Assembly: GCA_004194705.1 (NCBI GenBank)
Contig: SADC01000339.1
Span: 1 to 64,000 of the forward strand
Direction of reading: 5' to 3'
DNA length: 64,000 nucleotides
From: Ditylenchus dipsaci
Taxonomy: Eukaryota > Nematoda > Chromadorea > Rhabditida > Anguinidae
Positions 1-64,000 of the stretch are shown piece after piece. How positions within the stretch are numbered: position 1 is the first letter of the stretch; every line of letters starts with the position of its first letter. The position numbers and the translations under genes were made by a program. The notes beneath the pieces were generated by a model. It worked only from the letters and a program-made list of their open reading frames with translations, was not told where the DNA came from and did not search any database.

Positions 1-134
1 TTGCCCTTCTTCTTATAGTTCGTCTTCTTCGAGCCTATCTTTTCAAAATCTTTGCGACCGGTCCCTTGCCAGTTTTGAGCCTCGATGTCGCGGAGCATGT
101 CGGTCACTTGGTGCTGATTGATCCTGTTGGCTTA
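1..134 (-). CDS. 3'-side exon of an unrecognised gene, partial
   Basis: On the minus strand an AG acceptor near 135 is followed by an open frame running off the left edge. The frame contains HQVTDMLRDIEAQNWQG and a lysine-rich KKTNYKKKGK stretch. Base composition is clearly richer in G+C than the flanking AT-rich DNA, as in the prominin exons further right, and this is the main reason to think it is coding. I do not recognise the family. The peptide is hydrophilic and basic, with no membrane segment. The upstream exon should lie to the right of 135, but I could not identify it. It is probably a separate gene from the prominin remnants, since nothing in it resembles prominin. Confidence 0.45.
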
Positions 135-989
135 GGCTGACTCTTGAATCAGCCAAACAAAAATGTTGTGTGTGTAATGGACAGCCAGTTAGCAACAAGA
201 ATTAATTAGGCCAGATTTACTGCTAAATGGCTCTCACTGAACACGAAAATTGCATTAGTTGTAGTGCGCTAAGGCATCCACATAATCACTAATTAAGCTG
301 CTTAATTATTCTTGCAACTGACGAATCCTTTTACTGGCGAGTATGTTGTGAGTAGGATCATCGATAGCCAAACCAGTAACTACTAGGCTTAGCGGCGCTT
401 GGATATTGTGCTCTGATTTTTAAGCGTGGTGACCTTCTCTTTTGATTATTTGTGATGCAATTCTTTATAAAGTTCGAGCTAAATAGTGAAAACCAGCGAA
501 ATAAGATTTAATGTTATTATCAAAATATTGCTGCAAATTTTTCTTCTCGCTGTGACGATGAAAACAAGTGTTGTTCAACCATTATTTTTTTTTGTCGACC
601 ATTAGTTCGATATTAGTTGACAGGTCGCCTTCATCTTCATGCCGCTGGAGCACAGGGATTTGATTAGACAAAGAAAAACAAGCTCGTTGAAAAATTATTT
701 GCAACATTAAATAAAACAACTAGGCAAAAATTTAGACAGACACGCATAATGTGCACTTTCTCGTGTTGGGACTACTGAAATTTAACGAAATTTACGTTGG
801 AAAAATAATCCCCTACCCTGTAATAACCCCCACTTCTAATAATCCCCACCCTGAAGAGAGGTTGAAAATTAATCCCCATGGGGATTAATAGAGAATATAC
901 GTAACCTTCAATCTTCAAAAATTTAAAATTTTCCTTTAGATTTTGTTTCACAGGGAAACTTATTTTGCGATTTTTTAATTTTTAAACTA
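135..989. other. Non-coding AT-rich stretch
   Basis: No convincing exon or element boundary was found. Around 810-900 there are repeated words of the type TAATCCCCAC and a mirrored GGGGATTA, resembling the interior words of the ACCGTATTT-ended elements seen elsewhere. Confidence 0.4.
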
Positions 990-1149
990 CAGTCGAGTCT
1001 CGATATGTGGCACTCTTGCCATAGTGGCACCCTAAGCCGCTTTGGCTGGCCGGTAAAGAAAATAGGAAAGTTTACCCCTTCATAGTGGCACTTCGTCATA
1101 GTGGCACTTTCGATATAGTGGCACCTTGGGGTCGGCTAGTTTGGTTTCG

Positions 1150-1285
1150 GCTAGATTGTAGGAATTCCCCGAATATAGAAAACCCGGGAATATTCCCGGA
1201 ACATTGGGAATATTCGGGAATATTCCCAATATAGGGGAAATATTGGGAAACCCGGGAATTCCCAATGTCCCGGGAATATTCCCAT
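1150..1285. repeat. GGGAATATTCCC word array
   Basis: A self-complementary word, GGGAATATTCCC and close variants, is repeated about eight times between the imperfect palindromic ends CTAGATTGTAGGAATTCCCC and the reverse of CCCATTGTACAAACCTAG. The open frame across it, rich in GIPG/NIPG, is a by-product of the repeat. Confidence 0.6.
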
Positions 1286-1384
1286 TGTACAAACCTAGTT
1301 TCTGGCTATGAGGAAATAACTAGAGTGGTACCCTCGATATAGTGGCACCTGATGATCAGTCCGAGGGTGCCACTATATCTAGAC

Positions 1385-2598
1385 CAGTGCTGTAAATTTT
1401 GGAATTTCGGCACCGGCACACCGCACCGGGCACCAGCCTTGAAATTTTCTGCACCGGCACCGCACCGGACACCGGTGATGCCGGAGCCGGTGCTACCGCT
1501 GTGCCGGTGTCGACCGGACATTTTTTATATACCATATTTGCTCTAATAGAAGACCGGGTGTTATATTTTTTCAACCGTCCTCTAGGGGGTGTTATATTAG
1601 AGAAGGTGTTAATAATAGAGGGGTGTTCAATATTCAACCATGTCGCGCCAAAGGCGCTTGTTTTTTTCGGACAATACTTTTTTTGGCGCAAAAACACTTT
1701 TTTTGCGCAATCCACTTTTTGGCGCAAATTTTTGTTTTGCGTAATTAGATTGAAAAATTTTCAATTTTTTTTTTAAGTTCAACATCATCATGTAGCCCTG
1801 CTTTTCTAGTTTCTGATGAGTACCATTAATGCATTATCTTTAAAAAAATGTAAGAAGAAAGGTAAAGTATGAACAAAAATAGAGTAGCAATTTGTTCATA
1901 TTTTACCTTTTTGTTACATTTTTTAAAAATAATGCAATTTAATGGTACCTCATCAGAACTAGAAAGCAGGGCCACATGATAATGTTGAAGTTTAAAAAAA
2001 GTTGAAAATTTCAAATCTAAATTTGCGCCAAAAAGTGGATTGCGCCAAAAAAAAAGTATTGTCCTTTTTTTTTTACAAAACAACAAAAAAATTAGCCGAT
2101 CGAATATTTATTCCAACCATTGATCAAACCAGGAGGTGAAAATAACAACCAGAACAACATCAATCATAAGAAACAACAGAGGTGGAAACAAAAAAATTCG
2201 TTCTAAAACAAGAAAAAATTTCGATTTGCTTAATGTGTTGACTCTTGGGGTCTTATATTAGAGGGGGGTCTTTATATTTTTTCGTTCATCCTCTAGCGGG
2301 GGTTCTATTAAAGGGGGGTCTTATACATAGAGGGGGTCTTCTATTAGAGCAAATACGGTATGTTGAAAAAATAATCAATTTAAATTTTGAATTTTTTTCA
2401 GCTAAATGCAAATATGAACAATGTTATCGACATTATTGTGTTGTTCGAGCGAATTAAACTTAGTTAGCTGTTGCCGGTATGATAACATACCACTTGCTGG
2501 TGCGGCCCGGTTCGGCACCACCTCTAAAATGATGGCAAGGCACCACATCGGGCACCGGCGGTGCCAATGCCGGTCGGCGGTGGCCATTTACAGCACTG
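1385..2598. mobile_element. hAT-like element with GGCACCGG words; 8-bp TSD ATCTAGAC
   Basis: The ends are CAGTGCTGTAAAT and ATTTACAGCACTG. The exact 8-bp duplication ATCTAGAC lies at 1377-1384 and 2599-2606. Removing the element restores the right end of the surrounding pogo-like element. The outer 120 bases at each side consist of the word CACCGGCACCG and its complement. A third element (1531-2358) is nested inside. No transposase is present. Confidence 0.85.
1531..2358. mobile_element. ACCGTATTT-family element, nested
   Basis: The left end is ACCATATTTGCTCTAATAGA and the right end, reversed, is ACCGTATTTGCTCTAATAGA, flanked by TA. Inside, 1640-1780 and 1980-2090 form a second inverted pair built on the word TTTTTGGCGCAA. 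No coding capacity is recognised. Confidence 0.7.
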
Positions 2599-2613
2599 AT
2601 CTAGACTCGACTG

Positions 2614-3640
2614 TTCTTGCTTATAATATTTGAACTTTCACATATGTAATAAAAAGCATGCGCTGCACTCGTGACCAAAGTAAAAAGACAGGTTTTTTAC
2701 TAATAAAAAAAAGGTTTTTTGAAACTTTTGTGTTGATGAAATTTGTGTTAAGTTAAGAAATTTGTGTGTTACGAAGCGACATTAACACTCAAATAGCATT
2801 GATTAAAAGCTACTTTGATTCGACATCTAAAAGTAAATATGTATAACTACAAGTTTTATACAAATTTCTCTTGAAAAGTTATTTTGAACTTTGCTTGCAA
2901 TTTCAAAAAAACATGTTTTGCAAAAAATTTTGAAAATTCCTAAAACTCCGAACATTTTTTCACTTACAACTGATTCGAATATTTGTCGAATATTATTGTC
3001 TTGACAGGAGTCAAAATTGAAAGTGAATTTCAAGTTTTAGCAGCGTTTTGTAAGGAAAACAATCATGCTGAACACTAATTGTGTGTCAGATATCAGGTTG
3101 TAGCTAGCAAAAAAATTTTGCGTCAAAACGTTTTTTCAATCAATTTTTGATTTTCTTGCGACTGTTGCTTGACACTCTAATCACCCTTCATTTTGATAAA
3201 AAGAAGAAATATTTCTCTGGTGCAGTTTTTCATGCCTGTCAAATGCTATAAACTGTTCATTACAAAAACGGCTCTATCACACTTTATTGTGCAATTTCAT
3301 ACAAACACCGCTTTGGAAAAAAAACTTCTCTTTTCTTCGGACGAAAAAAGTTAGATTGTTGTGATAGAATAGAAAGTTCACACAAGGATGAAAGGAAGAG
3401 AATTTAGGCAGTCATTGACATATAAGATGTGAATAAGTTATTGTTCATATGATGGAAGATAAATGCCAAGGAACTAAAATTATCGATTTTTAGGTCCTGA
3501 AATATGGGTTGTATCCACTGCAACAAAGATTCTCAAACATTGAGGAGATTCGAAAAATGTATCATCCGCGATTTTTTCACAATTAAAAAAAATGACATTC
3601 ACTTCAACTCACGAAATTCCACTGAGTATTGATTGGACTA
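2614..3640. other. Gene-poor AT-rich stretch
   Basis: No exon or clear element end was seen. The sequence is low-complexity AT-rich DNA with poly-A and poly-T tracts. Confidence 0.4.
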
Positions 3641-3644
3641 ACGT

Positions 3645-3712
3645 GGTATTACTAAGTGATCTGAGCATATTTGTAGATATTAGCCAAACACTTGGTCGAC
3701 TGCACTGCTTTA
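3645..3712 (-). pseudogene. Decayed copy of a late prominin exon (exon 13 end)
   Basis: The minus strand reads TKCLANIYKYAQIT and then a stop. This matches TNWVANIDKYAQHVNHS in the larger prominin gene at 16112-16170. The nucleotides are clearly alignable (GAGCATATTTGTAGATATTAGCC here, GAGCGTATTTGTCAATGTTAGCC there, read on +). The stop and the lack of a usable donor indicate decay. Its position to the left of the other decayed exons keeps the exon order of the parent gene. Confidence 0.6.
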
Positions 3713-4000
3713 AATCAGGAGCAGTTTCGGTTGTTTTATTAATATTTTTCAAATAAATTTGATGGGTTGATAATAACAAATTTCCACTCCATAATTCATT
3801 ACGACAATTTAATTTGTTGAAATGGTATCAGCTCGATCACCAGACAAACGATACTCCAAACGAGCGGCAGCCGGTGAATTTGTCTCTTTTTTGGAAATAT
3901 TTGTCCGCGACATTTGTCACTTTTTGCTATTTTTTCCCGATATCCTTTGTCACCTCAACATTCCTTGATGTTACCTTACTAAAAATTCCAAAACCTTTAA

Positions 4001-5441
4001 CCCATTTCTGCCGAAACTGCGGTGCCTGGGACCCAAAAATTCAAATTTTTCAGAAAAAAAATTTTTTTTTGGAAATGTTCACACTATAGCGGTAAAATTA
4101 ACGGTTTTTTTTTATAAAACATTGTCAAAAATTGATGCGAGTTAGGAATCTTCGAGATATAGGCCAATTTTCAAGTCTCAGAACTCACAGATTTTTTTTT
4201 ATAAAATAAAAGATTTCATTTCTTAACATTATATTTTTTAAAGCATGTTACATATCAGCAACATCACACTTTTTTGCACCGTGTGGTCTGTTCGGTAGTT
4301 CGCAAAACTGCACATCGAAATCTTGATCGATTAACCTCTTGGCAAGTGAGCAAGTGGTCATATTGTTTTTATTCTGATTTTCGTCCTTGGACGCGATGGC
4401 GGATTTTGCATGGGCCGCAAATAGGATGTGGCAACGTTAGCGGCGAAAAGTCGAGGTTATGGAGTTGTTTGGATGTTGTTTTCGCCACAATTGCAGGGCA
4501 TTGTGGGACAGCAGTGTCTACTCCAAAACAAACAAGCATGACCACATCCACTTCATTGGATCCTATAGAAACGCAGGTAGTTGTTGATGTTTTGGTCCAT
4601 TTCTGTCGACACCTCCATGTTACTGGTTGTAGGCATGCACTGTGTCTTGGCTGATCAAGCTGAATTCTTTTCTTTTCTTTTAGCGGACCATCGACTGACA
4701 GACGTGCCATAGGCTCAGATTCATCAATTGTGTCAAATTAGAAGGTTATTGTCATTCCACGCCAGAACAAGCACTCCTAAACTTATTGTGATGAAACTAA
4801 AATACAAATGCGTTACATGACGACTCGTCCATCTGATTACTCACAGAAATCCTCTTTGCTGGAGTTGAACGTGTCAAACGGACATTTTTCTGTGCGGTGG
4901 CATTCACCAGTACCCAGTGTATCCCAATCCCCAATTTCTTCAAATTCAAACGCCAATTTGATGGACGGGAGAAGTTGTCGCCGTAGATGTGAAGTGGTTT
5001 GTCATCTGGAAGGCGGAGCACAATTTCTTCGCAACAGTGCCTCCAAGGCCAAGAGCAGCATCTCTCTCTTCACCAGCTCCTGATAGGGAAAAAAGAGATC
5101 AATATCCGGGGGTGTTGCACAAGCCACCAATATTTGAATCCTAAAGCGAATAGGTTTCCCGCGAATAAATTGTTTGGCTGAGTGTCGGCAAAGAATGGCA
5201 GATGCTCTCATCGATGCTCAATGCTCTCAAGTGAGCGTGTGCCTTGTAAGCGTTCATTCAAAATTTCAAAAAAATGTCGTGCCTTGCAAATTGTCTCCTA
5301 AAAGAATAAAGTAATCACTAGTTATAATGTAACTGTTTTTGACAACATTTTTATTATAAACCGATAATTTACCCCTATATATGACTTTTCAAAAAAATCA
5401 AAAAAATCATTTTTTTGGAAATTAATTCCGGCAGAAATGGG
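4001..5441. mobile_element. piggyBac-like element with TTAA target duplication
   Basis: The ends are CCCATTTCTGCCG and its exact reverse CGGCAGAAATGGG, flanked on both sides by TTAA (3997-4000 and 5442-5445), the hallmark of piggyBac insertion. The interior carries a degraded piggyBac transposase on the minus strand. At 1441 bp it is shorter than typical autonomous elements (about 2.4 kb). Confidence 0.88.
4280..5215 (-). pseudogene. piggyBac transposase remnant
   Basis: Fragments in several minus-strand frames follow the order of a piggyBac DDE domain. First comes a segment like GKPIRFRIQILVACATPP ending in FFPYQ, then GLGGTV, then LPDDKPLHIYGDNFS, which is the classic block around a catalytic aspartate. 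These are followed by LKKLGI with a following TGT-like block, SSKED, and CPAIVAK near 4495-4510, matching the P-x-CP-x-I/V block before MGGVD. At least four frame changes and several stops are present, and the N-terminus and C-terminal zinc-binding region were not found. It is a dead fossil of the transposase that mobilised this family. Confidence 0.8.
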
Positions 5442-5683
5442 TTAAACCGAGAGCTGAAAAAGGAACAAAAGAGAGAAGATACCTAAGGCCGGAGCGAAGA
5501 ATGACAGCATCAACAAGAGAAGAGAGCCATTTTTTGTCCCAAAAATATCTAAGGCTTTCTTAATCTTTTGTCTTTCTTTATTTTCACTAAATTTGTTGAT
5601 TTTATTTTTGGTATATTTGCCATAAGAGTCCAAAAACTAGTTATGTGATAACCATAAGACCTAGAATTGACATTTACTTGTCG

Positions 5684-5790
5684 CGCGACAAAAGTGACAA
5701 AAAGTGACAATCGTCGCGCGACAAAAGTGACAAAAAGTGACAATCGTCGCGCGACAAAAGTGACAAAAAGTGACAATCGTCGCGCGACAA
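5684..5790. repeat. 33-bp tandem repeat, three copies, with TCGCGCGA core
   Basis: Three near-identical 33-bp units each contain the palindrome TCGCGCGAC followed by AAAAGTGACAAAAAGTGAC. They form the right subterminal region of the hAT-like element at 3866-5821. A diverged counterpart lies in its left end (TTTGTCCGCGACATTTGTCA, near 3900-3920). Confidence 0.8.
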
Positions 5791-5869
5791 ATATTTCAAA
5801 AGTGACAAATGTCCGGTTGCCAAACGAGCTGTTTATTAATAGCTGTTTTTAACACCCTGAAATGCACAC

Positions 5870-6024
5870 CTGTATTGCACATGATTTCTAAGTTTTTCTC
5901 TGTTCTTCATTATTGGTCTACAATATTGTCCAAGAAGCGCAAGTCTATGCTCTTGATAGCTGTGGAATATTTTCACAGAGTGTGGAAAAATTATTTTCTA
6001 GCAATTTGAGTCCCTTAACTGCGT
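5870..6024 (-). pseudogene. Decayed copy of prominin exon 7
   Basis: The minus strand aligns over the whole exon with 23394-23550. Both have an AG acceptor before ACGC and a CAATACAG donor side. Readable pieces are AVKGLKLLENNFSTLCENI, AIKSIDLRFLDNIVD and a short NREKLRNHVQYR piece. They lie in different frames, so at least two indels separate them. The parent exon reads through without breaks. The neighbouring intron carries the hAT-like element. Confidence 0.8.
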
Positions 6025-6179
6025 CTGAATTCTTGAAGTAATCACAAATGTTGTACACTAGTCAGTATGTTTTTTTGATGTATCCCTACCAAGAGTAAAG
6101 TAATTTTTTATCACATCGTGGTCTTTTTTTTTAAATTTCTTTTACTTTTGAAACCACGATTTTCGGGTCACACCATACA

Positions 6180-6600
6180 CCTAATGCTCATCACACAGTG
6201 TGGAGCAACTCTTTCGGTTAACTCTATATCGGTTCCTCTCTTTCGGTTGACACTTTTTCGGTTGACTGACAAGCAATATTCGAGGCGAGTTTTGTAGGCA
6301 CCAATCACACTGCTGACCATGCCCTGCGGCAACACATGAAGGCGCGCTCAATTGGAAGACAAAGCTCATTCATGTTGGCGATCGGCGTTGTGTAGACCTG
6401 ACTCTTGATCCATCTCCAAACGAAGAAGTCGCACTGCGTGAGATCAGGAGATATGGAGGCCAAACGAATGGAGCAGGAGTAATTGGTGTTACACGGCCTA
6501 AGCATTGCAGCGGGAAGTTCTCATCTAGCCAATTATCTAGCCAAAACTTTTGCATTCCTCGATGAACCATTCTACGCACTTCGCTTTTTTTGAGACGAGT
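6180..6600 (-). pseudogene. mariner/IS630-type transposase C-terminal remnant
   Basis: Minus-strand fragments include HRGMQKFWLDNWLDENFP, then LGR, then WPPY and SPDLTQCDFFVWRWIKSQVY, then TTPIANMNEL. The pattern R-hhxxxLxxxFPxxxhGR ... WPPxSPDLxxxDFFLWGxxKxxVY is characteristic of the last catalytic block in mariner-like and SETMAR-like transposases of arthropods and other invertebrates. At least two frame shifts separate the pieces, and the upstream catalytic blocks are absent. No terminal repeats could be assigned. Confidence 0.65.
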
Positions 6601-6802
6601 TGACCATGGCTAGACACAGAAAATTGTACTCTTTATTCAGCCCTGTTTTAACATCAGTTACTCAACCTGGGTCAATCTGACCCAGTAAATTTTCAAGAAG
6701 CTATATCTTTTTTCTTAGCAGCATTTGACAGATCTGCAACCAGCTCTAGGTAGCGCTAAGAAAGAGCTATCGAATGATATATGCGGATTGAATTTTTTTT
6801 AT

Positions 6803-7860
6803 TTGCTAACACTAGAACGGGTGTTTGAACTGAAGTGAGCGTCTTGCTCTGAATTTCGTGCTGATCATTTTAAAACCACACACTTTGCGAAAAAGTTTCT
6901 TTTTCGCGTATAATTTCCGAATTTAGTTTAGTTTGAACCGGATATTGTTTTCTCGGGGTACTTTTCTACAAATATATAAATTTCAACTTTTAGAGCTTAT
7001 AAGATACATAATTAAGTGAGCTTTCAAAAAAGTGTAAATGTGCCTGTCAGTGTTTACAATATTGAAAAAAATTCTAAACTCCACGCAAGGCGATAAAATA
7101 AGGAGCGTGTCTTTTTTAAAATGTTTACCTAGCAGGTTGTTTACCTATCAAGCCTCCTGCGCCACCATCGGGCGTGTAAGAGGCTTCGTTGCTTGGGGTT
7201 GAGATGCACACGCCCACTTTTTATTATGTTTTTCAAATGAGACGCTCTTTTTTCAAGGCCTCTAAAATACGTGAAATTATGTCAGAAGCTAGGCGAGAAA
7301 AAACTTGAGAAAGTGCTCTTGTATGAAGAGTCAACATTTCACGATTATCTGCGACCCAGTAAAGTGTTTATAAATTTGACCATAAATTAAGAATCGCCAT
7401 CTTGCCTAGTGATCGTCCTCATCGGCCCAAGCTCTGTTCGATGGTGTCGGATGTCTTACTGGGTGTGGCCGCACATTTTTTTTAAACTCAAATTTTCAAA
7501 TTTCATCAAGGTGTAATAAAGTCGACTAAATGACACTTCGGGTGTGAAATATACGTTTGTAAATCCAGCTAAATTTTTTTAGATTTGCTTAACACTAGAG
7601 GCGGTGTTTGTAATAAAGTGAACATCTTGCTCAGAATTTCGTGCTGATCATTTAAAAGCCGATCACTTTTGCGAGAAAAAAATTTTCGCGGATAATTCAT
7701 GTAGAATTTAAACATGAACCAGATTTAATTTTCTCGAAATACCTATCTCCCAAAGAATTTTAATTTTAGAGCTTGTCAAACGCATGATTAAGTGAGCTTC
7801 CTAATAATTGTGAACGTTCTCGTCAAAGTTTGACAGAAAAATAGAAAAAATCCAGACATC
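6803..7860. repeat. Pair of diverged direct repeats with CACTAG ends
   Basis: About 270 bp starting AACACTAGAACGGGTGTTTG (6808) recur from 7590 as AACACTAGAGGCGGTGTTTG. The two align through GAATTTCGTGCTGATCATTT and on to AGTGAGCTT. The TTAACACTAG start resembles the piggyBac-type element at 12178-13447, so these may be half-elements of that group. No coding region was seen. Confidence 0.5.
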
Positions 7861-7904
7861 ATAAATTTCACTAGTACAATAAATATTTAAACGATAAACG
7901 TTGA

Positions 7905-8500
7905 CTTCAGCTCGACTTTTGAAAACCATTTCAACAAATCAAGTCAGGGTCGAAGAAAAAAAATGTAGCCAGTTCCAAACTTTTACTTTCAGCAGTTCTT
8001 TTGACTGGCTGTATTTGACCGTAGTGTCACCGAACTTAACAACAAACTTTTTTGCACTCTCGCCTGAGGGGCATTCCTTTTTAAATTTCAAATAGAATTT
8101 AGTAACACACACATTCGAGGCACTCCTAACTAAAAGCCATTTGCCTGCCTTTTTCGGCCAAAGCGAAATAAGATTGGTGTGTTTTAGGGGCATCAATCCA
8201 CAAAAAACTGGCTGAACCATAACTTACCACAAATCTCATCTACACATTATCAACAACCATGAATCTATCCCACAAAAACCATCCAGCAACAAATTGTTCG
8301 TAAACAAAAAACACAAGCAAACCCAACACGCCTAAAAAACAACTTCAAGCCTAACAACATGGCACGAGGCCGCTAAAACTCAACCCCAAACATACTGTAT
8401 ATAACGCTAGACCAGGGCCCGGCAATCCAAAATATGATCAAACACTCCGAAGAGGTTTGGCTCAGATAGAAACCATTAGGAATCTAATTTGATTCAACCA
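7905..8500. repeat. Tandem duplication, copy 1
   Basis: This copy is nearly identical to 8855-9444 apart from small indels. On the minus strand both copies hold a conserved open stretch reading WPKKAGKWLLVRSASNVCV followed by KFYLKFKKECPSGESAKKF and VVKFGDTTVKY. The product is not recognised. The composition suggests genuine or recently coding sequence, but the flanks of the frame differ between copies because of single-base indels. Confidence 0.75.
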
Positions 8501-8854
8501 TCATTCCTATCACTGACTTCTCATACTTTTCGGTGCTCTATAGTTGGCTGGGTTTGAGTCACAGCTTAAGGCTCAGACACTTTATACTCTTGAGCACAGC
8601 CTAAGCATACCAGCCCACTGCAACACTCCAACACAAACCCACTCCAACACAATCTCAAACGTATTGTTGTTGAGAAGGGATTATTGTCGAGTCACAAAAA
8701 CCAAATTGTTCAAAAAACAGTAGATTTGAAATAAAAACAAAAAAGTTTGATCCAGCCATCCAGCCACCGGTTGACTTGCAAGCCAATTCTGTTGAACATC
8801 TCGACTTTGACTCCTTTTTTCACTGGCTGCAAATGACTTTAATCTCGACTTCCA

Positions 8855-9444
8855 ACTCGACTTTTGAAAACCATTCGAACAACAAATCAAGTCAGGATCC
8901 AAGTCACATATAACCAGTTCAAACTTTTACTTTCAGCAGTTCTTTTGACTGCTGTATTTGACCGTAGTGTCACCGAACTTAACAACAAACTTTTTTGCAC
9001 TCTCGCCTGAGGGGCATTCCTTTTTAAATTTCAAATAGAATTTAGTAACACACACATTCGAGGCACTCCTAACTAAAAGCCATTTGCCTGCCTTTTTCGG
9101 CCAAGCGAAATAAGATTGGTGTGTTTTAGGGGCATCAATCCACAAAAAACTGGCTGAACCATAACTTACCACAAATCTCATCTACACATTATCAACAACC
9201 ATGAATCTATCCCACAAAAACCATCCAGCAACAAATTGTTCGTAAACAAAAACACAAGCAAACCCAACACGCCTAAAAAACAACTTCAAGCCTAACAACA
9301 TGGCACGAGGCCGCTAAAACTCAACCCCAACATACTGTATATAACGCCAGACCAGGGCCCGGCAATCCAAATTTGATCAAACACTCCGAAGAGGTTTGGC
9401 TCAGATAGAAACCTTTAGGAATCTAATTTGATTCAACCATCATT
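8855..9444. repeat. Tandem duplication, copy 2
   Basis: This is the second unit of the duplication at 7905-8500; the offset is about 950 bp. Differences are mostly one-base indels. A segment from 8500 to 8855 separates the two copies and has no counterpart after copy 2. Confidence 0.75.
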
Positions 9445-9462
9445 CCTAACCTAATTCGATTT

Positions 9463-9680
9463 TACCATATCGTATATCTTCTAATAAGGCCCCAACTTTC
9501 ATCGTGACGCCACCCTCTAATAAGGCCCCACCTTTAAAAAGGCCTAATAAGGACCAAAAGGCATCTTCTTATAAGGCCTCACCTTTCAATAAAGCCATAC
9601 CTCCAAAGAGCGGCTGAAAAATAAGGCCTCATTTACAAATAAGACACAAAAATAAGGCCTCTTTACTAGAAGAGATCTGC
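9463..9680. mobile_element. ACCGTATTT-family element with AATAAGGCC words, ends unclear
   Basis: A start like ACCATATCGTATATCTTCTAATAAGG is followed by at least eight copies of the word AATAAGGCCyCACC in both orientations. The right boundary near TAGAAGAGA is degraded. Confidence 0.5.
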
Positions 9681-9825
9681 AGGCGCCAATCGGCGCCTAT
9701 GTTGTTCGGGAACATTAGTGGTTCATGTATATTATTTCATGTATATGGTTCATGTATATTAGTAATTCGGGTAGATTCATCGTTCGAGTGCATTTATGGT
9801 TAGGGTAGATCATTCACCCTACCTG

Positions 9826-9950
9826 TGAACCCACCTACTCTACCTCGCCTAACCTCACCTACTGTTGCCTATCCTTGCCTACCATCGCCTATCATTGCCT
9901 ATTCTCGCCTAACCTAGCCTATTCCTAACCCCTTCTTTCTTCTCGCCTAC
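9826..9950. repeat. Degenerate CCTA-type tandem repeat
   Basis: About ten copies of a 10-11 bp word of the form TCGCCTATC / TTGCCTACC are arranged head to tail. No function is visible. Confidence 0.6.
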
Positions 9951-10077
9951 TGTAACGTACACCTGACCCAGGTCAGGTGTACCAGGTGTACCGGGCGTAC
10001 GTTATATCAAAGTTTGATTATAGAGATTCCACTTGAACACTTTCTTATCCTATCTGGCTACCTACTCACTTTAACTG

Positions 10078-10175
10078 GCCACATTGGAAGCTAGCCGACA
10101 CTTGTCCAAAGCATACCCTGACTCCTTTAGTTTAGCAAATCTCTTGCTAAGCTTGCCTTAAAGGGGTATAATTGT
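10078..10175 (-). pseudogene. Decayed copy of prominin exon 5
   Basis: The plus-strand GGCCACATTGGAAGCTAGCC onward matches 24717-24830 almost base for base over about 100 bp. On the minus strand it encodes the CRLASNVA / SKRFAKLKESED part of that exon with indels. The match fades in both directions. Together with 5870-6024 and 3645-3712 it shows exons 5, 7 and 13 of a second prominin copy in the original order and strand. Confidence 0.8.
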
Positions 10176-10699
10176 TTAGGTTTTTGTTTGGCTCGCGCGA
10201 GACAAATGGACAATGCTGTCTGTAACTATGAGCTACTGAATGAAAATCTCAAGATACTTAAGTTTAAATTTGCTGAAATATGTTGCTTGGTTCCTGAATT
10301 CACAACACCTTACAACGATCTTGCCGATTGCGACGCACCTAGGTGACAACAAAAATGAACCAAACACCCCATTTCTGCTAATGCCATACGTTTTTTCAAA
10401 TGAGTAAAAGTCGTACACATAGCAGAACAGAAGTGTTTGGGGCTCAGTCCGAAGAGCCCTATACAGGCATTAGCGCTACTAAGAGAACTTGAGCACTTGT
10501 ACGGAGAAAAATTGCTAGTTGAATGCCTATCCACCCTATAGCCTGCTGGGTTTGACTGTTACTATGACAATAGCCCTGAGATGCCGGTAGTATTTTCAGG
10601 AAATTTTTTTTTGTTTCAAGCGATCATGGTAGCCGAAATTTCTTCAGAAATCTGAATAACTCGATATAATTTCAAGAAAATGCTTATTTCTTGAGATGG

Positions 10700-10830
10700 G
10701 TGCACTACGTTTAACCGTCCCTATTCTCACCGTCACTACTTTCACCGTCACCTATTTTCACCGTCACTATTTCACCGCCACCTATTTTCACCGTCACTAT
10801 TTCACCGTTCACTAAATTCACCGTCTGCAC
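10700..10830. repeat. TTCACCGTCACTAT tandem repeat
   Basis: About seven degenerate copies of the word TATTTTCACCGTCACC run head to tail. This is probably the left subterminal array of an element whose right end I could not locate. Confidence 0.6.
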
Positions 10831-10866
10831 TTTAAGTCCGCTTTTTAGATCAAAATTTTCTAAATT

Positions 10867-11325
10867 TTAATCAAAATAATTGTTCCGCCCCTGAAAAACT
10901 CATGCCCAAACACCTTTTTGAGAATTATTTTCACGTAAATGTACTTTACGGGAGAGATAGGTAGTTATCTCTTCAACTAAGTTCTCAACTAAAGGCTTTT
11001 CTACGCCGTTTTAGTCACTGGAGCTGAGCAAAAAGAATTTCTTGTTCAAGAGTCTTGCTCGGAATTATGTCTAAGGTATGTGGGTGTGCGCATCTCAACC
11101 CCAAGCAACCAAGCCCCCTGCGCCCCGAAGGGGGCAAGACTCTTGAACAAGAGATTCTTTTTGCTCAGCTCCAGTGACTAAAACAGGGTGGAAAAGCCTT
11201 TAGTTGAGAACTTAGTTGAAGAGATAACTACCTATCTCTCCCGTAAAGTACATTTACGTGAAAAATAATTCTCAAAAAGGTGTTTGGGCATGAGTTTTTC
11301 GGGGGCGGAACGATTATTTTAATTA
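10867..11325. repeat. Long perfect-arm foldback: 192-bp arms, 75-bp loop
   Basis: The arm 10867-11058 is mirrored by 11134-11325 with only a few mismatches. The loop 11059-11133 contains GCGCATCTCAACCCCAAGC. A related loop word occurs near 7150-7210. The ends carry no obvious target duplication. Transcription across it would give a near-perfect hairpin. Confidence 0.85.
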
Positions 11326-11710
11326 ATGTAAGATAAGAAGAAACGGCTGAGGAAGAAACGGCCGAGGACGAAACGGCCCCGAGACGTAACGTCCTGAGGA
11401 CGAAACGTATTTACACCTTTGTAAAACTAACATCCTAGGCTTTCAATCGTGCGGTAACATGAGACGACCTCAGCAGCATCCGAAAGGTTGGTGTTCAAAA
11501 GTTGGCTGAGGTAAGTGTTCTGGAATTGACTGGGGTTCCAAAAAATTTTTGTGCATGTGTGTCGAGAATTAACTAAAATTTAGTTTTGGCAAAAGTAGGT
11601 GGAATGTAGGCTGCAGTTTTGGGCTCTATAATATTCACGAGGATAAAAGAGACTTAAAAGAGACTTTATGTTAGGCTTCATAAGTGTGATATGAAGTCTA
11701 TGGAATGGTT

Positions 11711-11939
11711 GGCGCTAGTAGCGAATAACACCCCCCCCCCAAGCATCCGACCTTTGAAAATTGCTGTAACTACCCTTGCAAACAACAAGTTCAGGCTTAG
11801 CCCTTAGACTTGGGGGTAGGTACTAATGAAGAGTTTGCACACATTTTCCGGGTCTGGGACATAAATTTGGGTACTTTTTACTAAAGTAAAAAAGTTGAAA
11901 ATCGTTGGGGGAGTGGGGGGGGCATTCGATACTAGGGTC
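11711..11939. mobile_element. GGCGCTAGTAG hAT-like MITE, copy A
   Basis: The ends are GGCGCTAGTAGCG and the reverse of ACTAGGGTC. The imperfect 8-bp duplication is GAATGGTT / GAATTGTT. The 229-bp interior has C-tracts on the left, G-tracts on the right, and the shared core AACAACAAGTTCAGGCTTAG. Three more copies lie at 47776, 52374 and 57818. Confidence 0.85.
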
Positions 11940-12177
11940 GAATTGTTTATTTATTGATGTATGCGAATTTCTCTATGCATATTTCCATCTCAAAATCACG
12001 GTATTTTTTGATATTTTTTAATTACCGATAGTCTGGGTCCTATCAAAAAGTGTAGCTCATTTCAGAGTCTTTGCTAAAATTCTCCGACAACCGAATGGAA
12101 TTTAATGGAAGTCAGTCTCAAGGTGAGCCAATGGAATTGTTGATGATTGATGATCAGGCCAGAAGAAAAGGTTTTAA

Positions 12178-13447
12178 CACTAGGACGGTCGAGGAGCCAT
12201 TTATATTCGTTGGACTCAGAACTTCATGTTGAATACGATGGTGCAAAGTTTTTTTAAAAAAAGGTGTTATTTGTGGGTAGCTGCCCCTGAGAATCAGTCA
12301 AGTCAAGATGTTCGCTTCTGCACTTTTAAAAGGGCAGATCTCATCAATTTCATTATTAACTTTGGTAATTTTAAATGTCAAAGAAAGCGCAGATCACGGG
12401 CTTTCTAATAAGATAATATGGAGGTATTTATGATAATATAATGTAAAAGTTTTAGTTCAAAGAAACTATTGTGTCGTTTTTCGAAAACGTTAGTGATACT
12501 TAAATATTGAATAAAAAGTGTGAAAAAGCTATTTTTCAGCTATCCAACGTATATCATTCGACAGAGCAGAAAGAACTGCACCAGAAAGTGCTTTGAAATA
12601 GAGAAAAAGCAGGCTTCTCGAGTGTTTAGCAAGACTCTAAAGAAAAAGTTCAAACAAGTCTTGACCTAAAACTTATATTTTGCTCAAGAAGCCTGCATTT
12701 TTAACAGCGAATAATTGTTCAGCGTGGTGGATTTGCTTGCAAAACTGCCCTCAAAACTTACAACTTGCTGTCAATTTCAAATTCCGCTCAAGACAACAAT
12801 TATTCAATCATCAATTTTTCGAAATTCAAATGTTTATTTCTTGAGCGGAATTTGAAATTTGACGGTAAATCAGCAAGTCTAAGGCATTTTTATATGCAAA
12901 TCAACCATGCTGGATACGAATCTGGTGTCAAAAATCAAGGTTTCATTGACAAAATAAAATTTTACGTCAAAACCTCCTTTTAACTTCTTTTTGAGAGTCT
13001 TGTAAAACGCTCCAAAAGCCTGTTTTTATTCACTTCAAAGCACGTTCTGGTGCAGTTTATCTTGTTCTGTCGAATGGTATACATAGATAACTAAAAAATG
13101 GTCTTATAAAACTTTTTTAGCCATATTTCAGTATCAACAACTTTTTTGGAAAATGACAGATTATTTCTGTGTACTGAAATTTCAACATATAATTTTCATA
13201 AATACCTTGCTGATACTTCATTTGAAAGCTCCTAATCTTAGCTTACTTTGAGCTGTTTTTCACTAGCATCAATAATGAAAATTGGCGAGATTTACTCTTT
13301 TGAAGTTGCATACGCAAAAATATTGACTTGGCTTGTACTTAGGGTAGTTACCCACAAATACCACCTTTTTTTCAATTTTTTCACCATCATATTCAGCATG
13401 AAATGCTGAGTCCAACGAATATAAATGGCTCCTCGACCGTCCTAGTG
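12178..13447. mobile_element. piggyBac-type non-autonomous element, TTAA flanks
   Basis: The ends are CACTAGGACGGTCGAGGAGC and its exact reverse, flanked by TTAA (12174-12177 and 13448-13451). Long inverted arms (12178-12300 and 13330-13447) surround an AT-rich centre that holds another inverted pair (12540-12720 and 12960-13080). No transposase was recognised. The 1270-bp length and TTAA sites indicate a piggyBac-mobilised MITE. Confidence 0.85.
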
Positions 13448-14315
13448 TTAACAAAGGGTTATATGAAAAAATTACATTGAACATGGGTAAACTCTGACTT
13501 CTCCAGGAAGCAAAGTCATTAATAAGAAAGTCAGCCAAGCTTCCTAATAGGTTCCATTTATCAGATAATATAACAATAAACACAAAAAAGTTGTTTGGTG
13601 AATATTGAAAAAGTTTCTGACCCAATTCTTATAAAGATAGGCTGCAAATTTTAAGAATGTTGAAGAAGGATTTTCTTGACAAACTGATATTTTTCATAAC
13701 CTGATTACAACCAGATGGTGGAACTGATTCTAGAAAAAAATTAAAAGTTTGTTTTAAAAGTGGAGATATCAGGGTTGTCAGCTTCAACTAACGCATATGG
13801 GAATCAACCACGTAGTGAGTTAAGCCTGTGCAGCGAGCTATGTCGATTTTCAAAAGTTTAAGGCGGCTACCACCAATTTTTTTCTCGATCAATTTTCACA
13901 TGCGTTCTCATCCAGATTTGTAATTTTCTGCCTTGTTATAAAAATGGTATAGGGTCATCGATATTAATTTTGACGTAAAACAAGTGAAAAATGAAAGGTC
14001 TGTGCCTTAACTTTTTGGAAGGCATGGGTATGATCTTGATTAGGCAGAACACTTAAAAATCTGGGTAAGAGCGCATGTAAAATTTTTTCCGGAAAAAACT
14101 ACTGGTCGCCATTTCTCCGTGTAACGCTCTGGTAAGCTCCTTTGAAAATTTGGATTTGAGAAAGTCAGTCGAAAAAGTGCCTGCAAGACGCCTGATGATC
14201 CTGTGTCTAGTAATAATGATATGTTTATTGCTGCTTCATAATATAAACATATGTATGGCATTTTAAATTTGAGGAATTATTAATTACAACAACAAATGCT
14301 TTTTGAAAAAACGCA

Positions 14316-14481
14316 TCAATTGCCTCTGTTATTATGGCCATATGGTGGAGGGTAGAATTCCTGGTAGCCATAGTTGTTTGCGTAGTTCGAAACTGGAGTG
14401 TATGGCGTGGAGCTGGATGGCTTGGGTGGTCTTCTCTGATCGCCTAGCCCTGGACCATAGATAGTGTCGGTGGCAAAGTAG
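14316..14481 (-). CDS. Prominin exon 16: cytoplasmic tail and stop
   Basis: It starts after AG with a phase that completes a tyrosine codon from exon 15. It reads FATDTIYGPGLGDQRRPPKP, then a Ser/Pro/Tyr-rich tail ending in YPPPYGHNNRGN and TGA (14316-14318). Vertebrate prominin tails likewise carry a D-x-V/I-Y-G motif. The YPPPY stretch could be a PPxY-type binding site. Confidence 0.75.
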
Positions 14482-17400
14482 CTTCATTAGAAGGCTCATT
14501 TATAATGCTGCAACAGATTTTCAATTAATTTCGCATTGACTTAAGAAGGGCTGCGAGCTTACTATTTGGGAAAAGGATGAATTCTGGCATATAAGCGCAC
14601 CAGAGAAGTACTAAGCATGATTATGGGTAGCATGAGCAGAAGACTTATCGCCATAGCCATCCATACTCCGTTCTAAATACATATTTATTGTTTAGTTGAA
14701 CTTATTGTTTATTTAGACAATAAATAGGCAATGCTTGTTACTGACACTAAATACTTCCTTTTGACCCTTAAAAGTTACCTTTAGTGCTGATTTTTTTTGA
14801 CTCCAAAAACTTAACATATTCTACTGTCGAAAAATTGAAGTACCACCAATAACCTGCATCTTCGATGGTTTACATAACAATTTTTTGATGAAAAATACTG
14901 TAAAGTTTTGTTGTTAACAATGGCAATTCCGACTTTTTAGATTCGTGGGGGTCACCTAGAATACGCAAGATGTTTTTTGAATTTTTTTATTTGAATTAAA
15001 TTTTTTAATTTCATTAATTAGACGAGCCGAAATGGGGGGGGGGATGAGAGAGGGAGGAGGTGGCCAATTATTTTTCGCGGGTGCGGGGGTTAGCAAGCTG
15101 GGAGCGGGAGTGACGGGCTCAGTGGCGGGGGCTGCGTGATTAATTTTCACACGAAGAGGCACGAGGGACGCCAACCTTAGTCAATACGGTAGATATTATT
15201 GTGTATACCGTATTTCTTCTAATTAAGCTCCCGGGGCTAAATTTTTTGGATGCCCAAAAATCTTGAAATTGTTTATCAAAAATTGCCCTAACACTGAAGT
15301 CCTAGTTGAAAAGAGGGGGAAGAGGGCTAAAGTAGGAGGGGCCTAAATAGAGGAAAAACGGTATTTACAAATATGTTAAACCCATCAGAAAACGCAGGCC
15401 ACTTTGATTTCTTTGTCGAACTTTTCTGCAAATGAAAAAAATGAGCATAAACCTAATCAAAATTACTAACAATTATTGATCAGGTTTCGCAATGGAATGA
15501 TATGATGATTATACAATCCGAAACAATATTTTCTACAATTTTTGCACAATTCATGGTTTTTCAATTGATTTTTAAAATTTTCGGTCTCTTATATAACGCC
15601 AATACAAAAGTATAAAGACTTGCGAGATATATTTCCCTGATATTTTATTTTGCTGAGATATGACTAGGGTTGGTTGATTGGTAATTACCCGGGTAATTAC
15701 CTGGGTAATTACCCGGAAAAATACTTTTCCGGCCTTATTTCTCGGTAATTACTTGTAATTACCCGAAATCACCCGGGTAATTACCCGGTGAAATACTTTT
15801 TCCGGAGAATTACCCAACCCTAGATAGGACCATATAAGTCAGACAATTTTTTGAGTACAACTAATGGTCATACAGTCATCAAAATTTTCACTAAATCAAA
15901 TACTAACTTTTTTTAACAGATATATTTTCAATATTATGCATTTCGAACCAACAAACAAAACTCACAAATGGATCTAGTGTATAGTCACAGACGGCGGCTC
16001 GTGTGTTTTCTGCTATGTTGCTGATTGGGACGCATGAGCTGATTTCTGTCATCATCTGCAATTTTTCACAATTTAAAGTCACTGAACCTACTCCAAGTCC
16101 TCGAAACTAACCGAGTGGTTGACATGTTGAGCGTATTTGTCAATGTTAGCCACCCAATTGGTCGACCACTACCTGGTTAGCCGAACCATACATTTTGTCG
16201 CTCAGTTGTCCAGATGCTAGCAAAGAACTGGTGTGTTGCAATTGACTGGCTACATCTGTAGCATTCAGCTGCATGCTTTCCAAATCTAGACCCAGCTTTT
16301 CTAGCCTTGTAGTAATGTCTTTCATTTGGCTCAGAAGTACTTGAGCGTCAGGTTTAAGGGCTTCTAAATAGGCTATACTACATCCACTTCTGGCATGGCT
16401 ACAGTTGACTTCTCAGCAGTGATTTTTCTGAGTTGGTGCAGCAGAGGGTCTACGTCAAAGTGTGAGGTCCAGGAACGAAGCTGAAATAATCAATTTTCAA
16501 GCCTATATTCGCGGTAAATTTTGCGGCATCAGGTGGTTTCTCCTGTTAACCAACTACTTGTTAGGTACGAGGAGAATTCAGTGTGAGGCTGTTAATTATT
16601 TGTATGCAAAATTTTTTTTGTGACAATACCTCTCTTGGTCCTCCAAGTTGTTTCTTATTTATTTTCCCTTTCATAAGTTACAGAAGGAATAAAAACGTAT
16701 TAGGTACGGTGAGAATGCAATTCAGCCCCATCCTTTCTTGCCTTGATCCTCCCTATTTTATGGCTCAGGTGACGAAAATAATGTGTTTTAGGACGAGGGT
16801 TGTCGAGTCGATGCCTCAAATACGAGTTTTAGACTGGAAAAGTCGAAAATATGCGAATATCGGTTAGAGTCAAGGCCTTGAAAAATTCCAGGCACTTGTT
16901 GGGTTGGGGGCGCGTCTCTCACTTATTTTGAAAAAAAGTTTAAACGACTCTAAGTAGTTTTTACATGCTTAAAACGATAAAAAAAGTTATTTTCTGACAT
17001 TTTCCACACAAAAAATAGATTTTTTGAAAAAAATTTTTTTGGCCAAAATTCGACTTTTTGCCCACAGAAAAAAAATCAAATCTGAGAATCGAATCGAGAA
17101 ACATCGAACTGACTTGGTCCTCCTGTGGACTTTCAAAAAAATTGTTTACAATCTGCCTTTGATATGGTGACGCCTACAAAAGTTCGATCCTGGGTAGTGT
17201 CCGACACTATTTTACACCCACATGTGGAAAAAAGTGTGAGACCCAGTGGAGAATCGGGCCTTTGGTGTTTCACTGTATAAAAGCTTGACTGTAGAAAATA
17301 TGTCTTTGAAAATTCACAGAGGGACCCATGGCAGTTTTTTCTAGTTCGACATGTTTATCGAGTATTCCTGTTTTCCTGTGAGGAAGAAATATCAAATCCT

Positions 17401-20400
17401 ATATAGTAAATTGATCATGCTCTACATGGTAAGAAAAACAGAAAATGCGAATTCCATTCTACAGTTCAGGGATGTCCGTTGTCAATCTTGTTATTAACAA
17501 ACCTCATCTATACCCGCCTTATTGATAGTTGCACGTTGATTTCGCCAAGCCTCTGAACTGCCGTTTCCACATCTGAAGTGTAGAAGTTGGGCATGTTGTT
17601 GAGTTGCATGGCATCTCCTGCCATTAACCTTTTTATCGACTCACTAAACGGCTAAAGATTAGTGAAAAATTAGTCGAATTTCATGAAATAATCACCTTAA
17701 TCCATCATATTCATCCTTGGGACCACCGTGGTTGAGCAACTGGAACTTTTTATCCATTCCAAAGATGGTGTAGAAGGTGGCTCCTCGCTTGCACCCTTTG
17801 ATAATGTCTAGCGGCTTGTGTTTGGCGTTAAATATCTGGGTATGTGGTGGTTCTGGACAGGGGAGACTTGGCGTCCTCACTTAGACCGTACACTTCCACT
17901 ATTCTGTCCAGCAAAGACAACATGTCTGAAATGGAAAAATATATAGAAATAAATTTCAAATGATACAAGCAATTTGGGGCTAGGATACATTTGGCAAAAA
18001 CGAAACTTGACAAACGTAGGTTTTGTCAAAACGGAACTTCTCAAAAACGAAAGTTCTCAAACGAAAGTTGTCAAAAATCACCTTGGTCGCCTTAGCAAAA
18101 AAAAATTTTTCCCAAAAGTCTCGAAAAGCATTTATATACACGTTTTAAGCATTTTTCAACAAAATTTTTTTTTTGTAAAAAATGCCAAAAAAAATTGCCT
18201 TGATCTCCCAAGCTGATTTTTTGACAACTTTCGTTTGAGAAGTTTCGCATTTGACAACTTTCGCTTTGACAAGTGTATCCTAGCCCAATTTGGCTTCACT
18301 CTATTCCTTGCTCACATGTTGATGTTTGCCCTTGCAGGCAAAAAAATTCATACATACAGTCGACTATCGATTTAATATACATCCGGGGGACCGACCTAGC
18401 TGTATGTTAAATCAAGAGTGTATGTTTAATCGGCTGTCCACTGTAGCAGTGTTTGGACTTTCTGAAAAGAGTCGTACTCGTAGTCGTACTTCGTACTGCT
18501 AAACTTCAACTGTCGTACTTCGTACTCGTACCTCGTACAACGAAAATTTTAAGCTCGTACATCTTACTCGTACATCGTACCTCTAAAATTTCTTCTCGTA
18601 CTTCGTACTCGTACCTCGTAGCACAAAAAATTTTGCTCGTACTTCGTACTCGTACTTTGTATAAAAACGGATTAGGTATTCTGGGAATAATTCGAAAAAA
18701 AAATTTGCATTGTCTTTTTTATTGAAAGGCATTAAGATCCGGCTTTTGGTAGTAAGCGCCAGGATTTGCTTGTGATTTATAAATACTTGTATTTTAGTTC
18801 GTACATCGTACTCGTATCTCGTACCTCTAAAATTTCTTCTCGTACTTCGTACTCGTACCTCGTACCACAAAATTTTAAGCTCGTACATCGTACTCGTACT
18901 TCGTACCTCTTAAATTTCTTCTCGTAATTCGTACTCGTAGTACGAGTACGTGTACGAGTACGAAGTACGAGTACGAGGTCCAAACACTGCACTGTAGCAC
19001 ACAAATTTTTTTTGGATGTCATGAGCAATGATGGGCATTTTAAAATTTTCGCTCCTGCTCTTACTCTAGCCTCTTGGCTATGCACCTTTTTCTCCTGCTC
19101 TTGGCTGACAGTCTTAAAATTTCCCCTCCTGCTCTTGGCTTGGAGCAAAACATCTCGCAGTCAGAGGGGAGCTAAGAGCTGAAAGATGCCCAGCACTGAT
19201 CACCCACTGGTAACCCATGAAAATATAGCAACTTTTTTTAATTTGATTTACTTCTACTTAGGTCAGGGCGGAGGGATAGAAGATGTGCATGTCAGCTCCA
19301 AAAAAATTATCGAGGAATCGCAAAGAGTTATACACATTTAAATATGGAATGTCATCTTCTAATAAGTCACGGTCAATTATTCAAAAAAATTATGTGAAAC
19401 TAGAAGGCGCCAGAGCGGCTCATATCCTATATCATTTATACTCAGCAGTAATTTATTTCAAATTCAAAATTGTGCCTGGTCTAGACAATGGATCTTCCAC
19501 GGGCAAGCATATGAGACTGCTTGCATTAGCGCCCACAAAGAGGAGGACAGCGGTGATCACAGCAAGAAGGTCATAAAAGCAAGGCACATCCAATTCCACT
19601 AAACAAAAAAAAATTGACTCAATAACCAAGTGGCAGAATAGACAAACTTTTTACCATGAGTAGAATTTGCCACCAGTAGATCTAACGCAGCAATCTGAAT
19701 AAATTTTTACATTTTAAGATGCTTCAAATTATCCTTACCATCATCGTGATAGCTAGGACGACGTCCACAACACCCGTAAAATAGGCCTAGAAGAAAAGAA
19801 AGAGCGATAAACACAAATATTCCAGTGATTATCAAGGAGATGATCCAACTGAAAAACAAAATTTGAATTCATGAGCGATCTGCAAATAAACTTTGATATT
19901 TTCGCGGGTAACTTTTTTAACGCCGCTAGAGAAAGGTTTCGCGTTTTTATCCTTCAGCCATCTAACATTTAACCAAAAAGTTTTAGGGCAAATACTCAAG
20001 TACTAAAATCTACAAAAGCATATGTTCGTCGCCATCTTTGAAATCACTTTTTAAAAATAATACTAAGAAATCGGGTTGGTACCCTAATTTTTAATTTTTT
20101 CATGAAAAATTTAAAATTTTTTGTTTTGGCCTTTCGAAAAGTGTGTTTCAAAATTCGGCCAAAATTTTTTGACAATTTTGCATTGTGCAAACTGCATTTG
20201 CATTTCTGCATTGCTAAGCCTTCAATCGGAGAACGAAAATACTTTGCAATGTAGTATCATAGTCTTTTGTTCAAATAGCTTATAAGTGACGACGGATAAC
20301 TGTCCTTTGCCAATTCAAATTTCATCAGTTTACGAAAATAGTTCAACTATTGAAAATTGTCAGCCAGGGGCCTATTCAAGAGATGAGAGTTGATAGTTGA

Positions 20401-23400
20401 GAGTGAAGAGTTGATACTTGATAGTTGATAGTGATCGTGTTTCAACAGTTGAAATACCGACGAAGCGGCATTTTATCATTTCAAACCATTTTCAGCATGC
20501 CCGAGTTAGTCCAAAAAACACGTTAAGAACCAAAAAAATTTGCTCCAAATGGACGACCACTTGGCTTGGTTGGTTCAGACTAAAAAATTTGAATTTGCGA
20601 AATTTTTTGTTTGGGTAGTTTTGGATGGTTTCGGTTGCTTTTGGCTGGTTGTTGGATGTTTTAGGTGGCTTTGAGATGGTTTTGAGTGGTTTGGGGTGGT
20701 TCAGACACAATCTATAGTTGATACTTGATAGTTGATAGCTGAGAGTGAAGTAATCTCAACTATTGGAACACTATCACTATCAACTGTCTGCTCTCAACTC
20801 TCAACTATTAAGCCTCGTGTCCAATTAGCGAATTTTCCTTTCACTCTCACTCTCACTTCCAGTGTATGTCCAATTAGCGGACACTTATTTTTACTCTCAC
20901 TTTCACTCTCACTCTCACTTGCACTCAATTTTCGTGGTCCATTAGCGGAATTTTTGAATACTCAAACCAGCAATCTCTATATCACTCCATAGAATCGCTC
21001 AGAACCAATCCAGAGTGGCCAAAAGGCAAAAATAACTGGTTTTTTAGGGTTTACTAAGGGGGGGGGGGTGTACCGTATTTTCTGTAGTAATCCCCGGGGG
21101 AGTATTTTTCACCCTAAAAAATCGGAAAAAATATTTCGATTTTGAGATTTTCGGATGCCGACCGAAATCTAAAAGTGGAATCAACTAAGATCGTGGTGAT
21201 TAAGAAAACGCAAAAACAGATTTACAAAATTTTTCCTAGGCTGAGATATGGGGTCGAAATAGGGGGAGTTATTAGAGGGGGGACTTTATAGAGAAATACG
21301 GTAAACTTTTGCGAAAATTTGATTGAGCGGATCAGATTTCGGGTCCGATAGGCTTAATCGCTCAGAATTCCAGGTTCACGGTGTTTTGAGTGGTTCAGGG
21401 TGGATTAGTGTGGAATTCTGGGCGATTAAGCCGATCGAACTGGAATTCTGATCCACTCAATCGAATTTTTGCAAAAAGTTCACCCCCCCCCCCTTTAGTA
21501 AACCCCAAAAACCAGTTATTTTTGCCTTTTGGCCACTCTGGATGTGGTTCTGGGCGATCCTAATAAGGAGAGGGGTTGGTGTAGTGCCTTACGTACTTAG
21601 AGGGAGGTCGCTGGTTCGAATCCGGGGTGCAGAAATAAATAAAAAATTAGAAGAAATTGCCCTTCAGTCTGCCTCCCAGTCTTTTTCAGTTTCAAGTCTT
21701 TTAAAAGCTGCCACACTCTCACTCTCAGTCTGCCTTTCACTCTCACTCTGACTTTGGACACACACTGAGAGTGAAAGTGAGAGTGAGGTCAAAGTCAGAG
21801 TGAAAGTTTATTGTGTGTCAATGAAGTGTTAGAGTTAGAATGAGAGAAAAATCCGCTAATTGGACACGAGCCTTTAGTCTCAACTCTCGGTAATCTTTTT
21901 TTGGGGTAAATATACTTTTTTTGGGGCAAATTTACTTTTTTCCGGGGCAAATGCACTTGGGGCAAATTTTTTTTTGGGGCAAATATTCTTTTTCTTGGGG
22001 CAAATTTACTTTAAATTTACTCAACTCTCATCTGTTGGCATTTGGCTGCAAGCCCTCCATAAAACGACGTTTCTGTTTGACTTAATATTATTTTTAAAAT
22101 AAAATTGATGGGTTTGCCTCTTACAAAATTCTACTGCAGTCAAACCTCGATTTAGTGGCACCCCCAAAAGTTTGTTCCCGCCTAGGGTCCGACACTCTTT
22201 TAACCCATTTTCAAAATATTTTATCGATTCTGTTATGACAGTCTGGTCGCAAATATCGTAAGGATTCCGATTTCGCCGATCGTTTTTTGAAATAATGCAA
22301 ATTAGATTCCTTAAGGCTGTTGCTCAGCTCATTCAAAGCCTTAGTTGTCTTCTCTGTTTTGTTCCTTTTTTTTCAGCCCTCGTTTTAAAAAATTCTGGCT
22401 TCTTTCTGTTGATGCTCTCATCCTTCGCTTTGCCTCGGTTCAAACCGAGGGCTGAAAAAAAGGAACAAAACAGAGAAGATACCTAAAGCCAAAGCGAAGG
22501 ATGAGAGCATCAACAGGAAAGAGAGCCAGAACAGCTTTAGGCTGAAAAAAGTCAAACCTCGATATAGTGGCACCCCTTTTTTGAAAAGGCTCAAATTGTT
22601 TGCCCCGTCAAATTACTTATTTACCCCGTCAAATTTCTGATTTATCCGTCAAATCTTTGAACTTAATTGTTTTCTTATAAATATTTTCATGTTTTTTCAA
22701 TTTATAAACCAAATTGTAGCCTGAATCTTAGCTTTCTAACTAGTTATTAACTGAATTCATGAAATTTCAAAAAATGCAGAATAAGGTCTTTGTATAAAGC
22801 AATTGTTCAAAAAATATGGGTTATACAAAGACCTTTTTCTGTAACATTTCAAAATTTCATCAAGTCAATTGATGGCTTGTTAGAAAGCTGAGATCCAGGG
22901 CTACATGCTGGTAAAATTCGAAAAAAATTCTAACAAAATCTTTGAAAAAATATTTAAAAGAAACAATTTTTTCGATTTGACGGGGTAAATCAGAAATTTG
23001 ACGGGGTAAATCAGTAATTTGACGGGTGAAATTAGTTACAGCCTTTTTGAAAACAGGTGCCACTATATCGAGGTTTTACTTTTTTAACCAAAATTTTGTT
23101 TTCTTTTCAAAAAACGATCGGTAAAATCGGAGTCCTTACGATATTTGCGACCAGACTGTGCTAACAGAATCGATAAAGTATTTCGAAAATTGGGTTAAAA
23201 AAAGTGTCGGACCCTAGGCGGGAACGAACTTTTGGGGTGCCACTAAATCGAGGTTTGACTGTAATTCAATCCTTTATTTTTAATCCATTATAAAATCTTA
23301 TTTTTTTAAATCGTATTAACTCGATCATCAGAGCATCAATACTCAAACGAGCTGCTTATTTCGTGAAGTTTTTGAACACCCTAAAATGCCCACCTGTATT

Positions 23401-26400
23401 GCACATAATTTCTGAATTTCTCTCTATTCTGCATCATCGGGTCTACAATATCGTCCAAAAAGCGCAAGTCTATGCTCTTGATAGCTGTGGAATTATTTTC
23501 ATAGAGAGTGAAAAGAGTGGCTTCTAGCAATTTGAGTCTCTCAACGGCGTCTAAATTTTCTTTAAGTAATTACAGATACTGAAAAATATAGAAATCTTGA
23601 CCTTACTAGCAAATACACACCCGCGATATTCACTCTTTAACTGAAGTAAAGAGTACCCAATTTAAGTTTCACACCAGAGGCGGTATTTGCTAGTGACGCC
23701 AAAATGTTGACTAACCTTCTTGTCTTGTATCTACAAAAGCTTGGATGCTACTCTCGATTTGGTCCATCTGTGCAATTAGTTGGCTAATTTCTGCTCCATG
23801 TTCAGATCAATAATTTGTTGAATGGTTTCGGCGCTTCCTTCCGGTAGTATCTCGGCCTAAAAGTGGTGTATTCATTTAGATTTTTTCAAACATGCATTTG
23901 ATTACCCAAAAAGTTTATTCTCGCCTAGAGGCTCATACTTTATTAACTTTATTTTTTTAAAAGTTTAGTGAATCACACTGGATAGGAACCGGGGAAGGAA
24001 GGGAGTACAGTGGAATAGCGGCAAAAATTTAATTGTAAAAAATTTGAAATAAAAGATTATTTATTTAAGTGAAAAGACCTGAACCAAAAGCTTTCTTTCT
24101 GCTATTTCGAAAATCTCTTATTTTTGATAATTTACAGTTGAATATGCTGCTTCATAGAAAGCTGAGATCGAGAGCTACATGATGGTATAAAATGTTTGAA
24201 ATTGGACATTTCTGACAATAGACAGGATATTTAATTCATCCTACAACTGAATCAAAGTGTTGTCTGTTACACAACCATCGCAATGTCGTTGAACGAAAGT
24301 CAACTCGTTGAGCGTACCTCCGCGGAGCGTGCTTTTGAAAACAAAGTAGACTCGGTTTATTAAGCTAGTCGAAAACTTTCCGTAACATAATATATGTTAC
24401 GAGATTTTTGTTAAGATTAAGCCATTTGGCCATTTTTGAAGTTCTTTAACGTTTTTAAACCCATCACGCAATTTTAGTACAATCCTGGTGAAAAAATTAA
24501 TAATGGACCCATTAGTTACTGGCCAATGACCTTGATTAATTTAACCGGCATCTTAAGGTTTTTGTAGCGAGTGCAATTAGCTGTAGCCATATAAGCCATC
24601 CCTATAGTTTACAACGATGGAAATCAATAAGTTGCAAAACATACACTGTCTTGAACTGCTGGATTGTTGAGCACGGCTGTACCAATTGCCAAGCACTCTC
24701 ACACACACTAGCCTTGGCCACATTGGAAGCTAGCCGACACTTATCCAAAGCATCCTCTGACTCCTTTAGTTTAGCAAATCTCTTGCTAAGCACTGCCTTA
24801 GAGGAGTACAATTGCTTTAGGTCCCTAGATATGTCTAGTAACTCGCGGCGAATCGGATCAGCTTCTTTAAAAAATTTCTAACATTAAGTAATGCAGCTCT
24901 CAAAATACTGAATTACTCCTAGTTTTGTACAAGAGTTCATCAACCACTGTAAGACCACTGGACTTCTTGAAAGTACTGACTACATTGGCTCCAGCGTTGT
25001 TGAAGTTGCGGATGAGGGTGGCGTTGAGCACCTGGAAGTCATCTCGCAAAAGCTTGCGGATTCTCTGCAAAATAAAAATTAATCATGAAAGTGGGTGGTG
25101 TGGATCGATATATAAGGTAATCGAAATATTTTGACAATCACACTATAATGATCCGCATTCTTATTTATAAAAACTATTGTTTTTTTTGTTACGTTTGAAT
25201 ACAGTCAACTTCCGATTTAGTGTACACCCAGGGGCCCGGCTCCAGGTGCACACTAAATCGAGTGTACACTAAATCGAGGGTTCATTCTAGTCATTTTAAT
25301 TAACCGCTGGCCAAAATAATATAATCCAAGTGTACACTAAATCAGGACTTGATTGTATTAACTTTAATTTTAAAAATAGAATAAAAACTTGGATAGTTTT
25401 CATCGATAAAATATATTTTAAGGTTCCTCACAAAGTGCATGTCACTTTAGTGACGCTGCCAAAATTTTTGCGACAATTCAATGCAGACTGTGCAGCCCAG
25501 CAATAAAAAATAAATTGTCTGATTTAACAACACAAAACAGATAGAAGTGAAATTTTGAGGGCGTTGTCTAAAATTACATGATTTGGGGCAGTACCGTGTT
25601 TGCTCTAACAGACCGACGACCTCTGAAAATGCACATCTTCAAAAGTAGAGCCGCTGCACGTGATTACAAGAAAAACAACTTTTTCTAATCCACCGATAAA
25701 GCAAACATATATTTTTTAAAATCGTTTTCATGTATTTTAAATATATTCATGTATTTATATTTTAACTGTTTTTTTTAACAAGCAAAAGAGCTACTTCTGC
25801 CACAACTTCTTACAAAATTTGGCGCTGCTCGGTTTAAATACCACCACCCTTCGCAAGGTTTCTTTATACGAAAACAAAGTGTTCTAGTGCCCTAAAAATG
25901 TCTTTGAGCACTAATTTAGCGGCGCCTTTATCGGATTGTAATAATTTTTTAAATCGGTTGCCGATATAATTATGCCTGAACCAAAAATATTTTTTCATTA
26001 TTAAACATCCCTACCTCATTAGTTTCAATCTTGTAAACGCTAAAATCATTGACACAGTAGTGCAACCTAGTAGGCAATTCCTCAATGCTATACTGAGCAT
26101 ATTGTGTGTTGATCAGCAACACCACAGCTGCAAACACGTTCACAAGCACAAATACAGCCAGACACCATTCAAAATCAGTCTTTGGCAGCTGTCAAACCTC
26201 TTGTCTGTATACCTGGCTTTCTTACTTGCTCTGCAACAGCACAGACAACACCTGTAGAGCAGGTAGATAACTGTGAACACAGATGGCAACAAGACTATAG
26301 CAGCACAAACGGCCAGCCAATACTTTTCAAATTCAATCCATTCTTGTGTGTTCTGCTCCAAAGAGGATCTCCAGGCTTCAGGTTTCCTAGCAAAGCTTCT

Positions 26401-29400
26401 GAGGTCAGCAGTTTCTCGTGAGGAAATGGCTGAGAGAGAAGTTTGATGAAGACGTTGTTGAAGCGATGGAATAGACGCATGGCTGGGTCATTGATGGAAC
26501 TAAAAAAAGGGTTAGATTTTTACTCACAGTCAATTAATTTACTTGCTCAGGTCGTTTTTTTAAATCAGGGGCTCTTCATACAGTTGCGGAAAAAAGTTAC
26601 CGCCCGATCAGAATTTCCACATTTTTTGAGAAAAAACTGTTTGAAATTTAATTATTTTTCAAACGGAAAGAAAAACGAAATAGACAGTTTTGTAGAAAAT
26701 TTCACGCTCTACAAAACTGGTATTTTTGTTCAAAAGATTCATTTAAAATTTATGCAAAAGAATCGCAAAGTTTGAAACAATGCAAAAATAAGGTCACGAA
26801 AAAGTTACCGCCCGATAACATTTCCTTGTATTTTGTGGTGGTTTTATGAATTTTTCATGTGTTATTATGTTTAGATGCGTCCTAAATCGATTGATCAAGT
26901 TACGGAAAGGCTTATTGTTCGCTTACACGACACAGATGAAAGATGGAGCTTCACAAAAATCGCTGATCACGTGGAATACCGAAGGAAAGTGTTCGTGATG
27001 CTTACCATCGCCAAAAGAATCCGAAAGTGCACAAAAGGATGGCCGGAAGCGAAGACAAGTGGCAGGTAGCATTATAATTAACTTGGCACACGATGACATC
27101 AGTAGTTGTTGCAGGGTCGACCGAATGATTGCTCGAAAATCGAGGGAGAATCCAAAGCTTACGGCCCTGAATTTCGTGAAGAGCTAAAGTTGGATGACAT
27201 AACGGTGCACAGTACAGAATCGTCTCATTGAGGTTGCTTTAATATTTACCCGTGTTGATTGATGTTTTTTAGGTTGGTCTATTTGGTCGTCGTCCAGCCG
27301 AAAAGCCGTTTATATCGCCAAAGAATGTCAAAGAACGTCTCAGTTTTTGCGAAGGAACATGAAAATTGGACTGTCGATCAATGGAAGAGCGTGCTTTGGT
27401 CGGATGAATCGAAGTTCAACATGATCGGAAGTGATGGAAAAGGTTGGATTTTGTTTTTCTTTTTCGTCGTAAACAATGTTTTTAGGTTATGTAAGGCGTC
27501 CGTTAATAAGCGCTTCGATCCAAAGTACACAGACTGGTGAATGGCAAGATGATCGGTTTCAGTATCAACAGATCCTTTCGGAAACAATGCTCTCTCATTT
27601 GGAACATCTTGAAAACTCGCATCCGGATGAAAACTTGGTACTAGTAGATTAACTCCTCTCTGACCTTTATTATTCGTGACTTTTCTAGATCTTCCAGCAG
27701 GACAACGATCCCAAGCACAAGGCCAATATCATCACAAAATGGCTCCAGGACAACAGCGTCGATATTATGCAATGGCCCGCTCAATCTCCAGACCTAAATC
27801 CGATCGAGAATCTGTGGTATGAAGCTGAACGAAGAATGGGTGGGCACAAGCACAAGAAGTCGGACGAACTATCAAAGCGGTGAAGAAAGCATGGGAGTCG
27901 ATTACGAAAGCATAAATTTTTGCATAAATTTTTAATGAATCTCTTTGAACAAAAATACCAGTTTTGTAGAGCGTGAAATTTTCTACAAGACTGTCCATTT
28001 CGTTTTTCCTTTCCGTTTGAAAATAATTAATTCAAACAGTTTTTCTCAAAAAAATGTGGAAATTCTGATCGGGTGGTAACTTTTTTCCGCAACTGTATAT
28101 ACCCGACAGTTTTTTTCAAAACTTTTGCGATTTTGCGAAAACGACTGCTAAAATTGGGATAATGCGATTAATCGGACTAAACTAACGAAAAGTAACTGAC
28201 GAAAGATTTCAAAAATGTGGGTAAAAACGTGTCACAACCAAAGCATGAACGAACTTAAGAAAGCGTGGTAATAGTGAGACTCGACTTTATCACGATTATT
28301 CTATGACCAGTGGAATCTATTCAAATTTGAAACATTCAGCGATGGAGGCTGCGGAGTAGTATTTAAATTTGAAAACACCTCGCAAATTCTACCACTGTTG
28401 AGTGTTACAATTTGAGACTTGTGACTGTGAACGTATCGATCAGGGCTGTACCGGATACCAAAAAATATCGGATCGGATATCGGATACCGGCTATGGAAAA
28501 TATCGGATCGGATATCGGATACCGGATATGAAAAAGTGCCGGATATCGGTTATCGGATATCGGATTTCGGATATTTGGATGAATTTTGAAAAAAAAAGTT
28601 GAAAAATTTTTCTAAATTTCAAAAAAGTTTTAAAAAATTTTTCCGAAAATTGGCCATTTTTTCGGATATCGGATACGGATGTCAAAAGTGCCGGATATCG
28701 GATATCGGATATCCGGTACAGCCCTGGTATCGATGCACCCTATTTCCGAAATGGTGAGAGAGAAGTCTGGTATAGCATTACTGAAGCGATTGAATAGACG
28801 ATGGATGGTTTTTTTGATCGAACTGAATATTGACGGGCTCAATCCTTTGTCGTAAATTATTTGATTAATGTAACCCATCTGTCCACCTTCAATAACGGCC
28901 ATTATTAAATACTTCTGAAACCCATGCAGAAAATTTGCGCGTTGTGTTTAGATAACCGCGAGATTGTGGATAAGCTCGATACCCTGTCCGTCGGTTCCTT
29001 AACTGGACCCGAATTATTATGACTTTACTGTCGTTAATGATGGGTCATCGAATATCTACAAATTATTAGAAGTGCAATAAATTTTTGGTTAAGTTTGAAA
29101 ACCGCGATTTGAAGTTTAAATTTTAAACTCTATTAAAAAATATAGATCTTTTTTTATAGAAAATGTTGATTCCGAAACTCACAAAAATATATTTTAGCGT
29201 TTTAAGTACTTTAAAACCTATCAAATAGCGTTAGTCACTTTGAGTTCAATCAAAAAAAATCCCGATATGAAGGGTACATGTTTTGGTGCCAACTGCGCCA
29301 ACTAATTATTATTTTGCACTTTAGGTCGACCGTAGGTGCCCATCCTGGTACAGGCTGTAAAAACATCCGGAAGATACATCCGGATGTGGATGTGTACATC

Positions 29401-31491
29401 CGAAACATCCACATCCGGCGGATGTGGATGTGGATGTCGGATGTCAAAAATTGTGGGTCGGATGTCGGATGTGGATGTGGATGTCGAAAATTTTTTGTCC
29501 GGATGTGATGTGGATGTTGGATGTCAAAATTTTTAGATCGGATGTCAGCGGATGTCCGGATGTTTTTTCGGATGTTTTCATGGCGAATGTCAGCGAGTGT
29601 CCGGATGTTTTTCCGGATGTTTTCATGGCGGATGTCAACGGATGTTTTTGGATGTTTTCATGGCGGATATCAGCGGATTTCCAGATGTTTTTTTGGATGT
29701 TTTCATGGCGGACGTCAATATGCTTTTACGGATTTTTGAAGTCTGTGGTCGAGAGATACTTCTTTCCTTGTTCTAAATCTTCTTCTTTGTTGTTTCGAAA
29801 AAACCATAGGCAAAATCCGCAAAAATGAATAATCTAAAATCTCGCCAAATTCAGAAAGATTTCTTTTCTTCTTTCCGTCTCATCGTTGGTCCTATCCTTT
29901 AATTCCAAATCTACAATTTCAATAGCCCATTCACTCCCAAAGAATTCCTAACTAAAATTAAGGAAAAGATGTAAAATTGAGGATGATGGCAAAAACTTAG
30001 TTGGATAACCCTCTCAAATTTCCGTCGTCAAAACGAAGAGTCGCCCGCTAAAAATTTTCACTCAATTAGTCGCAACCTCTACTATGCCGGTGAATTCTAA
30101 TATTTCCAATATAACCAAGCTCCAAAGCGAGGTTTCTCCCGTTTGTAGATTAACTCTGTTGGTATCAAGGGCTGCTCGTTTGAGGAGTTCCTTCAAAGGA
30201 AAGTGCTCCTGGGATTCAATTTGGGTCTGATGAATGTTTTATTTGTTTCACCTAAGTGTCTCGGTTTGACGTCGAAATAAAACTTTACCATCGTTGTGCG
30301 CATGTATTGTCACCGTATCTTCTTTGTATCCCTTGCCGATTAGGCCATTGTACCATACTATTAATTAAAAGTGAATATCAGCAAATTTTTGACATCTACA
30401 TCAGCCGGAGTGGATGTAAACATTCAGATATCACTTGGAAATCCGGATGTCAAAAATTTTGACATCCGGATGTCATTCGGATGTCAAGATGTCAAAAAAA
30501 TTGACATCCGGATGGATGTGGATGTGGATGTCAAACTTTTTTAGGCCGGATGTCGGATGTGGATGTTGGATGTCAAAAATTTTGGGTCGGATGTCGGATG
30601 TGGATGTGGATGTCGAAAATTTTTTTGGCCGGATGTGGATGTGATGTAGGATGTCAAAATAAAAAATTTACAGCTCTGTCCTGGTATAGCTAAAATCGGT
30701 GGCGGCAGTGCCTGAAACTTACGGACGTCTGACGTGGACCGATGTGCTAAACGATTACGAAAAAAATTCATTTGGATTTGAAAAGTATAACATGTCAATT
30801 TCATTCGTAGTATATACTGCAGTGTTGTGTAAAATATTACATGTTAAAGTTCAGTATGTTTTTCAGAGTAATTCAAAATTCGGCCGGTTTTGTTTCGTTC
30901 ATAACTTTTTTTTGCCCAAATTTTTGATGACTCAAAATTGAAAATCATGTTTGATATATACGTAAAAACGCAATTTCCGCTTGCCAACACCTCCTTTCCT
31001 GTAATTTGGGGCTTGCTCACCCGAAGACCATCCACAGTCCAGGGCCCAACCACAGAGAAACCATGAAAAAATCGCGTTCTGTGACTCAATATATTACAAT
31101 CAACAACCAAAGATTGCTTTTCGAATACGAGTCGATTAATGTTTTCAGTATTTGAAAATTAGGGCAAATAATCAGGCTCATTCATTTTAAAGTGTAAAAC
31201 TTTTAGTAAATTATTTTAGGTTTCTTTGAAAATGTTTGACTTTTTTATTTATAGTAAAGCCAAATATATAAGTTTTTTTCTCAAGTTGCATTACCTCTCA
31301 ATAAATTGACCGCATTTGTATGACTCTGCAGGTTTGTACGGCTCAAACTCGACCATCCCACTTGCATTTGACTGCACTGGCGAATCAGCTGCATAGCTAG
31401 TGCTTAGTACGTACAATACAAGATAAATAGTTGACCTCAATAACCGCATGAAAGTCATTACAAATAAAAGATAAGACAGACGGGTGGCCAC
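14316..31491 (-). CDS. Prominin-like five-transmembrane glycoprotein gene (16 exons)
   Basis: Prominins (CD133 family) are cholesterol-binding glycoproteins of plasma-membrane protrusions. They have an extracellular N-terminus, five membrane passes and two large extracellular loops. Sixteen minus-strand exons give that topology: a signal peptide (exon 1), TM1 then a cysteine run (CCLCCC, exon 2), TM2 (exon 3), the first large loop (exons 4-7), TM3 ending GLFYGCCG (exon 8), the CC-containing small loop (exon 9), TM4 with VGANASSLICLP (exon 10), the second large loop (exons 11-14), and TM5 plus a tyrosine/proline-rich tail (exons 15-16). Splice phases agree at nearly every junction. Exons 2, 6, 10, 11 and 13 contain apparent one-base frame changes. 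These may be assembly indels or early decay. Introns are loaded with mobile elements. Confidence 0.85.
14563..14672 (-). CDS. Prominin exon 15: fifth membrane segment
   Basis: The exon begins NGVWMAMAISLLLMLPIIML, a clear hydrophobic helix, followed by VRLYARIHPFPK. This is the position and shape of the last membrane pass of prominins. Acceptor ATTTAG and donor GTAAGC fit. The frame is intact. Confidence 0.8.
15665..15822. mobile_element. hAT-like MITE of GGTAATTACCC words
   Basis: The ends are TAGGGTTGG and CCAACCCTA. The near-exact 8-bp duplication is GATATGAC / GATAGGAC. The 158-bp body is almost entirely the self-complementary word GGGTAATTACCC. Confidence 0.75.
15966..16055 (-). CDS. 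Prominin exon 14: end of the second large loop
   Basis: The exon reads MMTEISSCVPISNIAENTRA followed by AVCDYTLDPF. It has two spaced cysteines, as in vertebrate prominins just before the last membrane pass. Acceptor TTGCAG and donor GTGAGT are good. Phase 0 on both sides joins exons 13 and 15. Confidence 0.8.
16112..16479 (-). CDS. Prominin exon 13: coiled-coil part of the second loop, frame-broken
   Basis: The first frame reads LRSWTSHFDVDPLLHQLRKI and then meets a TAG. After a shift the frame LEALKPDAQVLLSQMKDITT continues as a heptad-like helix through LDLESMQLNATDVASQL and LSDKMYGSANQ. A further shift leads to WVANIDKYAQHVNHS before GTTAGT. NATD is a glycosylation sequon. Two frame changes in one exon are the strongest hint of either read-level indels or decay. 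Confidence 0.7.
17503..17651 (-). CDS. Prominin exon 12
   Basis: After CTTTAG the exon reads PFSESIKRLMAGDAMQLNNM, then PNFYTSDVETAVQRLGEINV. It is followed by GTTTGT; the last few codons depend on a possible one-base shift. It corresponds to the middle of the second extracellular loop. Confidence 0.65.
17696..17925 (-). CDS. Prominin exon 11, frame-broken
   Basis: The first part reads MLSLLDRIVEVYGLSEDAKS and stops after TYPDI. Shifting one base gives IFNAKHKPLDIIKGCKRGAT followed by FYTIFGMDKKFQL. This matches the prominin region with a conserved cysteine after an aromatic/acidic stretch. Acceptor TTTCAG and donor GTGATT are present. Confidence 0.7.
17978..18285. mobile_element. GGCTAGGAT hAT-like MITE with TTGACAACTTTCG words; TSD CAATTTGG
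   Basis: The ends are GGCTAGGATACA and TGTATCCTAGCC. The exact 8-bp duplication CAATTTGG lies at 17970-17977 and 18286-18293. The length is 308 bp. The word AACTTTCGTTTGACAA and its complement fill both arms. A sister element of 309 bp with GGCTAGGG ends is at 46420-46728. Confidence 0.88.
18358..18444. mobile_element. Short pogo-type MITE (TAATATACATCC word)
   Basis: It starts CAGTCGACTATCGATTTAAT after TA and ends in CCACTG before TA. The word TGTATGTTAAATC is repeated inside. The length is about 87 bp. Confidence 0.6.
18447..18989. mobile_element. hAT-like element of TCGTACTCGTAC words; TSD CACTGTAG
   Basis: The ends are CAGTGTTTGGAC and GTCCAAACACTG. The exact 8-bp duplication CACTGTAG lies at 18439-18446 and 18990-18997. 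Most of both arms is the word TCGTACTTCGTACTCGTACC; a unique centre sits at 18660-18780. Confidence 0.88.
19015..19200. repeat. CTCCTGCTCTTGGCT word repeat with CAGTGCTGGGCAT end
   Basis: The plus strand shows CTCCTGCTCTT words. The right end, reversed, is CAGTGCTGGGCATC and the left end is CAATGATGGGCATT. It is probably another hAT-like element, but no matching 8-bp duplication could be read. Confidence 0.45.
19470..19598 (-). CDS. Prominin exon 10: fourth membrane segment, frame-broken
   Basis: It joins exon 9 in phase to give CGIGCALLL. After a one-base shift, LLAVITAVLLFVGANASSLI continues as a membrane helix ending in CLPVED. This parallels the G-x-G-x-S-F-L-F ... GAN ... C pattern of prominin TM4. 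The donor is unclear. Confidence 0.7.
19655..19694 (-). CDS. Prominin exon 9: small cysteine loop
   Basis: This 40-nt exon joins exon 8 through a split Asp codon and reads CCVRSTGGKFYS. The CC ... GG pattern after the third membrane segment is conserved in prominins. Acceptor TTCAG and donor GTAAAA are present. Confidence 0.7.
19739..19848 (-). CDS. Prominin exon 8: third membrane segment
   Basis: WIISLIITGIFVFIALSFLL is followed by GLFYGCCGRRPSYHDD. The helix followed by GxxxGxCG is diagnostic for prominin TM3. Splice sites are TTTTTCAG and GTAAGG. The frame is intact. Confidence 0.85.
20350..20810. repeat. AGTTGATAGTTGAGAGTGA word repeats
   Basis: Arrays of the word AGTTGATAGTTGAGAGTG stand at 20385-20445 and 20712-20815, with complements in the right array. 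The centre holds a stretch shared with 35200-35285 (GGACGACCACTTGG). The boundaries are not clear. Confidence 0.55.
21010..21541. mobile_element. Foldback element, ACTAAAGGGGGG type, with nested element
   Basis: The left arm starts CCAGAGTGGCCAAAAGGC and is mirrored at 21505-21541. Next to each arm are TTTACTAAGGGGGG and CCCCCCTTTAGTAAA. An ACCGTATTT-family element (21072-21302) sits inside. Relatives occur at 43236-43886 and about 44030-44540. Confidence 0.75.
21566..21650 (+). repeat. tRNA-derived SINE head
   Basis: GGTTGGTGTAGTGCC resembles an RNA polymerase III A box. GGTTCGAATCCGGGG, about 38 bases later, is a textbook B box. An A-rich tail follows. No cloverleaf with sound stems could be folded, so a SINE head is more likely than a tRNA gene. 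Confidence 0.6.
21700..21880. repeat. CTCACTCTCACT word repeats
   Basis: CACTCTCACTCTCA words are followed by GAGAGTGAAAGTGAGAGTGA in reverse. Similar arrays at 20840-20930 end with GTCCAATTAGCGGA, and 21857-21871 carries its complement. The pair 20818-21875 is therefore probably one element interrupted by the foldback above. Confidence 0.55.
22137..23261. mobile_element. pogo-like element with about 150-bp TIRs (GTGGCACC word)
   Basis: CAGTCAAACCTCGATTTAGT at the left is mirrored exactly at the right end (23241-23261). Homology of the arms continues through GTCCGACACT and GATTCTGTTATGACAG to the AACGATCGG region. The right flank is TA; the left flank TG is a likely mutated TA. A second inverted pair with ACCTCGATATAGTGGCACC ends (about 22548-23074) is nested. 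A shorter relative is at 58139-58562. Confidence 0.8.
22548..23074. mobile_element. Nested pogo-type inverted repeat
   Basis: GTCAAACCTCGATATAGTGG at the left is mirrored by CCACTATATCGAGGTTTTAC at the right. Inside are words GACGGGGTAAATCAG in both orientations and a long inverted pair around TTGAAATTTCATGAATT / AAAATTTCATCAAG. Confidence 0.65.
23394..23550 (-). CDS. Prominin exon 7: end of the first large loop
   Basis: The exon is intact: AVERLKLLEATLFTLYENNS continues with TAIKSIDLRFLDDIVDPMMQ and ends NREKFRNYVQYR. NNST is a glycosylation sequon. It joins exon 8 through a split codon. A frameshifted paralogue at 5870-6024 shares both splice sites. Confidence 0.85.
23716..23856 (-). CDS. 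Prominin exon 6, frame-broken
   Basis: After TTTTAG the exon reads AEILPEGSAETIQQIIDLNM. After a one-base shift it continues AEISQLIAQMDQIESSIQAF and VDTRQE before GTTAGT. The helical, heptad-like pattern fits the first prominin loop. Confidence 0.7.
24645..24877 (-). CDS. Prominin exon 5: cysteine-bearing part of the first large loop
   Basis: The open frame includes EADPIRRELLDISRDLKQLY, KLKESEDALDKCRLASNVAK and ASVCESAWQLVQPCSTIQQF. The three spaced cysteines match the first large extracellular loop, where vertebrate prominins have a similar C-x-P/hydrophobic pattern. The donor is at GTATGT. A decayed copy is at 10078-10175. Confidence 0.8.
24931..25064 (-). CDS. Prominin exon 4: start of the first large loop
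   Basis: It starts RIRKLLRDDFQVLNATLIRN in phase 0 with exon 3 and continues NFNNAGANVVSTFKKSSG to VVDELL. NAT is a sequon. The 3' boundary (GTACAA) gives a phase that does not match exon 5, so the exact junction is unsettled. Confidence 0.75.
25202..25355. mobile_element. pogo-type MITE (TTAGTGTACAC word)
   Basis: CAGTCAACTTCCGATTTAGT opens after TA. The right end, reversed, is CAATCAAGTCCTGATTTAGT, followed by TA. The word AGTGTACACTAAATCG occurs four times. The length is 154 bp. Confidence 0.8.
26015..26179 (-). CDS. Prominin exon 3: second membrane segment
   Basis: The exon reads DFEWCLAVFVLVNVFAAVVL, then LINTQYAQYSIEELPTRLHY and CVNDFSVYKIETNE before GTAGGG. A hydrophobic helix followed by an amphipathic stretch is the expected TM2-loop transition. 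The acceptor is uncertain because the frame relation to exon 2 implies an unusually short intron or a frameshift. Confidence 0.75.
26213..26499 (-). CDS. Prominin exon 2: juxtamembrane region and first membrane segment, frame-broken
   Basis: It joins exon 1 in phase. The first frame reads SSINDPAMRLFHRFNNVFIK then LLSQPFPHEKLL, like the prominin V-x-x-FPxxLL block. A frame change near 26390-26410 leads to WRSSLEQNTQEWIEFEKYWL, then AVCAAIVLLPSVFTVIYLLY and the cysteine run CCLCCC that marks prominin TM1. The GT for this exon is at 26212. Confidence 0.75.
26581..28095. mobile_element. Tc1-like element in prominin intron 1
   Basis: The ends are CAGTTGCGGAAAAAAGTTAC and its near-exact reverse, flanked by TA (26579-26580 and 28096-28097). 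The inverted repeats extend over at least 130 bp, to CGTGAAATTTTCTACA-like sequence. The 1515-bp length is near full size for Tc1 elements. The transposase frame is on the plus strand. Confidence 0.92.
26875..27915 (+). pseudogene. Tc1 transposase remnant with four small introns
   Basis: From ATG at 26875 the helix-turn-helix half reads MRPKSIDQVTERLIVRLHDT. Later come GLFGRRPAEKP, FAKEHENWTVDQWKSVLWSD (first catalytic Asp), ESKFN, IFQQDNDPKHK (second Asp) and SPDLNPIENLWYE (catalytic Glu), spaced 34 residues from the Asp. The parts are separated by GT-AG intervals at 27066-27114, 27233-27272, 27443-27485 and 27638-27688 (49, 40, 43 and 51 nt). Removing each one restores a recognised Tc1 motif. 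One extra frame change near 27165 and loss of the block between RRP and YxxIL make it non-functional. Confidence 0.82.
28441..28726. mobile_element. hAT-like MITE of GATATCGGATACCG words; TSD GTATCGAT
   Basis: The ends are CAGGGCTGTACCGGATA and its exact reverse. The exact 8-bp duplication GTATCGAT lies at 28433-28440 and 28727-28734. The 286-bp body consists of the word CGGATATCGGATACCGG around an AT-rich centre. It sits directly beside the decayed exon 2 copy. Confidence 0.9.
28735..28822 (-). pseudogene. Decayed duplicate of prominin exon 2
   Basis: It starts after CAG (28823-28825) with TTCGATC, where exon 2 starts TTCCATC. It reads SSIKKTIHRLFNRFSNAIPD, parallel to SSINDPAMRLFHRFNNVFIK. 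The nucleotides align through CTTCTCTCTCA-CCATTTC, with missing bases that shift the frame before the FP-LL block. It would splice in phase from exon 1. The 3' part is lost or cut off by the adjacent hAT-like element. Confidence 0.7.
29351..30678. mobile_element. hAT-like element of GGATGTGGATGTC words; TSD TCCTGGTA
   Basis: The ends are CAGGCTGTAAA and TTTACAGCTCTG. The exact 8-bp duplication TCCTGGTA lies at 29343-29350 and 30679-30686. The arms 29365-29720 and 30400-30655 are built from the word GGATGTCGGATGTGGATGTC in the same orientation, with ACATCC complements at the extreme left. The 650-bp centre has no recognised gene. Confidence 0.88.
31295..31491 (-). CDS. Prominin exon 1: signal peptide and N-terminus
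   Basis: The ATG at 31491 opens MATRLSYLLFVMTFMRLLRS followed by TIYLVLYVLSTSYA, a long hydrophobic leader with a plausible cleavage after SYAA. It continues FEPYKPAESYKCGQFIE to a GTAATG donor with phase 2. The downstream acceptor at either exon 2 copy fits that phase. No TATA box was identified upstream. Confidence 0.75.
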
Positions 31492-31499
31492 TAAGTGAC

Positions 31500-32578
31500 C
31501 ATCTTACACCTAAAAATCAGTTTATTATTGTTTACAATCAATACATTGGTGACAAGTACGTTAATTCAGCCATTACGGGTTTCAACTAGAGTAAGCCAAT
31601 GACGATAGTCGGACAAAATTCCAATTGTTGGACTTTCGACTGACCATATTCCAACATTTCTCAATTTGTATGACCAATTCTCAATAAATCAGTGCAAATG
31701 TCGGAGCCAGAAGTGTTGCAGTTGTCGTCTTTTAGTCAATTGTCCGGAAAATTATCTGCGACAATGGCCCAGCCCTAGTCCAACCAAATTTATTATTCAC
31801 ACCTAATAAGTCAAAAAAATAAACCGAGAAAACCGAGAAGTTAACAGTCAAAGAAGGATTTCTTTTTCCAGGCTGTGATAAAAAACGGTTATCCATTTAA
31901 ACCGCTGTTCTATATGCTGTGTTACATCCCGAGTTTCCTTTAAGATTTAAATTTAAATACTTTCGTTGGTAGTGATTCGAACAAGATAAAAAAAAATTCC
32001 AAAACGGAAATATTCTAAAAAAAAGTTAAATATGATCGCCATAAATGGGTGGAAAACGATTAAAAGAGGCATAGTAATAACACACCCTGACACACACCCA
32101 AACTTCAAGGTGACTATTTGAAGAAGAAACAGAAATAAATAGTGAACAATTCTTTTTCGCCCTAGTTAAGCTTTCCAACAATCAACTTCCAAGCAACAAC
32201 AAAATAAGAACAGAAATGGGCGCAAATGTAACTGTACGTGTAAAAAACAGTCAACATAGGGATAAGCATTTAATTAGAAAGGGATCAAATGTTATTGCAT
32301 AACATTTTGACAGACTAAAAGTGCGAGCAAACGCTAAAGGACAACGATTTGGATATATTTTACGCGTTTCCCAAATAATTAAAAACCACCGGGCGGTTTC
32401 GAAAATTTAGCGCCTTTGCCGGCGGCACGAAAGCCCGAACTGGTTCTTATTATTAGGTTAAATAGTGCGCAACTCATCAGAAAATGCTGTCCAGTTGGCA
32501 TCCACAAAGTTTGCTGGCGACACACTAAAACCATCTCACAAGTTTCTTTTATTATACGTGCTTTGAAAGTAGTGTTGC
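31500..32578. other. Upstream region of the prominin gene
   Basis: No exon recognised. The sequence is AT-rich with no clear element ends. This interval should contain the prominin promoter, but I see no recognisable core motif. Confidence 0.35.
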
Positions 32579-32821
32579 TTGGTATAATATATTGTCCCGC
32601 CGGGAAAATTTGCACGATCCTCCCACGCTGGTGGCCAGATTTTAAAATGCCGGCCGCGGCACTCATTTCCGAAAACCCCGGCGAAGGCGGCGTCGCTTTT
32701 TATTTTTTAGAGGGACGCATAAGTATGGCCACAGCACCGCTGGTTGCATAATATCGTTTAAAAAGTTCACATTTTTACATGACAAAATCTATTAAACTAT
32801 CCACATGCACAAAATCTTCAT

Positions 32822-32935
32822 ACCGTATAACCTCTATTAATCCCCACCCTCTTTAAAACCCTACCCTCTAATAATCCCCCACCCCGAGGGGGTTGATTAA
32901 TAATCCCCCTGGTGGATTAAAAGAGGTTATACGGT
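32822..32935. mobile_element. ACCGTATAACCTCT-ended MITE
   Basis: ACCGTATAACCTCTATTAAT is mirrored at 32916-32935 between TA dinucleotides. The word TAATCCCCACCC is repeated inside. The equivalent spot in copy 2 of the duplication (about 44933) lacks it, so the 114-bp insertion is polymorphic between the copies. Confidence 0.8.
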
Positions 32936-34904
32936 ATATTCAGAACCAAAAAAGCAGCAGAAAAAAATACGAAATAACACATTTACAAGTGATGATATCC
33001 ATCTCCAGCCGTTGCTGCCTTCATAAATAATTTTTGCACTCTATCTCTGACTGACTATGTGTCCAGCACACACACACACTTTGCTCCCTTTGCCTTTTGT
33101 CGTTGAAGTTATTTGGAGGGGTGGGATAGGGTGACCGACCTTGACAAAGCAAAAAAGAAAAGCCAGTCAACAATATTTCGCAGAAGATTGAGGATTGAAG
33201 AAAGAAAGCTGCTGGTAGTGCGCGTCGATTTGAGTCTCGATGCGGGACAATCAATGCATTTCCCTTGTATTGTTTTCTTTCTCATTCTTCTTCTTTTTCT
33301 AATTGTTGTCATTATTAAAAGAGGGAGAGTGTATTGGAGGATTGGATCAAGCAAGTATTAATTGGAGTGGTTGAGCGGAGGTGGAGCAGGAGAACAGAGA
33401 GTATTAGACTTACTTATCCTCTTATTTTTATTTTGAGTCTAGAATCGCACTCTCTCTCATAGAAAGTAATTAGTGTAATTGACAAAAAAATTCGCAACCG
33501 AAAATATGCAAAGCATATGTTTGGGTGGTATTTAAATATGAAACTGATCTACAAAAAGAAATGCTGATTAATAACAGCGTGGTCAACCTAGTCACAAGGC
33601 ACAATTGTAAAGTGATCGTTCTAGCATGAATAAGATTTTAGCTAATGCACGTCAACCTTCTCCATAAGCTTCACTCTCGGATTGATCCCAGCTGTGGCAT
33701 ATAGAGAGTTGTAGCTTTTAGAGAAGTTTGACTGTACTTCGAAATCGAGTTTGACTTCAAGTTGGAGTTCAGACCAAAGGTGTTCATATAATCGAAAAAT
33801 CCGAAATCGAACCTGAACTCTAAGGTGTTCACGAACTTCGAGTTTGAGCTCGGGTCGGACTTGAAGGCATTTATACACATAAATTTGATCAGAATCTTAC
33901 CCCAGAGCGGGCTTTGGCCACAATAAGGCATTGAAAGTTGGGCTCTATATGTGTTCGAGGGACCCCGAAAAAAATATGCCTTGGTCCCCCTTTAGTTTAT
34001 TTTTGTGATTTTAGGCTTATGGACTCAAAGATGGGTTAATGCTCGTAGGTCTTGTGCATGATAAATTTGTAGACTCAAAAACAGACATTTCCCGCAATTA
34101 CACTAATGGCTGTAACCATAGTCGGGGTCAACTTAGTTGACCCTCAACTTTTAGTTTAACTTTTAGTTGAGGGTCAACCAAAAAGTTGACCCTCAATGTT
34201 GAACCAAAAGTTGACCCCTAGGTGAGCCCCCTCAACTTTTTTAGGGATCAACTTAGTTGACCCTCAACTTATTAGGTTGACCCCTCAATTTTCAGGTTGA
34301 CCCCTCAATTTCTTCGTTGACTCCTCAAAACTTACTGTTGATTTCTCAAAAGCTGTTGTTCACATCATTTTTTATTCAACTTTTTCTTATAAAACGCCAA
34401 ACCAGTAAATTTAATTCAGCCAACGTAGTCCTAAATATTCTATGGTCTTTTGAAATCTATGAGTGGTTACATCAGGTAAGATGCAAGTCCGTAAGGTACC
34501 TTCCAGTGGTAGATACCTCCAGGATATACACCTGGATGGTCTAAGAAATTAAATTTTCTTAAAAATAAAAAATAACCATTTTTTAACTTAAAATTGTGTG
34601 AGGAATTAGGTTGTTAAGTCCAAATTGCGATTTTGCACACCCCAACTTCAATACCACCTGGTACCACCTGGATGGCCTGAAAATATAAAATTAATTTAAA
34701 TAAAAAGACATTTTTCTAAACTGAAATTTTGTGAGGAATCGGGCTTGTTAAAACCAAAACTTCGATTTTACCTACCCAAGCCAAACCTGGGGTGGGTATC
34801 ACATGGACAGGTTGATATCCAGGTCACTCCAGAGTACGGGTATATTCACCCAAATGACCTGAAAAATCAAACGCTTGTCTTTTGTATCTAAAATTATTGA
34901 AAAA

Positions 34905-35000
34905 AATGTATGCACCAAGGTGGATTCGTACCAACAACCTCTACATCACCGCTAAGAATCCATGCTCCAACCGACCAGGTGGTCGTCCACTTGGATCAAA
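34905..35000 (-). repeat. tRNA-like SINE head, minus strand, inside the foldback
   Basis: The minus strand contains GGTCGGTTGGAGCATGGATTC and, about 30 bases on, a B-box-like GGTACGAATCC. It is mirrored by 35268-35345 in the same element. Confidence 0.5.
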
Positions 35001-35267
35001 ATTTTTTTTAAAGTTTTTGGGTTCCAAAACAATTTTTTTGTACTAATTCGAGCACGCTGAAGATGGTTTGACAGTGGTAAAATTACGTTTTATGGAGAAA
35101 TTTTTGAGTTATTGCTAATTCTTGATTTATCAAAATCAATCGTTGGCAATAACTCAGAAATTTCTTCATAAAACGTAATTTACCACTGTCAAACCATCTT
35201 CAGCATGCTCGAATCAGTGCAGAAAAAATGTTTTGGAACCCGAAAACGTAAAAAAAAATTTGATCCA

Positions 35268-35345
35268 AGTGGACGACCACTTGGTTTGGTGCATGGATTC
35301 TCAGGGTTAATGTGCAGGTTGCTGGTTTGAATCTTTCTGGGTGCA
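35268..35345 (+). repeat. tRNA-like SINE head, plus strand, inside the foldback
   Basis: GACGACCACTTGGTTTGGTG is followed by a degenerate B box, GGTTTGAATCT. It pairs with the minus-strand head at 34905-35000. Confidence 0.5.
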
Positions 35346-38300
35346 ATTAGTCCCGAGTAGAGGACTCAATTCAGGGTCTTGAGCATAGGGTGCTTTTAGA
35401 TGGTTTGAATTGATTTGGGGTGGTTTAAGTAGTTTGCAATCTTCGCGTAGAGGAAATCACCCGCGTAGAGGAAACCGCAATTCGGTCTGACAAATCCGAT
35501 TTTCCATACAATTTTAATTTAGATATGATGGTTTATTTTTTCTTATTAAGAAAATTTTAATTTTTAGGCTATCCAGGTGGTACTACTCCAGGGCAGCCTG
35601 TTTTACGCAACAATTTTTAAAATTCTAAGCAAAAATATAGGAGACAAAAATCGAAAGTTTGCTAAAAAAAGTTGAGGGTCAACTAAAAGTTGAGGGGTAA
35701 ACCTTCATTTTCTAGTCAAAAAGTTGAGGGTCAACACTTTTCTAGTCAAAAGTAGTTGAGGGTCAACCTGGGGTCAACTAAAAGTTGAGGGGCAAAAAGT
35801 TGAGGCCGGGGTCAACTTTAGGGGTCAACTTTTTGGGGTCAACCTAAAAAGTTGAGGGTCAACTAAAAGTTGAGGGGGTAAACCTTCATTTTCTAGTCAA
35901 AAAGTTGAGGGTCAACACTTTCTAGTCAAAAGTAGTTGAGGGTCAACCTGGGGGTCAACTAAAAGTTGAGGGGCAAAAAGTTGAGGCGGGGTCAACTTTA
36001 GGGGTCAACTTTAAAAGTTGAGGGTCAACTAAGTTGACCCCGACTATGGTTACAGCCAATATGGAATTTTTTTGCTTCAATACATATGTATCATCCATAA
36101 ACTTACAAGTAAGGCCAATGTTTGACATAAAATACGCTGGCTTCTAACATACGCTAGCCAATTCTTGCCTGAATCTTAGCCTAAAATCTCAAAAATAAAC
36201 AACAGGGGGGACCAAGGCAGTTTTTTTTCGAGGTGCCTCGAAAGTTGCTTTTCTGGGGTTTACTAAAGAAAGGATACAAGTTATACACATAAACACCTTC
36301 AATTTTGACCTCGCACTTGAACTTGAGCTCGAAGTATGTGAACACATTCGAGTCCAACTTCAAGTTCGAGTTGGGATCAAAGATGTTCCGTAGGCAAAAG
36401 TCCGAACTCAAACACGAACTCGAAGTACGTGAATCAGTCATTTGTGATTGTACACTTTAATCTCCATTTTACAACCTACTGAAAAATTTTGCCAATTTTC
36501 TATATAATTTAAAGTTATGATTCAAACATTTTTGATCGGAATCACTGAATGGAATTAATCAATATTTTGAAAAAATTGTTCACATTGAGTGACTGCTGTA
36601 GATATATTAAGACTAAATTATTGAACAAATTTTAAAGCAAAACAGATTTTGCAGACACTAAATCTTCTGCATGCACTGCAATGTCAGCTAAATTTGACAG
36701 AATAATTAACACATCTACAGTTGCCATAGAAATATGTGTTTGTGGGAGAATTGGGAAGGGGTTTCACACCTGCACACCACCAACACTTGGTAATAATACC
36801 AATACAACAAAATTATCAGGAAAGGTGAGTAAGCAGAAAAACTAGCTGTGATACAAAGGCGAAATAACAAAAAACAGTAGTCACACTATAAATAAATTTA
36901 ATAAAACAAAAACAGAAGATAGATTTTAGGGCAATGATTGTGGCCGGACAAACAAAAAATAATAAGGAAAACTCTAGATTAAGTCAAAAAAATTAATAGG
37001 GTTACTTTTATCAGATCAGTTACGGTTTTCGTGAAAACAATTGAAAACGTAGAAAAGGTACAGTAGTCAACAGCATTAAATTGGGCTTGCATCTTACAAT
37101 GACTATGTAAATATTCAGTAAATGCAACAAAAAAGAGACTGATGGGCTTCCACGTCTATTATGATCAACATATTCAATAGAGTTGGTGATTCGAATACTC
37201 GAAATTTATCGAATACCGAGTCGACTACTCGAATAATATCTTAAAATACACTCGCTCAGCCTTTCCTAAGCCCTACTTATTTTTCTAACTCAAAAGAGCA
37301 TCACATTTGGCACTAAATACAGGGTGGCCCCTATTTCATATTTCAATATAATGCTCAAGATACTTTCTTTGGTGTCATTACAGACCTGGAGTATGCTATT
37401 TGTCTGACATCAAAACTTGGCTTTTGTTTTGACATTTTTGTATTTCAGAGAATGATTCCGAAACAATAAAGAAACCTTGAGTATCATATTTCAAAAGTGC
37501 TCTTCAGATAGTGAAAAATTCTGGGGCCACCCTGTATGTTTTTAAAATAGGCGTTGTCGGTGTTTTTTTAAGCATGTAAAGCGAGGCTTCGATCTCAAAA
37601 TTGTGAAAATAAGTATGCTTTTAGGGTACAATAAAAATATATAACAATACAAAATTTTGCTTTTTTCGAATACATATGTCAAAATAGTTGAAAATTAAAA
37701 ATATGCAAAAAAATTGGCCAAAATTTTTAAAAATTTCTATTTTTGGTGTTTTGAGGCATTTTGAATCCATAATTAATCGGAAAATTGCCCAATATCAAAA
37801 ACTATTGTCAAGAATGGTTTTTCAAGAATAGTCAATGCAGAGTATGTAGAGCTGACATTTTCATTACCTAACCATTGATTTCTGAGAACATATTAAGGAT
37901 CAACAAGTCACACTTATTATTATTCAACAGTAACAGAAGAACAGCAGCAGACTAGCTACACTTCAGCAACAACAACAGTAATAATGACGATGATGAGAAA
38001 AAGTCCTGTTTTCTCTCTTTAAAGGCAGACTGGAGAATAATTGAGAGTGGGAGAATGGACAGTTGCAAGGGGAAAGCAGTGAATGCTGAATCATTCAGTT
38101 AGCAACACACAAATTAATATATATGCTCAAAAACAGCTAGGGTTGAAAATAAAGAGAACAATGGCGAGTCTGATATCTGTTGAAAAGTGCTTTTCAACTT
38201 TCTAATTTTTTTAAAAGATAATTTAGCGCCATTTGGCATAGTGAAAATTAAAATTTTTGAATAAATAGCTGGGCAGATCTGACAAAATCAAGATTTGGCA

Positions 38301-38489
38301 GATGGGGCTGTATATATATTCGTCTTATCGAATTTAGAAAACGGTTTATCTCGAAAAGATTTGTATTGGCAAAAAAGTAATTTGATAATTGTAGTTTACG
38401 CAAACGGTGCTTCTCAAATGGGTTACGATTGAAAGCACCTCTCAAAATATGTAAATCTCCCGTCAAATTTTTGAAACGTCTTGTTTTCG

Positions 38490-39425
38490 GTGATTACTTT
38501 CCAATTTAATTTTTTTTGTATACCAGCATGTAGTTCTGAATCTTTAGTTTCTGATGAGCTATCAACTGACTGACTTCAATATTGAAAAGTGTGAGAACAA
38601 TTCATTTTTAAATAATAGGTGTAGTTTTAGAAAATATATTTTTCTCCCACTTTTAAATATTGTAGTCCGCCAGTTGATGGCTCATAAGAAACCAGAGATT
38701 CAGGGCTATAAGCTGGTCCACACAAATTGAAAATTTTTCAAGTAAACACCGACGACAAGAAGTTTTAAAAATTTGACGAGAGATTTTCAACTTTGTGTTT
38801 TTACCTACAGACGAAAAAAATGGTAGTTTGTGGAAAAAGCTTTTCGAAAATGATATTTGTTTCAAAATGCCATTCGGGAAATAGTATTATTCGCAAATAA
38901 GCATTTCGAAAATGGTAGTTTCCGGGAAAATACTTTATTTTTGACTTCATTCCTAAATGAACCTTTTTCTGGTGTGATTGCTAAATGTTTCTCTACAACA
39001 AATTTGCTCATCTATGTACATCTATAACATCGTATTTTCTACAAGGAAACATGTGATTTACTGTCACCGCTAATGAATATCAAAAAATTTTGCGAAAACT
39101 ACCATTCGCAAAATGTTTTTCCGCGAAAAATACCATTTTCCAAATAGCATTTACATACAAATACCATTTTCGAAATGCAATTTTCGAATATAAACAGTTG
39201 CCGATCATAACGATTTTCAAAAATTCTTTTTACAAGTCAAATGCATTTGACATACAGTCAACCCCCGCTATAGTGACACCCTCGGGACCGGCCTTGGGGT
39301 GTCACTATAGCGAGGGTGTTCCTATAGCGAGGTGTCACTATAGCGGGGGTTGACTGTGTACCATTTTCGAAAAACAACTTTACGAATTATCATACAGCCC
39401 GCTGCCGGCAGATTGTAATTTGGGA
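38490..39425. mobile_element. Insertion specific to duplication copy 1, composite
   Basis: The sequence between AAACGTCTTGTTTT and AAACGATATTGGTGAC is missing from copy 2 at about 48925. Part of it (38470-38780) recurs inverted at 50430-50620. It holds CCATTTTCGAAAATG words and the 102-bp pogo-type MITE below. No clean target duplication was read. Confidence 0.6.
39255..39356. mobile_element. pogo-type MITE (CTATAGTGACACC word)
   Basis: CAGTCAACCCCCGCTATAGT is mirrored exactly at the right end. TA precedes it and TG follows. The word GGTGTCACTATAGCG occurs four times in 102 bp. Confidence 0.85.
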
Positions 39426-39594
39426 AAACGATATTGGTGACAAAACAAAGTGACTTACAGATGCTAAGTATGGTTTGACAGCTAAATCCTTGAAAAAAAA
39501 GTTTCCGGACTTTTTGAACATGGCTAAGTACTCATGCCTTGAACAGCTCATTGAAGATTCCCAAATATAGTTTTGACAAAACACACATTTGCAT

Positions 39595-39826
39595 ACCGCA
39601 GTTTCTCTAATTAGCCGACATGTCGTTTTTTTTCAACCCTTCAAAAATCAGGAAAGTTTGACATTTTCGGGCGAAGATCTAAAAGCAAAAAAGCGGAGTC
39701 GGTAGTGCTCGTGAGAGCTGAGAGAACGCAGTAAAAGCGATGTAAATCATTTTCTTTACGCTGAGATACGGACCCTCAAATTAGGGGGTGTCGGTTTATT
39801 AGAGGGTGTCGGCTAATTAGTACGGT
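39595..39826. mobile_element. ACCGTATTT-family element at the edge of the duplication
   Basis: The left end is ACCGCAGTTTCTCTAATTAG and the right end, reversed, is ACCGTACTAATTAGCCGACA. In duplication copy 2 only the left part (49106-49140) is shared, so the duplication boundary falls inside this element. Confidence 0.6.
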
Positions 39827-39849
39827 ATCTCGTTTTATCAGATCTACCC

Positions 39850-40090
39850 CAGCCGGCATGGGTGAGATTTTTACGAATTTTTATAAATCACTGCATTGGC
39901 TATAATAAAAAAATACTTGGGGACACTAGGATCAAACGATGTGGGAGCTACGCGAATTTTAACTCTTTAACAATTTTTAAACGAATTGAAAATGCTAGCT
40001 TATGGGTCCCATTTTTTATAAGAAATACAATGCACTTTGCTGCGCCGGAATTTTGAAAAGCCTGGCGCCGCCGCTGGTGCCTTATTTCCG
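39850..40090. repeat. Dispersed repeat with GCGCCGGAATTTTGAAAAGCC core
   Basis: The sequence from about 39998 to 40090 recurs at 51444-51555 with few changes (GCCTGGCGCCG, CCTTATTTCCGAAACATGC). The short open frames in it differ between copies, so coding is unlikely. Confidence 0.6.
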
Positions 40091-41008
40091 AAACATGCAA
40101 GTAAGCAAGCAGGTTTATTTTGACAAATGTCGATTTATTAAATTGCGTATTGGCGAATTTCGATTGAACAATTTTCGTTTTGACAATATTCGTATTTGCA
40201 AATTTGATTTTGACTATTTACACCCGGTAGGCCATATTTTAGGCCATGATTTTTAGGAGGGAAGGAATTCAAGAAAGGAGAAATAAAATACAAGAAGAAA
40301 TAAAGCAGTGATTTATCTTTATTGTGGAACTGCAAATCTTATTATTTGTGTATATCCTTCATTTTAGATGCCCTTAAAGGGCCATTGCCGTCTCCGACAA
40401 TCCGGCAAATTTTTTCGGCACTTTGTCGTTGGGGACCCCCTCCTATAAATTTTCGAAAAGTAACCTAAAAACACGTTCTAAACTAGTTTTTCATGTTTTT
40501 CACTATGAAAGAAATATATTTAATCTGTTTTTAATCGAAAAAACTAACTCATTTTTCGAAAGAATTGACTTCAACTCGTCAAAATAGGTGCTCTTTTTAG
40601 GGTATTTTTTGGTAATTCTTAGGCTAAGGCACTTAGGATTAGGCCAGAGTAGGCCAGCATATGTTAGGACGAAGTCAAATGTCTTCCTTCAGTACGAAAA
40701 CGTAAGAAAACATGTTTAGTCAGTCCTAACAAACGCTGGCCTACCCTTGCCTAAAAGCCTAAGCCTAATCTACATATGTGACCAAGGTTAAATCAAAAAT
40801 TCAAAAATCAAAGACCATTCACTTTAGACGACTTTGAGTCAATTTTTTTTCTGATAAGAAACTGATTGGAAACGTTTCTTTCAAGGTATAAAACAGAAAA
40901 AAACAAATTAGAAGTGTTTTGGGATAATTGTTCTAAAATTAGGGAAGGCCCAACGACAAAAGTGCCTATTTCTTTACCGTTTGATTTACGTACGATTTTT
41001 TGGTGTAC

Positions 41009-41419
41009 GGTCAGTTCGAAACGGTGTCAGTCGAAACGGTCAGTTCGAAACGGTTTTTTTTCAAAATTTTTCATACATTTTAAAACAAAAGTTCTTATTT
41101 CAGCAAAAAAGTTTTTTTGGCGTCCCCAGTAACCGAAATTTCCTCAGCAATCCGTATAAAAAAAAAAGAATTACAAAAAAATGCTTGTGTGCTGAGATAT
41201 GACTTGAAGTTGGAGTGCCAATACGCCACCTTTCAACTTTGGGTCATATCTCAGCGCACAAGCATTTTTTGTAATTCTGTTTTTTTATACGGATCCTGAG
41301 GAAATTTCGGCTACTAGGGGACGCCAAAAAAACTTTTTTGCTGAAATAAGAACTTTGTTTTAAAATGTATGAAAATTTTGAAAAAAACCGTTTCGAACTG
41401 ACACCGTTTCGAACTGACC
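41009..41419. repeat. Foldback with about 190-bp arms and CAGTTCGAAACGG words
   Basis: GGTCAGTTCGAAACGGTGTC at the left is mirrored at the right end. The arms continue through TTATTTCAGCAAAAAAG and GCTGAGATATGAC; the loop is about 25 bases near 41220. No target duplication is obvious. Confidence 0.85.
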
Positions 41420-41606
41420 TAGCCCCGAATTTTTAACTTAGTTTCTAACAAACTATACCTCAAATTAAATTCTAGGCTTTGGTTTGTTAGAAAACCAAGC
41501 TGAAAAATCCGTACAGAAGTTTAATGATTAGGCAAAAACATTTGAATTGGCGGGGGAAAATTCAATACAGGTGGCAGTGGCCCTTTAAATGGCCTGAAAT
41601 CTTCTA

Positions 41607-41708
41607 CGGTCGAAGCTCTATATAACAATCACCCCGCATAACGTTCAGCTCTACATAACGTTTATCTGTAGCCCGTCCCAGGGTGAACGTTATATAGAGC
41701 TTTGACTG
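41607..41708. mobile_element. pogo-type MITE (ATATAACGTTCACC word)
   Basis: CGGTCGAAGCTCTATATAAC after TA, and at the right the reverse of CAGTCAAAGCTCTATATAAC followed by TA. The word CATAACGTT is repeated inside. The length is 102 bp. Confidence 0.8.
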
Positions 41709-42225
41709 TACTAGTCAAGATTTTGATCTTGTCCCGAAACAACCAAGCAGACCTGTCATAAGCTTTTGAAGATTTCGCTAAGCTATCATACTATGTCACA
41801 TGCTTAAATCGTTAACTTTTTGTTATTAATTGACGTATGGTTCTCCACATGTGTCCAATATGATTTGCAAGAATAATTTCGCGACCCAGAAAATTTTAAA
41901 TAATGATTTTACACACTCGCTGCCAAAAAAAGTCAAGTTATCAATCGCGAAGTGGTAGCTTTGTGTGTTTTTGCCTTGTCAATTTTAAAGGGGCATGCCC
42001 ACGCTAATAAGAGGTGATGCCCGGAATTCAAATTCATTTCACAATCATTGAACTTGTGTACGGAATCCGTACTACGGATTTTTCAACTTGGTTCTAACAA
42101 AATAAGGCCTAGAATTTAATTTTAGGTGTGGTTTTGTTAGAAACCAAGTTGAAAAATCCGTACAAAAGTTCAATGATCAAGAAAAAAATTTGAATTCCGG
42201 GCACCACCTCTTATTAGCCTGGGCA

Positions 42226-42931
42226 CAGGGCCGCAACTTCAACTTTTTCAAAGGGGGGGGGTAATTTCTTTGATATTACCCCTATAGATTCAAGTCAAGG
42301 GGGGGGGGGTAATTTTTAAAATGAGATTTTTGTGTATTTTCTTATCTTTTTTTGTAATTTTTTTCAATATTTATTAGATTTTTTCAATTATTATTTTTAA
42401 CAGATTTAAGCAAAGCATAAACGATGGTTAAACTTAGCATATTCGTTAATTATATCTTGAGCTGGCAAACTTATGTCTTTGTGAACAAAAATAAGAGCTA
42501 GATGATTTAGACGTTCATCAGCCATTGAATTCTCAAAACATTTTTTATTTGTTTCAAAACACTGAAAGCCCTTTCAGGTGTTGCAGTTGCTGTTGGAATT
42601 GTAGCTAAAATTTGAAAAATTTGTGCAATTTGATTACAGAAGGCATCCTTTGAGTGTCGAATGAGTGCACTACATCCTGATTAGAATTGAATTGAATTAT
42701 AATTATATTTTTGACACATCCAATTAATCTACCTACAAGTTTTTTATATAATAAAATATGTGCAAATTACGTGTTTTTAGTGAAAACTTCACAAAATAGT
42801 GAAAAAAAATCACAAAACCTTGGTTACAGCAGTCTCCCTCTAGAGAATACCCCCCCCTTAGGGTGGCCTTCGGCCACCCTAAGGGGGGGGGGGGTAATTA
42901 CCCCTATGACCCCCCCCCAAATGCGGCCCTG
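42226..42931. mobile_element. hAT element, deleted, with transposase C-terminus; TSD CCTGGGCA
   Basis: The ends are CAGGGCCGCA and TGCGGCCCTG. The exact 8-bp duplication CCTGGGCA lies at 42218-42225 and 42932-42939. The 706-bp body retains the end of a transposase gene on the minus strand, linking this end type directly to the hAT superfamily. Confidence 0.92.
42415..42660 (-). pseudogene. hAT transposase dimerisation-domain remnant
   Basis: Minus-strand frames read QIFQILATIPTATATPERAF, SVLKQIKNVLR and, after a frame change, MADERLNHLALIFVHKDIS then INEYAKFNHR. This is the C-terminal hAT dimerisation block: a P-T-A/S-x-x-x-E-R-x-F-S core, then K-x-x-LR, then the E-R-L-x-x-L-A run. The single frame break and the loss of everything upstream make it a fossil. 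Confidence 0.88.
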
Positions 42932-43235
42932 CCTGGGCATGCCCTTTAAAGGACCATGAAACTTGATAAGCACAGCAATTTGCGGAATTTGTATTCGCGC
43001 GGGACCACCCTAATTTTGTCCATAATGTTTTTAAATTAATTTTTGTGTGCATTGAAAATTTGAATACTATTATGAGTAATTTTTTAACACTGACATACAT
43101 AAGTTGTTATGGTGCAGTGTAAGTAGGATAAGTCGTCCGATCTGGCATTGTCGAGCAACGTTGGGCATCAACTAGTAGATGGTTTTTTATTTTGAAAAAA
43201 TTTTCGTGCAACAAAAAACAATTCGAAAAGATTAT

Positions 43236-43886
43236 GGCTGTAACTAAAAACACACACCAAAATACTGATTTCCCCAGTAAATTACTGATTTCCCCAGTAA
43301 ATTTTGCGGAATTTGAATTTCAGGTCAGAAAATACCTTCAACTGGTCAGAATCCCACCCAGAGTGGCCAGAAGTCCTGAAAGTTGGTTTTTGGGGGTTTA
43401 CTAAAGGGGGGGGGGTAAACTTTTGCGAAAAATCGATTGGGCTGATCAGATTTCGGCTCCGATGGGCTCAATCGCTCAGGATTCCACCTTAACAATTTTC
43501 AACTATCTTAAACAACCTAAGCACTGATTTAGGGTAGTTAGATACTGGTCTGGAGCAGTTTGGGATGGTTTAAGATAGTTGAGAATGGTTAAGGGTGGAA
43601 TCCTGAGCAATTGAGCCCATCGGACCCGAAATCTGATCCGCTCAATCGATTTTTCGCAAAAGTTTACCCCCCCCCTTTAGTAAACCCCCAAAAAACCAAC
43701 TTTCAGGGACTTCTGGCCACTCTGGGGTGGGATTCTGACCAGTTGAAGGTATTTTCTGACCTGAAAATTCAAATTCCCGCAAAATTTACTGGCGGAAATC
43801 AGTAATTTACTGGGGAAATCAGTATTTGTTTGAAATTCAAATTACTGGGGAAATCAGTATTTTGGTGCGTGAAATCAATTTCAGCC
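43236..43886. mobile_element. Foldback element, ACTAAAGGGGGG type
   Basis: GGCTGTAAC at the left opposes CAGCC at the right. Arms of about 270 bp pair through GATTTCCCCAGTAAATT, GGTCAGAATCCCACCC, AGTGGCCAGAAGTC, and G-tract against C-tract at 43407 and 43671. The loop near 43520-43580 has GGTTTAAGATAGTTGAG words. Confidence 0.8.
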
Positions 43887-44029
43887 AAAGATTATTAACA
43901 AAAGGATGGTATTTTTTTTCACCGCAAAACATTTGAAAATCACCGCAAATTATTTTTTTTACCGCAATTTGATTTTCCCGCAAAATACTTTTTCTTACCG
44001 CAAATACTTTTTTCTTACCGCGAAAAATT

Positions 44030-44660
44030 TTACTAAAGGGGGCGGGTGGATTTTTTGCGAAAAATCGATTGAGCGGATCAGATTTCGGGTCCGATGGGCT
44101 TCATCGCTCAAAATTCCACCCTGAACCATTCTTAACCATCTTAACCAAGCACTGATTTATGCGATTTAGATACTGGTTTGCATGGTTTAGATGCCAGAAT
44201 GGCCAAAAAGCAAAAATAACTGGTTTTTAGGGGGATACTAAAAGGGTGTGAACTTTTTGCAAAAAATCGATTGAGCGGATCAGATTTCTGGTCTGATACG
44301 CTTATCGCTCAAAATTCTTCACTATCCATTCCAAACCACCTCAAATAACACCAAACGACACGATTCTGAGCTATTAAAGGTATCGGACCCTAAATCTGAT
44401 CCGCTCAATCGATTTTTTGCAAAAAGTTTACCCCCCCCCTTTAGTAAACCCGAAAAAACAACTTTCAGGGGCTTCTGACCACTCCGGGCTGGATTCTGAG
44501 GGATCCAAGTTATTTCCTGACTGAAAAATTCAAATTCCCGCAAAATTTTGACTAGAAACGACGAGAAATTTTTTGCGGTAAGAAAAAGTATTTTGCGGGA
44601 AAATCAAATTGCGGTAAAAAAAATGATTTGCCGTAATTTCAAGTGTTTTGCGGTAAAAAG
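44030..44660. mobile_element. Foldback element, ACTAAAGGGGGG type, diverged and rearranged
   Basis: TTTTGCGAAAAATCGATTGAGCGGATCAG is present at 44057 and again at 44257, with the complement at 44398-44420. The flanks 43905-44025 and 44560-44660 carry the word TTTTACCGCAAA and its complement. Two elements may be fused here. Confidence 0.6.
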
Positions 44661-46419
44661 AAAGTACCATCCGTTATTAATTGGTATAAAATATTGTCTT
44701 GCCGGGGAAAATTTGCACGCACCTCCCACGCTGGCGGCCAGATTTTAAAATGCCGGCGGCGGAGCCAGTGGCGCTCATTTTCGAAAATCCCCTGCGAAGG
44801 CGGCGGCGCTTTTTTTTTTTCGAGGGACGCATAAGTATGGCCACAGCACCGCTGGTCGCATAACATCCTTAAAAAAATTTACATTTCTACATGACAAAAT
44901 CTACTAAACTATCCACATGCACAAAGTCTTCATATATTCGCAACCAAAAAAGCAGCAGAAAAAATACAAGTAACACATTTACAAGTGATGATATCCATCT
45001 CCAGCCGTTGCTGCCCTTCATAAATAATTTTTGCACTCTATCTCTGACTGACTATGTGTCCAGCACACACACATTTGCTGCCTTTGCCTTTTGTCGTTGA
45101 AGTTATTTGGAGGGTGGGATAGGGTGACCGACCTGACAAAGCAAAAAGAAAAGCCAGTCAAGAAATTTTCGCAGAAGATTGAGGATTGAAGAAAGAAAGC
45201 TGCTGGTAGTGCGCGTCGATTTGAGTCTCGATGCGGGACAATCAATGCATTTCCCTTGTATTGTTCTCTTTTCTTATTATTCTTCTTTTTCTAATTGTTG
45301 TCATTATTAAAATGAAGGAGAGTGTATTTGGAGGATTGGATCAAGCAAGTATTAATTGGAGTGGTTGAGCGGAGGTGGAGCAGGAGAACAGAGAGTATTA
45401 GACTTACTTATCCTCTTATTTTTATTTTGAGTCTAGAAGCGCACTCTCTCTCTCATAGAAAGTAATAGTGTAATTGACAAAAAATTCGCAACCGAAAATA
45501 TGCAAGCACATGTTGGAGTGGTATTTATTTTTGGGTGGTATTTAAATATGAACCGATCTAGAAAAAGAAATGCTGATTCATAACAGCGTGGTCAACTTAG
45601 TCACAAGGCACAATTGTAAAGTGATAGTTCTAACATGAATAAGATTTTTGGCTAATGCACGTCAACCTTCTCTATAAGCTACACTCTCGGACTGATCCCA
45701 GCTGTAGCATATAGAGAGGTGTAGCTTTTAAAGAAGTTGACTGTACTTCGAAATCGAGTTTGACTTCAAGTTGGAGTTCAGACCAAAGGTGTTCATGTAG
45801 TCGAAATCCGAAATCGAACCTGAACTCTAAGGTGTTCACGAACTTCGAGTTTGAGCTCGAGGTCGGCCCCCACCCCAGAGCGGGCTTTGACCACAATAAG
45901 CATTGAAAGTTGGGCTCTATATGTGTGCGAGGGACCCTCGAAAAAAATATGCCTTGGTCCCCCCTTTTGTTATTTTTGTGATTTTAGGCTTATGGACTCA
46001 AAGATGGGTTTTGCTCGTAGGTCTTGTGCATGATAAATTTGTAGACTCAAAAATAGACACTAATATGGAATTCTTTTGCTTCAATACATATGTATCATCC
46101 CATAAACTTATAAGTAAGGCCAATGCTTAACATAAAATACGCTGGCTTCTAACATACGCTAGCCAATTCTTGCCTGAATCTTAGCCTAAAATCACAAAAA
46201 TGAACAACAGGGGACCAAGCATATTTTTTTCGGGGTGCCTCGAACACATATAGAGCCGAAAGTTGCTTTTCTGGGGGTTTTTAAAAAAGGATACAAGTTA
46301 TACACATAAACACCTTCAATTTTGACTTCGCACTTGAACTCGAGCTCAAAGTATGTGAACACCTTCGAGTCCAACTTCAAGTTCGAGTTGGGATCAAAGA
46401 TGTTCCGGAGCCGAAAATC

Positions 46420-46728
46420 GGCTAGGGAAACTTGCCAAAAACGAAATTTGCCAAATACGAAATTTGCCGAAACGAAATTTGCCAAATCGAAATCTGCCAA
46501 ACGCAGGTTTTGCCGAAAAGGAAATTCAAATGAATTTAAATGAAAATATATACGTTGTAGCCATTCAACGGTAGGCAAATTCGTTGTAGCAAAACCTACG
46601 TTTGGCAAATTTCGATATGGCAAAATTCGTTTTGGGAAAATTCGTTTTGGCAAGTTTCGTTTTGGCAAATTTCGTTTTGGCAAAACATACGTTCGGCAAA
46701 TTTCGTTTATGGCATGTTTCCCCTAGCC
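46420..46728. mobile_element. GGCTAGGG hAT-like MITE with TTTGCCAAA words; TSD CGAAAATC
   Basis: The ends are GGCTAGGGAAAC and GTTTCCCCTAGCC. The exact 8-bp duplication CGAAAATC lies at 46412-46419 and 46729-46736. It is absent from duplication copy 1 at about 36398. The arms are the word AACGAAATTTGCCAA and its complement. The length is 309 bp, against 308 bp for the relative at 17978-18285. Confidence 0.92.
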
Positions 46729-47775
46729 CGAAAATCCGAACTCTGACACGAACTCGAAGTACGTGAATCAGTCATTTGTGATTGTACATTCTAATTTCTA
46801 TTCTACAACCTACTGAAAAATTTTGCCAATTTTTTTTATAATTTAAAGTTACAACCAACTTTTTGATCGGGTTGCTGAATGGAATCAATCAATATCTTGA
46901 AAATTGTTCACATTGAATGACTACTGTAAATATATTGAGACTAAATTATTGAACGAATTTTAAAGCAAAAGAGATTTTGCAGCTACTAAATCTTCTGTAG
47001 GCACTGCAATGTCAGCCAAATTTAACAGAACATTAACATATCTACAGTTGCCATAGAAATATGTTTGTAGGAGAATTGGGAAGGGTTTCACACCTGCACA
47101 CACACTAACACTTGGTAATAATACCAATACAACAAAATTATTAGGAAAGGTGAGTACGCGGAAAAACTAGCTGTGATACAAAGGCGAAATAACAAAAAAC
47201 ACTAGTCACACTATAAAAAATTTAATAAAAACAAAAACAGAAGATAGATTTTAGGGCAATGTTGTTTCCGGACAAACAAAAAATAATAAGAAAACTCTAG
47301 CTAAAGTCAAAAAATTAATAAGGGTTACTATGATCAGATCAGCCACAGTTTTCGTGAAAACAATTAAAAACGTAGAAACGTACAGTAGTCAACAGCATTA
47401 AATTGCGCTTGCATATTACAATGACTAACCGGTTGTTTTATGTAAATATTCAGTAAATGCAACAAAAAAGAGACTGATGGGCTTCCACGTCTATTATGAT
47501 CAACATATTCAATAGAGTTGGTGATTCGAATACTCGAAATTTATTGATACCAAGTCGACTACTCGAATAATATCTTAAAATACACTCGCTCAGCCTTTCC
47601 TAAGCCTACTTATTTTTCTAACTCAAAAAGCATCACATTTGGCACTAAATACAGGGTGGCCCCTATTTCATATTTTAATATAATGCTCAAGATACTTTCT
47701 TTAGTGGATACTTTAGATAGTGCGAAATTCTCGGCCACCCTGTATGTTTTTTAAAATGAGCGTTGTCGGTGTTTT

Positions 47776-48010
47776 GACCCTACTATAGAATACCCCCCCC
47801 AAAATCCGACCTTTTAAAACTTAAGTAAAAAGTACCCAAATTTATGTCCCAGACCCCGGAAAATGTGCGCAAACTCTTCATTAATCACAACTTCCGTACG
47901 CTGGCCTACCCCAAGCCTAAGGGCTAAGCCTAAACTTGTTGTTTGCAAGGGTAGTTACAGCGATTTCATAAGGTCGATTTTTTTGGGGGGGGGGTATTCT
48001 ATAGTAGCGC
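47776..48010. mobile_element. GGCGCTACTA hAT-like MITE, copy B; insertion absent in copy 1
   Basis: It starts GACCCTACTATAGAATACCC and ends in TATTCTATAGTAGCGC. The flanks are GGTGTTTT and CGTGTTTT (7 of 8 match). The empty site GTCGGTGTTTTTTTAAGC survives at 37556-37574. The core sequence is shared with copies at 11711, 52374 and 57818. Confidence 0.9.
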
Positions 48011-49515
48011 CGTGTTTTTTTAAGCATGTAAAGCAAGGCTTCGATCTCAAAATTTTGAAATAAGTATCCTTCAGGGTACAATAAAATTATCTAACAATAT
48101 AAAATTTTGCTTTTTTCGAATACATATGTCGAAATAGTTGAAAATGTGAAAAATATGCAAAAATTGGCCAAAATTTTTAAAAATTTCTATCTTTGGTATT
48201 TTGAAGCATTTTTAATCAATAATAATCGGAAAATTGACCAATATCGAAAATATTGTCAAGAAAAAGTTTTCAGAACAATCAATGCAGAATATGTAGAGCC
48301 CACGTTTTCATTATCTAACCATTGATTTCTGAGAACATTTTAAGGAACAACAAGTCACACTTATTATTATTCACAGTAACAGAAGAACACCAGCAGACTA
48401 GCTACACTTCAGCCAACAACAACAGTAATAATGACGACGATGAGAAAAAGTCCTGTTTTCTCTCTTCAAAGGCAGACTGGAGAATAATTAAGAGTGGGAG
48501 AATGGACAGTTGCAAGGGGAAAGCGATGAATGCTGAATCATTCAGTTAGCAACACACACATTGATATATGCTCAAAAACAGCTAGGGTTGAAAATAAAGG
48601 AAACAATGGCGAGTCTGATATCTGTTGAAAAGTGCTTTTCAAATTCTAATTTTTTAAAAGATAATTTAGCGCCATTTGGCATAGTGAAAATTAAAATTTT
48701 TCGAAATAAAAGGCTGAAGGAAATGTGACAAAAACAAGATTCGGCAGATTGGGCTGTATATATATTCGTAGTATCGAATTTGGAAAACGGTTTATCTCGA
48801 AAATATTGTATTGGCAAAAAATAATTTTAAACTGGTAGTTTACGCAAACTGCTGTTTCTAAAATGGGTTAAAATTGAAAACACCTTCAAAATGTGTAAAT
48901 ATCCCGTCAAATTTTTGAAACGTCTTATTTTGGCAAAAAGATATTGGTGACAAAACAAAGTGACTAAACAGATGCTACGTACAGTTTGGCAGCTGAATCC
49001 TTGAAAAGAAGGTTTTCGGACTTTTTGAACATGGCTAAGTACTCATGCCTCGAACAGCTCATTTAAGATTCCCAAATATAGTTTTGACAAAACACGCCTT
49101 GCATACCGTACTTTCTCTAATTAGCCAACATGTAGGTTTTTTTCAACCGTTCAAAAATCATGAAAATTTTGGGTCCATATCGACGTTTTCAGCGGTGTTT
49201 ATAGGCACGTGTTCAATTGTCAACATTCAGTAGTTAAGATGACTGCAGAATCAAGCGATCATTTTGGTATTAAAACGTGTGCCAGTCTATTTAATTATTT
49301 GTTTTAGAAATCAGCAAAAGCAACTCCCAAAACAGCGTGTCACGTGACTCAACTCACCTAACACGCTGTTTCTGGACTCTCTCTCGCTGATTTTTAAATC
49401 ATTTTAAATTCTAAAATGGAAGGAACAAATATGTGTCTGAAAATCGTTGAAATGCTTACGCGACTCGTGTTCAGGTATTCTCAGCCGGCAGACTTCCGTT
49501 TAAACACAATGAAAT

Positions 49516-49732
49516 ACCGTATTTCCTAACCACCCGCTCTAATAATGCCCACCCCTACTCCCCCCCCCCCCCCCAACTTCCAGGACAGAGCAAACATTTT
49601 GCAAAGCTGTTTTTTGCGTTAACTTAGTTCTCGCGAGCTATACCGATCCACTTTTGTATTTTGATTGAGCCCACAAAAATCACAAAATGACTCTAATAAA
49701 CCCACCGGTAATTATATTAGAGGAAATACGGT
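49516..49732. mobile_element. ACCGTATTT-family element
   Basis: ACCGTATTTCCTAACCACCC at the left. The right end, reversed, is ACCGTATTTCCTCTAATATA, between TA dinucleotides. TAATAATGCCCACCCC words and a 15-base C-tract follow the left end. Confidence 0.75.
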
Positions 49733-50221
49733 AGGTACAATGGAATAGGTGGCTTAAGGAGGGTGAGCTGTTAAGGAGTTAGTCTCGACCGAAAGGATTT
49801 ATCAAACTTTTTTCTTTTAAATGTGTTTTAGAGCCCAATTTTGTCAACAACTCGCTGTTGCGATGTCGGACAAACTTGTATAGAATTAAAAGTTGGACTA
49901 GCATCATCAATATCAGAATTTCTGAATCCTTTCAAAAAATGCCTTATAAAAATTAAGATGGAAGGGGAAGAAAAACCACTGAAAAAAGGTTTATTAGCTT
50001 CTACTATATTACAATTTTAGCAGATTTTTTGAAGAAATTCAAAAATCCTGATATTGATGATGCTAATCTAACTTTTAGTTCTGCGCAACTTTGTCTGACA
50101 TCCCAACACTGAGTTGTCGACAAAATATGGCTCAAAAAGCCACATTCAAAAATACAAAACTAGGATAAATCCGTTCGTGTCAAGAATATCTCCTTAACAG
50201 CTTTGACCCTCCCTTTACGAA

Positions 50222-50640
50222 GACTTGTTGAAAATGAATATTGCCAAACGTGTGTTCTGCCGAAACGAAATTCGCCAAAACAAATATTGCCAAAAAGAAA
50301 TTGTCAAATCACATTTCGCCGAAAGAAAATTTGCCAAATTGAATTTGCAAACATCAGGTTTTTCCAAAAACAAATATGGTAGCAATTTAGTGTTGCGAAA
50401 ACATTTTCAAGTGAATACACCAACAATTATATTTTTTAAAACTACACCTATTATTTCAAAATGAATTGTTCTCTCACTTTACAATATTGTAGTCGGTCAG
50501 TTGATAGCTCATTAGAAACTGGAGATTCTGGACTACATGCTGGTTTAAAAAAAATCGGAAAGTAATCACCGAAACAAGCCGCTTTGAAAATTTGACGGGA
50601 GATTTACACTTTTTGACGGGTGTTTCACGTACAGCCTTTC
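50222..50640. repeat. TTTGCCAAA words and inverted copy of 38470-38780
   Basis: 50230-50350 carries AAATTTGCCAAA-type words. 50430-50620 is the reverse complement of 38470-38780. They are probably the right part of an element whose left part begins near 48700-48925. Confidence 0.5.
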
Positions 50641-51584
50641 AAGATTTGTCCTAGAACTATCCGGCAAATCAGCTTTTAGTAGCTTGTCAATAAGTTTTGA
50701 ATATTGTCTTGATTATTTTATAATATCACAGCTCAGATAGTTAACTCTTTGTTATTCATTTACGTATGTCCTCCATGTGTGTTCAAAATTATTTGCAAGA
50801 ATTATTTTGTGATCCAAAAATCTTAACACAATTTCTGGTGCGTAGACGTTCGCAAATTTAGTAATTCTACTATTTTTGCGAAACGTTTCGCAATTTAGTA
50901 ATTCTATTATTTATATATGTATTTGCGCAAATTCAAATATTTTTGCAGGTAACCGCGTGTTTTTTAAGGCGCGGTAACCCGCAAACGCCCGCATTCCCAG
51001 GCCAAAATTTTACATTTACTGGTTCAAACACTACATCCAGAAAGGCCATGGGTTCGGGATATCTTTAGCAACCAGCACTACGAAATGCAAAACCTAGCTT
51101 TATTTATGAAAAAGGATCCTTCATCAATGCCTCATTAAAGCAATGCAAACGAAAGAACAGATAACTAAATTACAACCGAAGTGCAGTTACTGTGGATACG
51201 ATTAGTGGTCGTAGATGAAAAATATTTGAATTTGCGCAAATACATATATAAAATAATAGAATTACTAATTTGCGAAACGTTTCGCAAAAATAGTAGAATT
51301 AAAATTTGCGAAACGTCTATACGCCCAATTTCTCATACTCGTGGCACAGTTGCCAAAATAGTCAAGTCGTCAATGGTACAGTGGTAGCTACGAGAATGCG
51401 TATCTCGTATGTCTAACAACTTTAAAGAAAATGAAAATGTTATCTGATGGGTCCCAGAATACTTCTTTTTCATAAGAAATACCACGGACTTTGCTGCGCC
51501 GGAATTTTGAAAAGCCTGGCGCCGACGCTGGCGCCTTATTTCCGAAACATGCGAGAAGATAGTGGGGTGTAGGACTTTGTGACT

Positions 51585-52348
51585 ACCGGTATTTCCTCTA
51601 ATTGCCGCCCCCCTCCAATTGCCGCCCCCCTCTAATTGCCGCCCCCCCCTATTTTTTTGAAACCGTGTTTTAACCTTTTTTTGCAAAATTTTTTGGCGGT
51701 TAGTTATCAATAAGAAGATGTGTCCAAGATCATTGTTGGCTGAAGAGGTATATGTCAAGCAGGATCGAAAAATATTCAACTTGAACAATAAGTCTACAAC
51801 AACAAGTCTACCTCAAAAAGGGGGGGGGCGATGGAATTTATATACGCATCGCCTTAGGCCACAGGTTCGACTACCACTGGCTGCAGACCTTATTTTTTTC
51901 TCCTTTTATTTACAAGTTTGGTGTCGAAATGTAGCTAAGATCCTCAGCTTTCATTTGAACTATCATACAGATAAAAAGTTTGTATAAAGTTAGAGCTAAA
52001 ATTTAAGAAAACATTGAACCATGTCCAATTCGATCAAATTCTCAATGGGACTATTAATTAACCAATAAATTGCGACCACTTTTAGCTTCACTGTCAGCAA
52101 ATGCTGTAATTTGGAGAATCATGTACATTTCTGTATATAAAGCGTGTGACTTGTCGTAAAATTTCTGCCCAAAAATCATAAAAATTTGAAAATAGGAAAA
52201 AAAACTTTCATTGTTGAGTGGTAAATTACTCAAATTTATGATCGAAAAATAAGCGCCCCCTTCTAATTGCCGCCCCCCCTAATTGCCGCCCCCCCTAGAG
52301 GTCGATCGGAAAATAAGCGCCCCGGGCGGCAATTAGAGGAAATACGGT
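51585..52348. mobile_element. ACCGTATTT-family element (CTAATTGCCGCCCC word)
   Basis: ACCGGTATTTCCTCTAATTG at the left. The right end, reversed, is ACCGTATTTCCTCTAATTGC. Three TCTAATTGCCGCCCCCC units lie at the left, and two or more in the same orientation plus one reversed at the right. Confidence 0.75.
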
Positions 52349-52373
52349 ATATGAAATAATTAGTTGAATATTT

Positions 52374-52615
52374 GGCGCTAGTAGCGAATACCCCCCCCCT
52401 CCCCCCAAGCATCCGACCTTTAAAAATTTCTGTAACTACCCTTGCAAACAACAAGTTTAGGCTTAGCCCTTAGGCTTGGGGTAGGCCAGCGTACGGAAAT
52501 TGTGACTAATGAAGAGTTGCGCACATTTTCCGGGGTCTGGACATAATTTGGGTACTTTTTACTAAAGTAAAAAAAGTGAAAATCGTTGGGGGGGGGGGGT
52601 TTCGCTACTAGCGTC
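52374..52615. mobile_element. GGCGCTAGTAG hAT-like MITE, copy C; TSD GAATATTT
   Basis: The ends are GGCGCTAGTAGCGAA and TTCGCTACTAGCGTC. The exact 8-bp duplication GAATATTT lies at 52366-52373 and 52616-52623. This is the best-preserved copy of the family (242 bp). Confidence 0.92.
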
Positions 52616-52706
52616 GAATATTTAAATGGGATCTAAAGTCTGAAGGCCGAATAAAATTTAATAATTGAAACGCATTAACTAGTCTACTTGCCTGAATACT
52701 TATAAC

Positions 52707-53334
52707 TAGGGTAAAATTAAAGGATCAAATCGTTAAACAATCAAATCGATAATCGAAATTTTTTTGATTAATGAGTGCGCTACCGATTCCTTTAATAAGG
52801 CGACCGGCCGCCTTATTATTTGGATGCCCGAAAATCGACAATTTGGAATTCGATCTCGAGATTTTGGGTGCTCAACCAAAATCTGAAAAGTGCAATCGGT
52901 AGAGCTCATACGAATTAAGAAAACGTATAAAACAGGTTCGCGGAATCTTTCTCTGAGATGAGATATAGGTCTTCAAAGTTGAGGGGGGGGGGTGGGGTTG
53001 GTGCGGCCGCCTTATTAGAGAGGGCCGCCTTATTAGAGGAAATACGGTAATTGATTTCGATTAATCAAATCGAAAAAAATTTTTGGAAAGCATCTCTCAG
53101 ACGCCACGCTAGAGAGTGATATTGCCAAATACTTGCGAGGCAGCACAGCCAGAGTAGGGAAGCGTACAGCATTCTTTGCCCACCAATTGTACATTCGATC
53201 GATTATACATTCGATTTGATTCGCTTAATCGAATCGATAATTGAAATCGAAATTTTCGATTAATCGAATCGATAATCGAAATTTCTATTAGTCAGTGCAA
53301 TTAATCGATTTCGATAATCGAATCGACAACCCTA
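52707..53334. mobile_element. hAT-like element of ATCGATTAATCGA words, with nested element
   Basis: The ends are TAGGGT and ACCCTA. The near-exact 8-bp duplication is CTTATAAC / CTTCTAAC. The arms are filled with AATCGAATCGATAATCGA words. The ACCGTATTT-family element at 52782-53048 is nested inside, with the words AATAAGGCGGCC. Confidence 0.75.
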
Positions 53335-53399
53335 CTTCTAACAAATATCTGTCCTGCAAACCAATAAATAAACTACTTTCATAAAGGTGAGCTTGAAAC

Positions 53400-54788
53400 A
53401 CATAACCCTGTTACACCAAAAAGTCTCGTTAGTACGAGACTAGACAACTCAAGGTTTCTTTGGCTTTCACTTCGAGTTAGAGTTCCATTTCAGGTAAGAT
53501 GTGCTCATGTACTCAAGAATCCGGACTCGGATGTGTTCACGTACTTCGAGCTCGAGGTCGAGCTTGAAAATGTTATGTATATTGTTTAGATCACTCGTAA
53601 TCTCACCACAGAGCGATCAAAAGCCACTAAAAGCTGTTTTTTCAGAGATTTAGTACAAGGAATTTACTTATATACATGAACACCGTCACATTTAACTCGA
53701 ACTTGGACTCGATCTCGAACAACGCAATCACCTTCGAATTAGTGTTCGAGTTCAAGCTAGAGTTGAGGTTTGAGTTTAAGTTCGAGTTTGAGTTCAGATC
53801 AAAAATGTTACTCCAACTCGTATTCTAACTCGAAGAACGTGAACAAGCCATAAAAACTTCAAAAGTTGATTAAATAACTTTTAAGATTTGCAGAAGAAAA
53901 AAAATAAAAATAACAACAGGAACCAAGCCAAGGATTTCTAGTGACGTGTGCAAAGTCAATATGGCTGTTCAAGAAACCTTTGTCATGATCTGGCCTTGTG
54001 TCAAAATGAGGTTTAGTAAAAACTGTATGGATGTATTTTTCAGTCCGGGAAAACAGAATCTGAATTATTCACCGCGAAAAACTAAAAAAAGCATAAATAT
54101 TTTGCTGAATCATTTTACCAAGTAAATATATGATCTACTAGTCAAAGCTCATCTCCAAATCCATCAAATTCAGAATAAATATTCTTTTTTGCTTCACTAC
54201 TGCTACTAATCCATGTTCCTGTGCAGTGAAGCGTGAACACAGGCTAGAGGCTGAAGGCAGGATGGAAACGGAAATTTAATTGCGTTTAGAGAAGAAGTCC
54301 GACACTACTTTGTAAAAGAGATAAATAGATTTGAAAGAGAAAAGCTGCTGACAACCAATTCTCTCTTTTACCCAGTCGAAAAGAAGTAGAAAGGTAAAAA
54401 TTTGTGTTAAAAAGTTGTGTTTTTATGTCTTAAAACCAGTAAAATATTTTCTATGAAATTACAAACAAACTTTTCTGTTTTCTTGATGTAGTAAGGGCTT
54501 TCCGAATACTTTTCTGACTCTTCACTGCAGCATTGTAAACCGTTTTAAGATTTAAGTAAACAACATCAAACCGGCAGAAACATTTGGCTACTTGAGATAA
54601 TCACTAGTGTGGAATCTGCTTAAACTTGAGTTACTGATAACAGCAAAATCCGTTTCCCGGCCCGTTGATCAAAAAAATTTCAACCCGGCCCGGAAAAAAA
54701 GCATTTGTAGCCTGAAATCTTAGCTATCAGATGGTATAAACTTTTTTCTAAAAAGTCTGAAAAAAGTCAGAGAAAATAGTAAGAAATA
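53400..54788. other. No gene recognised; AACTCGAAGT word arrays
   Basis: 53460-53580 and 53695-53840 carry repeated TCGAGTTCGAGTT words like those at 33700-33860 and 36300-36440. The remainder is AT-rich without clear ends. Confidence 0.45.
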
Positions 54789-55560
54789 TGTGGCACCGAA
54801 CGGGGTTGAACGTAACAGTCGACTCTTTATTCGACAACACACCATAAACAGTACGAGTCATACAATGAGAATACTAAGAAGAGTCTCTTGGCTTCTTCCA
54901 CTTCACTCGGCCCATGGCCAGAGACTTCTTCGCTGAGTCCAGGTAGATTCCACCCCATTCAGAGTCCACTTGCTTCGGTTCATCGCTGCTCGGCTGCGGG
55001 TGATCATGTCTCGGGTGTCATGCTGCTGTCGTCTTCCCTCCATCCAGGTCCACTCGATGCGCAGTTTGTTTTGGAGCGTGCTGCCAGGCCATCCATCTTG
55101 CTGAGCCGGTGTCTCTACTCCATGAGGTGCGGGGATCCAGCTGTTATCCGTCAATATGTTGCTGCCACCAAGACGCGAAGACCAGAAGTCGGAACGGTAG
55201 TTGGTTCAGAACCGGGTCACATGCGCTGAACTTATAATCGCCTAAGTATCGGTCTGCACACAGGCTTCATGCTCTCAACACCAACGGTACGGGTAACCTC
55301 AGTCCAACCCTTATCCACAATCACACTATCGCTAACGGTACGGGACTCGGCCCACTTCAACGGTCCTGCCTGATCGGTCACAAATATGGGGTGCGCCTTG
55401 CTCAAGCAGTACTCGGATATCCGCTAGCTGTCGAACAACCAATTCGGTGGCGGTCGCTCCATTAAGGGTAGCTGCCTGAACAGTTCTCCCACGTCTAAGA
55501 CGGAGTCTCCCTTAGAGGTTTTTCCAAAGGTTCGCTCTACCATTTTAAATGAAAGCTCAA
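54789..55560 (-). mobile_element. LTR-retrotransposon-like remnant
   Basis: The block is much richer in G+C than its surroundings. On the minus strand it ends in CGAATAAAGAGTCGACTG and, 18 bases on, TTCGGTGCCACA. A polyadenylation signal shortly before a ...CA end is typical of the 3' part of an LTR. Short frames such as ERTFGKTSKGDSVLDVGELF (about 55530) and GPLKWAESRTVSDSVIVDKG (about 55350) suggest decayed coding sequence of the element. No reverse transcriptase or integrase motif was seen, and the second LTR and TSD were not found. Confidence 0.45.
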
Positions 55561-57817
55561 AGTTTTAATCACAATTCAGATTCACCGAGGAACGGAAAAT
55601 GATGATTTTAAACACTAGGGCCGACAATTTATTCGGTACAAGACAAACGGGTTTAAACTAGATTAATTTCTAGAGTTCCTTTTGACGGTAATATCTCTTC
55701 AAACAGGTACTTTTGGCGCCAACGGTACATGTGGGATTCGCAAATCCCCCCACCTTACAAAATCCAGGGCCCGCTTCGGCCCGTGCACATGCCTGCCCTC
55801 ATTTAAGTCAACTCTGAAAATATTCTCTAAGTAGTTGCAAGAAAAATTAGTTCGACCTATAGTAGCATCTTATAGAAGGCTAACTTATCAATTCTAAGGT
55901 TTCGCAATAAGGATTTTGAGTAGAGGAGTAACGTCCTATCTATTTTCATTTGTAAACTTATGTAAGTAACTTCGAAAATTCAACTGACAAAAATAAAAAA
56001 TGACAAAGATTTGAAAACGCCTTATAAATTACAAGCACACACTTTAACCCTTCTTTCAATGAAATTCAATAAGGGAATGTTGTTTTGAGAGCTAGATGGT
56101 GGGCTTGCTTTGACTGGGGAGAGCCTCCAATTTCTGAAAGCTAATCTTTTTTTACTCTATGCTTGTCTTCTCCGCACTAACTATTTAGTGCAGTAGTAGT
56201 CAAAGAGCAGAAGCAGCAACCGTCAACCACAATAAATAAATGCAAATAGAGCAACAGCAGCAGTGGGACAAAGCATGCATGAGGCCTAACAGAGACACAA
56301 TCAGAATTGAGTTTGCGAAAAATTTGATTTGTATCAAAAAATTTGGTTAGAATTAATTAAAATTTATTTGTAAAATATATGAAAAGCATAAATTTATCTG
56401 TGGCCAAATTAAATTTATGCGTTAGATAGGCTTAAAATTTGGTCAAAGTTGGCAATGTGCAAATTAGTACGGGTTGTCCCTGAGCCTAATTCCTATGGCC
56501 CAAAAGACTAAGCCAAGGGCTTAGTCTAATTGCTAAGCTAAAAATTATTGGGAGAGAATGGGGTACTGTGATTGCGGGGGGGGCGGGGGGGGTTTGGTCA
56601 TATTACAGTAACGCCATGGGTTCAAAATAGCTTCATTTTATGATTTCGACAAAAATTAGGGCCAAATTTTGAGAAAAAAGGGCAAATTCGACAAATTAAT
56701 GCTAAATTTTACAATTTTTTGTGAGAAATCGCCACACTTAGACAAATTGACAAAATTATTGAAAATAATTCTGAAAAATTCTGTTAGAAGAACTTCATTT
56801 GCCCTTTCCCACCCTTCGTCAGATTGGCGTGTGATCTCTAATCCCCCTACGACCGTGCTAGTCTGACATAATTTATCGATGTGGCCTAAAAGATAAAATT
56901 ATATATGAGAAATGAATTTAATGTGACAAAAAATTTATCTGATGGAAAAAAAATTATTTTACATTTGACATATAAATTTCATCTTTTTCCTGTGCTATGG
57001 AATGCAAGCAAAATATTTATATTTAATTTTTGTTTGTTTTGATGATTGCTAAACTTACATTTAGAATTAGTTTGATAATAATTTAGAATGACACACCCAT
57101 AAAGTTTAGTCCGTTATTGCTGAAATTTCTGTCAGCTATTAATAGTTTTCATAATAGAGTTGGCGTTCGACTACAAAGAGAAAATATACAATAATGACAT
57201 TATCGTATTGTTTCTAACGTTTTCTTGGAAATTTCAGTCTAATAACAGAAGATAATAAACAGTTGCCATAAATTGTTTTAAACGTGAACAAAGAAATTTA
57301 TCTGTCAGATAAATTTGAATTATATTTGTCTGCCAGATAAAGTAAATCTGCAGGTATATGTAAAGTATATGTATCTGTTAGCTTTCAGCTTTTTTATTCT
57401 TATGATTCTTTATTTATCAAATCACAATTCCGAAACCGATTAAGAATCATATTGTAATTTCAGTCGTTTTAGCAGATGTTACGCAGCCCATCATATCATC
57501 ACTACTCAGTTTATGTGTTCAGCTTAGTGGCGAACCTTCTGAAGTGTTTTTCAGCAGACATAATTTTGATTAATGAGAGAGGAATTGGTCTCTTCACATG
57601 TTACAGATGAACTCATGGCTAGTGCGAATGGGCGAAAAAATTGGCTGGTATAAGTAAAAATTTTTGTAGACGGCGGGCAGAATTGTTAAGTCAGTCGCCT
57701 CGGTCCTTGCCATCTTTAAACTGTGTTCAGGCTTTATCTCACAAAAAATTAAAAGCGAATGGTTTTTTGAATACACATTTTTGTAGTGGACTTTCCGGGC
57801 TACAAAATGAGCGAAAC
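55561..57817. other. AT-rich stretch without recognised genes
   Basis: 56340-57000 is rich in AAATTTATCTG words. 56572-56590 is a G-tract. No exon or element boundary could be supported. Confidence 0.4.
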
Positions 57818-58674
57818 GGCGCCAAGTAGCGTATATCCCCCCCAAAAAACCTGACCTTATACTAAAGCGCTGTAACTACCTTTGAACAACAAGTTTAGGC
57901 TTAGCCCTTAGGCTTGGGGCTAAACTTTTAGAAGGAAAAATTTTGGAGGGGGGGGGCGGAGTGGGCGGAGGTATTCTGCACTAGGGTCAAAAATGTCATG
58001 TACGTCATCAGAAAGTGGAAGTGACTTCAAGATCCGAGGCGAAATCATCCAACAACCGCGTAGTTACTTTGATCTTTTTATGCGTGTCTCAATCCTAACT
58101 AGACTAGCGTACGGAAGTTGTGACTAATAAATAGTTTACAGTCGACTCTCGATTTAAGGACACCCCCAAAAGTTCGTTCCCCAGCTGGTCCGACACTTTT
58201 TTCAGCTCAATTTTCGAAGCTTTTTAAAATTCTGTTGTGACAGTCTGGTCACAAATATCGCAAGGATGTCGACTTTGCCGATCGTTTTTCAAAATCAAAA
58301 AATTTTTCTTCTAAAAAAGCAAACCCTCGATTTAAGGACAGGCTTTTTTCTAAAATCCCTGTCCTTAAATCGAGGAAGAAAAATTTAGAAGAAAAAGTTT
58401 TTGGATTTTGAAAACGATCGGCAAAATCGACATCCTTGCGATATTTGCGACAAGACTGTCAAAAACAGAATTTCAAAAAAGCTTCGAAAATCGAGCTAAA
58501 AAAAGTGTCGGACCCAGCTGGGGAACGAACTTTTGGGGTGTCCTTAATTCGAGATTCGACTATACGCACTTTTTCTAATGTCTGGGACATTAATTTGGGT
58601 AGTCTTTACTAAAGTTTCAGAAGGAAAAATTTTTGGGTCAAGGGGGCGGGGTGGTGATATTTGCTACTAGGGTC
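57818..58674. mobile_element. GGCGCCAAGTAG hAT-like MITE, copy D, with nested pogo-type element
   Basis: It starts GGCGCCAAGTAGCGTATATC and ends GCTACTAGGGTC. The core AACAACAAGTTTAGGCTTAG identifies the family. The flanking 8-mers no longer match well. A 424-bp element at 58139-58562 interrupts it cleanly. Confidence 0.85.
58139..58562. mobile_element. pogo-type MITE (TTTAAGGACACC word), TA target
   Basis: CAGTCGACTCTCGATTTAAG at the left. The right end, reversed, is TAGTCGAATCTCGAATTAAG, and TA lies on both sides. The arms are homologous to 22137-23261 through GTCCGACACT and the AACGATCGG block. It sits inside copy D of the GGCGC family. Confidence 0.9.
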
Positions 58675-58836
58675 GCATAAACAAAACTTGTTTAATAAGC
58701 AAAGAAAACCCAAAATATTCCCGACAGGGAAAAACCCCTGCACACCACCCTGATCCAAGATTCAAAGTATTGGGTTCTTTGGTGCTTTTTCTCCGCCTCT
58801 GCAACTATTTTGAATTTTAAACTTTGCAACTCTGCA

Positions 58837-59069
58837 ACCATTTCCTCTAATAGGCGCACCGGTGCGCTTATTTTTCAACTCCGAAAATTGGAAAATTGGA
58901 ATTCAATCTCGAGATTTTGGGCGCTTAAGTGGAATCGGCAGAGCTCGTGGGAGTTAAGAAAACGCAATAAACAGCTTTGCAAAATATTGACTCTGCACCG
59001 AGATCCAGGATCTCAAAGTTGAAGGGATGCGTTTATTAGAGCGGGTGCTCCTGTTAGAGGAAATACGGT
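58837..59069. mobile_element. ACCGTATTT-family element (TAGGCGCACCGG word)
   Basis: ACCATTTCCTCTAATAGGCG at the left. The right end, reversed, is ACCGTATTTCCTCTAACAGG. The interior contains CTCGAGATTTTGG, shared with 52850. Confidence 0.7.
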
Positions 59070-59427
59070 ATTTTACTTAATTAAAAATCCGGAACGTCCT
59101 CTACAACATGTGTATTTTAAAAAACCGTTCGCTTATAACATTTTTGTAAGATGGAGCCTAAAAACTGGGTAAAGTTGGCAGGAAACTGAGGTGGCTGACT
59201 TAACAATTCTGCATGCCGTCTTCATAACATTTCACTCATACCCAGTCAAACTTTTGTCACCTATTCGCCTGGTCATAAGTTCTCTACAACACGTGGAAAA
59301 CATTCCTCTGTCCCTAGTCATAATCATGCCGTGTCTGAAAAAACGGCTCGAGAGGTTCTTTGGTTAGTTGCGAAAAATGTGCAACAGGTGGATAGCATTA
59401 TTGATCTATGTACAGTGAGCCGTGTTC

Positions 59428-59618
59428 ACCGTATTTTAACCTTATATCTCAGCCAAAAACAAACATTTGCGAATCTTTTTTTTGCGTTCTCTTAGTTATT
59501 ACGAGTTCACCTGAATACATTTTTCAGACCGAACATCTCAAAATGGACCTTAAAATTCTGAGATTTAGTAGGGGTTGAAAAATTACTCTCATTCGAGAGT
59601 AAATAGAGGAAATACGGT
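59428..59618. mobile_element. ACCGTATTT-family element
   Basis: ACCGTATTTTAACCTTATAT at the left. The right end, reversed, is ACCGTATTTCCTCTATTTAC. Confidence 0.65.
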
Positions 59619-60407
59619 AACCCAAGTATATGGCTCAGAATTCCATATTTTGATATGAATGATATTTTGCGGCTTCCGAACATACCCCTTCCAAAAGCCA
59701 CGGAAATATATATCAAACCCTCTCCCATTTTATCGATAAATTTAGTCTCAGATCCGAGGCTTAGGCTCAAGGCCTGAACATTGCTAATGTCATCTTTTGC
59801 TTAAAAAAAAACTTTTAAAAATGGTGATTTTAGGTATTCTCCAAAAGTTAAGGGGGAGGATGGGAGTGGCCATGCGCCGTATTAATTATATTGCAGTAGC
59901 GTCGACATTTTTATAAAAATGAAGAAGTACATTAGGTCATTAAGTGCCATTTCGTTCGTCCAGTTCGAGCCATTTCGTCCAGTGCTCATTGAGTTTTGAG
60001 TACAGAAAATAAAGATTTTGACGTCGAATTTCGAAAATTCTAGTATTTCGGTTCTCAAAAAATTATAAATATTTATGAAAAGACGTTTTCCACCGCTGCT
60101 TCAGATACATATTGATTTATTTACATTTACGTCAATAACAAAGTAAAAATTTTAATTAGAAAAATATAGAAATTCTTTTACATCCTTTTACAATTTTATC
60201 TGGTAGTTTGCATGTTCAGCATGTAGGAATGTCAAATCAAGGACCTTTAAAAAAATAATTATTAATTTTTTGACTGACAATGTTAATCTTGACAAAAAAG
60301 AAACATAGACGTGCAGTAAACATGTTGATAAAAAACAACAAAATCTCTTTTAAAATCCAGTGTGAATTTTTATTAAAAATTAATAAAGATATTTTTTAAA
60401 AACTTAC

Positions 60408-60505
60408 AGCAAACGTTGACATCTTCATAACCTTTGAAGCCATCTAATTCCACACAGGAACGTCGTTTGGCTGAGCACGCGACTTTTCGGCTGCTGTATC
60501 ACACC
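60408..60505 (-). CDS. Exon 2 of a cysteine-rich secreted protein gene, frame-broken
   Basis: After TATTTAG the frame that joins exon 1 reads WCDTAAEKSRA. A shift by one base gives CSAKRRSCVELDGFKGYEDV followed by NVCC, where the canonical donor GTAAGT splits the last codon. Four or five cysteines in about 33 residues indicate a disulfide-rich secreted peptide. A third exon must lie to the left of 60408, but I could not identify it. Confidence 0.55.
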
Positions 60506-60839
60506 CTAAATATCAATGATAAAGAAGACTGTTCTAATAGGCGACAGTCTCTAATAACCTGGCACCCCCTACTTTGAAAAATCTGTAAATTAGACACAAG
60601 AATTTTTTCGCAAAGCTGTTTTTCGTTTTCTGAAATCCCAGGAGTCCATCGATGCCACTTTTTAGACTCTGAATTTTCACCTGAAAATTTCGAAATCGCC
60701 TCAATATTTTGTAAGTTTTAGTTGATTTCAATATGATTCGACATGTTGGCCTATCGGAGCATGAGTTTAGCAGTTTTTACAAGTTGACTTAAAGATGCAT
60801 GCTCTAAAGGAAAATTTGTCCCAGTCGATTCAATTTTTT

Positions 60840-61022
60840 TCGAATCATTGAACTTCTGTACGGATTTTTTAACTTGTTTTCTAAAAGACTATACCTAAAT
60901 AAAATTCTAGGCCTTGTTTTATTTGAAACCAAGCTGGAAAATTCGTGCGGAGATTCAGTGATTCGTAAAAAAATTTGAACTGGCGGGACAAATTGTAAAA
61001 CAGGTGAGCATGCCCCTTTAAA
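60840..61022. repeat. Half of a GGGGCATGCCC-family foldback
   Basis: The core TTGAACTTCTGTACGGATTTTTTAACTTG and its inverted partner to 60960 match 42045-42180. The right end, GAGCATGCCCCTTTAAA, matches the ends at 41989 and 42954. Confidence 0.65.
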
Positions 61023-61139
61023 AACGCTGACCTCAACAGAAGGTTAGATATTGGATCGGGCCATGAGCTAGCGGTCTCTCGAACTTAGGCCATACTGTTT
61101 TGTGTACATCGCAGACTTTTTGTACTGATCCATAGCTGG

Positions 61140-62045
61140 GTTTTTTTGCTGGTTACGTCATCGAAATTTTATTCACAAAATAGGAATGAAATTTTTTGGT
61201 AGGTTTATATTTTTGATTTTGCTGCACAAATTTTCTGATGTCGCAATCTATTGAAGAAACGCTTCTTCGACGTTTCACAAATTTACGGCCTTTCAAACAT
61301 CGTTTGGTAATCATTTGGTAGACTGACTGTGTTTCTGCAAAACAGTCTAGAAACGATTTTGGAAATGTCAAAAATAAAATTTTTAGAAGCGTTTAGACAA
61401 GTACCGTGAAACCCGGCACCTAACCGACCTGACGAAACGGCGCTCCCTAAACGGAAATAGAGTTGTCCTGGGTGGTCTTATTTCGAACCGACGACTAGTT
61501 GCTGGTTTGTAAGCACTTTTTGTAGAGGGTGCAAGAACTTCATTCTTGACGTATCAGACATTCTTTTTAAACTGTTTTCTAGATTCTATATTCTTCTACA
61601 AAACTGACCGAAAAGAATGTCTGAAACGTCTGAAAAAGAAGATTTTGCAGGCTCTTCAAAGAGTGCCGACAAAGCCAGCAACTTTGACGTCGGTTCGAAA
61701 TCAGATACCCGACCATCCTAACCGAAAAGAAATTACTGAATTTATTCACTCGCTACTACACTTTTAGATGTTGAGGCTGTTTATAACAATATTTGTAGCA
61801 TTTTGATGGGTTTTGGTATGAATTCTTTAAAATGCAAAATTTAGAACTTGACATCTATCAAATAATTTGGCTGTGCATTTTATTTAAAAATTTTCATTAT
61901 TCAATTTATCGAACACCGTGTCGTAGTTTTCACACATTGAAAACCATGAAACCCATCTTAGGGCCTAACCAAAAATGGTTTAGTGCAGAAATTTCTTTTC
62001 AGCAGGCGATCTTTTCGCCGGACTCCCAATTAATTCCGCAGTGAA
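61140..62045. other. Possible decayed element or gene fragment
   Basis: 61150-61380 and 61540-61640 share inverted stretches (ACAGTCTAGAAACG against AACTGTTTTCTAGA, and GACATT pairs). Short frames on both strands look alike (SFLDCFAETQ; TFFLNCFLDS). I do not recognise a family. Confidence 0.3.
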
Positions 62046-62221
62046 TATTTTCAAAATTCCCCATAGGTTGGGATTTGTTGCCTGTTTAACGTAGCAGTCT
62101 TTATAAAATGAGAATTTTATTATTAGTATTTTATTCATTGAATAAGTTATTTTCAATATTAGAATTATTTCAAAAATTTATTATTTCATTCGCTTATTAT
62201 TATTAGTCACAAAAATCCTAC

Positions 62222-62345
62222 ATGCATCTGGATTGGTTTCACCATCTGGGCAGGTCCACTGGTCAAGTGATACTCTCAGCGAGCTGACTGATAGAGCCAT
62301 AAAACAGATGCTCAAGGCGATAATCACAAGTTTAGAAGAAGACAT
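62222..62345 (-). CDS. Exon 1 of a cysteine-rich secreted protein gene
   Basis: The ATG at 62345 opens MSSSKLVIIALSICFMALSV followed by SSLRVSLDQWTCPDGETNPD. The first 22 residues are a clean signal peptide. If GTAGGA at 62221 is the donor, the phase fits exon 2 at 60505. If it is not used, the frame reaches a stop after KRMK near 62184 and gives a complete 54-residue secreted peptide with two cysteines. The TATA box lies 35 bases upstream. The composition (TCPDGET) differs from the repeats around it. I do not recognise the family, so no function is assigned. Confidence 0.65.
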
Positions 62346-62379
62346 TTTTAAGATTCTGTATTATCTGACAGAAATTTCT

Positions 62380-62387
62380 CTTTTATA
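62380..62387 (-). promoter_or_regulatory. TATA box of the small secreted-protein gene
   Basis: The minus strand reads GCGCGCGTATAAAAGAGAAA. TATAAAAG lies 35 bases before the ATG, which predicts a 5' leader of only a few bases. Confidence 0.6.
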
Positions 62388-62725
62388 CGCGCGCAATGTG
62401 TAACAACTTTTTTTGTTGTTATTTGTTTTCAAAATTTTGTTCTCTTTTAAATTATTAACTTCTTGTATTTATTCCTTATCTTTAGTTTGTTACAAAAACA
62501 TCAGCAAGGACTACAGAATTAGTTTATTGAATATAAAAAAAGATTACAATAAAGTTGTTTACAGCTGTGAGAATGTAAAAAAACTTTTTATTTTTCTTTC
62601 AAATATTTTAAGAACCTCATTTTTTAGTTTATAAAAAATTTGATTTTGAATGAATAACAAAAAAAAACGACAAAAGTGTGGGCTCGGCTGAAGAACATTA
62701 TTAAATTTTTTAACACAGAGAATTA

Positions 62726-62795
62726 TAGGGTTGGTATTTTTCCGGGAAAGTTGAATACGGAAAATTCCTGACAATTTTCGTATCACCCAACTCTA
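62726..62795. mobile_element. Miniature hAT-like element, about 70 bp
   Basis: TAGGGTTGGTATTTTTCCGGG at the left and CACCCAACTCTA at the right. The ends match those of 15665-15822. The flanks GAGAATTA and GAAAATGA match at 6 of 8. Confidence 0.55.
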
Positions 62796-62854
62796 GAAAA
62801 TGAGCAAACTGTATGGGCCATTAAAATTAAGTTAAGATTTAATAATGGACGAGG

Positions 62855-63745
62855 ATTAAACGTGCCACTTTTTGGATGAAAGTGCCACATTTTTTGAGTT
62901 TTGGTCAACAAAGCTGAATGTGCCACCTTTTGTTGAAAAGTGCCACCTTATTTAATGCACTCTACACCTACTACGCCACAACGCTAATACTACACTCACC
63001 TACTTTTCAAGTCTCACAGAATAGTGTTCTTCTAACCGATTATTTCACTACAATTCCATCTTAATTATGTGCATATGAATAATCAATTGGAACCGGATTT
63101 ATATGCTCTTAAAAATGAGAAATACGCGCAAAAATATACCTTAAAAACAATGCTATGCCCTAAAAATTTACGCTTAAAAAAGTTTCATAGGCTGAATTGG
63201 GCTGTTTTACAGATAAAACATACTTTTACAGCCTCTTTTATCAAAAAAAATTCTGAGATTTTACAAACAATACATACCTCATCCTGGGAAATGATTAAAA
63301 TTTCGGCGTCATTTTGATATGCCCCCCTCCCTAATCCTCGGACCTACTAAGATATTCCAAAAAAAATAAGCAAAAACATATAAATCCGGATCCTAATCAT
63401 CAATGACTAGCGCTCCGCATTCTTTTGCCTTACGCTTTCTTTTTTCCTTGGCTTTCTTTCGATAGGCACATCCGTAATTTCTTGTGGATAGAATCCTTCT
63501 CGTCAGATTATCCACATTTCAACAAAAGTTGTCACTTTTGAATTAAAGGTAGCACTATTTAGTTAAAGGGTGGCACTTTTCAGCCAAAGGTGGCACATTT
63601 CAACGAAAGCTGGCACATATCAACAAAAGGTGGCACATTTCAGCTTTGTTGACCGAAACTCAAAAAAGGTGGCACTTTTCAGCAAAAAAATGGCACTTTT
63701 CAGCAAAAAACTGGCACATTTCAACTAAAAGGTGGCTCTTTTCAG
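62855..63745. mobile_element. Foldback element of AAAGGTGGCAC words
   Basis: The left arm (62858-62960) reads GTGCCACCTTTTGTTGAAA-type words. The right arm (63510-63740) reads TTTCAACAAAAGGTGGCAC-type words, about ten units. The AT-rich centre has no recognised gene. Confidence 0.75.
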
Positions 63746-63928
63746 ATTTATATTTAATAATGTAACCCGTGACTTATCTGTCACGAAAGCAAAACAAGTT
63801 TTGAATAAAAATTTTAATAAATAAAAAGAGACGCTACTTAAGCTACTCAGTTTTACCCCTCCCAATGATTTTTAGAGGTCCCTAAAGCATACTTTTTGAG
63901 AAAAATTTGGAATTAGTAATGGTTAGCA

Positions 63929-64000
63929 GTGCTGGCATTTCGAATTTTTGGCTCCGGATCTGGCTCCCGGCTCCGTTGGGGCAAATTTCCCGCTCCGGAT
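63929..64000. mobile_element. Left end of a hAT-like element of GGCTCCGGATCTGG words, cut by the window edge
   Basis: CAGTGCTGGCATTTCG opens it, as in the CAGTGCTG-ended elements at 1385 and 19015. It is followed by CTCCGGATCTGGCTCCCGGCTCC words running to the last base. Confidence 0.6.

What the first reader, a model, noticed from the sequence alone, without database searches (positions are those of the whole stretch)
1385..63999. A guild of 'one-word' hAT-like elements: each family fills its ends with its own short repeated word
Seen directly: about fifteen elements with 8-bp target duplications, exact in nine cases or more (ATCTAGAC, AAACGAGC, CAATTTGG, CACTGTAG, GTATCGAT, TCCTGGTA, CCTGGGCA, CGAAAATC, GAATATTT). 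The subterminal 50-350 bp of many of them are nothing but degenerate copies of one word, different in each: CACCGGCACCG, TCGTACTCGTAC, GATATCGGATACCG, GGATGTGGATGTC, TTTGCCAAA, TTGACAACTTTCG, GGTAATTACCC, AATCGATTAATCG. Known: hAT transposases bind short motifs repeated in subterminal regions. Inference: the words are transposase-binding arrays that expanded and diverged family by family, so a set of cognate transposases with different DNA recognition may exist elsewhere in this genome. The extent of word amplification looks unusual.
Basis: partly seen in the sequence, partly recalled or inferred. Interest (0 to 1): 0.85.

Follow-up and report, generated by a model that had tools for sequence, protein, structure and literature searches.

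The report
Jumping genes with private DNA words
In what is almost certainly a plant-parasitic nematode genome, many related families of jumping genes each fill their ends with copies of their own short DNA word, probably docking sites for their own enzyme, and several families with unrelated words arrange them in the same unit of about 40 letters.

Summary
All nine named 8-bp duplications are exact; in nine of ten window families tested the commonest end 6-mer beats every dinucleotide shuffle. Copies elsewhere in the 227-Mb assembly (almost certainly Ditylenchus dipsaci) carry the same words: of 52 fetched copies 28 have exact duplications, 8 have 7 of 8. The predicted cognate transposases exist: hAT domains are abundant (150 of 150 scored over cut-off), word arrays lie beside them, and the words differ. 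Window element E5 has a transposase-encoding partner with matching ends (L086). I tallied about 30 words, at least 20 clearly different; they follow transposase lineages, and relatives keep the end class but change the word. New: in eight of 30 arrays, with unrelated words, a 41-bp unit stands out, typically a few words at 5-7-bp steps plus an AAATTT core, and in one family its number varies from copy to copy; it is not universal. Binding is not shown. GGCTAGG-ended elements (E3, E8), E2 and E9 lack a transposase link. Verdict: new variant of a known kind, hAT subterminal repeats.

The parts
1385..2598 (.). E1, CAGTGCTGTAAA ends, duplication ATCTAGAC, word CACCGG; interrupted by a nested unrelated element at about 1522-2372
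   Evidence: nested element; copies
3866..5821 (.). E2, GGCAgCCGG ends (9 of 12), duplication AAACGAGC, 33-bp tandem tract with GTGACAAA at 5680-5791; superfamily not established
15665..15822 (.). E10, TAGGGTTGG ends, duplication 7 of 8, word GGTAATTACC
   Evidence: copies
17978..18285 (.). E3, GGCTAGGATACA ends, duplication CAATTTGG, word TTGACAAC; hAT membership not shown
   Evidence: copies
18447..18989 (.). E4, CAGTGTTTGGAC ends, duplication CACTGTAG, word TCGTAC (33 copies both strands), 41-bp unit
   Evidence: copies
19029..19191 (.). E13, possible element with GCTCCTGCTC word; not upheld by shuffles
   Evidence: 4 against maximum 5
28441..28726 (.). E5, CAGGGCTGTACC ends, duplication GTATCGAT, word ATCGGATATC; deletion derivative of an L086-type transposase element
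   Evidence: copies
29351..30678 (.). E6, CAGRGCTGTAAA ends, duplication TCCTGGTA, word GGATGT (48 copies both strands) in two arrays
   Evidence: copies
42226..42931 (.). E7, CAGGGCCGCA ends, duplication CCTGGGCA; minus strand holds a decayed hAT-like piece (19.4 bits, below the 21.4 cut-off); no word array noted
46420..46728 (.). E8, GGCTAGGG ends, duplication CGAAAATC, word TTTGCCAAA; hAT membership not shown
   Evidence: copies
52374..52615 (.). E9, GGCGCTAGTAGC ends, duplication GAATATTT; superfamily not established; no word array noted
52707..53334 (.). E11, TAGGGT ends (6 of 12 matching), duplication 7 of 8, word TCGATTAATCGA; another element appears nested inside
63927..64000 (.). E12, CAGTGCTGGCA end, word GGCTCCGGA; continues to contig position 64844, duplication ATGGTTAG
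   Evidence: L112

Best explanation
The window elements with CAG- or TAG-type ends are non-autonomous members of hAT transposon families. Each family's subterminal word array is the binding array for the BED-type finger of its own transposase lineage. The transposase cuts at a short terminal repeat whose class is shared by related lineages, while the array, many copies of a short and often palindromic site, decides which transposase may use an end. Arrays are partly built of tandem units that grow and shrink by whole units, so a changed word can spread through an array and change together with the finger; this would separate sister families that still share end classes. Shown: ends, duplications, words, copies, transposase-encoding elements with different words, the partner of E5, lineage-specific words, the unit structure in part of the families. 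Inferred: binding, co-change of finger and word, spread by slippage or unequal exchange, and the reason for the 41-bp unit.
For: Exact duplications and 28 of 52 copies exact. Seven transposase-encoding elements closed with exact 8-bp duplications and 11-12 of 12 TIR bases, with seven different words at their ends. E5 against L086: 134 of 148 at one end; at the other end 86.5% over 74 bp locally but 83 of 114 globally. L086's last exon matches Hermes transposase structures, E 2.5e-6. Word labels need 12 changes for 13 labels, the minimum; shuffled mean 20.9, 0 of 200 as low. Relatives of L086 have the end class CAGGG(C/T)TGYA with other words. BED region less conserved than C-terminal domain in 6 of 6 pairs of four proteins. 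Hermes and Ac fingers bind such repeats cooperatively (PMC10368747, PMC3260210, passages).
Against: No binding was tested. BED domains are recognised only partly: of four full BED stretches scanned over Pfam's range, L093 is over the cut-off (23.4 against 20.6 bits), L081 and L086 are below it (13.2, 13.1), and neither L084 nor the C1 element gives a hit; a genome search gave only 11 BED hits. Four of 20 further transposase flanks have no array over shuffles. Several transposases are frame-broken. Faster change of the BED region is expected without co-change. Partners for most window families were not found.
Confidence: 0.8

Rival explanations
1. The arrays are ordinary satellite or microsatellite growth inside elements with no part in transposition; words differ because each family happened to expand a different seed.
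For: E1 copies differ widely in unit number (16, 7 and 3 cores). Tandem repeats are common in this genome: 23 of 98 window chunks exceed shuffles. L124 looks like a plain satellite.
Against: Arrays adjoin the terminal repeats at both ends of the closed transposase elements, are shared across copies with different duplications, and words follow transposase lineages. Top counts of 9 or more occur in 12 of 20 transposase flanks against 10 of 98 window chunks.
Confidence: 0.08
2. The arrays are sites for host proteins (chromatin, transcription or silencing factors) rather than for the transposase.
For: Nothing here excludes it; the AAATTT core could be a host site or a bend. Passages on Hermes discuss host factors and bending of AT-rich ends.
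Against: A host protein would not explain some 20 or more different words that follow transposase lineage; known hAT fingers bind such repeats.
Confidence: 0.08
3. The GGCTAGG-ended elements (E3, E8) are not hATs but another superfamily with 8-bp duplications that uses similar one-word ends.
For: Their two exact TIR strings were not found in the first 30 transposase loci. Their duplications show T at 2 in 4 of 10 and A at 7 in 5 of 10, unlike the CAG and TAG classes. Their unit is about 15-16 bp.
Against: Same duplication length and same one-word habit; only 10 duplications were counted; I ran no search for their transposase.
Confidence: 0.5

Closest known systems
Hermes (hAT) ends with AAGT/AAGC subterminal repeats (PMC10368747, passages)
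   Same: 8-bp-duplicating hAT; BED fingers bind short repeats inside the ends, two fingers cooperatively on a quasi-palindrome
   Different: Hermes has 17 and 14 short sites scattered in ends of about 450 bp; here one word fills most of the end, in part of the families in 40-41-bp units, and the word differs between families of one genome
Ac/Ds of maize, AAACGG subterminal repeats (PMC3260210, passages)
   Same: One hexamer repeated near both ends, bound cooperatively; many short non-autonomous copies with the same ends
   Different: One word for the whole Ac/Ds family; three copies suffice there, against e.g. 33 (E4) or 53 (E1 copy L133) here
Herves (CG/AATTCAT motif) and, as cited there, Tag1 and Tol2 (PMC3143072, passages)
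   Same: Transposase binds a repeated subterminal motif; that paper notes that motif differences between hATs ensure specificity
   Different: Motifs compared between elements of different species; here many private words within one genome
hAT-derived CGG-binding proteins with BED and Hermes DNA-binding domains (PMC8097297, passages)
   Same: Related hAT fingers prefer different 8-mers (CGG, GCGC, AT-rich); motifs of the four hAT-encoded proteins match subterminal regions of their own elements
   Different: Protein arrays across many species; here candidate words are read from the elements beside the genes

Membership tests
hAT superfamily (CAG/TAG-ended families) | 8-bp target duplications | tested here: met
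   Exact or 7 of 8 for window E1, E4, E5, E6, E7, E10, E11, E12; copies
hAT superfamily (CAG/TAG-ended families) | transposase with hAT C-terminal dimerisation domain between such ends | tested here: met
   PF05699 over cut-off in L081, L084, L086, L093; seven elements closed. For window families only E5 has such a partner
hAT superfamily (CAG/TAG-ended families) | N-terminal BED-type zinc finger | tested here: inconclusive
   L093 over Pfam cut-off; L081, L086 below; L084 and C1 element no hit; C..C/H..H spacing seen by eye
hAT superfamily (CAG/TAG-ended families) | catalytic RNase H-like core residues | not tested
   L086 gave only a weak PF14372 match (15.7 bits, cut-off 27)
hAT superfamily (CAG/TAG-ended families) | duplication bias T at 2 and A at 7 (nTnnnnAn; consensus recalled) | tested here: met
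   26 of 40 and 32 of 40; list made by hand; L032 and L033 and the E2 and E9 duplications left out
hAT superfamily (GGCTAGG-ended E3, E8) | 8-bp target duplications | tested here: met
hAT superfamily (GGCTAGG-ended E3, E8) | cognate hAT transposase | not tested
   Only an exact TIR-string look in the first 30 transposase loci, none found
hAT superfamily (GGCTAGG-ended E3, E8) | duplication bias nTnnnnAn | tested here: not met
   4 of 10 and 5 of 10
MITE | short non-coding copies with shared TIRs and separate duplications | tested here: met
Plain microsatellite or satellite | array independent of element ends and of gene lineage | tested here: not met

The most novel reading that the evidence does not exclude
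One genome holds a radiation of hAT transposases kept apart by exchangeable end codes. A conserved 40-41-bp scaffold (about four finger sites 5-7 bp apart plus an AAATTT core, about four helical turns) is reused while the word in all its slots is rewritten together, giving many mutually separate transposase-end pairs. The scaffold would reflect a fixed geometry of several BED fingers of one transposase assembly on one unit, with the A/T core as a bend or a second contact.
Probability: 0.35. Interest if true: 0.82.

Novelty: new variant of a known kind. Interest (0 to 1): 0.64.

Why it matters
Transposons that share ends can be mobilised by each other's enzymes. Here the sequence suggests how related families may escape this: the cut site is kept and the addressing code is rewritten. 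Because each element displays many copies of its presumed binding word beside the gene for the presumed reader, one genome offers some 20 or more natural finger-word pairs, including close transposases with slightly different words (AATCCC and GGGAAT, C-terminal domains 68 of 88 identical). That makes the BED recognition code, which also underlies host proteins derived from hATs, directly testable. A shared 41-bp unit across unrelated words would also constrain models of the hAT assembly at transposon ends.

Tried and rejected
A universal 41-bp unit was rejected: only 9 of 30 arrays have their top lag (20-65) at 40-42, and the median z over families is highest at lag 47 (0.85), with 0.60 at 41, while the mean is highest at 41 (2.09); others have 15-16, 30, 35-36 or 60. 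The lag was noticed in the first 23 arrays; of 7 arrays added afterwards 3 peak at 40-42, where about 0.5 is expected (hand arithmetic). Families are not independent, so p = 9e-5 is optimistic.

A universal AAATTT core was rejected: 11 of 23 families individually exceed shuffles and 6 have none. AAATTT is itself 1.5 times over shuffles in the rest of the window. Core and lag are not independent measures.

Autonomous partner of E4: the TIR pattern gave 235 matches (control 33), of which the first 100 were listed; the longest short-range inverted pair that I saw there (L108, 1.57 kb) is an E4 shell holding another element, not a transposase. Partners of E1 and E6 among L086's relatives: the ten flanks fetched gave other words (no shuffle control made there). 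BED genome search: 11 hits, none near a listed hAT hit. E13 as a member was not upheld. Literature: searches (and 31, 65 on the species) listed no account that I recognised of such a word guild or of a 41-bp hAT unit; the library is open-access only, I saw listings, passages of six papers and the whole text of one.
Full report
Setting. The window is bases 1-64000 of contig C338 of a 226,978,389-base, 1359-contig assembly. The best hit of a hAT protein from this assembly is a Ditylenchus dipsaci protein, 90% identical over 67% of the query. The published D. dipsaci assembly has 227.2 Mb, 1,394 scaffolds and 37.5% GC (PMC6929663, whole text). The host is almost certainly this stem nematode; no tool states it.

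Observation. Corrected ends: E1 1385-2598, E2 3866-5821, E3 17978-18285, E4 18447-18989, E5 28441-28726, E6 29351-30678, E7 42226-42931, E8 46420-46728, E9 52374-52615, E10 15665-15822, E11 52707-53334. E12 starts at 63927 and closes outside the window at 64844. A strict search for exact 8-bp duplications with nearly perfect TIRs gives 10 pairs in the window (four of them named elements) against 0-1 in five shuffled windows. The commonest 6-mer of the subterminal segments exceeds all 200 dinucleotide shuffles in 22 of 23 arrays, for example 33 against a maximum of 9 for TCGTAC and 48 against 8 for GGATGT; E13 fails and E3 passes narrowly. I chose the segments by eye, so this confirms what was seen rather than sampling blindly. 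E7 and E9 have duplications but no array that I noted.

Are they families? Yes. First-look candidates in the genome ranged from 215 (E6) to 1151 (E8); only 40 per search were scored, so copy numbers are unknown. I fetched 52 copies, chosen by me, of seven families (E1 8, E3 6, E4 14 including four found by TIR pattern, E5 10, E6 3, E8 5, E10 6). Of these 28 have an exact 8-bp duplication next to the family ends, 8 have 7 of 8, and 16 gave no such pair; in four of the 16 (E1) no right TIR was found within the stretch fetched. The exact duplications differ from copy to copy, so these are separate insertions. Scored E5 copies are 89-94% identical to the window copy over nearly the whole element and E6 copies that cover the element 86-96%, so those arrays were there before the copies spread.

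Are there transposases with other words? The Pfam hAT dimerisation domain gave 150 scored hits, all over the cut-off, from 2005 candidates. Seven transposase-encoding elements could be closed with exact 8-bp duplications and 11-12 of 12 matching TIR bases: L081 (TAGAGATGGAGG, word CGGGAC), L084 (TAGTGTTGGAG, GCGAGA), L086 (CAGGGCTGTACC, ATCGGATATC), the element on C40 (CAGACATGTGCA, GGCCGGGC), and those on C1 (TAGGCTTGGGCG, AATCCC), C25 (TAGGCTTGGCAG, GGGAAT) and C542 (TAGGGCTGATCG, GCGGCT). Shorter elements that hold only the C-terminal domain also close exactly: L031, L036, L037, L040, L042 (CGGGAC), L032, L033 (CGGGAA) and L058 (GGCCGGCCGAAA). An element on C847 (GGCACA) shows GGTGTACG on both sides when read by eye. 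Two more have the word at both ends but were not closed (C885 ACGCCTA; L093 GTTCGA). In 20 further 3' flanks, picked by me from the remaining hits for variety, 16 have an array over shuffles and 4 (L118, L121, L125, L128) have none; L124 looks more like a plain satellite. As control, a top 6-mer count of 9 or more occurs in 12 of these 20 flanks and in 10 of 98 window chunks; but 23 of 98 chunks exceed their own shuffles, so exceeding shuffles alone is weak evidence here. In the first 30 loci 23 exceed shuffles, but in eight of these (L035, L036, L037, L040, L044, L049, L057, L058) the top word is not that of the element that holds the domain. Counting window, transposase and neighbouring arrays together I tallied about 30 words; some are near relatives (AACCGGTTA and CCGGTTAACCG, ATATCGC and CATCGC), so at least 20 clearly different ones is the safe statement.

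Partner of a window element. L086 is a 2663-bp element with duplication CCCTGCAT and a transposase whose last exon scores 54.2 bits for the hAT domain and matches Hermes transposase structures at E 2.5e-6. E5's left 150 bp match L086's right end at 134 of 148 positions; the other ends match at 86.5% over 74 bp locally and at 83 of 114 positions globally. E5 is thus most likely an internal-deletion derivative of this type. No such partner was found for E1, E4, E6, E10, E11 or E12; only E4 was searched for by its ends (100 of 235 matches listed).

Words follow lineages, and change. On a tree of 32 C-terminal domains (36 rows before identical ones with the same label were dropped; several labels were set by hand from the element's own array, against or without the automatic top word), 13 word labels, one of them 'none', need 12 changes, the least possible; shuffled labels need 20.9 on average and none of 200 shuffles was as low. 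Near-copies inflate this, only 6 of 28 inner branches are well supported, and CGGGAC, CGGGAAT and TGGGATT are each two groups on the drawn tree. A sister pair with different words is supported: the L057 (GGCCGGCCGAAA) and L093 (GTTCGAAC) domains (97/98), whose elements both begin TAGGGTTGTC. In the L086 lineage ten 3' flanks of relatives gave ATCCGATATC (L149, L150, L151), TTCCGATTTCC (L147, L148), TTCTGTTTTTCTG (clear in L153 and L155, weak in L152 and L156) and ACCCGC (L154, 40% identical), with ends CAGGGCTGTACC, CAGGGCTGCATC, CAGGGTTGCACC and CAGGGCTGCAGC for the first three words; no shuffle control was made on these ten. So the end class is kept while the word is rewritten. Among four proteins the BED region is less conserved than the C-terminal domain in all six pairs, for example 33 of 50 against 68 of 88; that would be expected anyway.

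The unit. Autocorrelation shows that some arrays with unrelated words share a unit. The top lag between 20 and 65 falls at 40-42 in 9 of 30 arrays, and lag 41 exceeds z = 3 in eight: CACCGG, TCGTAC, GGATGT, GGCTCCGGA, GTTCGA, GAGCGCTCGA, GGGTACCCGAA, GGCCGGGC; the mean z over families is highest at 41, but the median is not. Between successive AAATTT cores with at least two words between them the distance is 39-43 in 15 of 20 (E1), 16 of 19 (E4), 2 of 2 (E12), 31 of 32 (GTTCGA), 8 of 14 (GAGCGCTCGA), 1 of 1 (CGGGAC) but only 5 of 13 (E6); GGGTACCCGAA gave no countable pair and GGCCGGGC was not counted. Exact words between cores are three or four in most pairs of E1, E4, E6 and E12, two to four for GTTCG, and four to six for TCGA; the commonest steps are 5-8 bp, 12 in E12. 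Both strands were read, so a core pair can count twice. AAATTT totals 65 in the first 23 arrays against a shuffle mean of 18.9 and maximum of 29, and 8.5 per kb against 3.5 in the rest of the window. It is not universal: 11 of 23 arrays are over shuffles on their own and 6 have none. The E1 family shows the unit as a unit of growth: 16 cores in L133 (619 bp), 7 in L134 (315 bp), 3 in the window copy. This speaks for spread of changes by slippage or unequal exchange, which is an inference.

Mechanism. In Hermes, BED fingers bind short subterminal repeats, two fingers bind a quasi-palindromic pair cooperatively, and Tol2 has a palindromic pair (PMC10368747, passages); in the same paper mutating some inner repeats left about 70% activity, so not every repeat matters. 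In Ac, AAACGG repeats are bound cooperatively and three copies are said to be required (PMC3260210, passages). Many words here are palindromic or occur in both orientations (GAACGTTC, GGTAATTACC, CCGATATCGG, GACATCCGGATGTC). The most likely reading is that each array is a dense field of finger sites for its own transposase, and that word replacement is how related families stop using each other's ends. Binding is not shown here.

Limits on membership. The CAG and TAG classes meet the hAT tests that I could make: duplication length, transposase domain, and a T-at-2/A-at-7 duplication bias (26 of 40 and 32 of 40; the consensus is recalled). BED recognition is only partial. The GGCTAGG class (E3, E8) does not show the bias (4 and 5 of 10), and its two exact TIR strings were absent from the first 30 transposase loci. 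E2 and E9 were not pursued. I keep all four apart.

Novelty. Subterminal repeats of hATs, their binding by BED fingers, and the diversity of hAT finger motifs across species are known (PMC8097297, PMC3143072, passages). A survey of transposons in plant-parasitic nematodes reports hAT as widespread; the word 'subterminal' does not occur in its main text (PMC11118728, passages). In the searches named under Tried and rejected I saw no account of a guild of many private words in one genome or of the shared 40-41-bp unit. I call it a new variant of a known kind.

Noticed in passing
window about 33000-38800 and 44700-49100: Two long similar copies of the same sequence, read by eye; one carries an insert at about 34100-36050 with a 180-bp tandem repeat rich in GTTGAGGGTCAAC (tandem repeat).
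   Followed up: no
window 26578-28098: Element with long inverted ends (68 nt at 93%, 104 nt at 85%) and an inside that looks by eye like a broken Tc1/mariner transposase.
   Followed up: no
window about 1522-2372, 49510-49730, 51590-52350, 52780-53050, 58840-59070, 59430-59620; also L108 and L112: A recurring second kind of element with TACCGTATTTCCTCTAATA-like ends and G- or C-runs; the copy inside E1 gave 1496 first-look candidates, 40 of them scored.
   Followed up: partly
window about 7950-9450: Two adjacent near-identical stretches of several hundred bases, read by eye.
   Followed up: no
window 11700-11950, 47770-48010, 52374-52615, 57830-57980: E9-like stretches with GGCGCTAGTAGCGAATA-type ends and C- or G-runs; E9 has an exact 8-bp duplication but no known superfamily.
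   Followed up: partly
L057 and L058 (G000:C200 and C1105): A GTTCGA word element lies inside a GGCCGGCCGAAA word element that holds a hAT domain: one guild member has jumped into another.
   Followed up: partly
L124 (G000:C1332): A (GCATTTGGGCACC)n satellite-like tract about 450 bp downstream of a hAT domain; unclear whether it belongs to the element.
   Followed up: no
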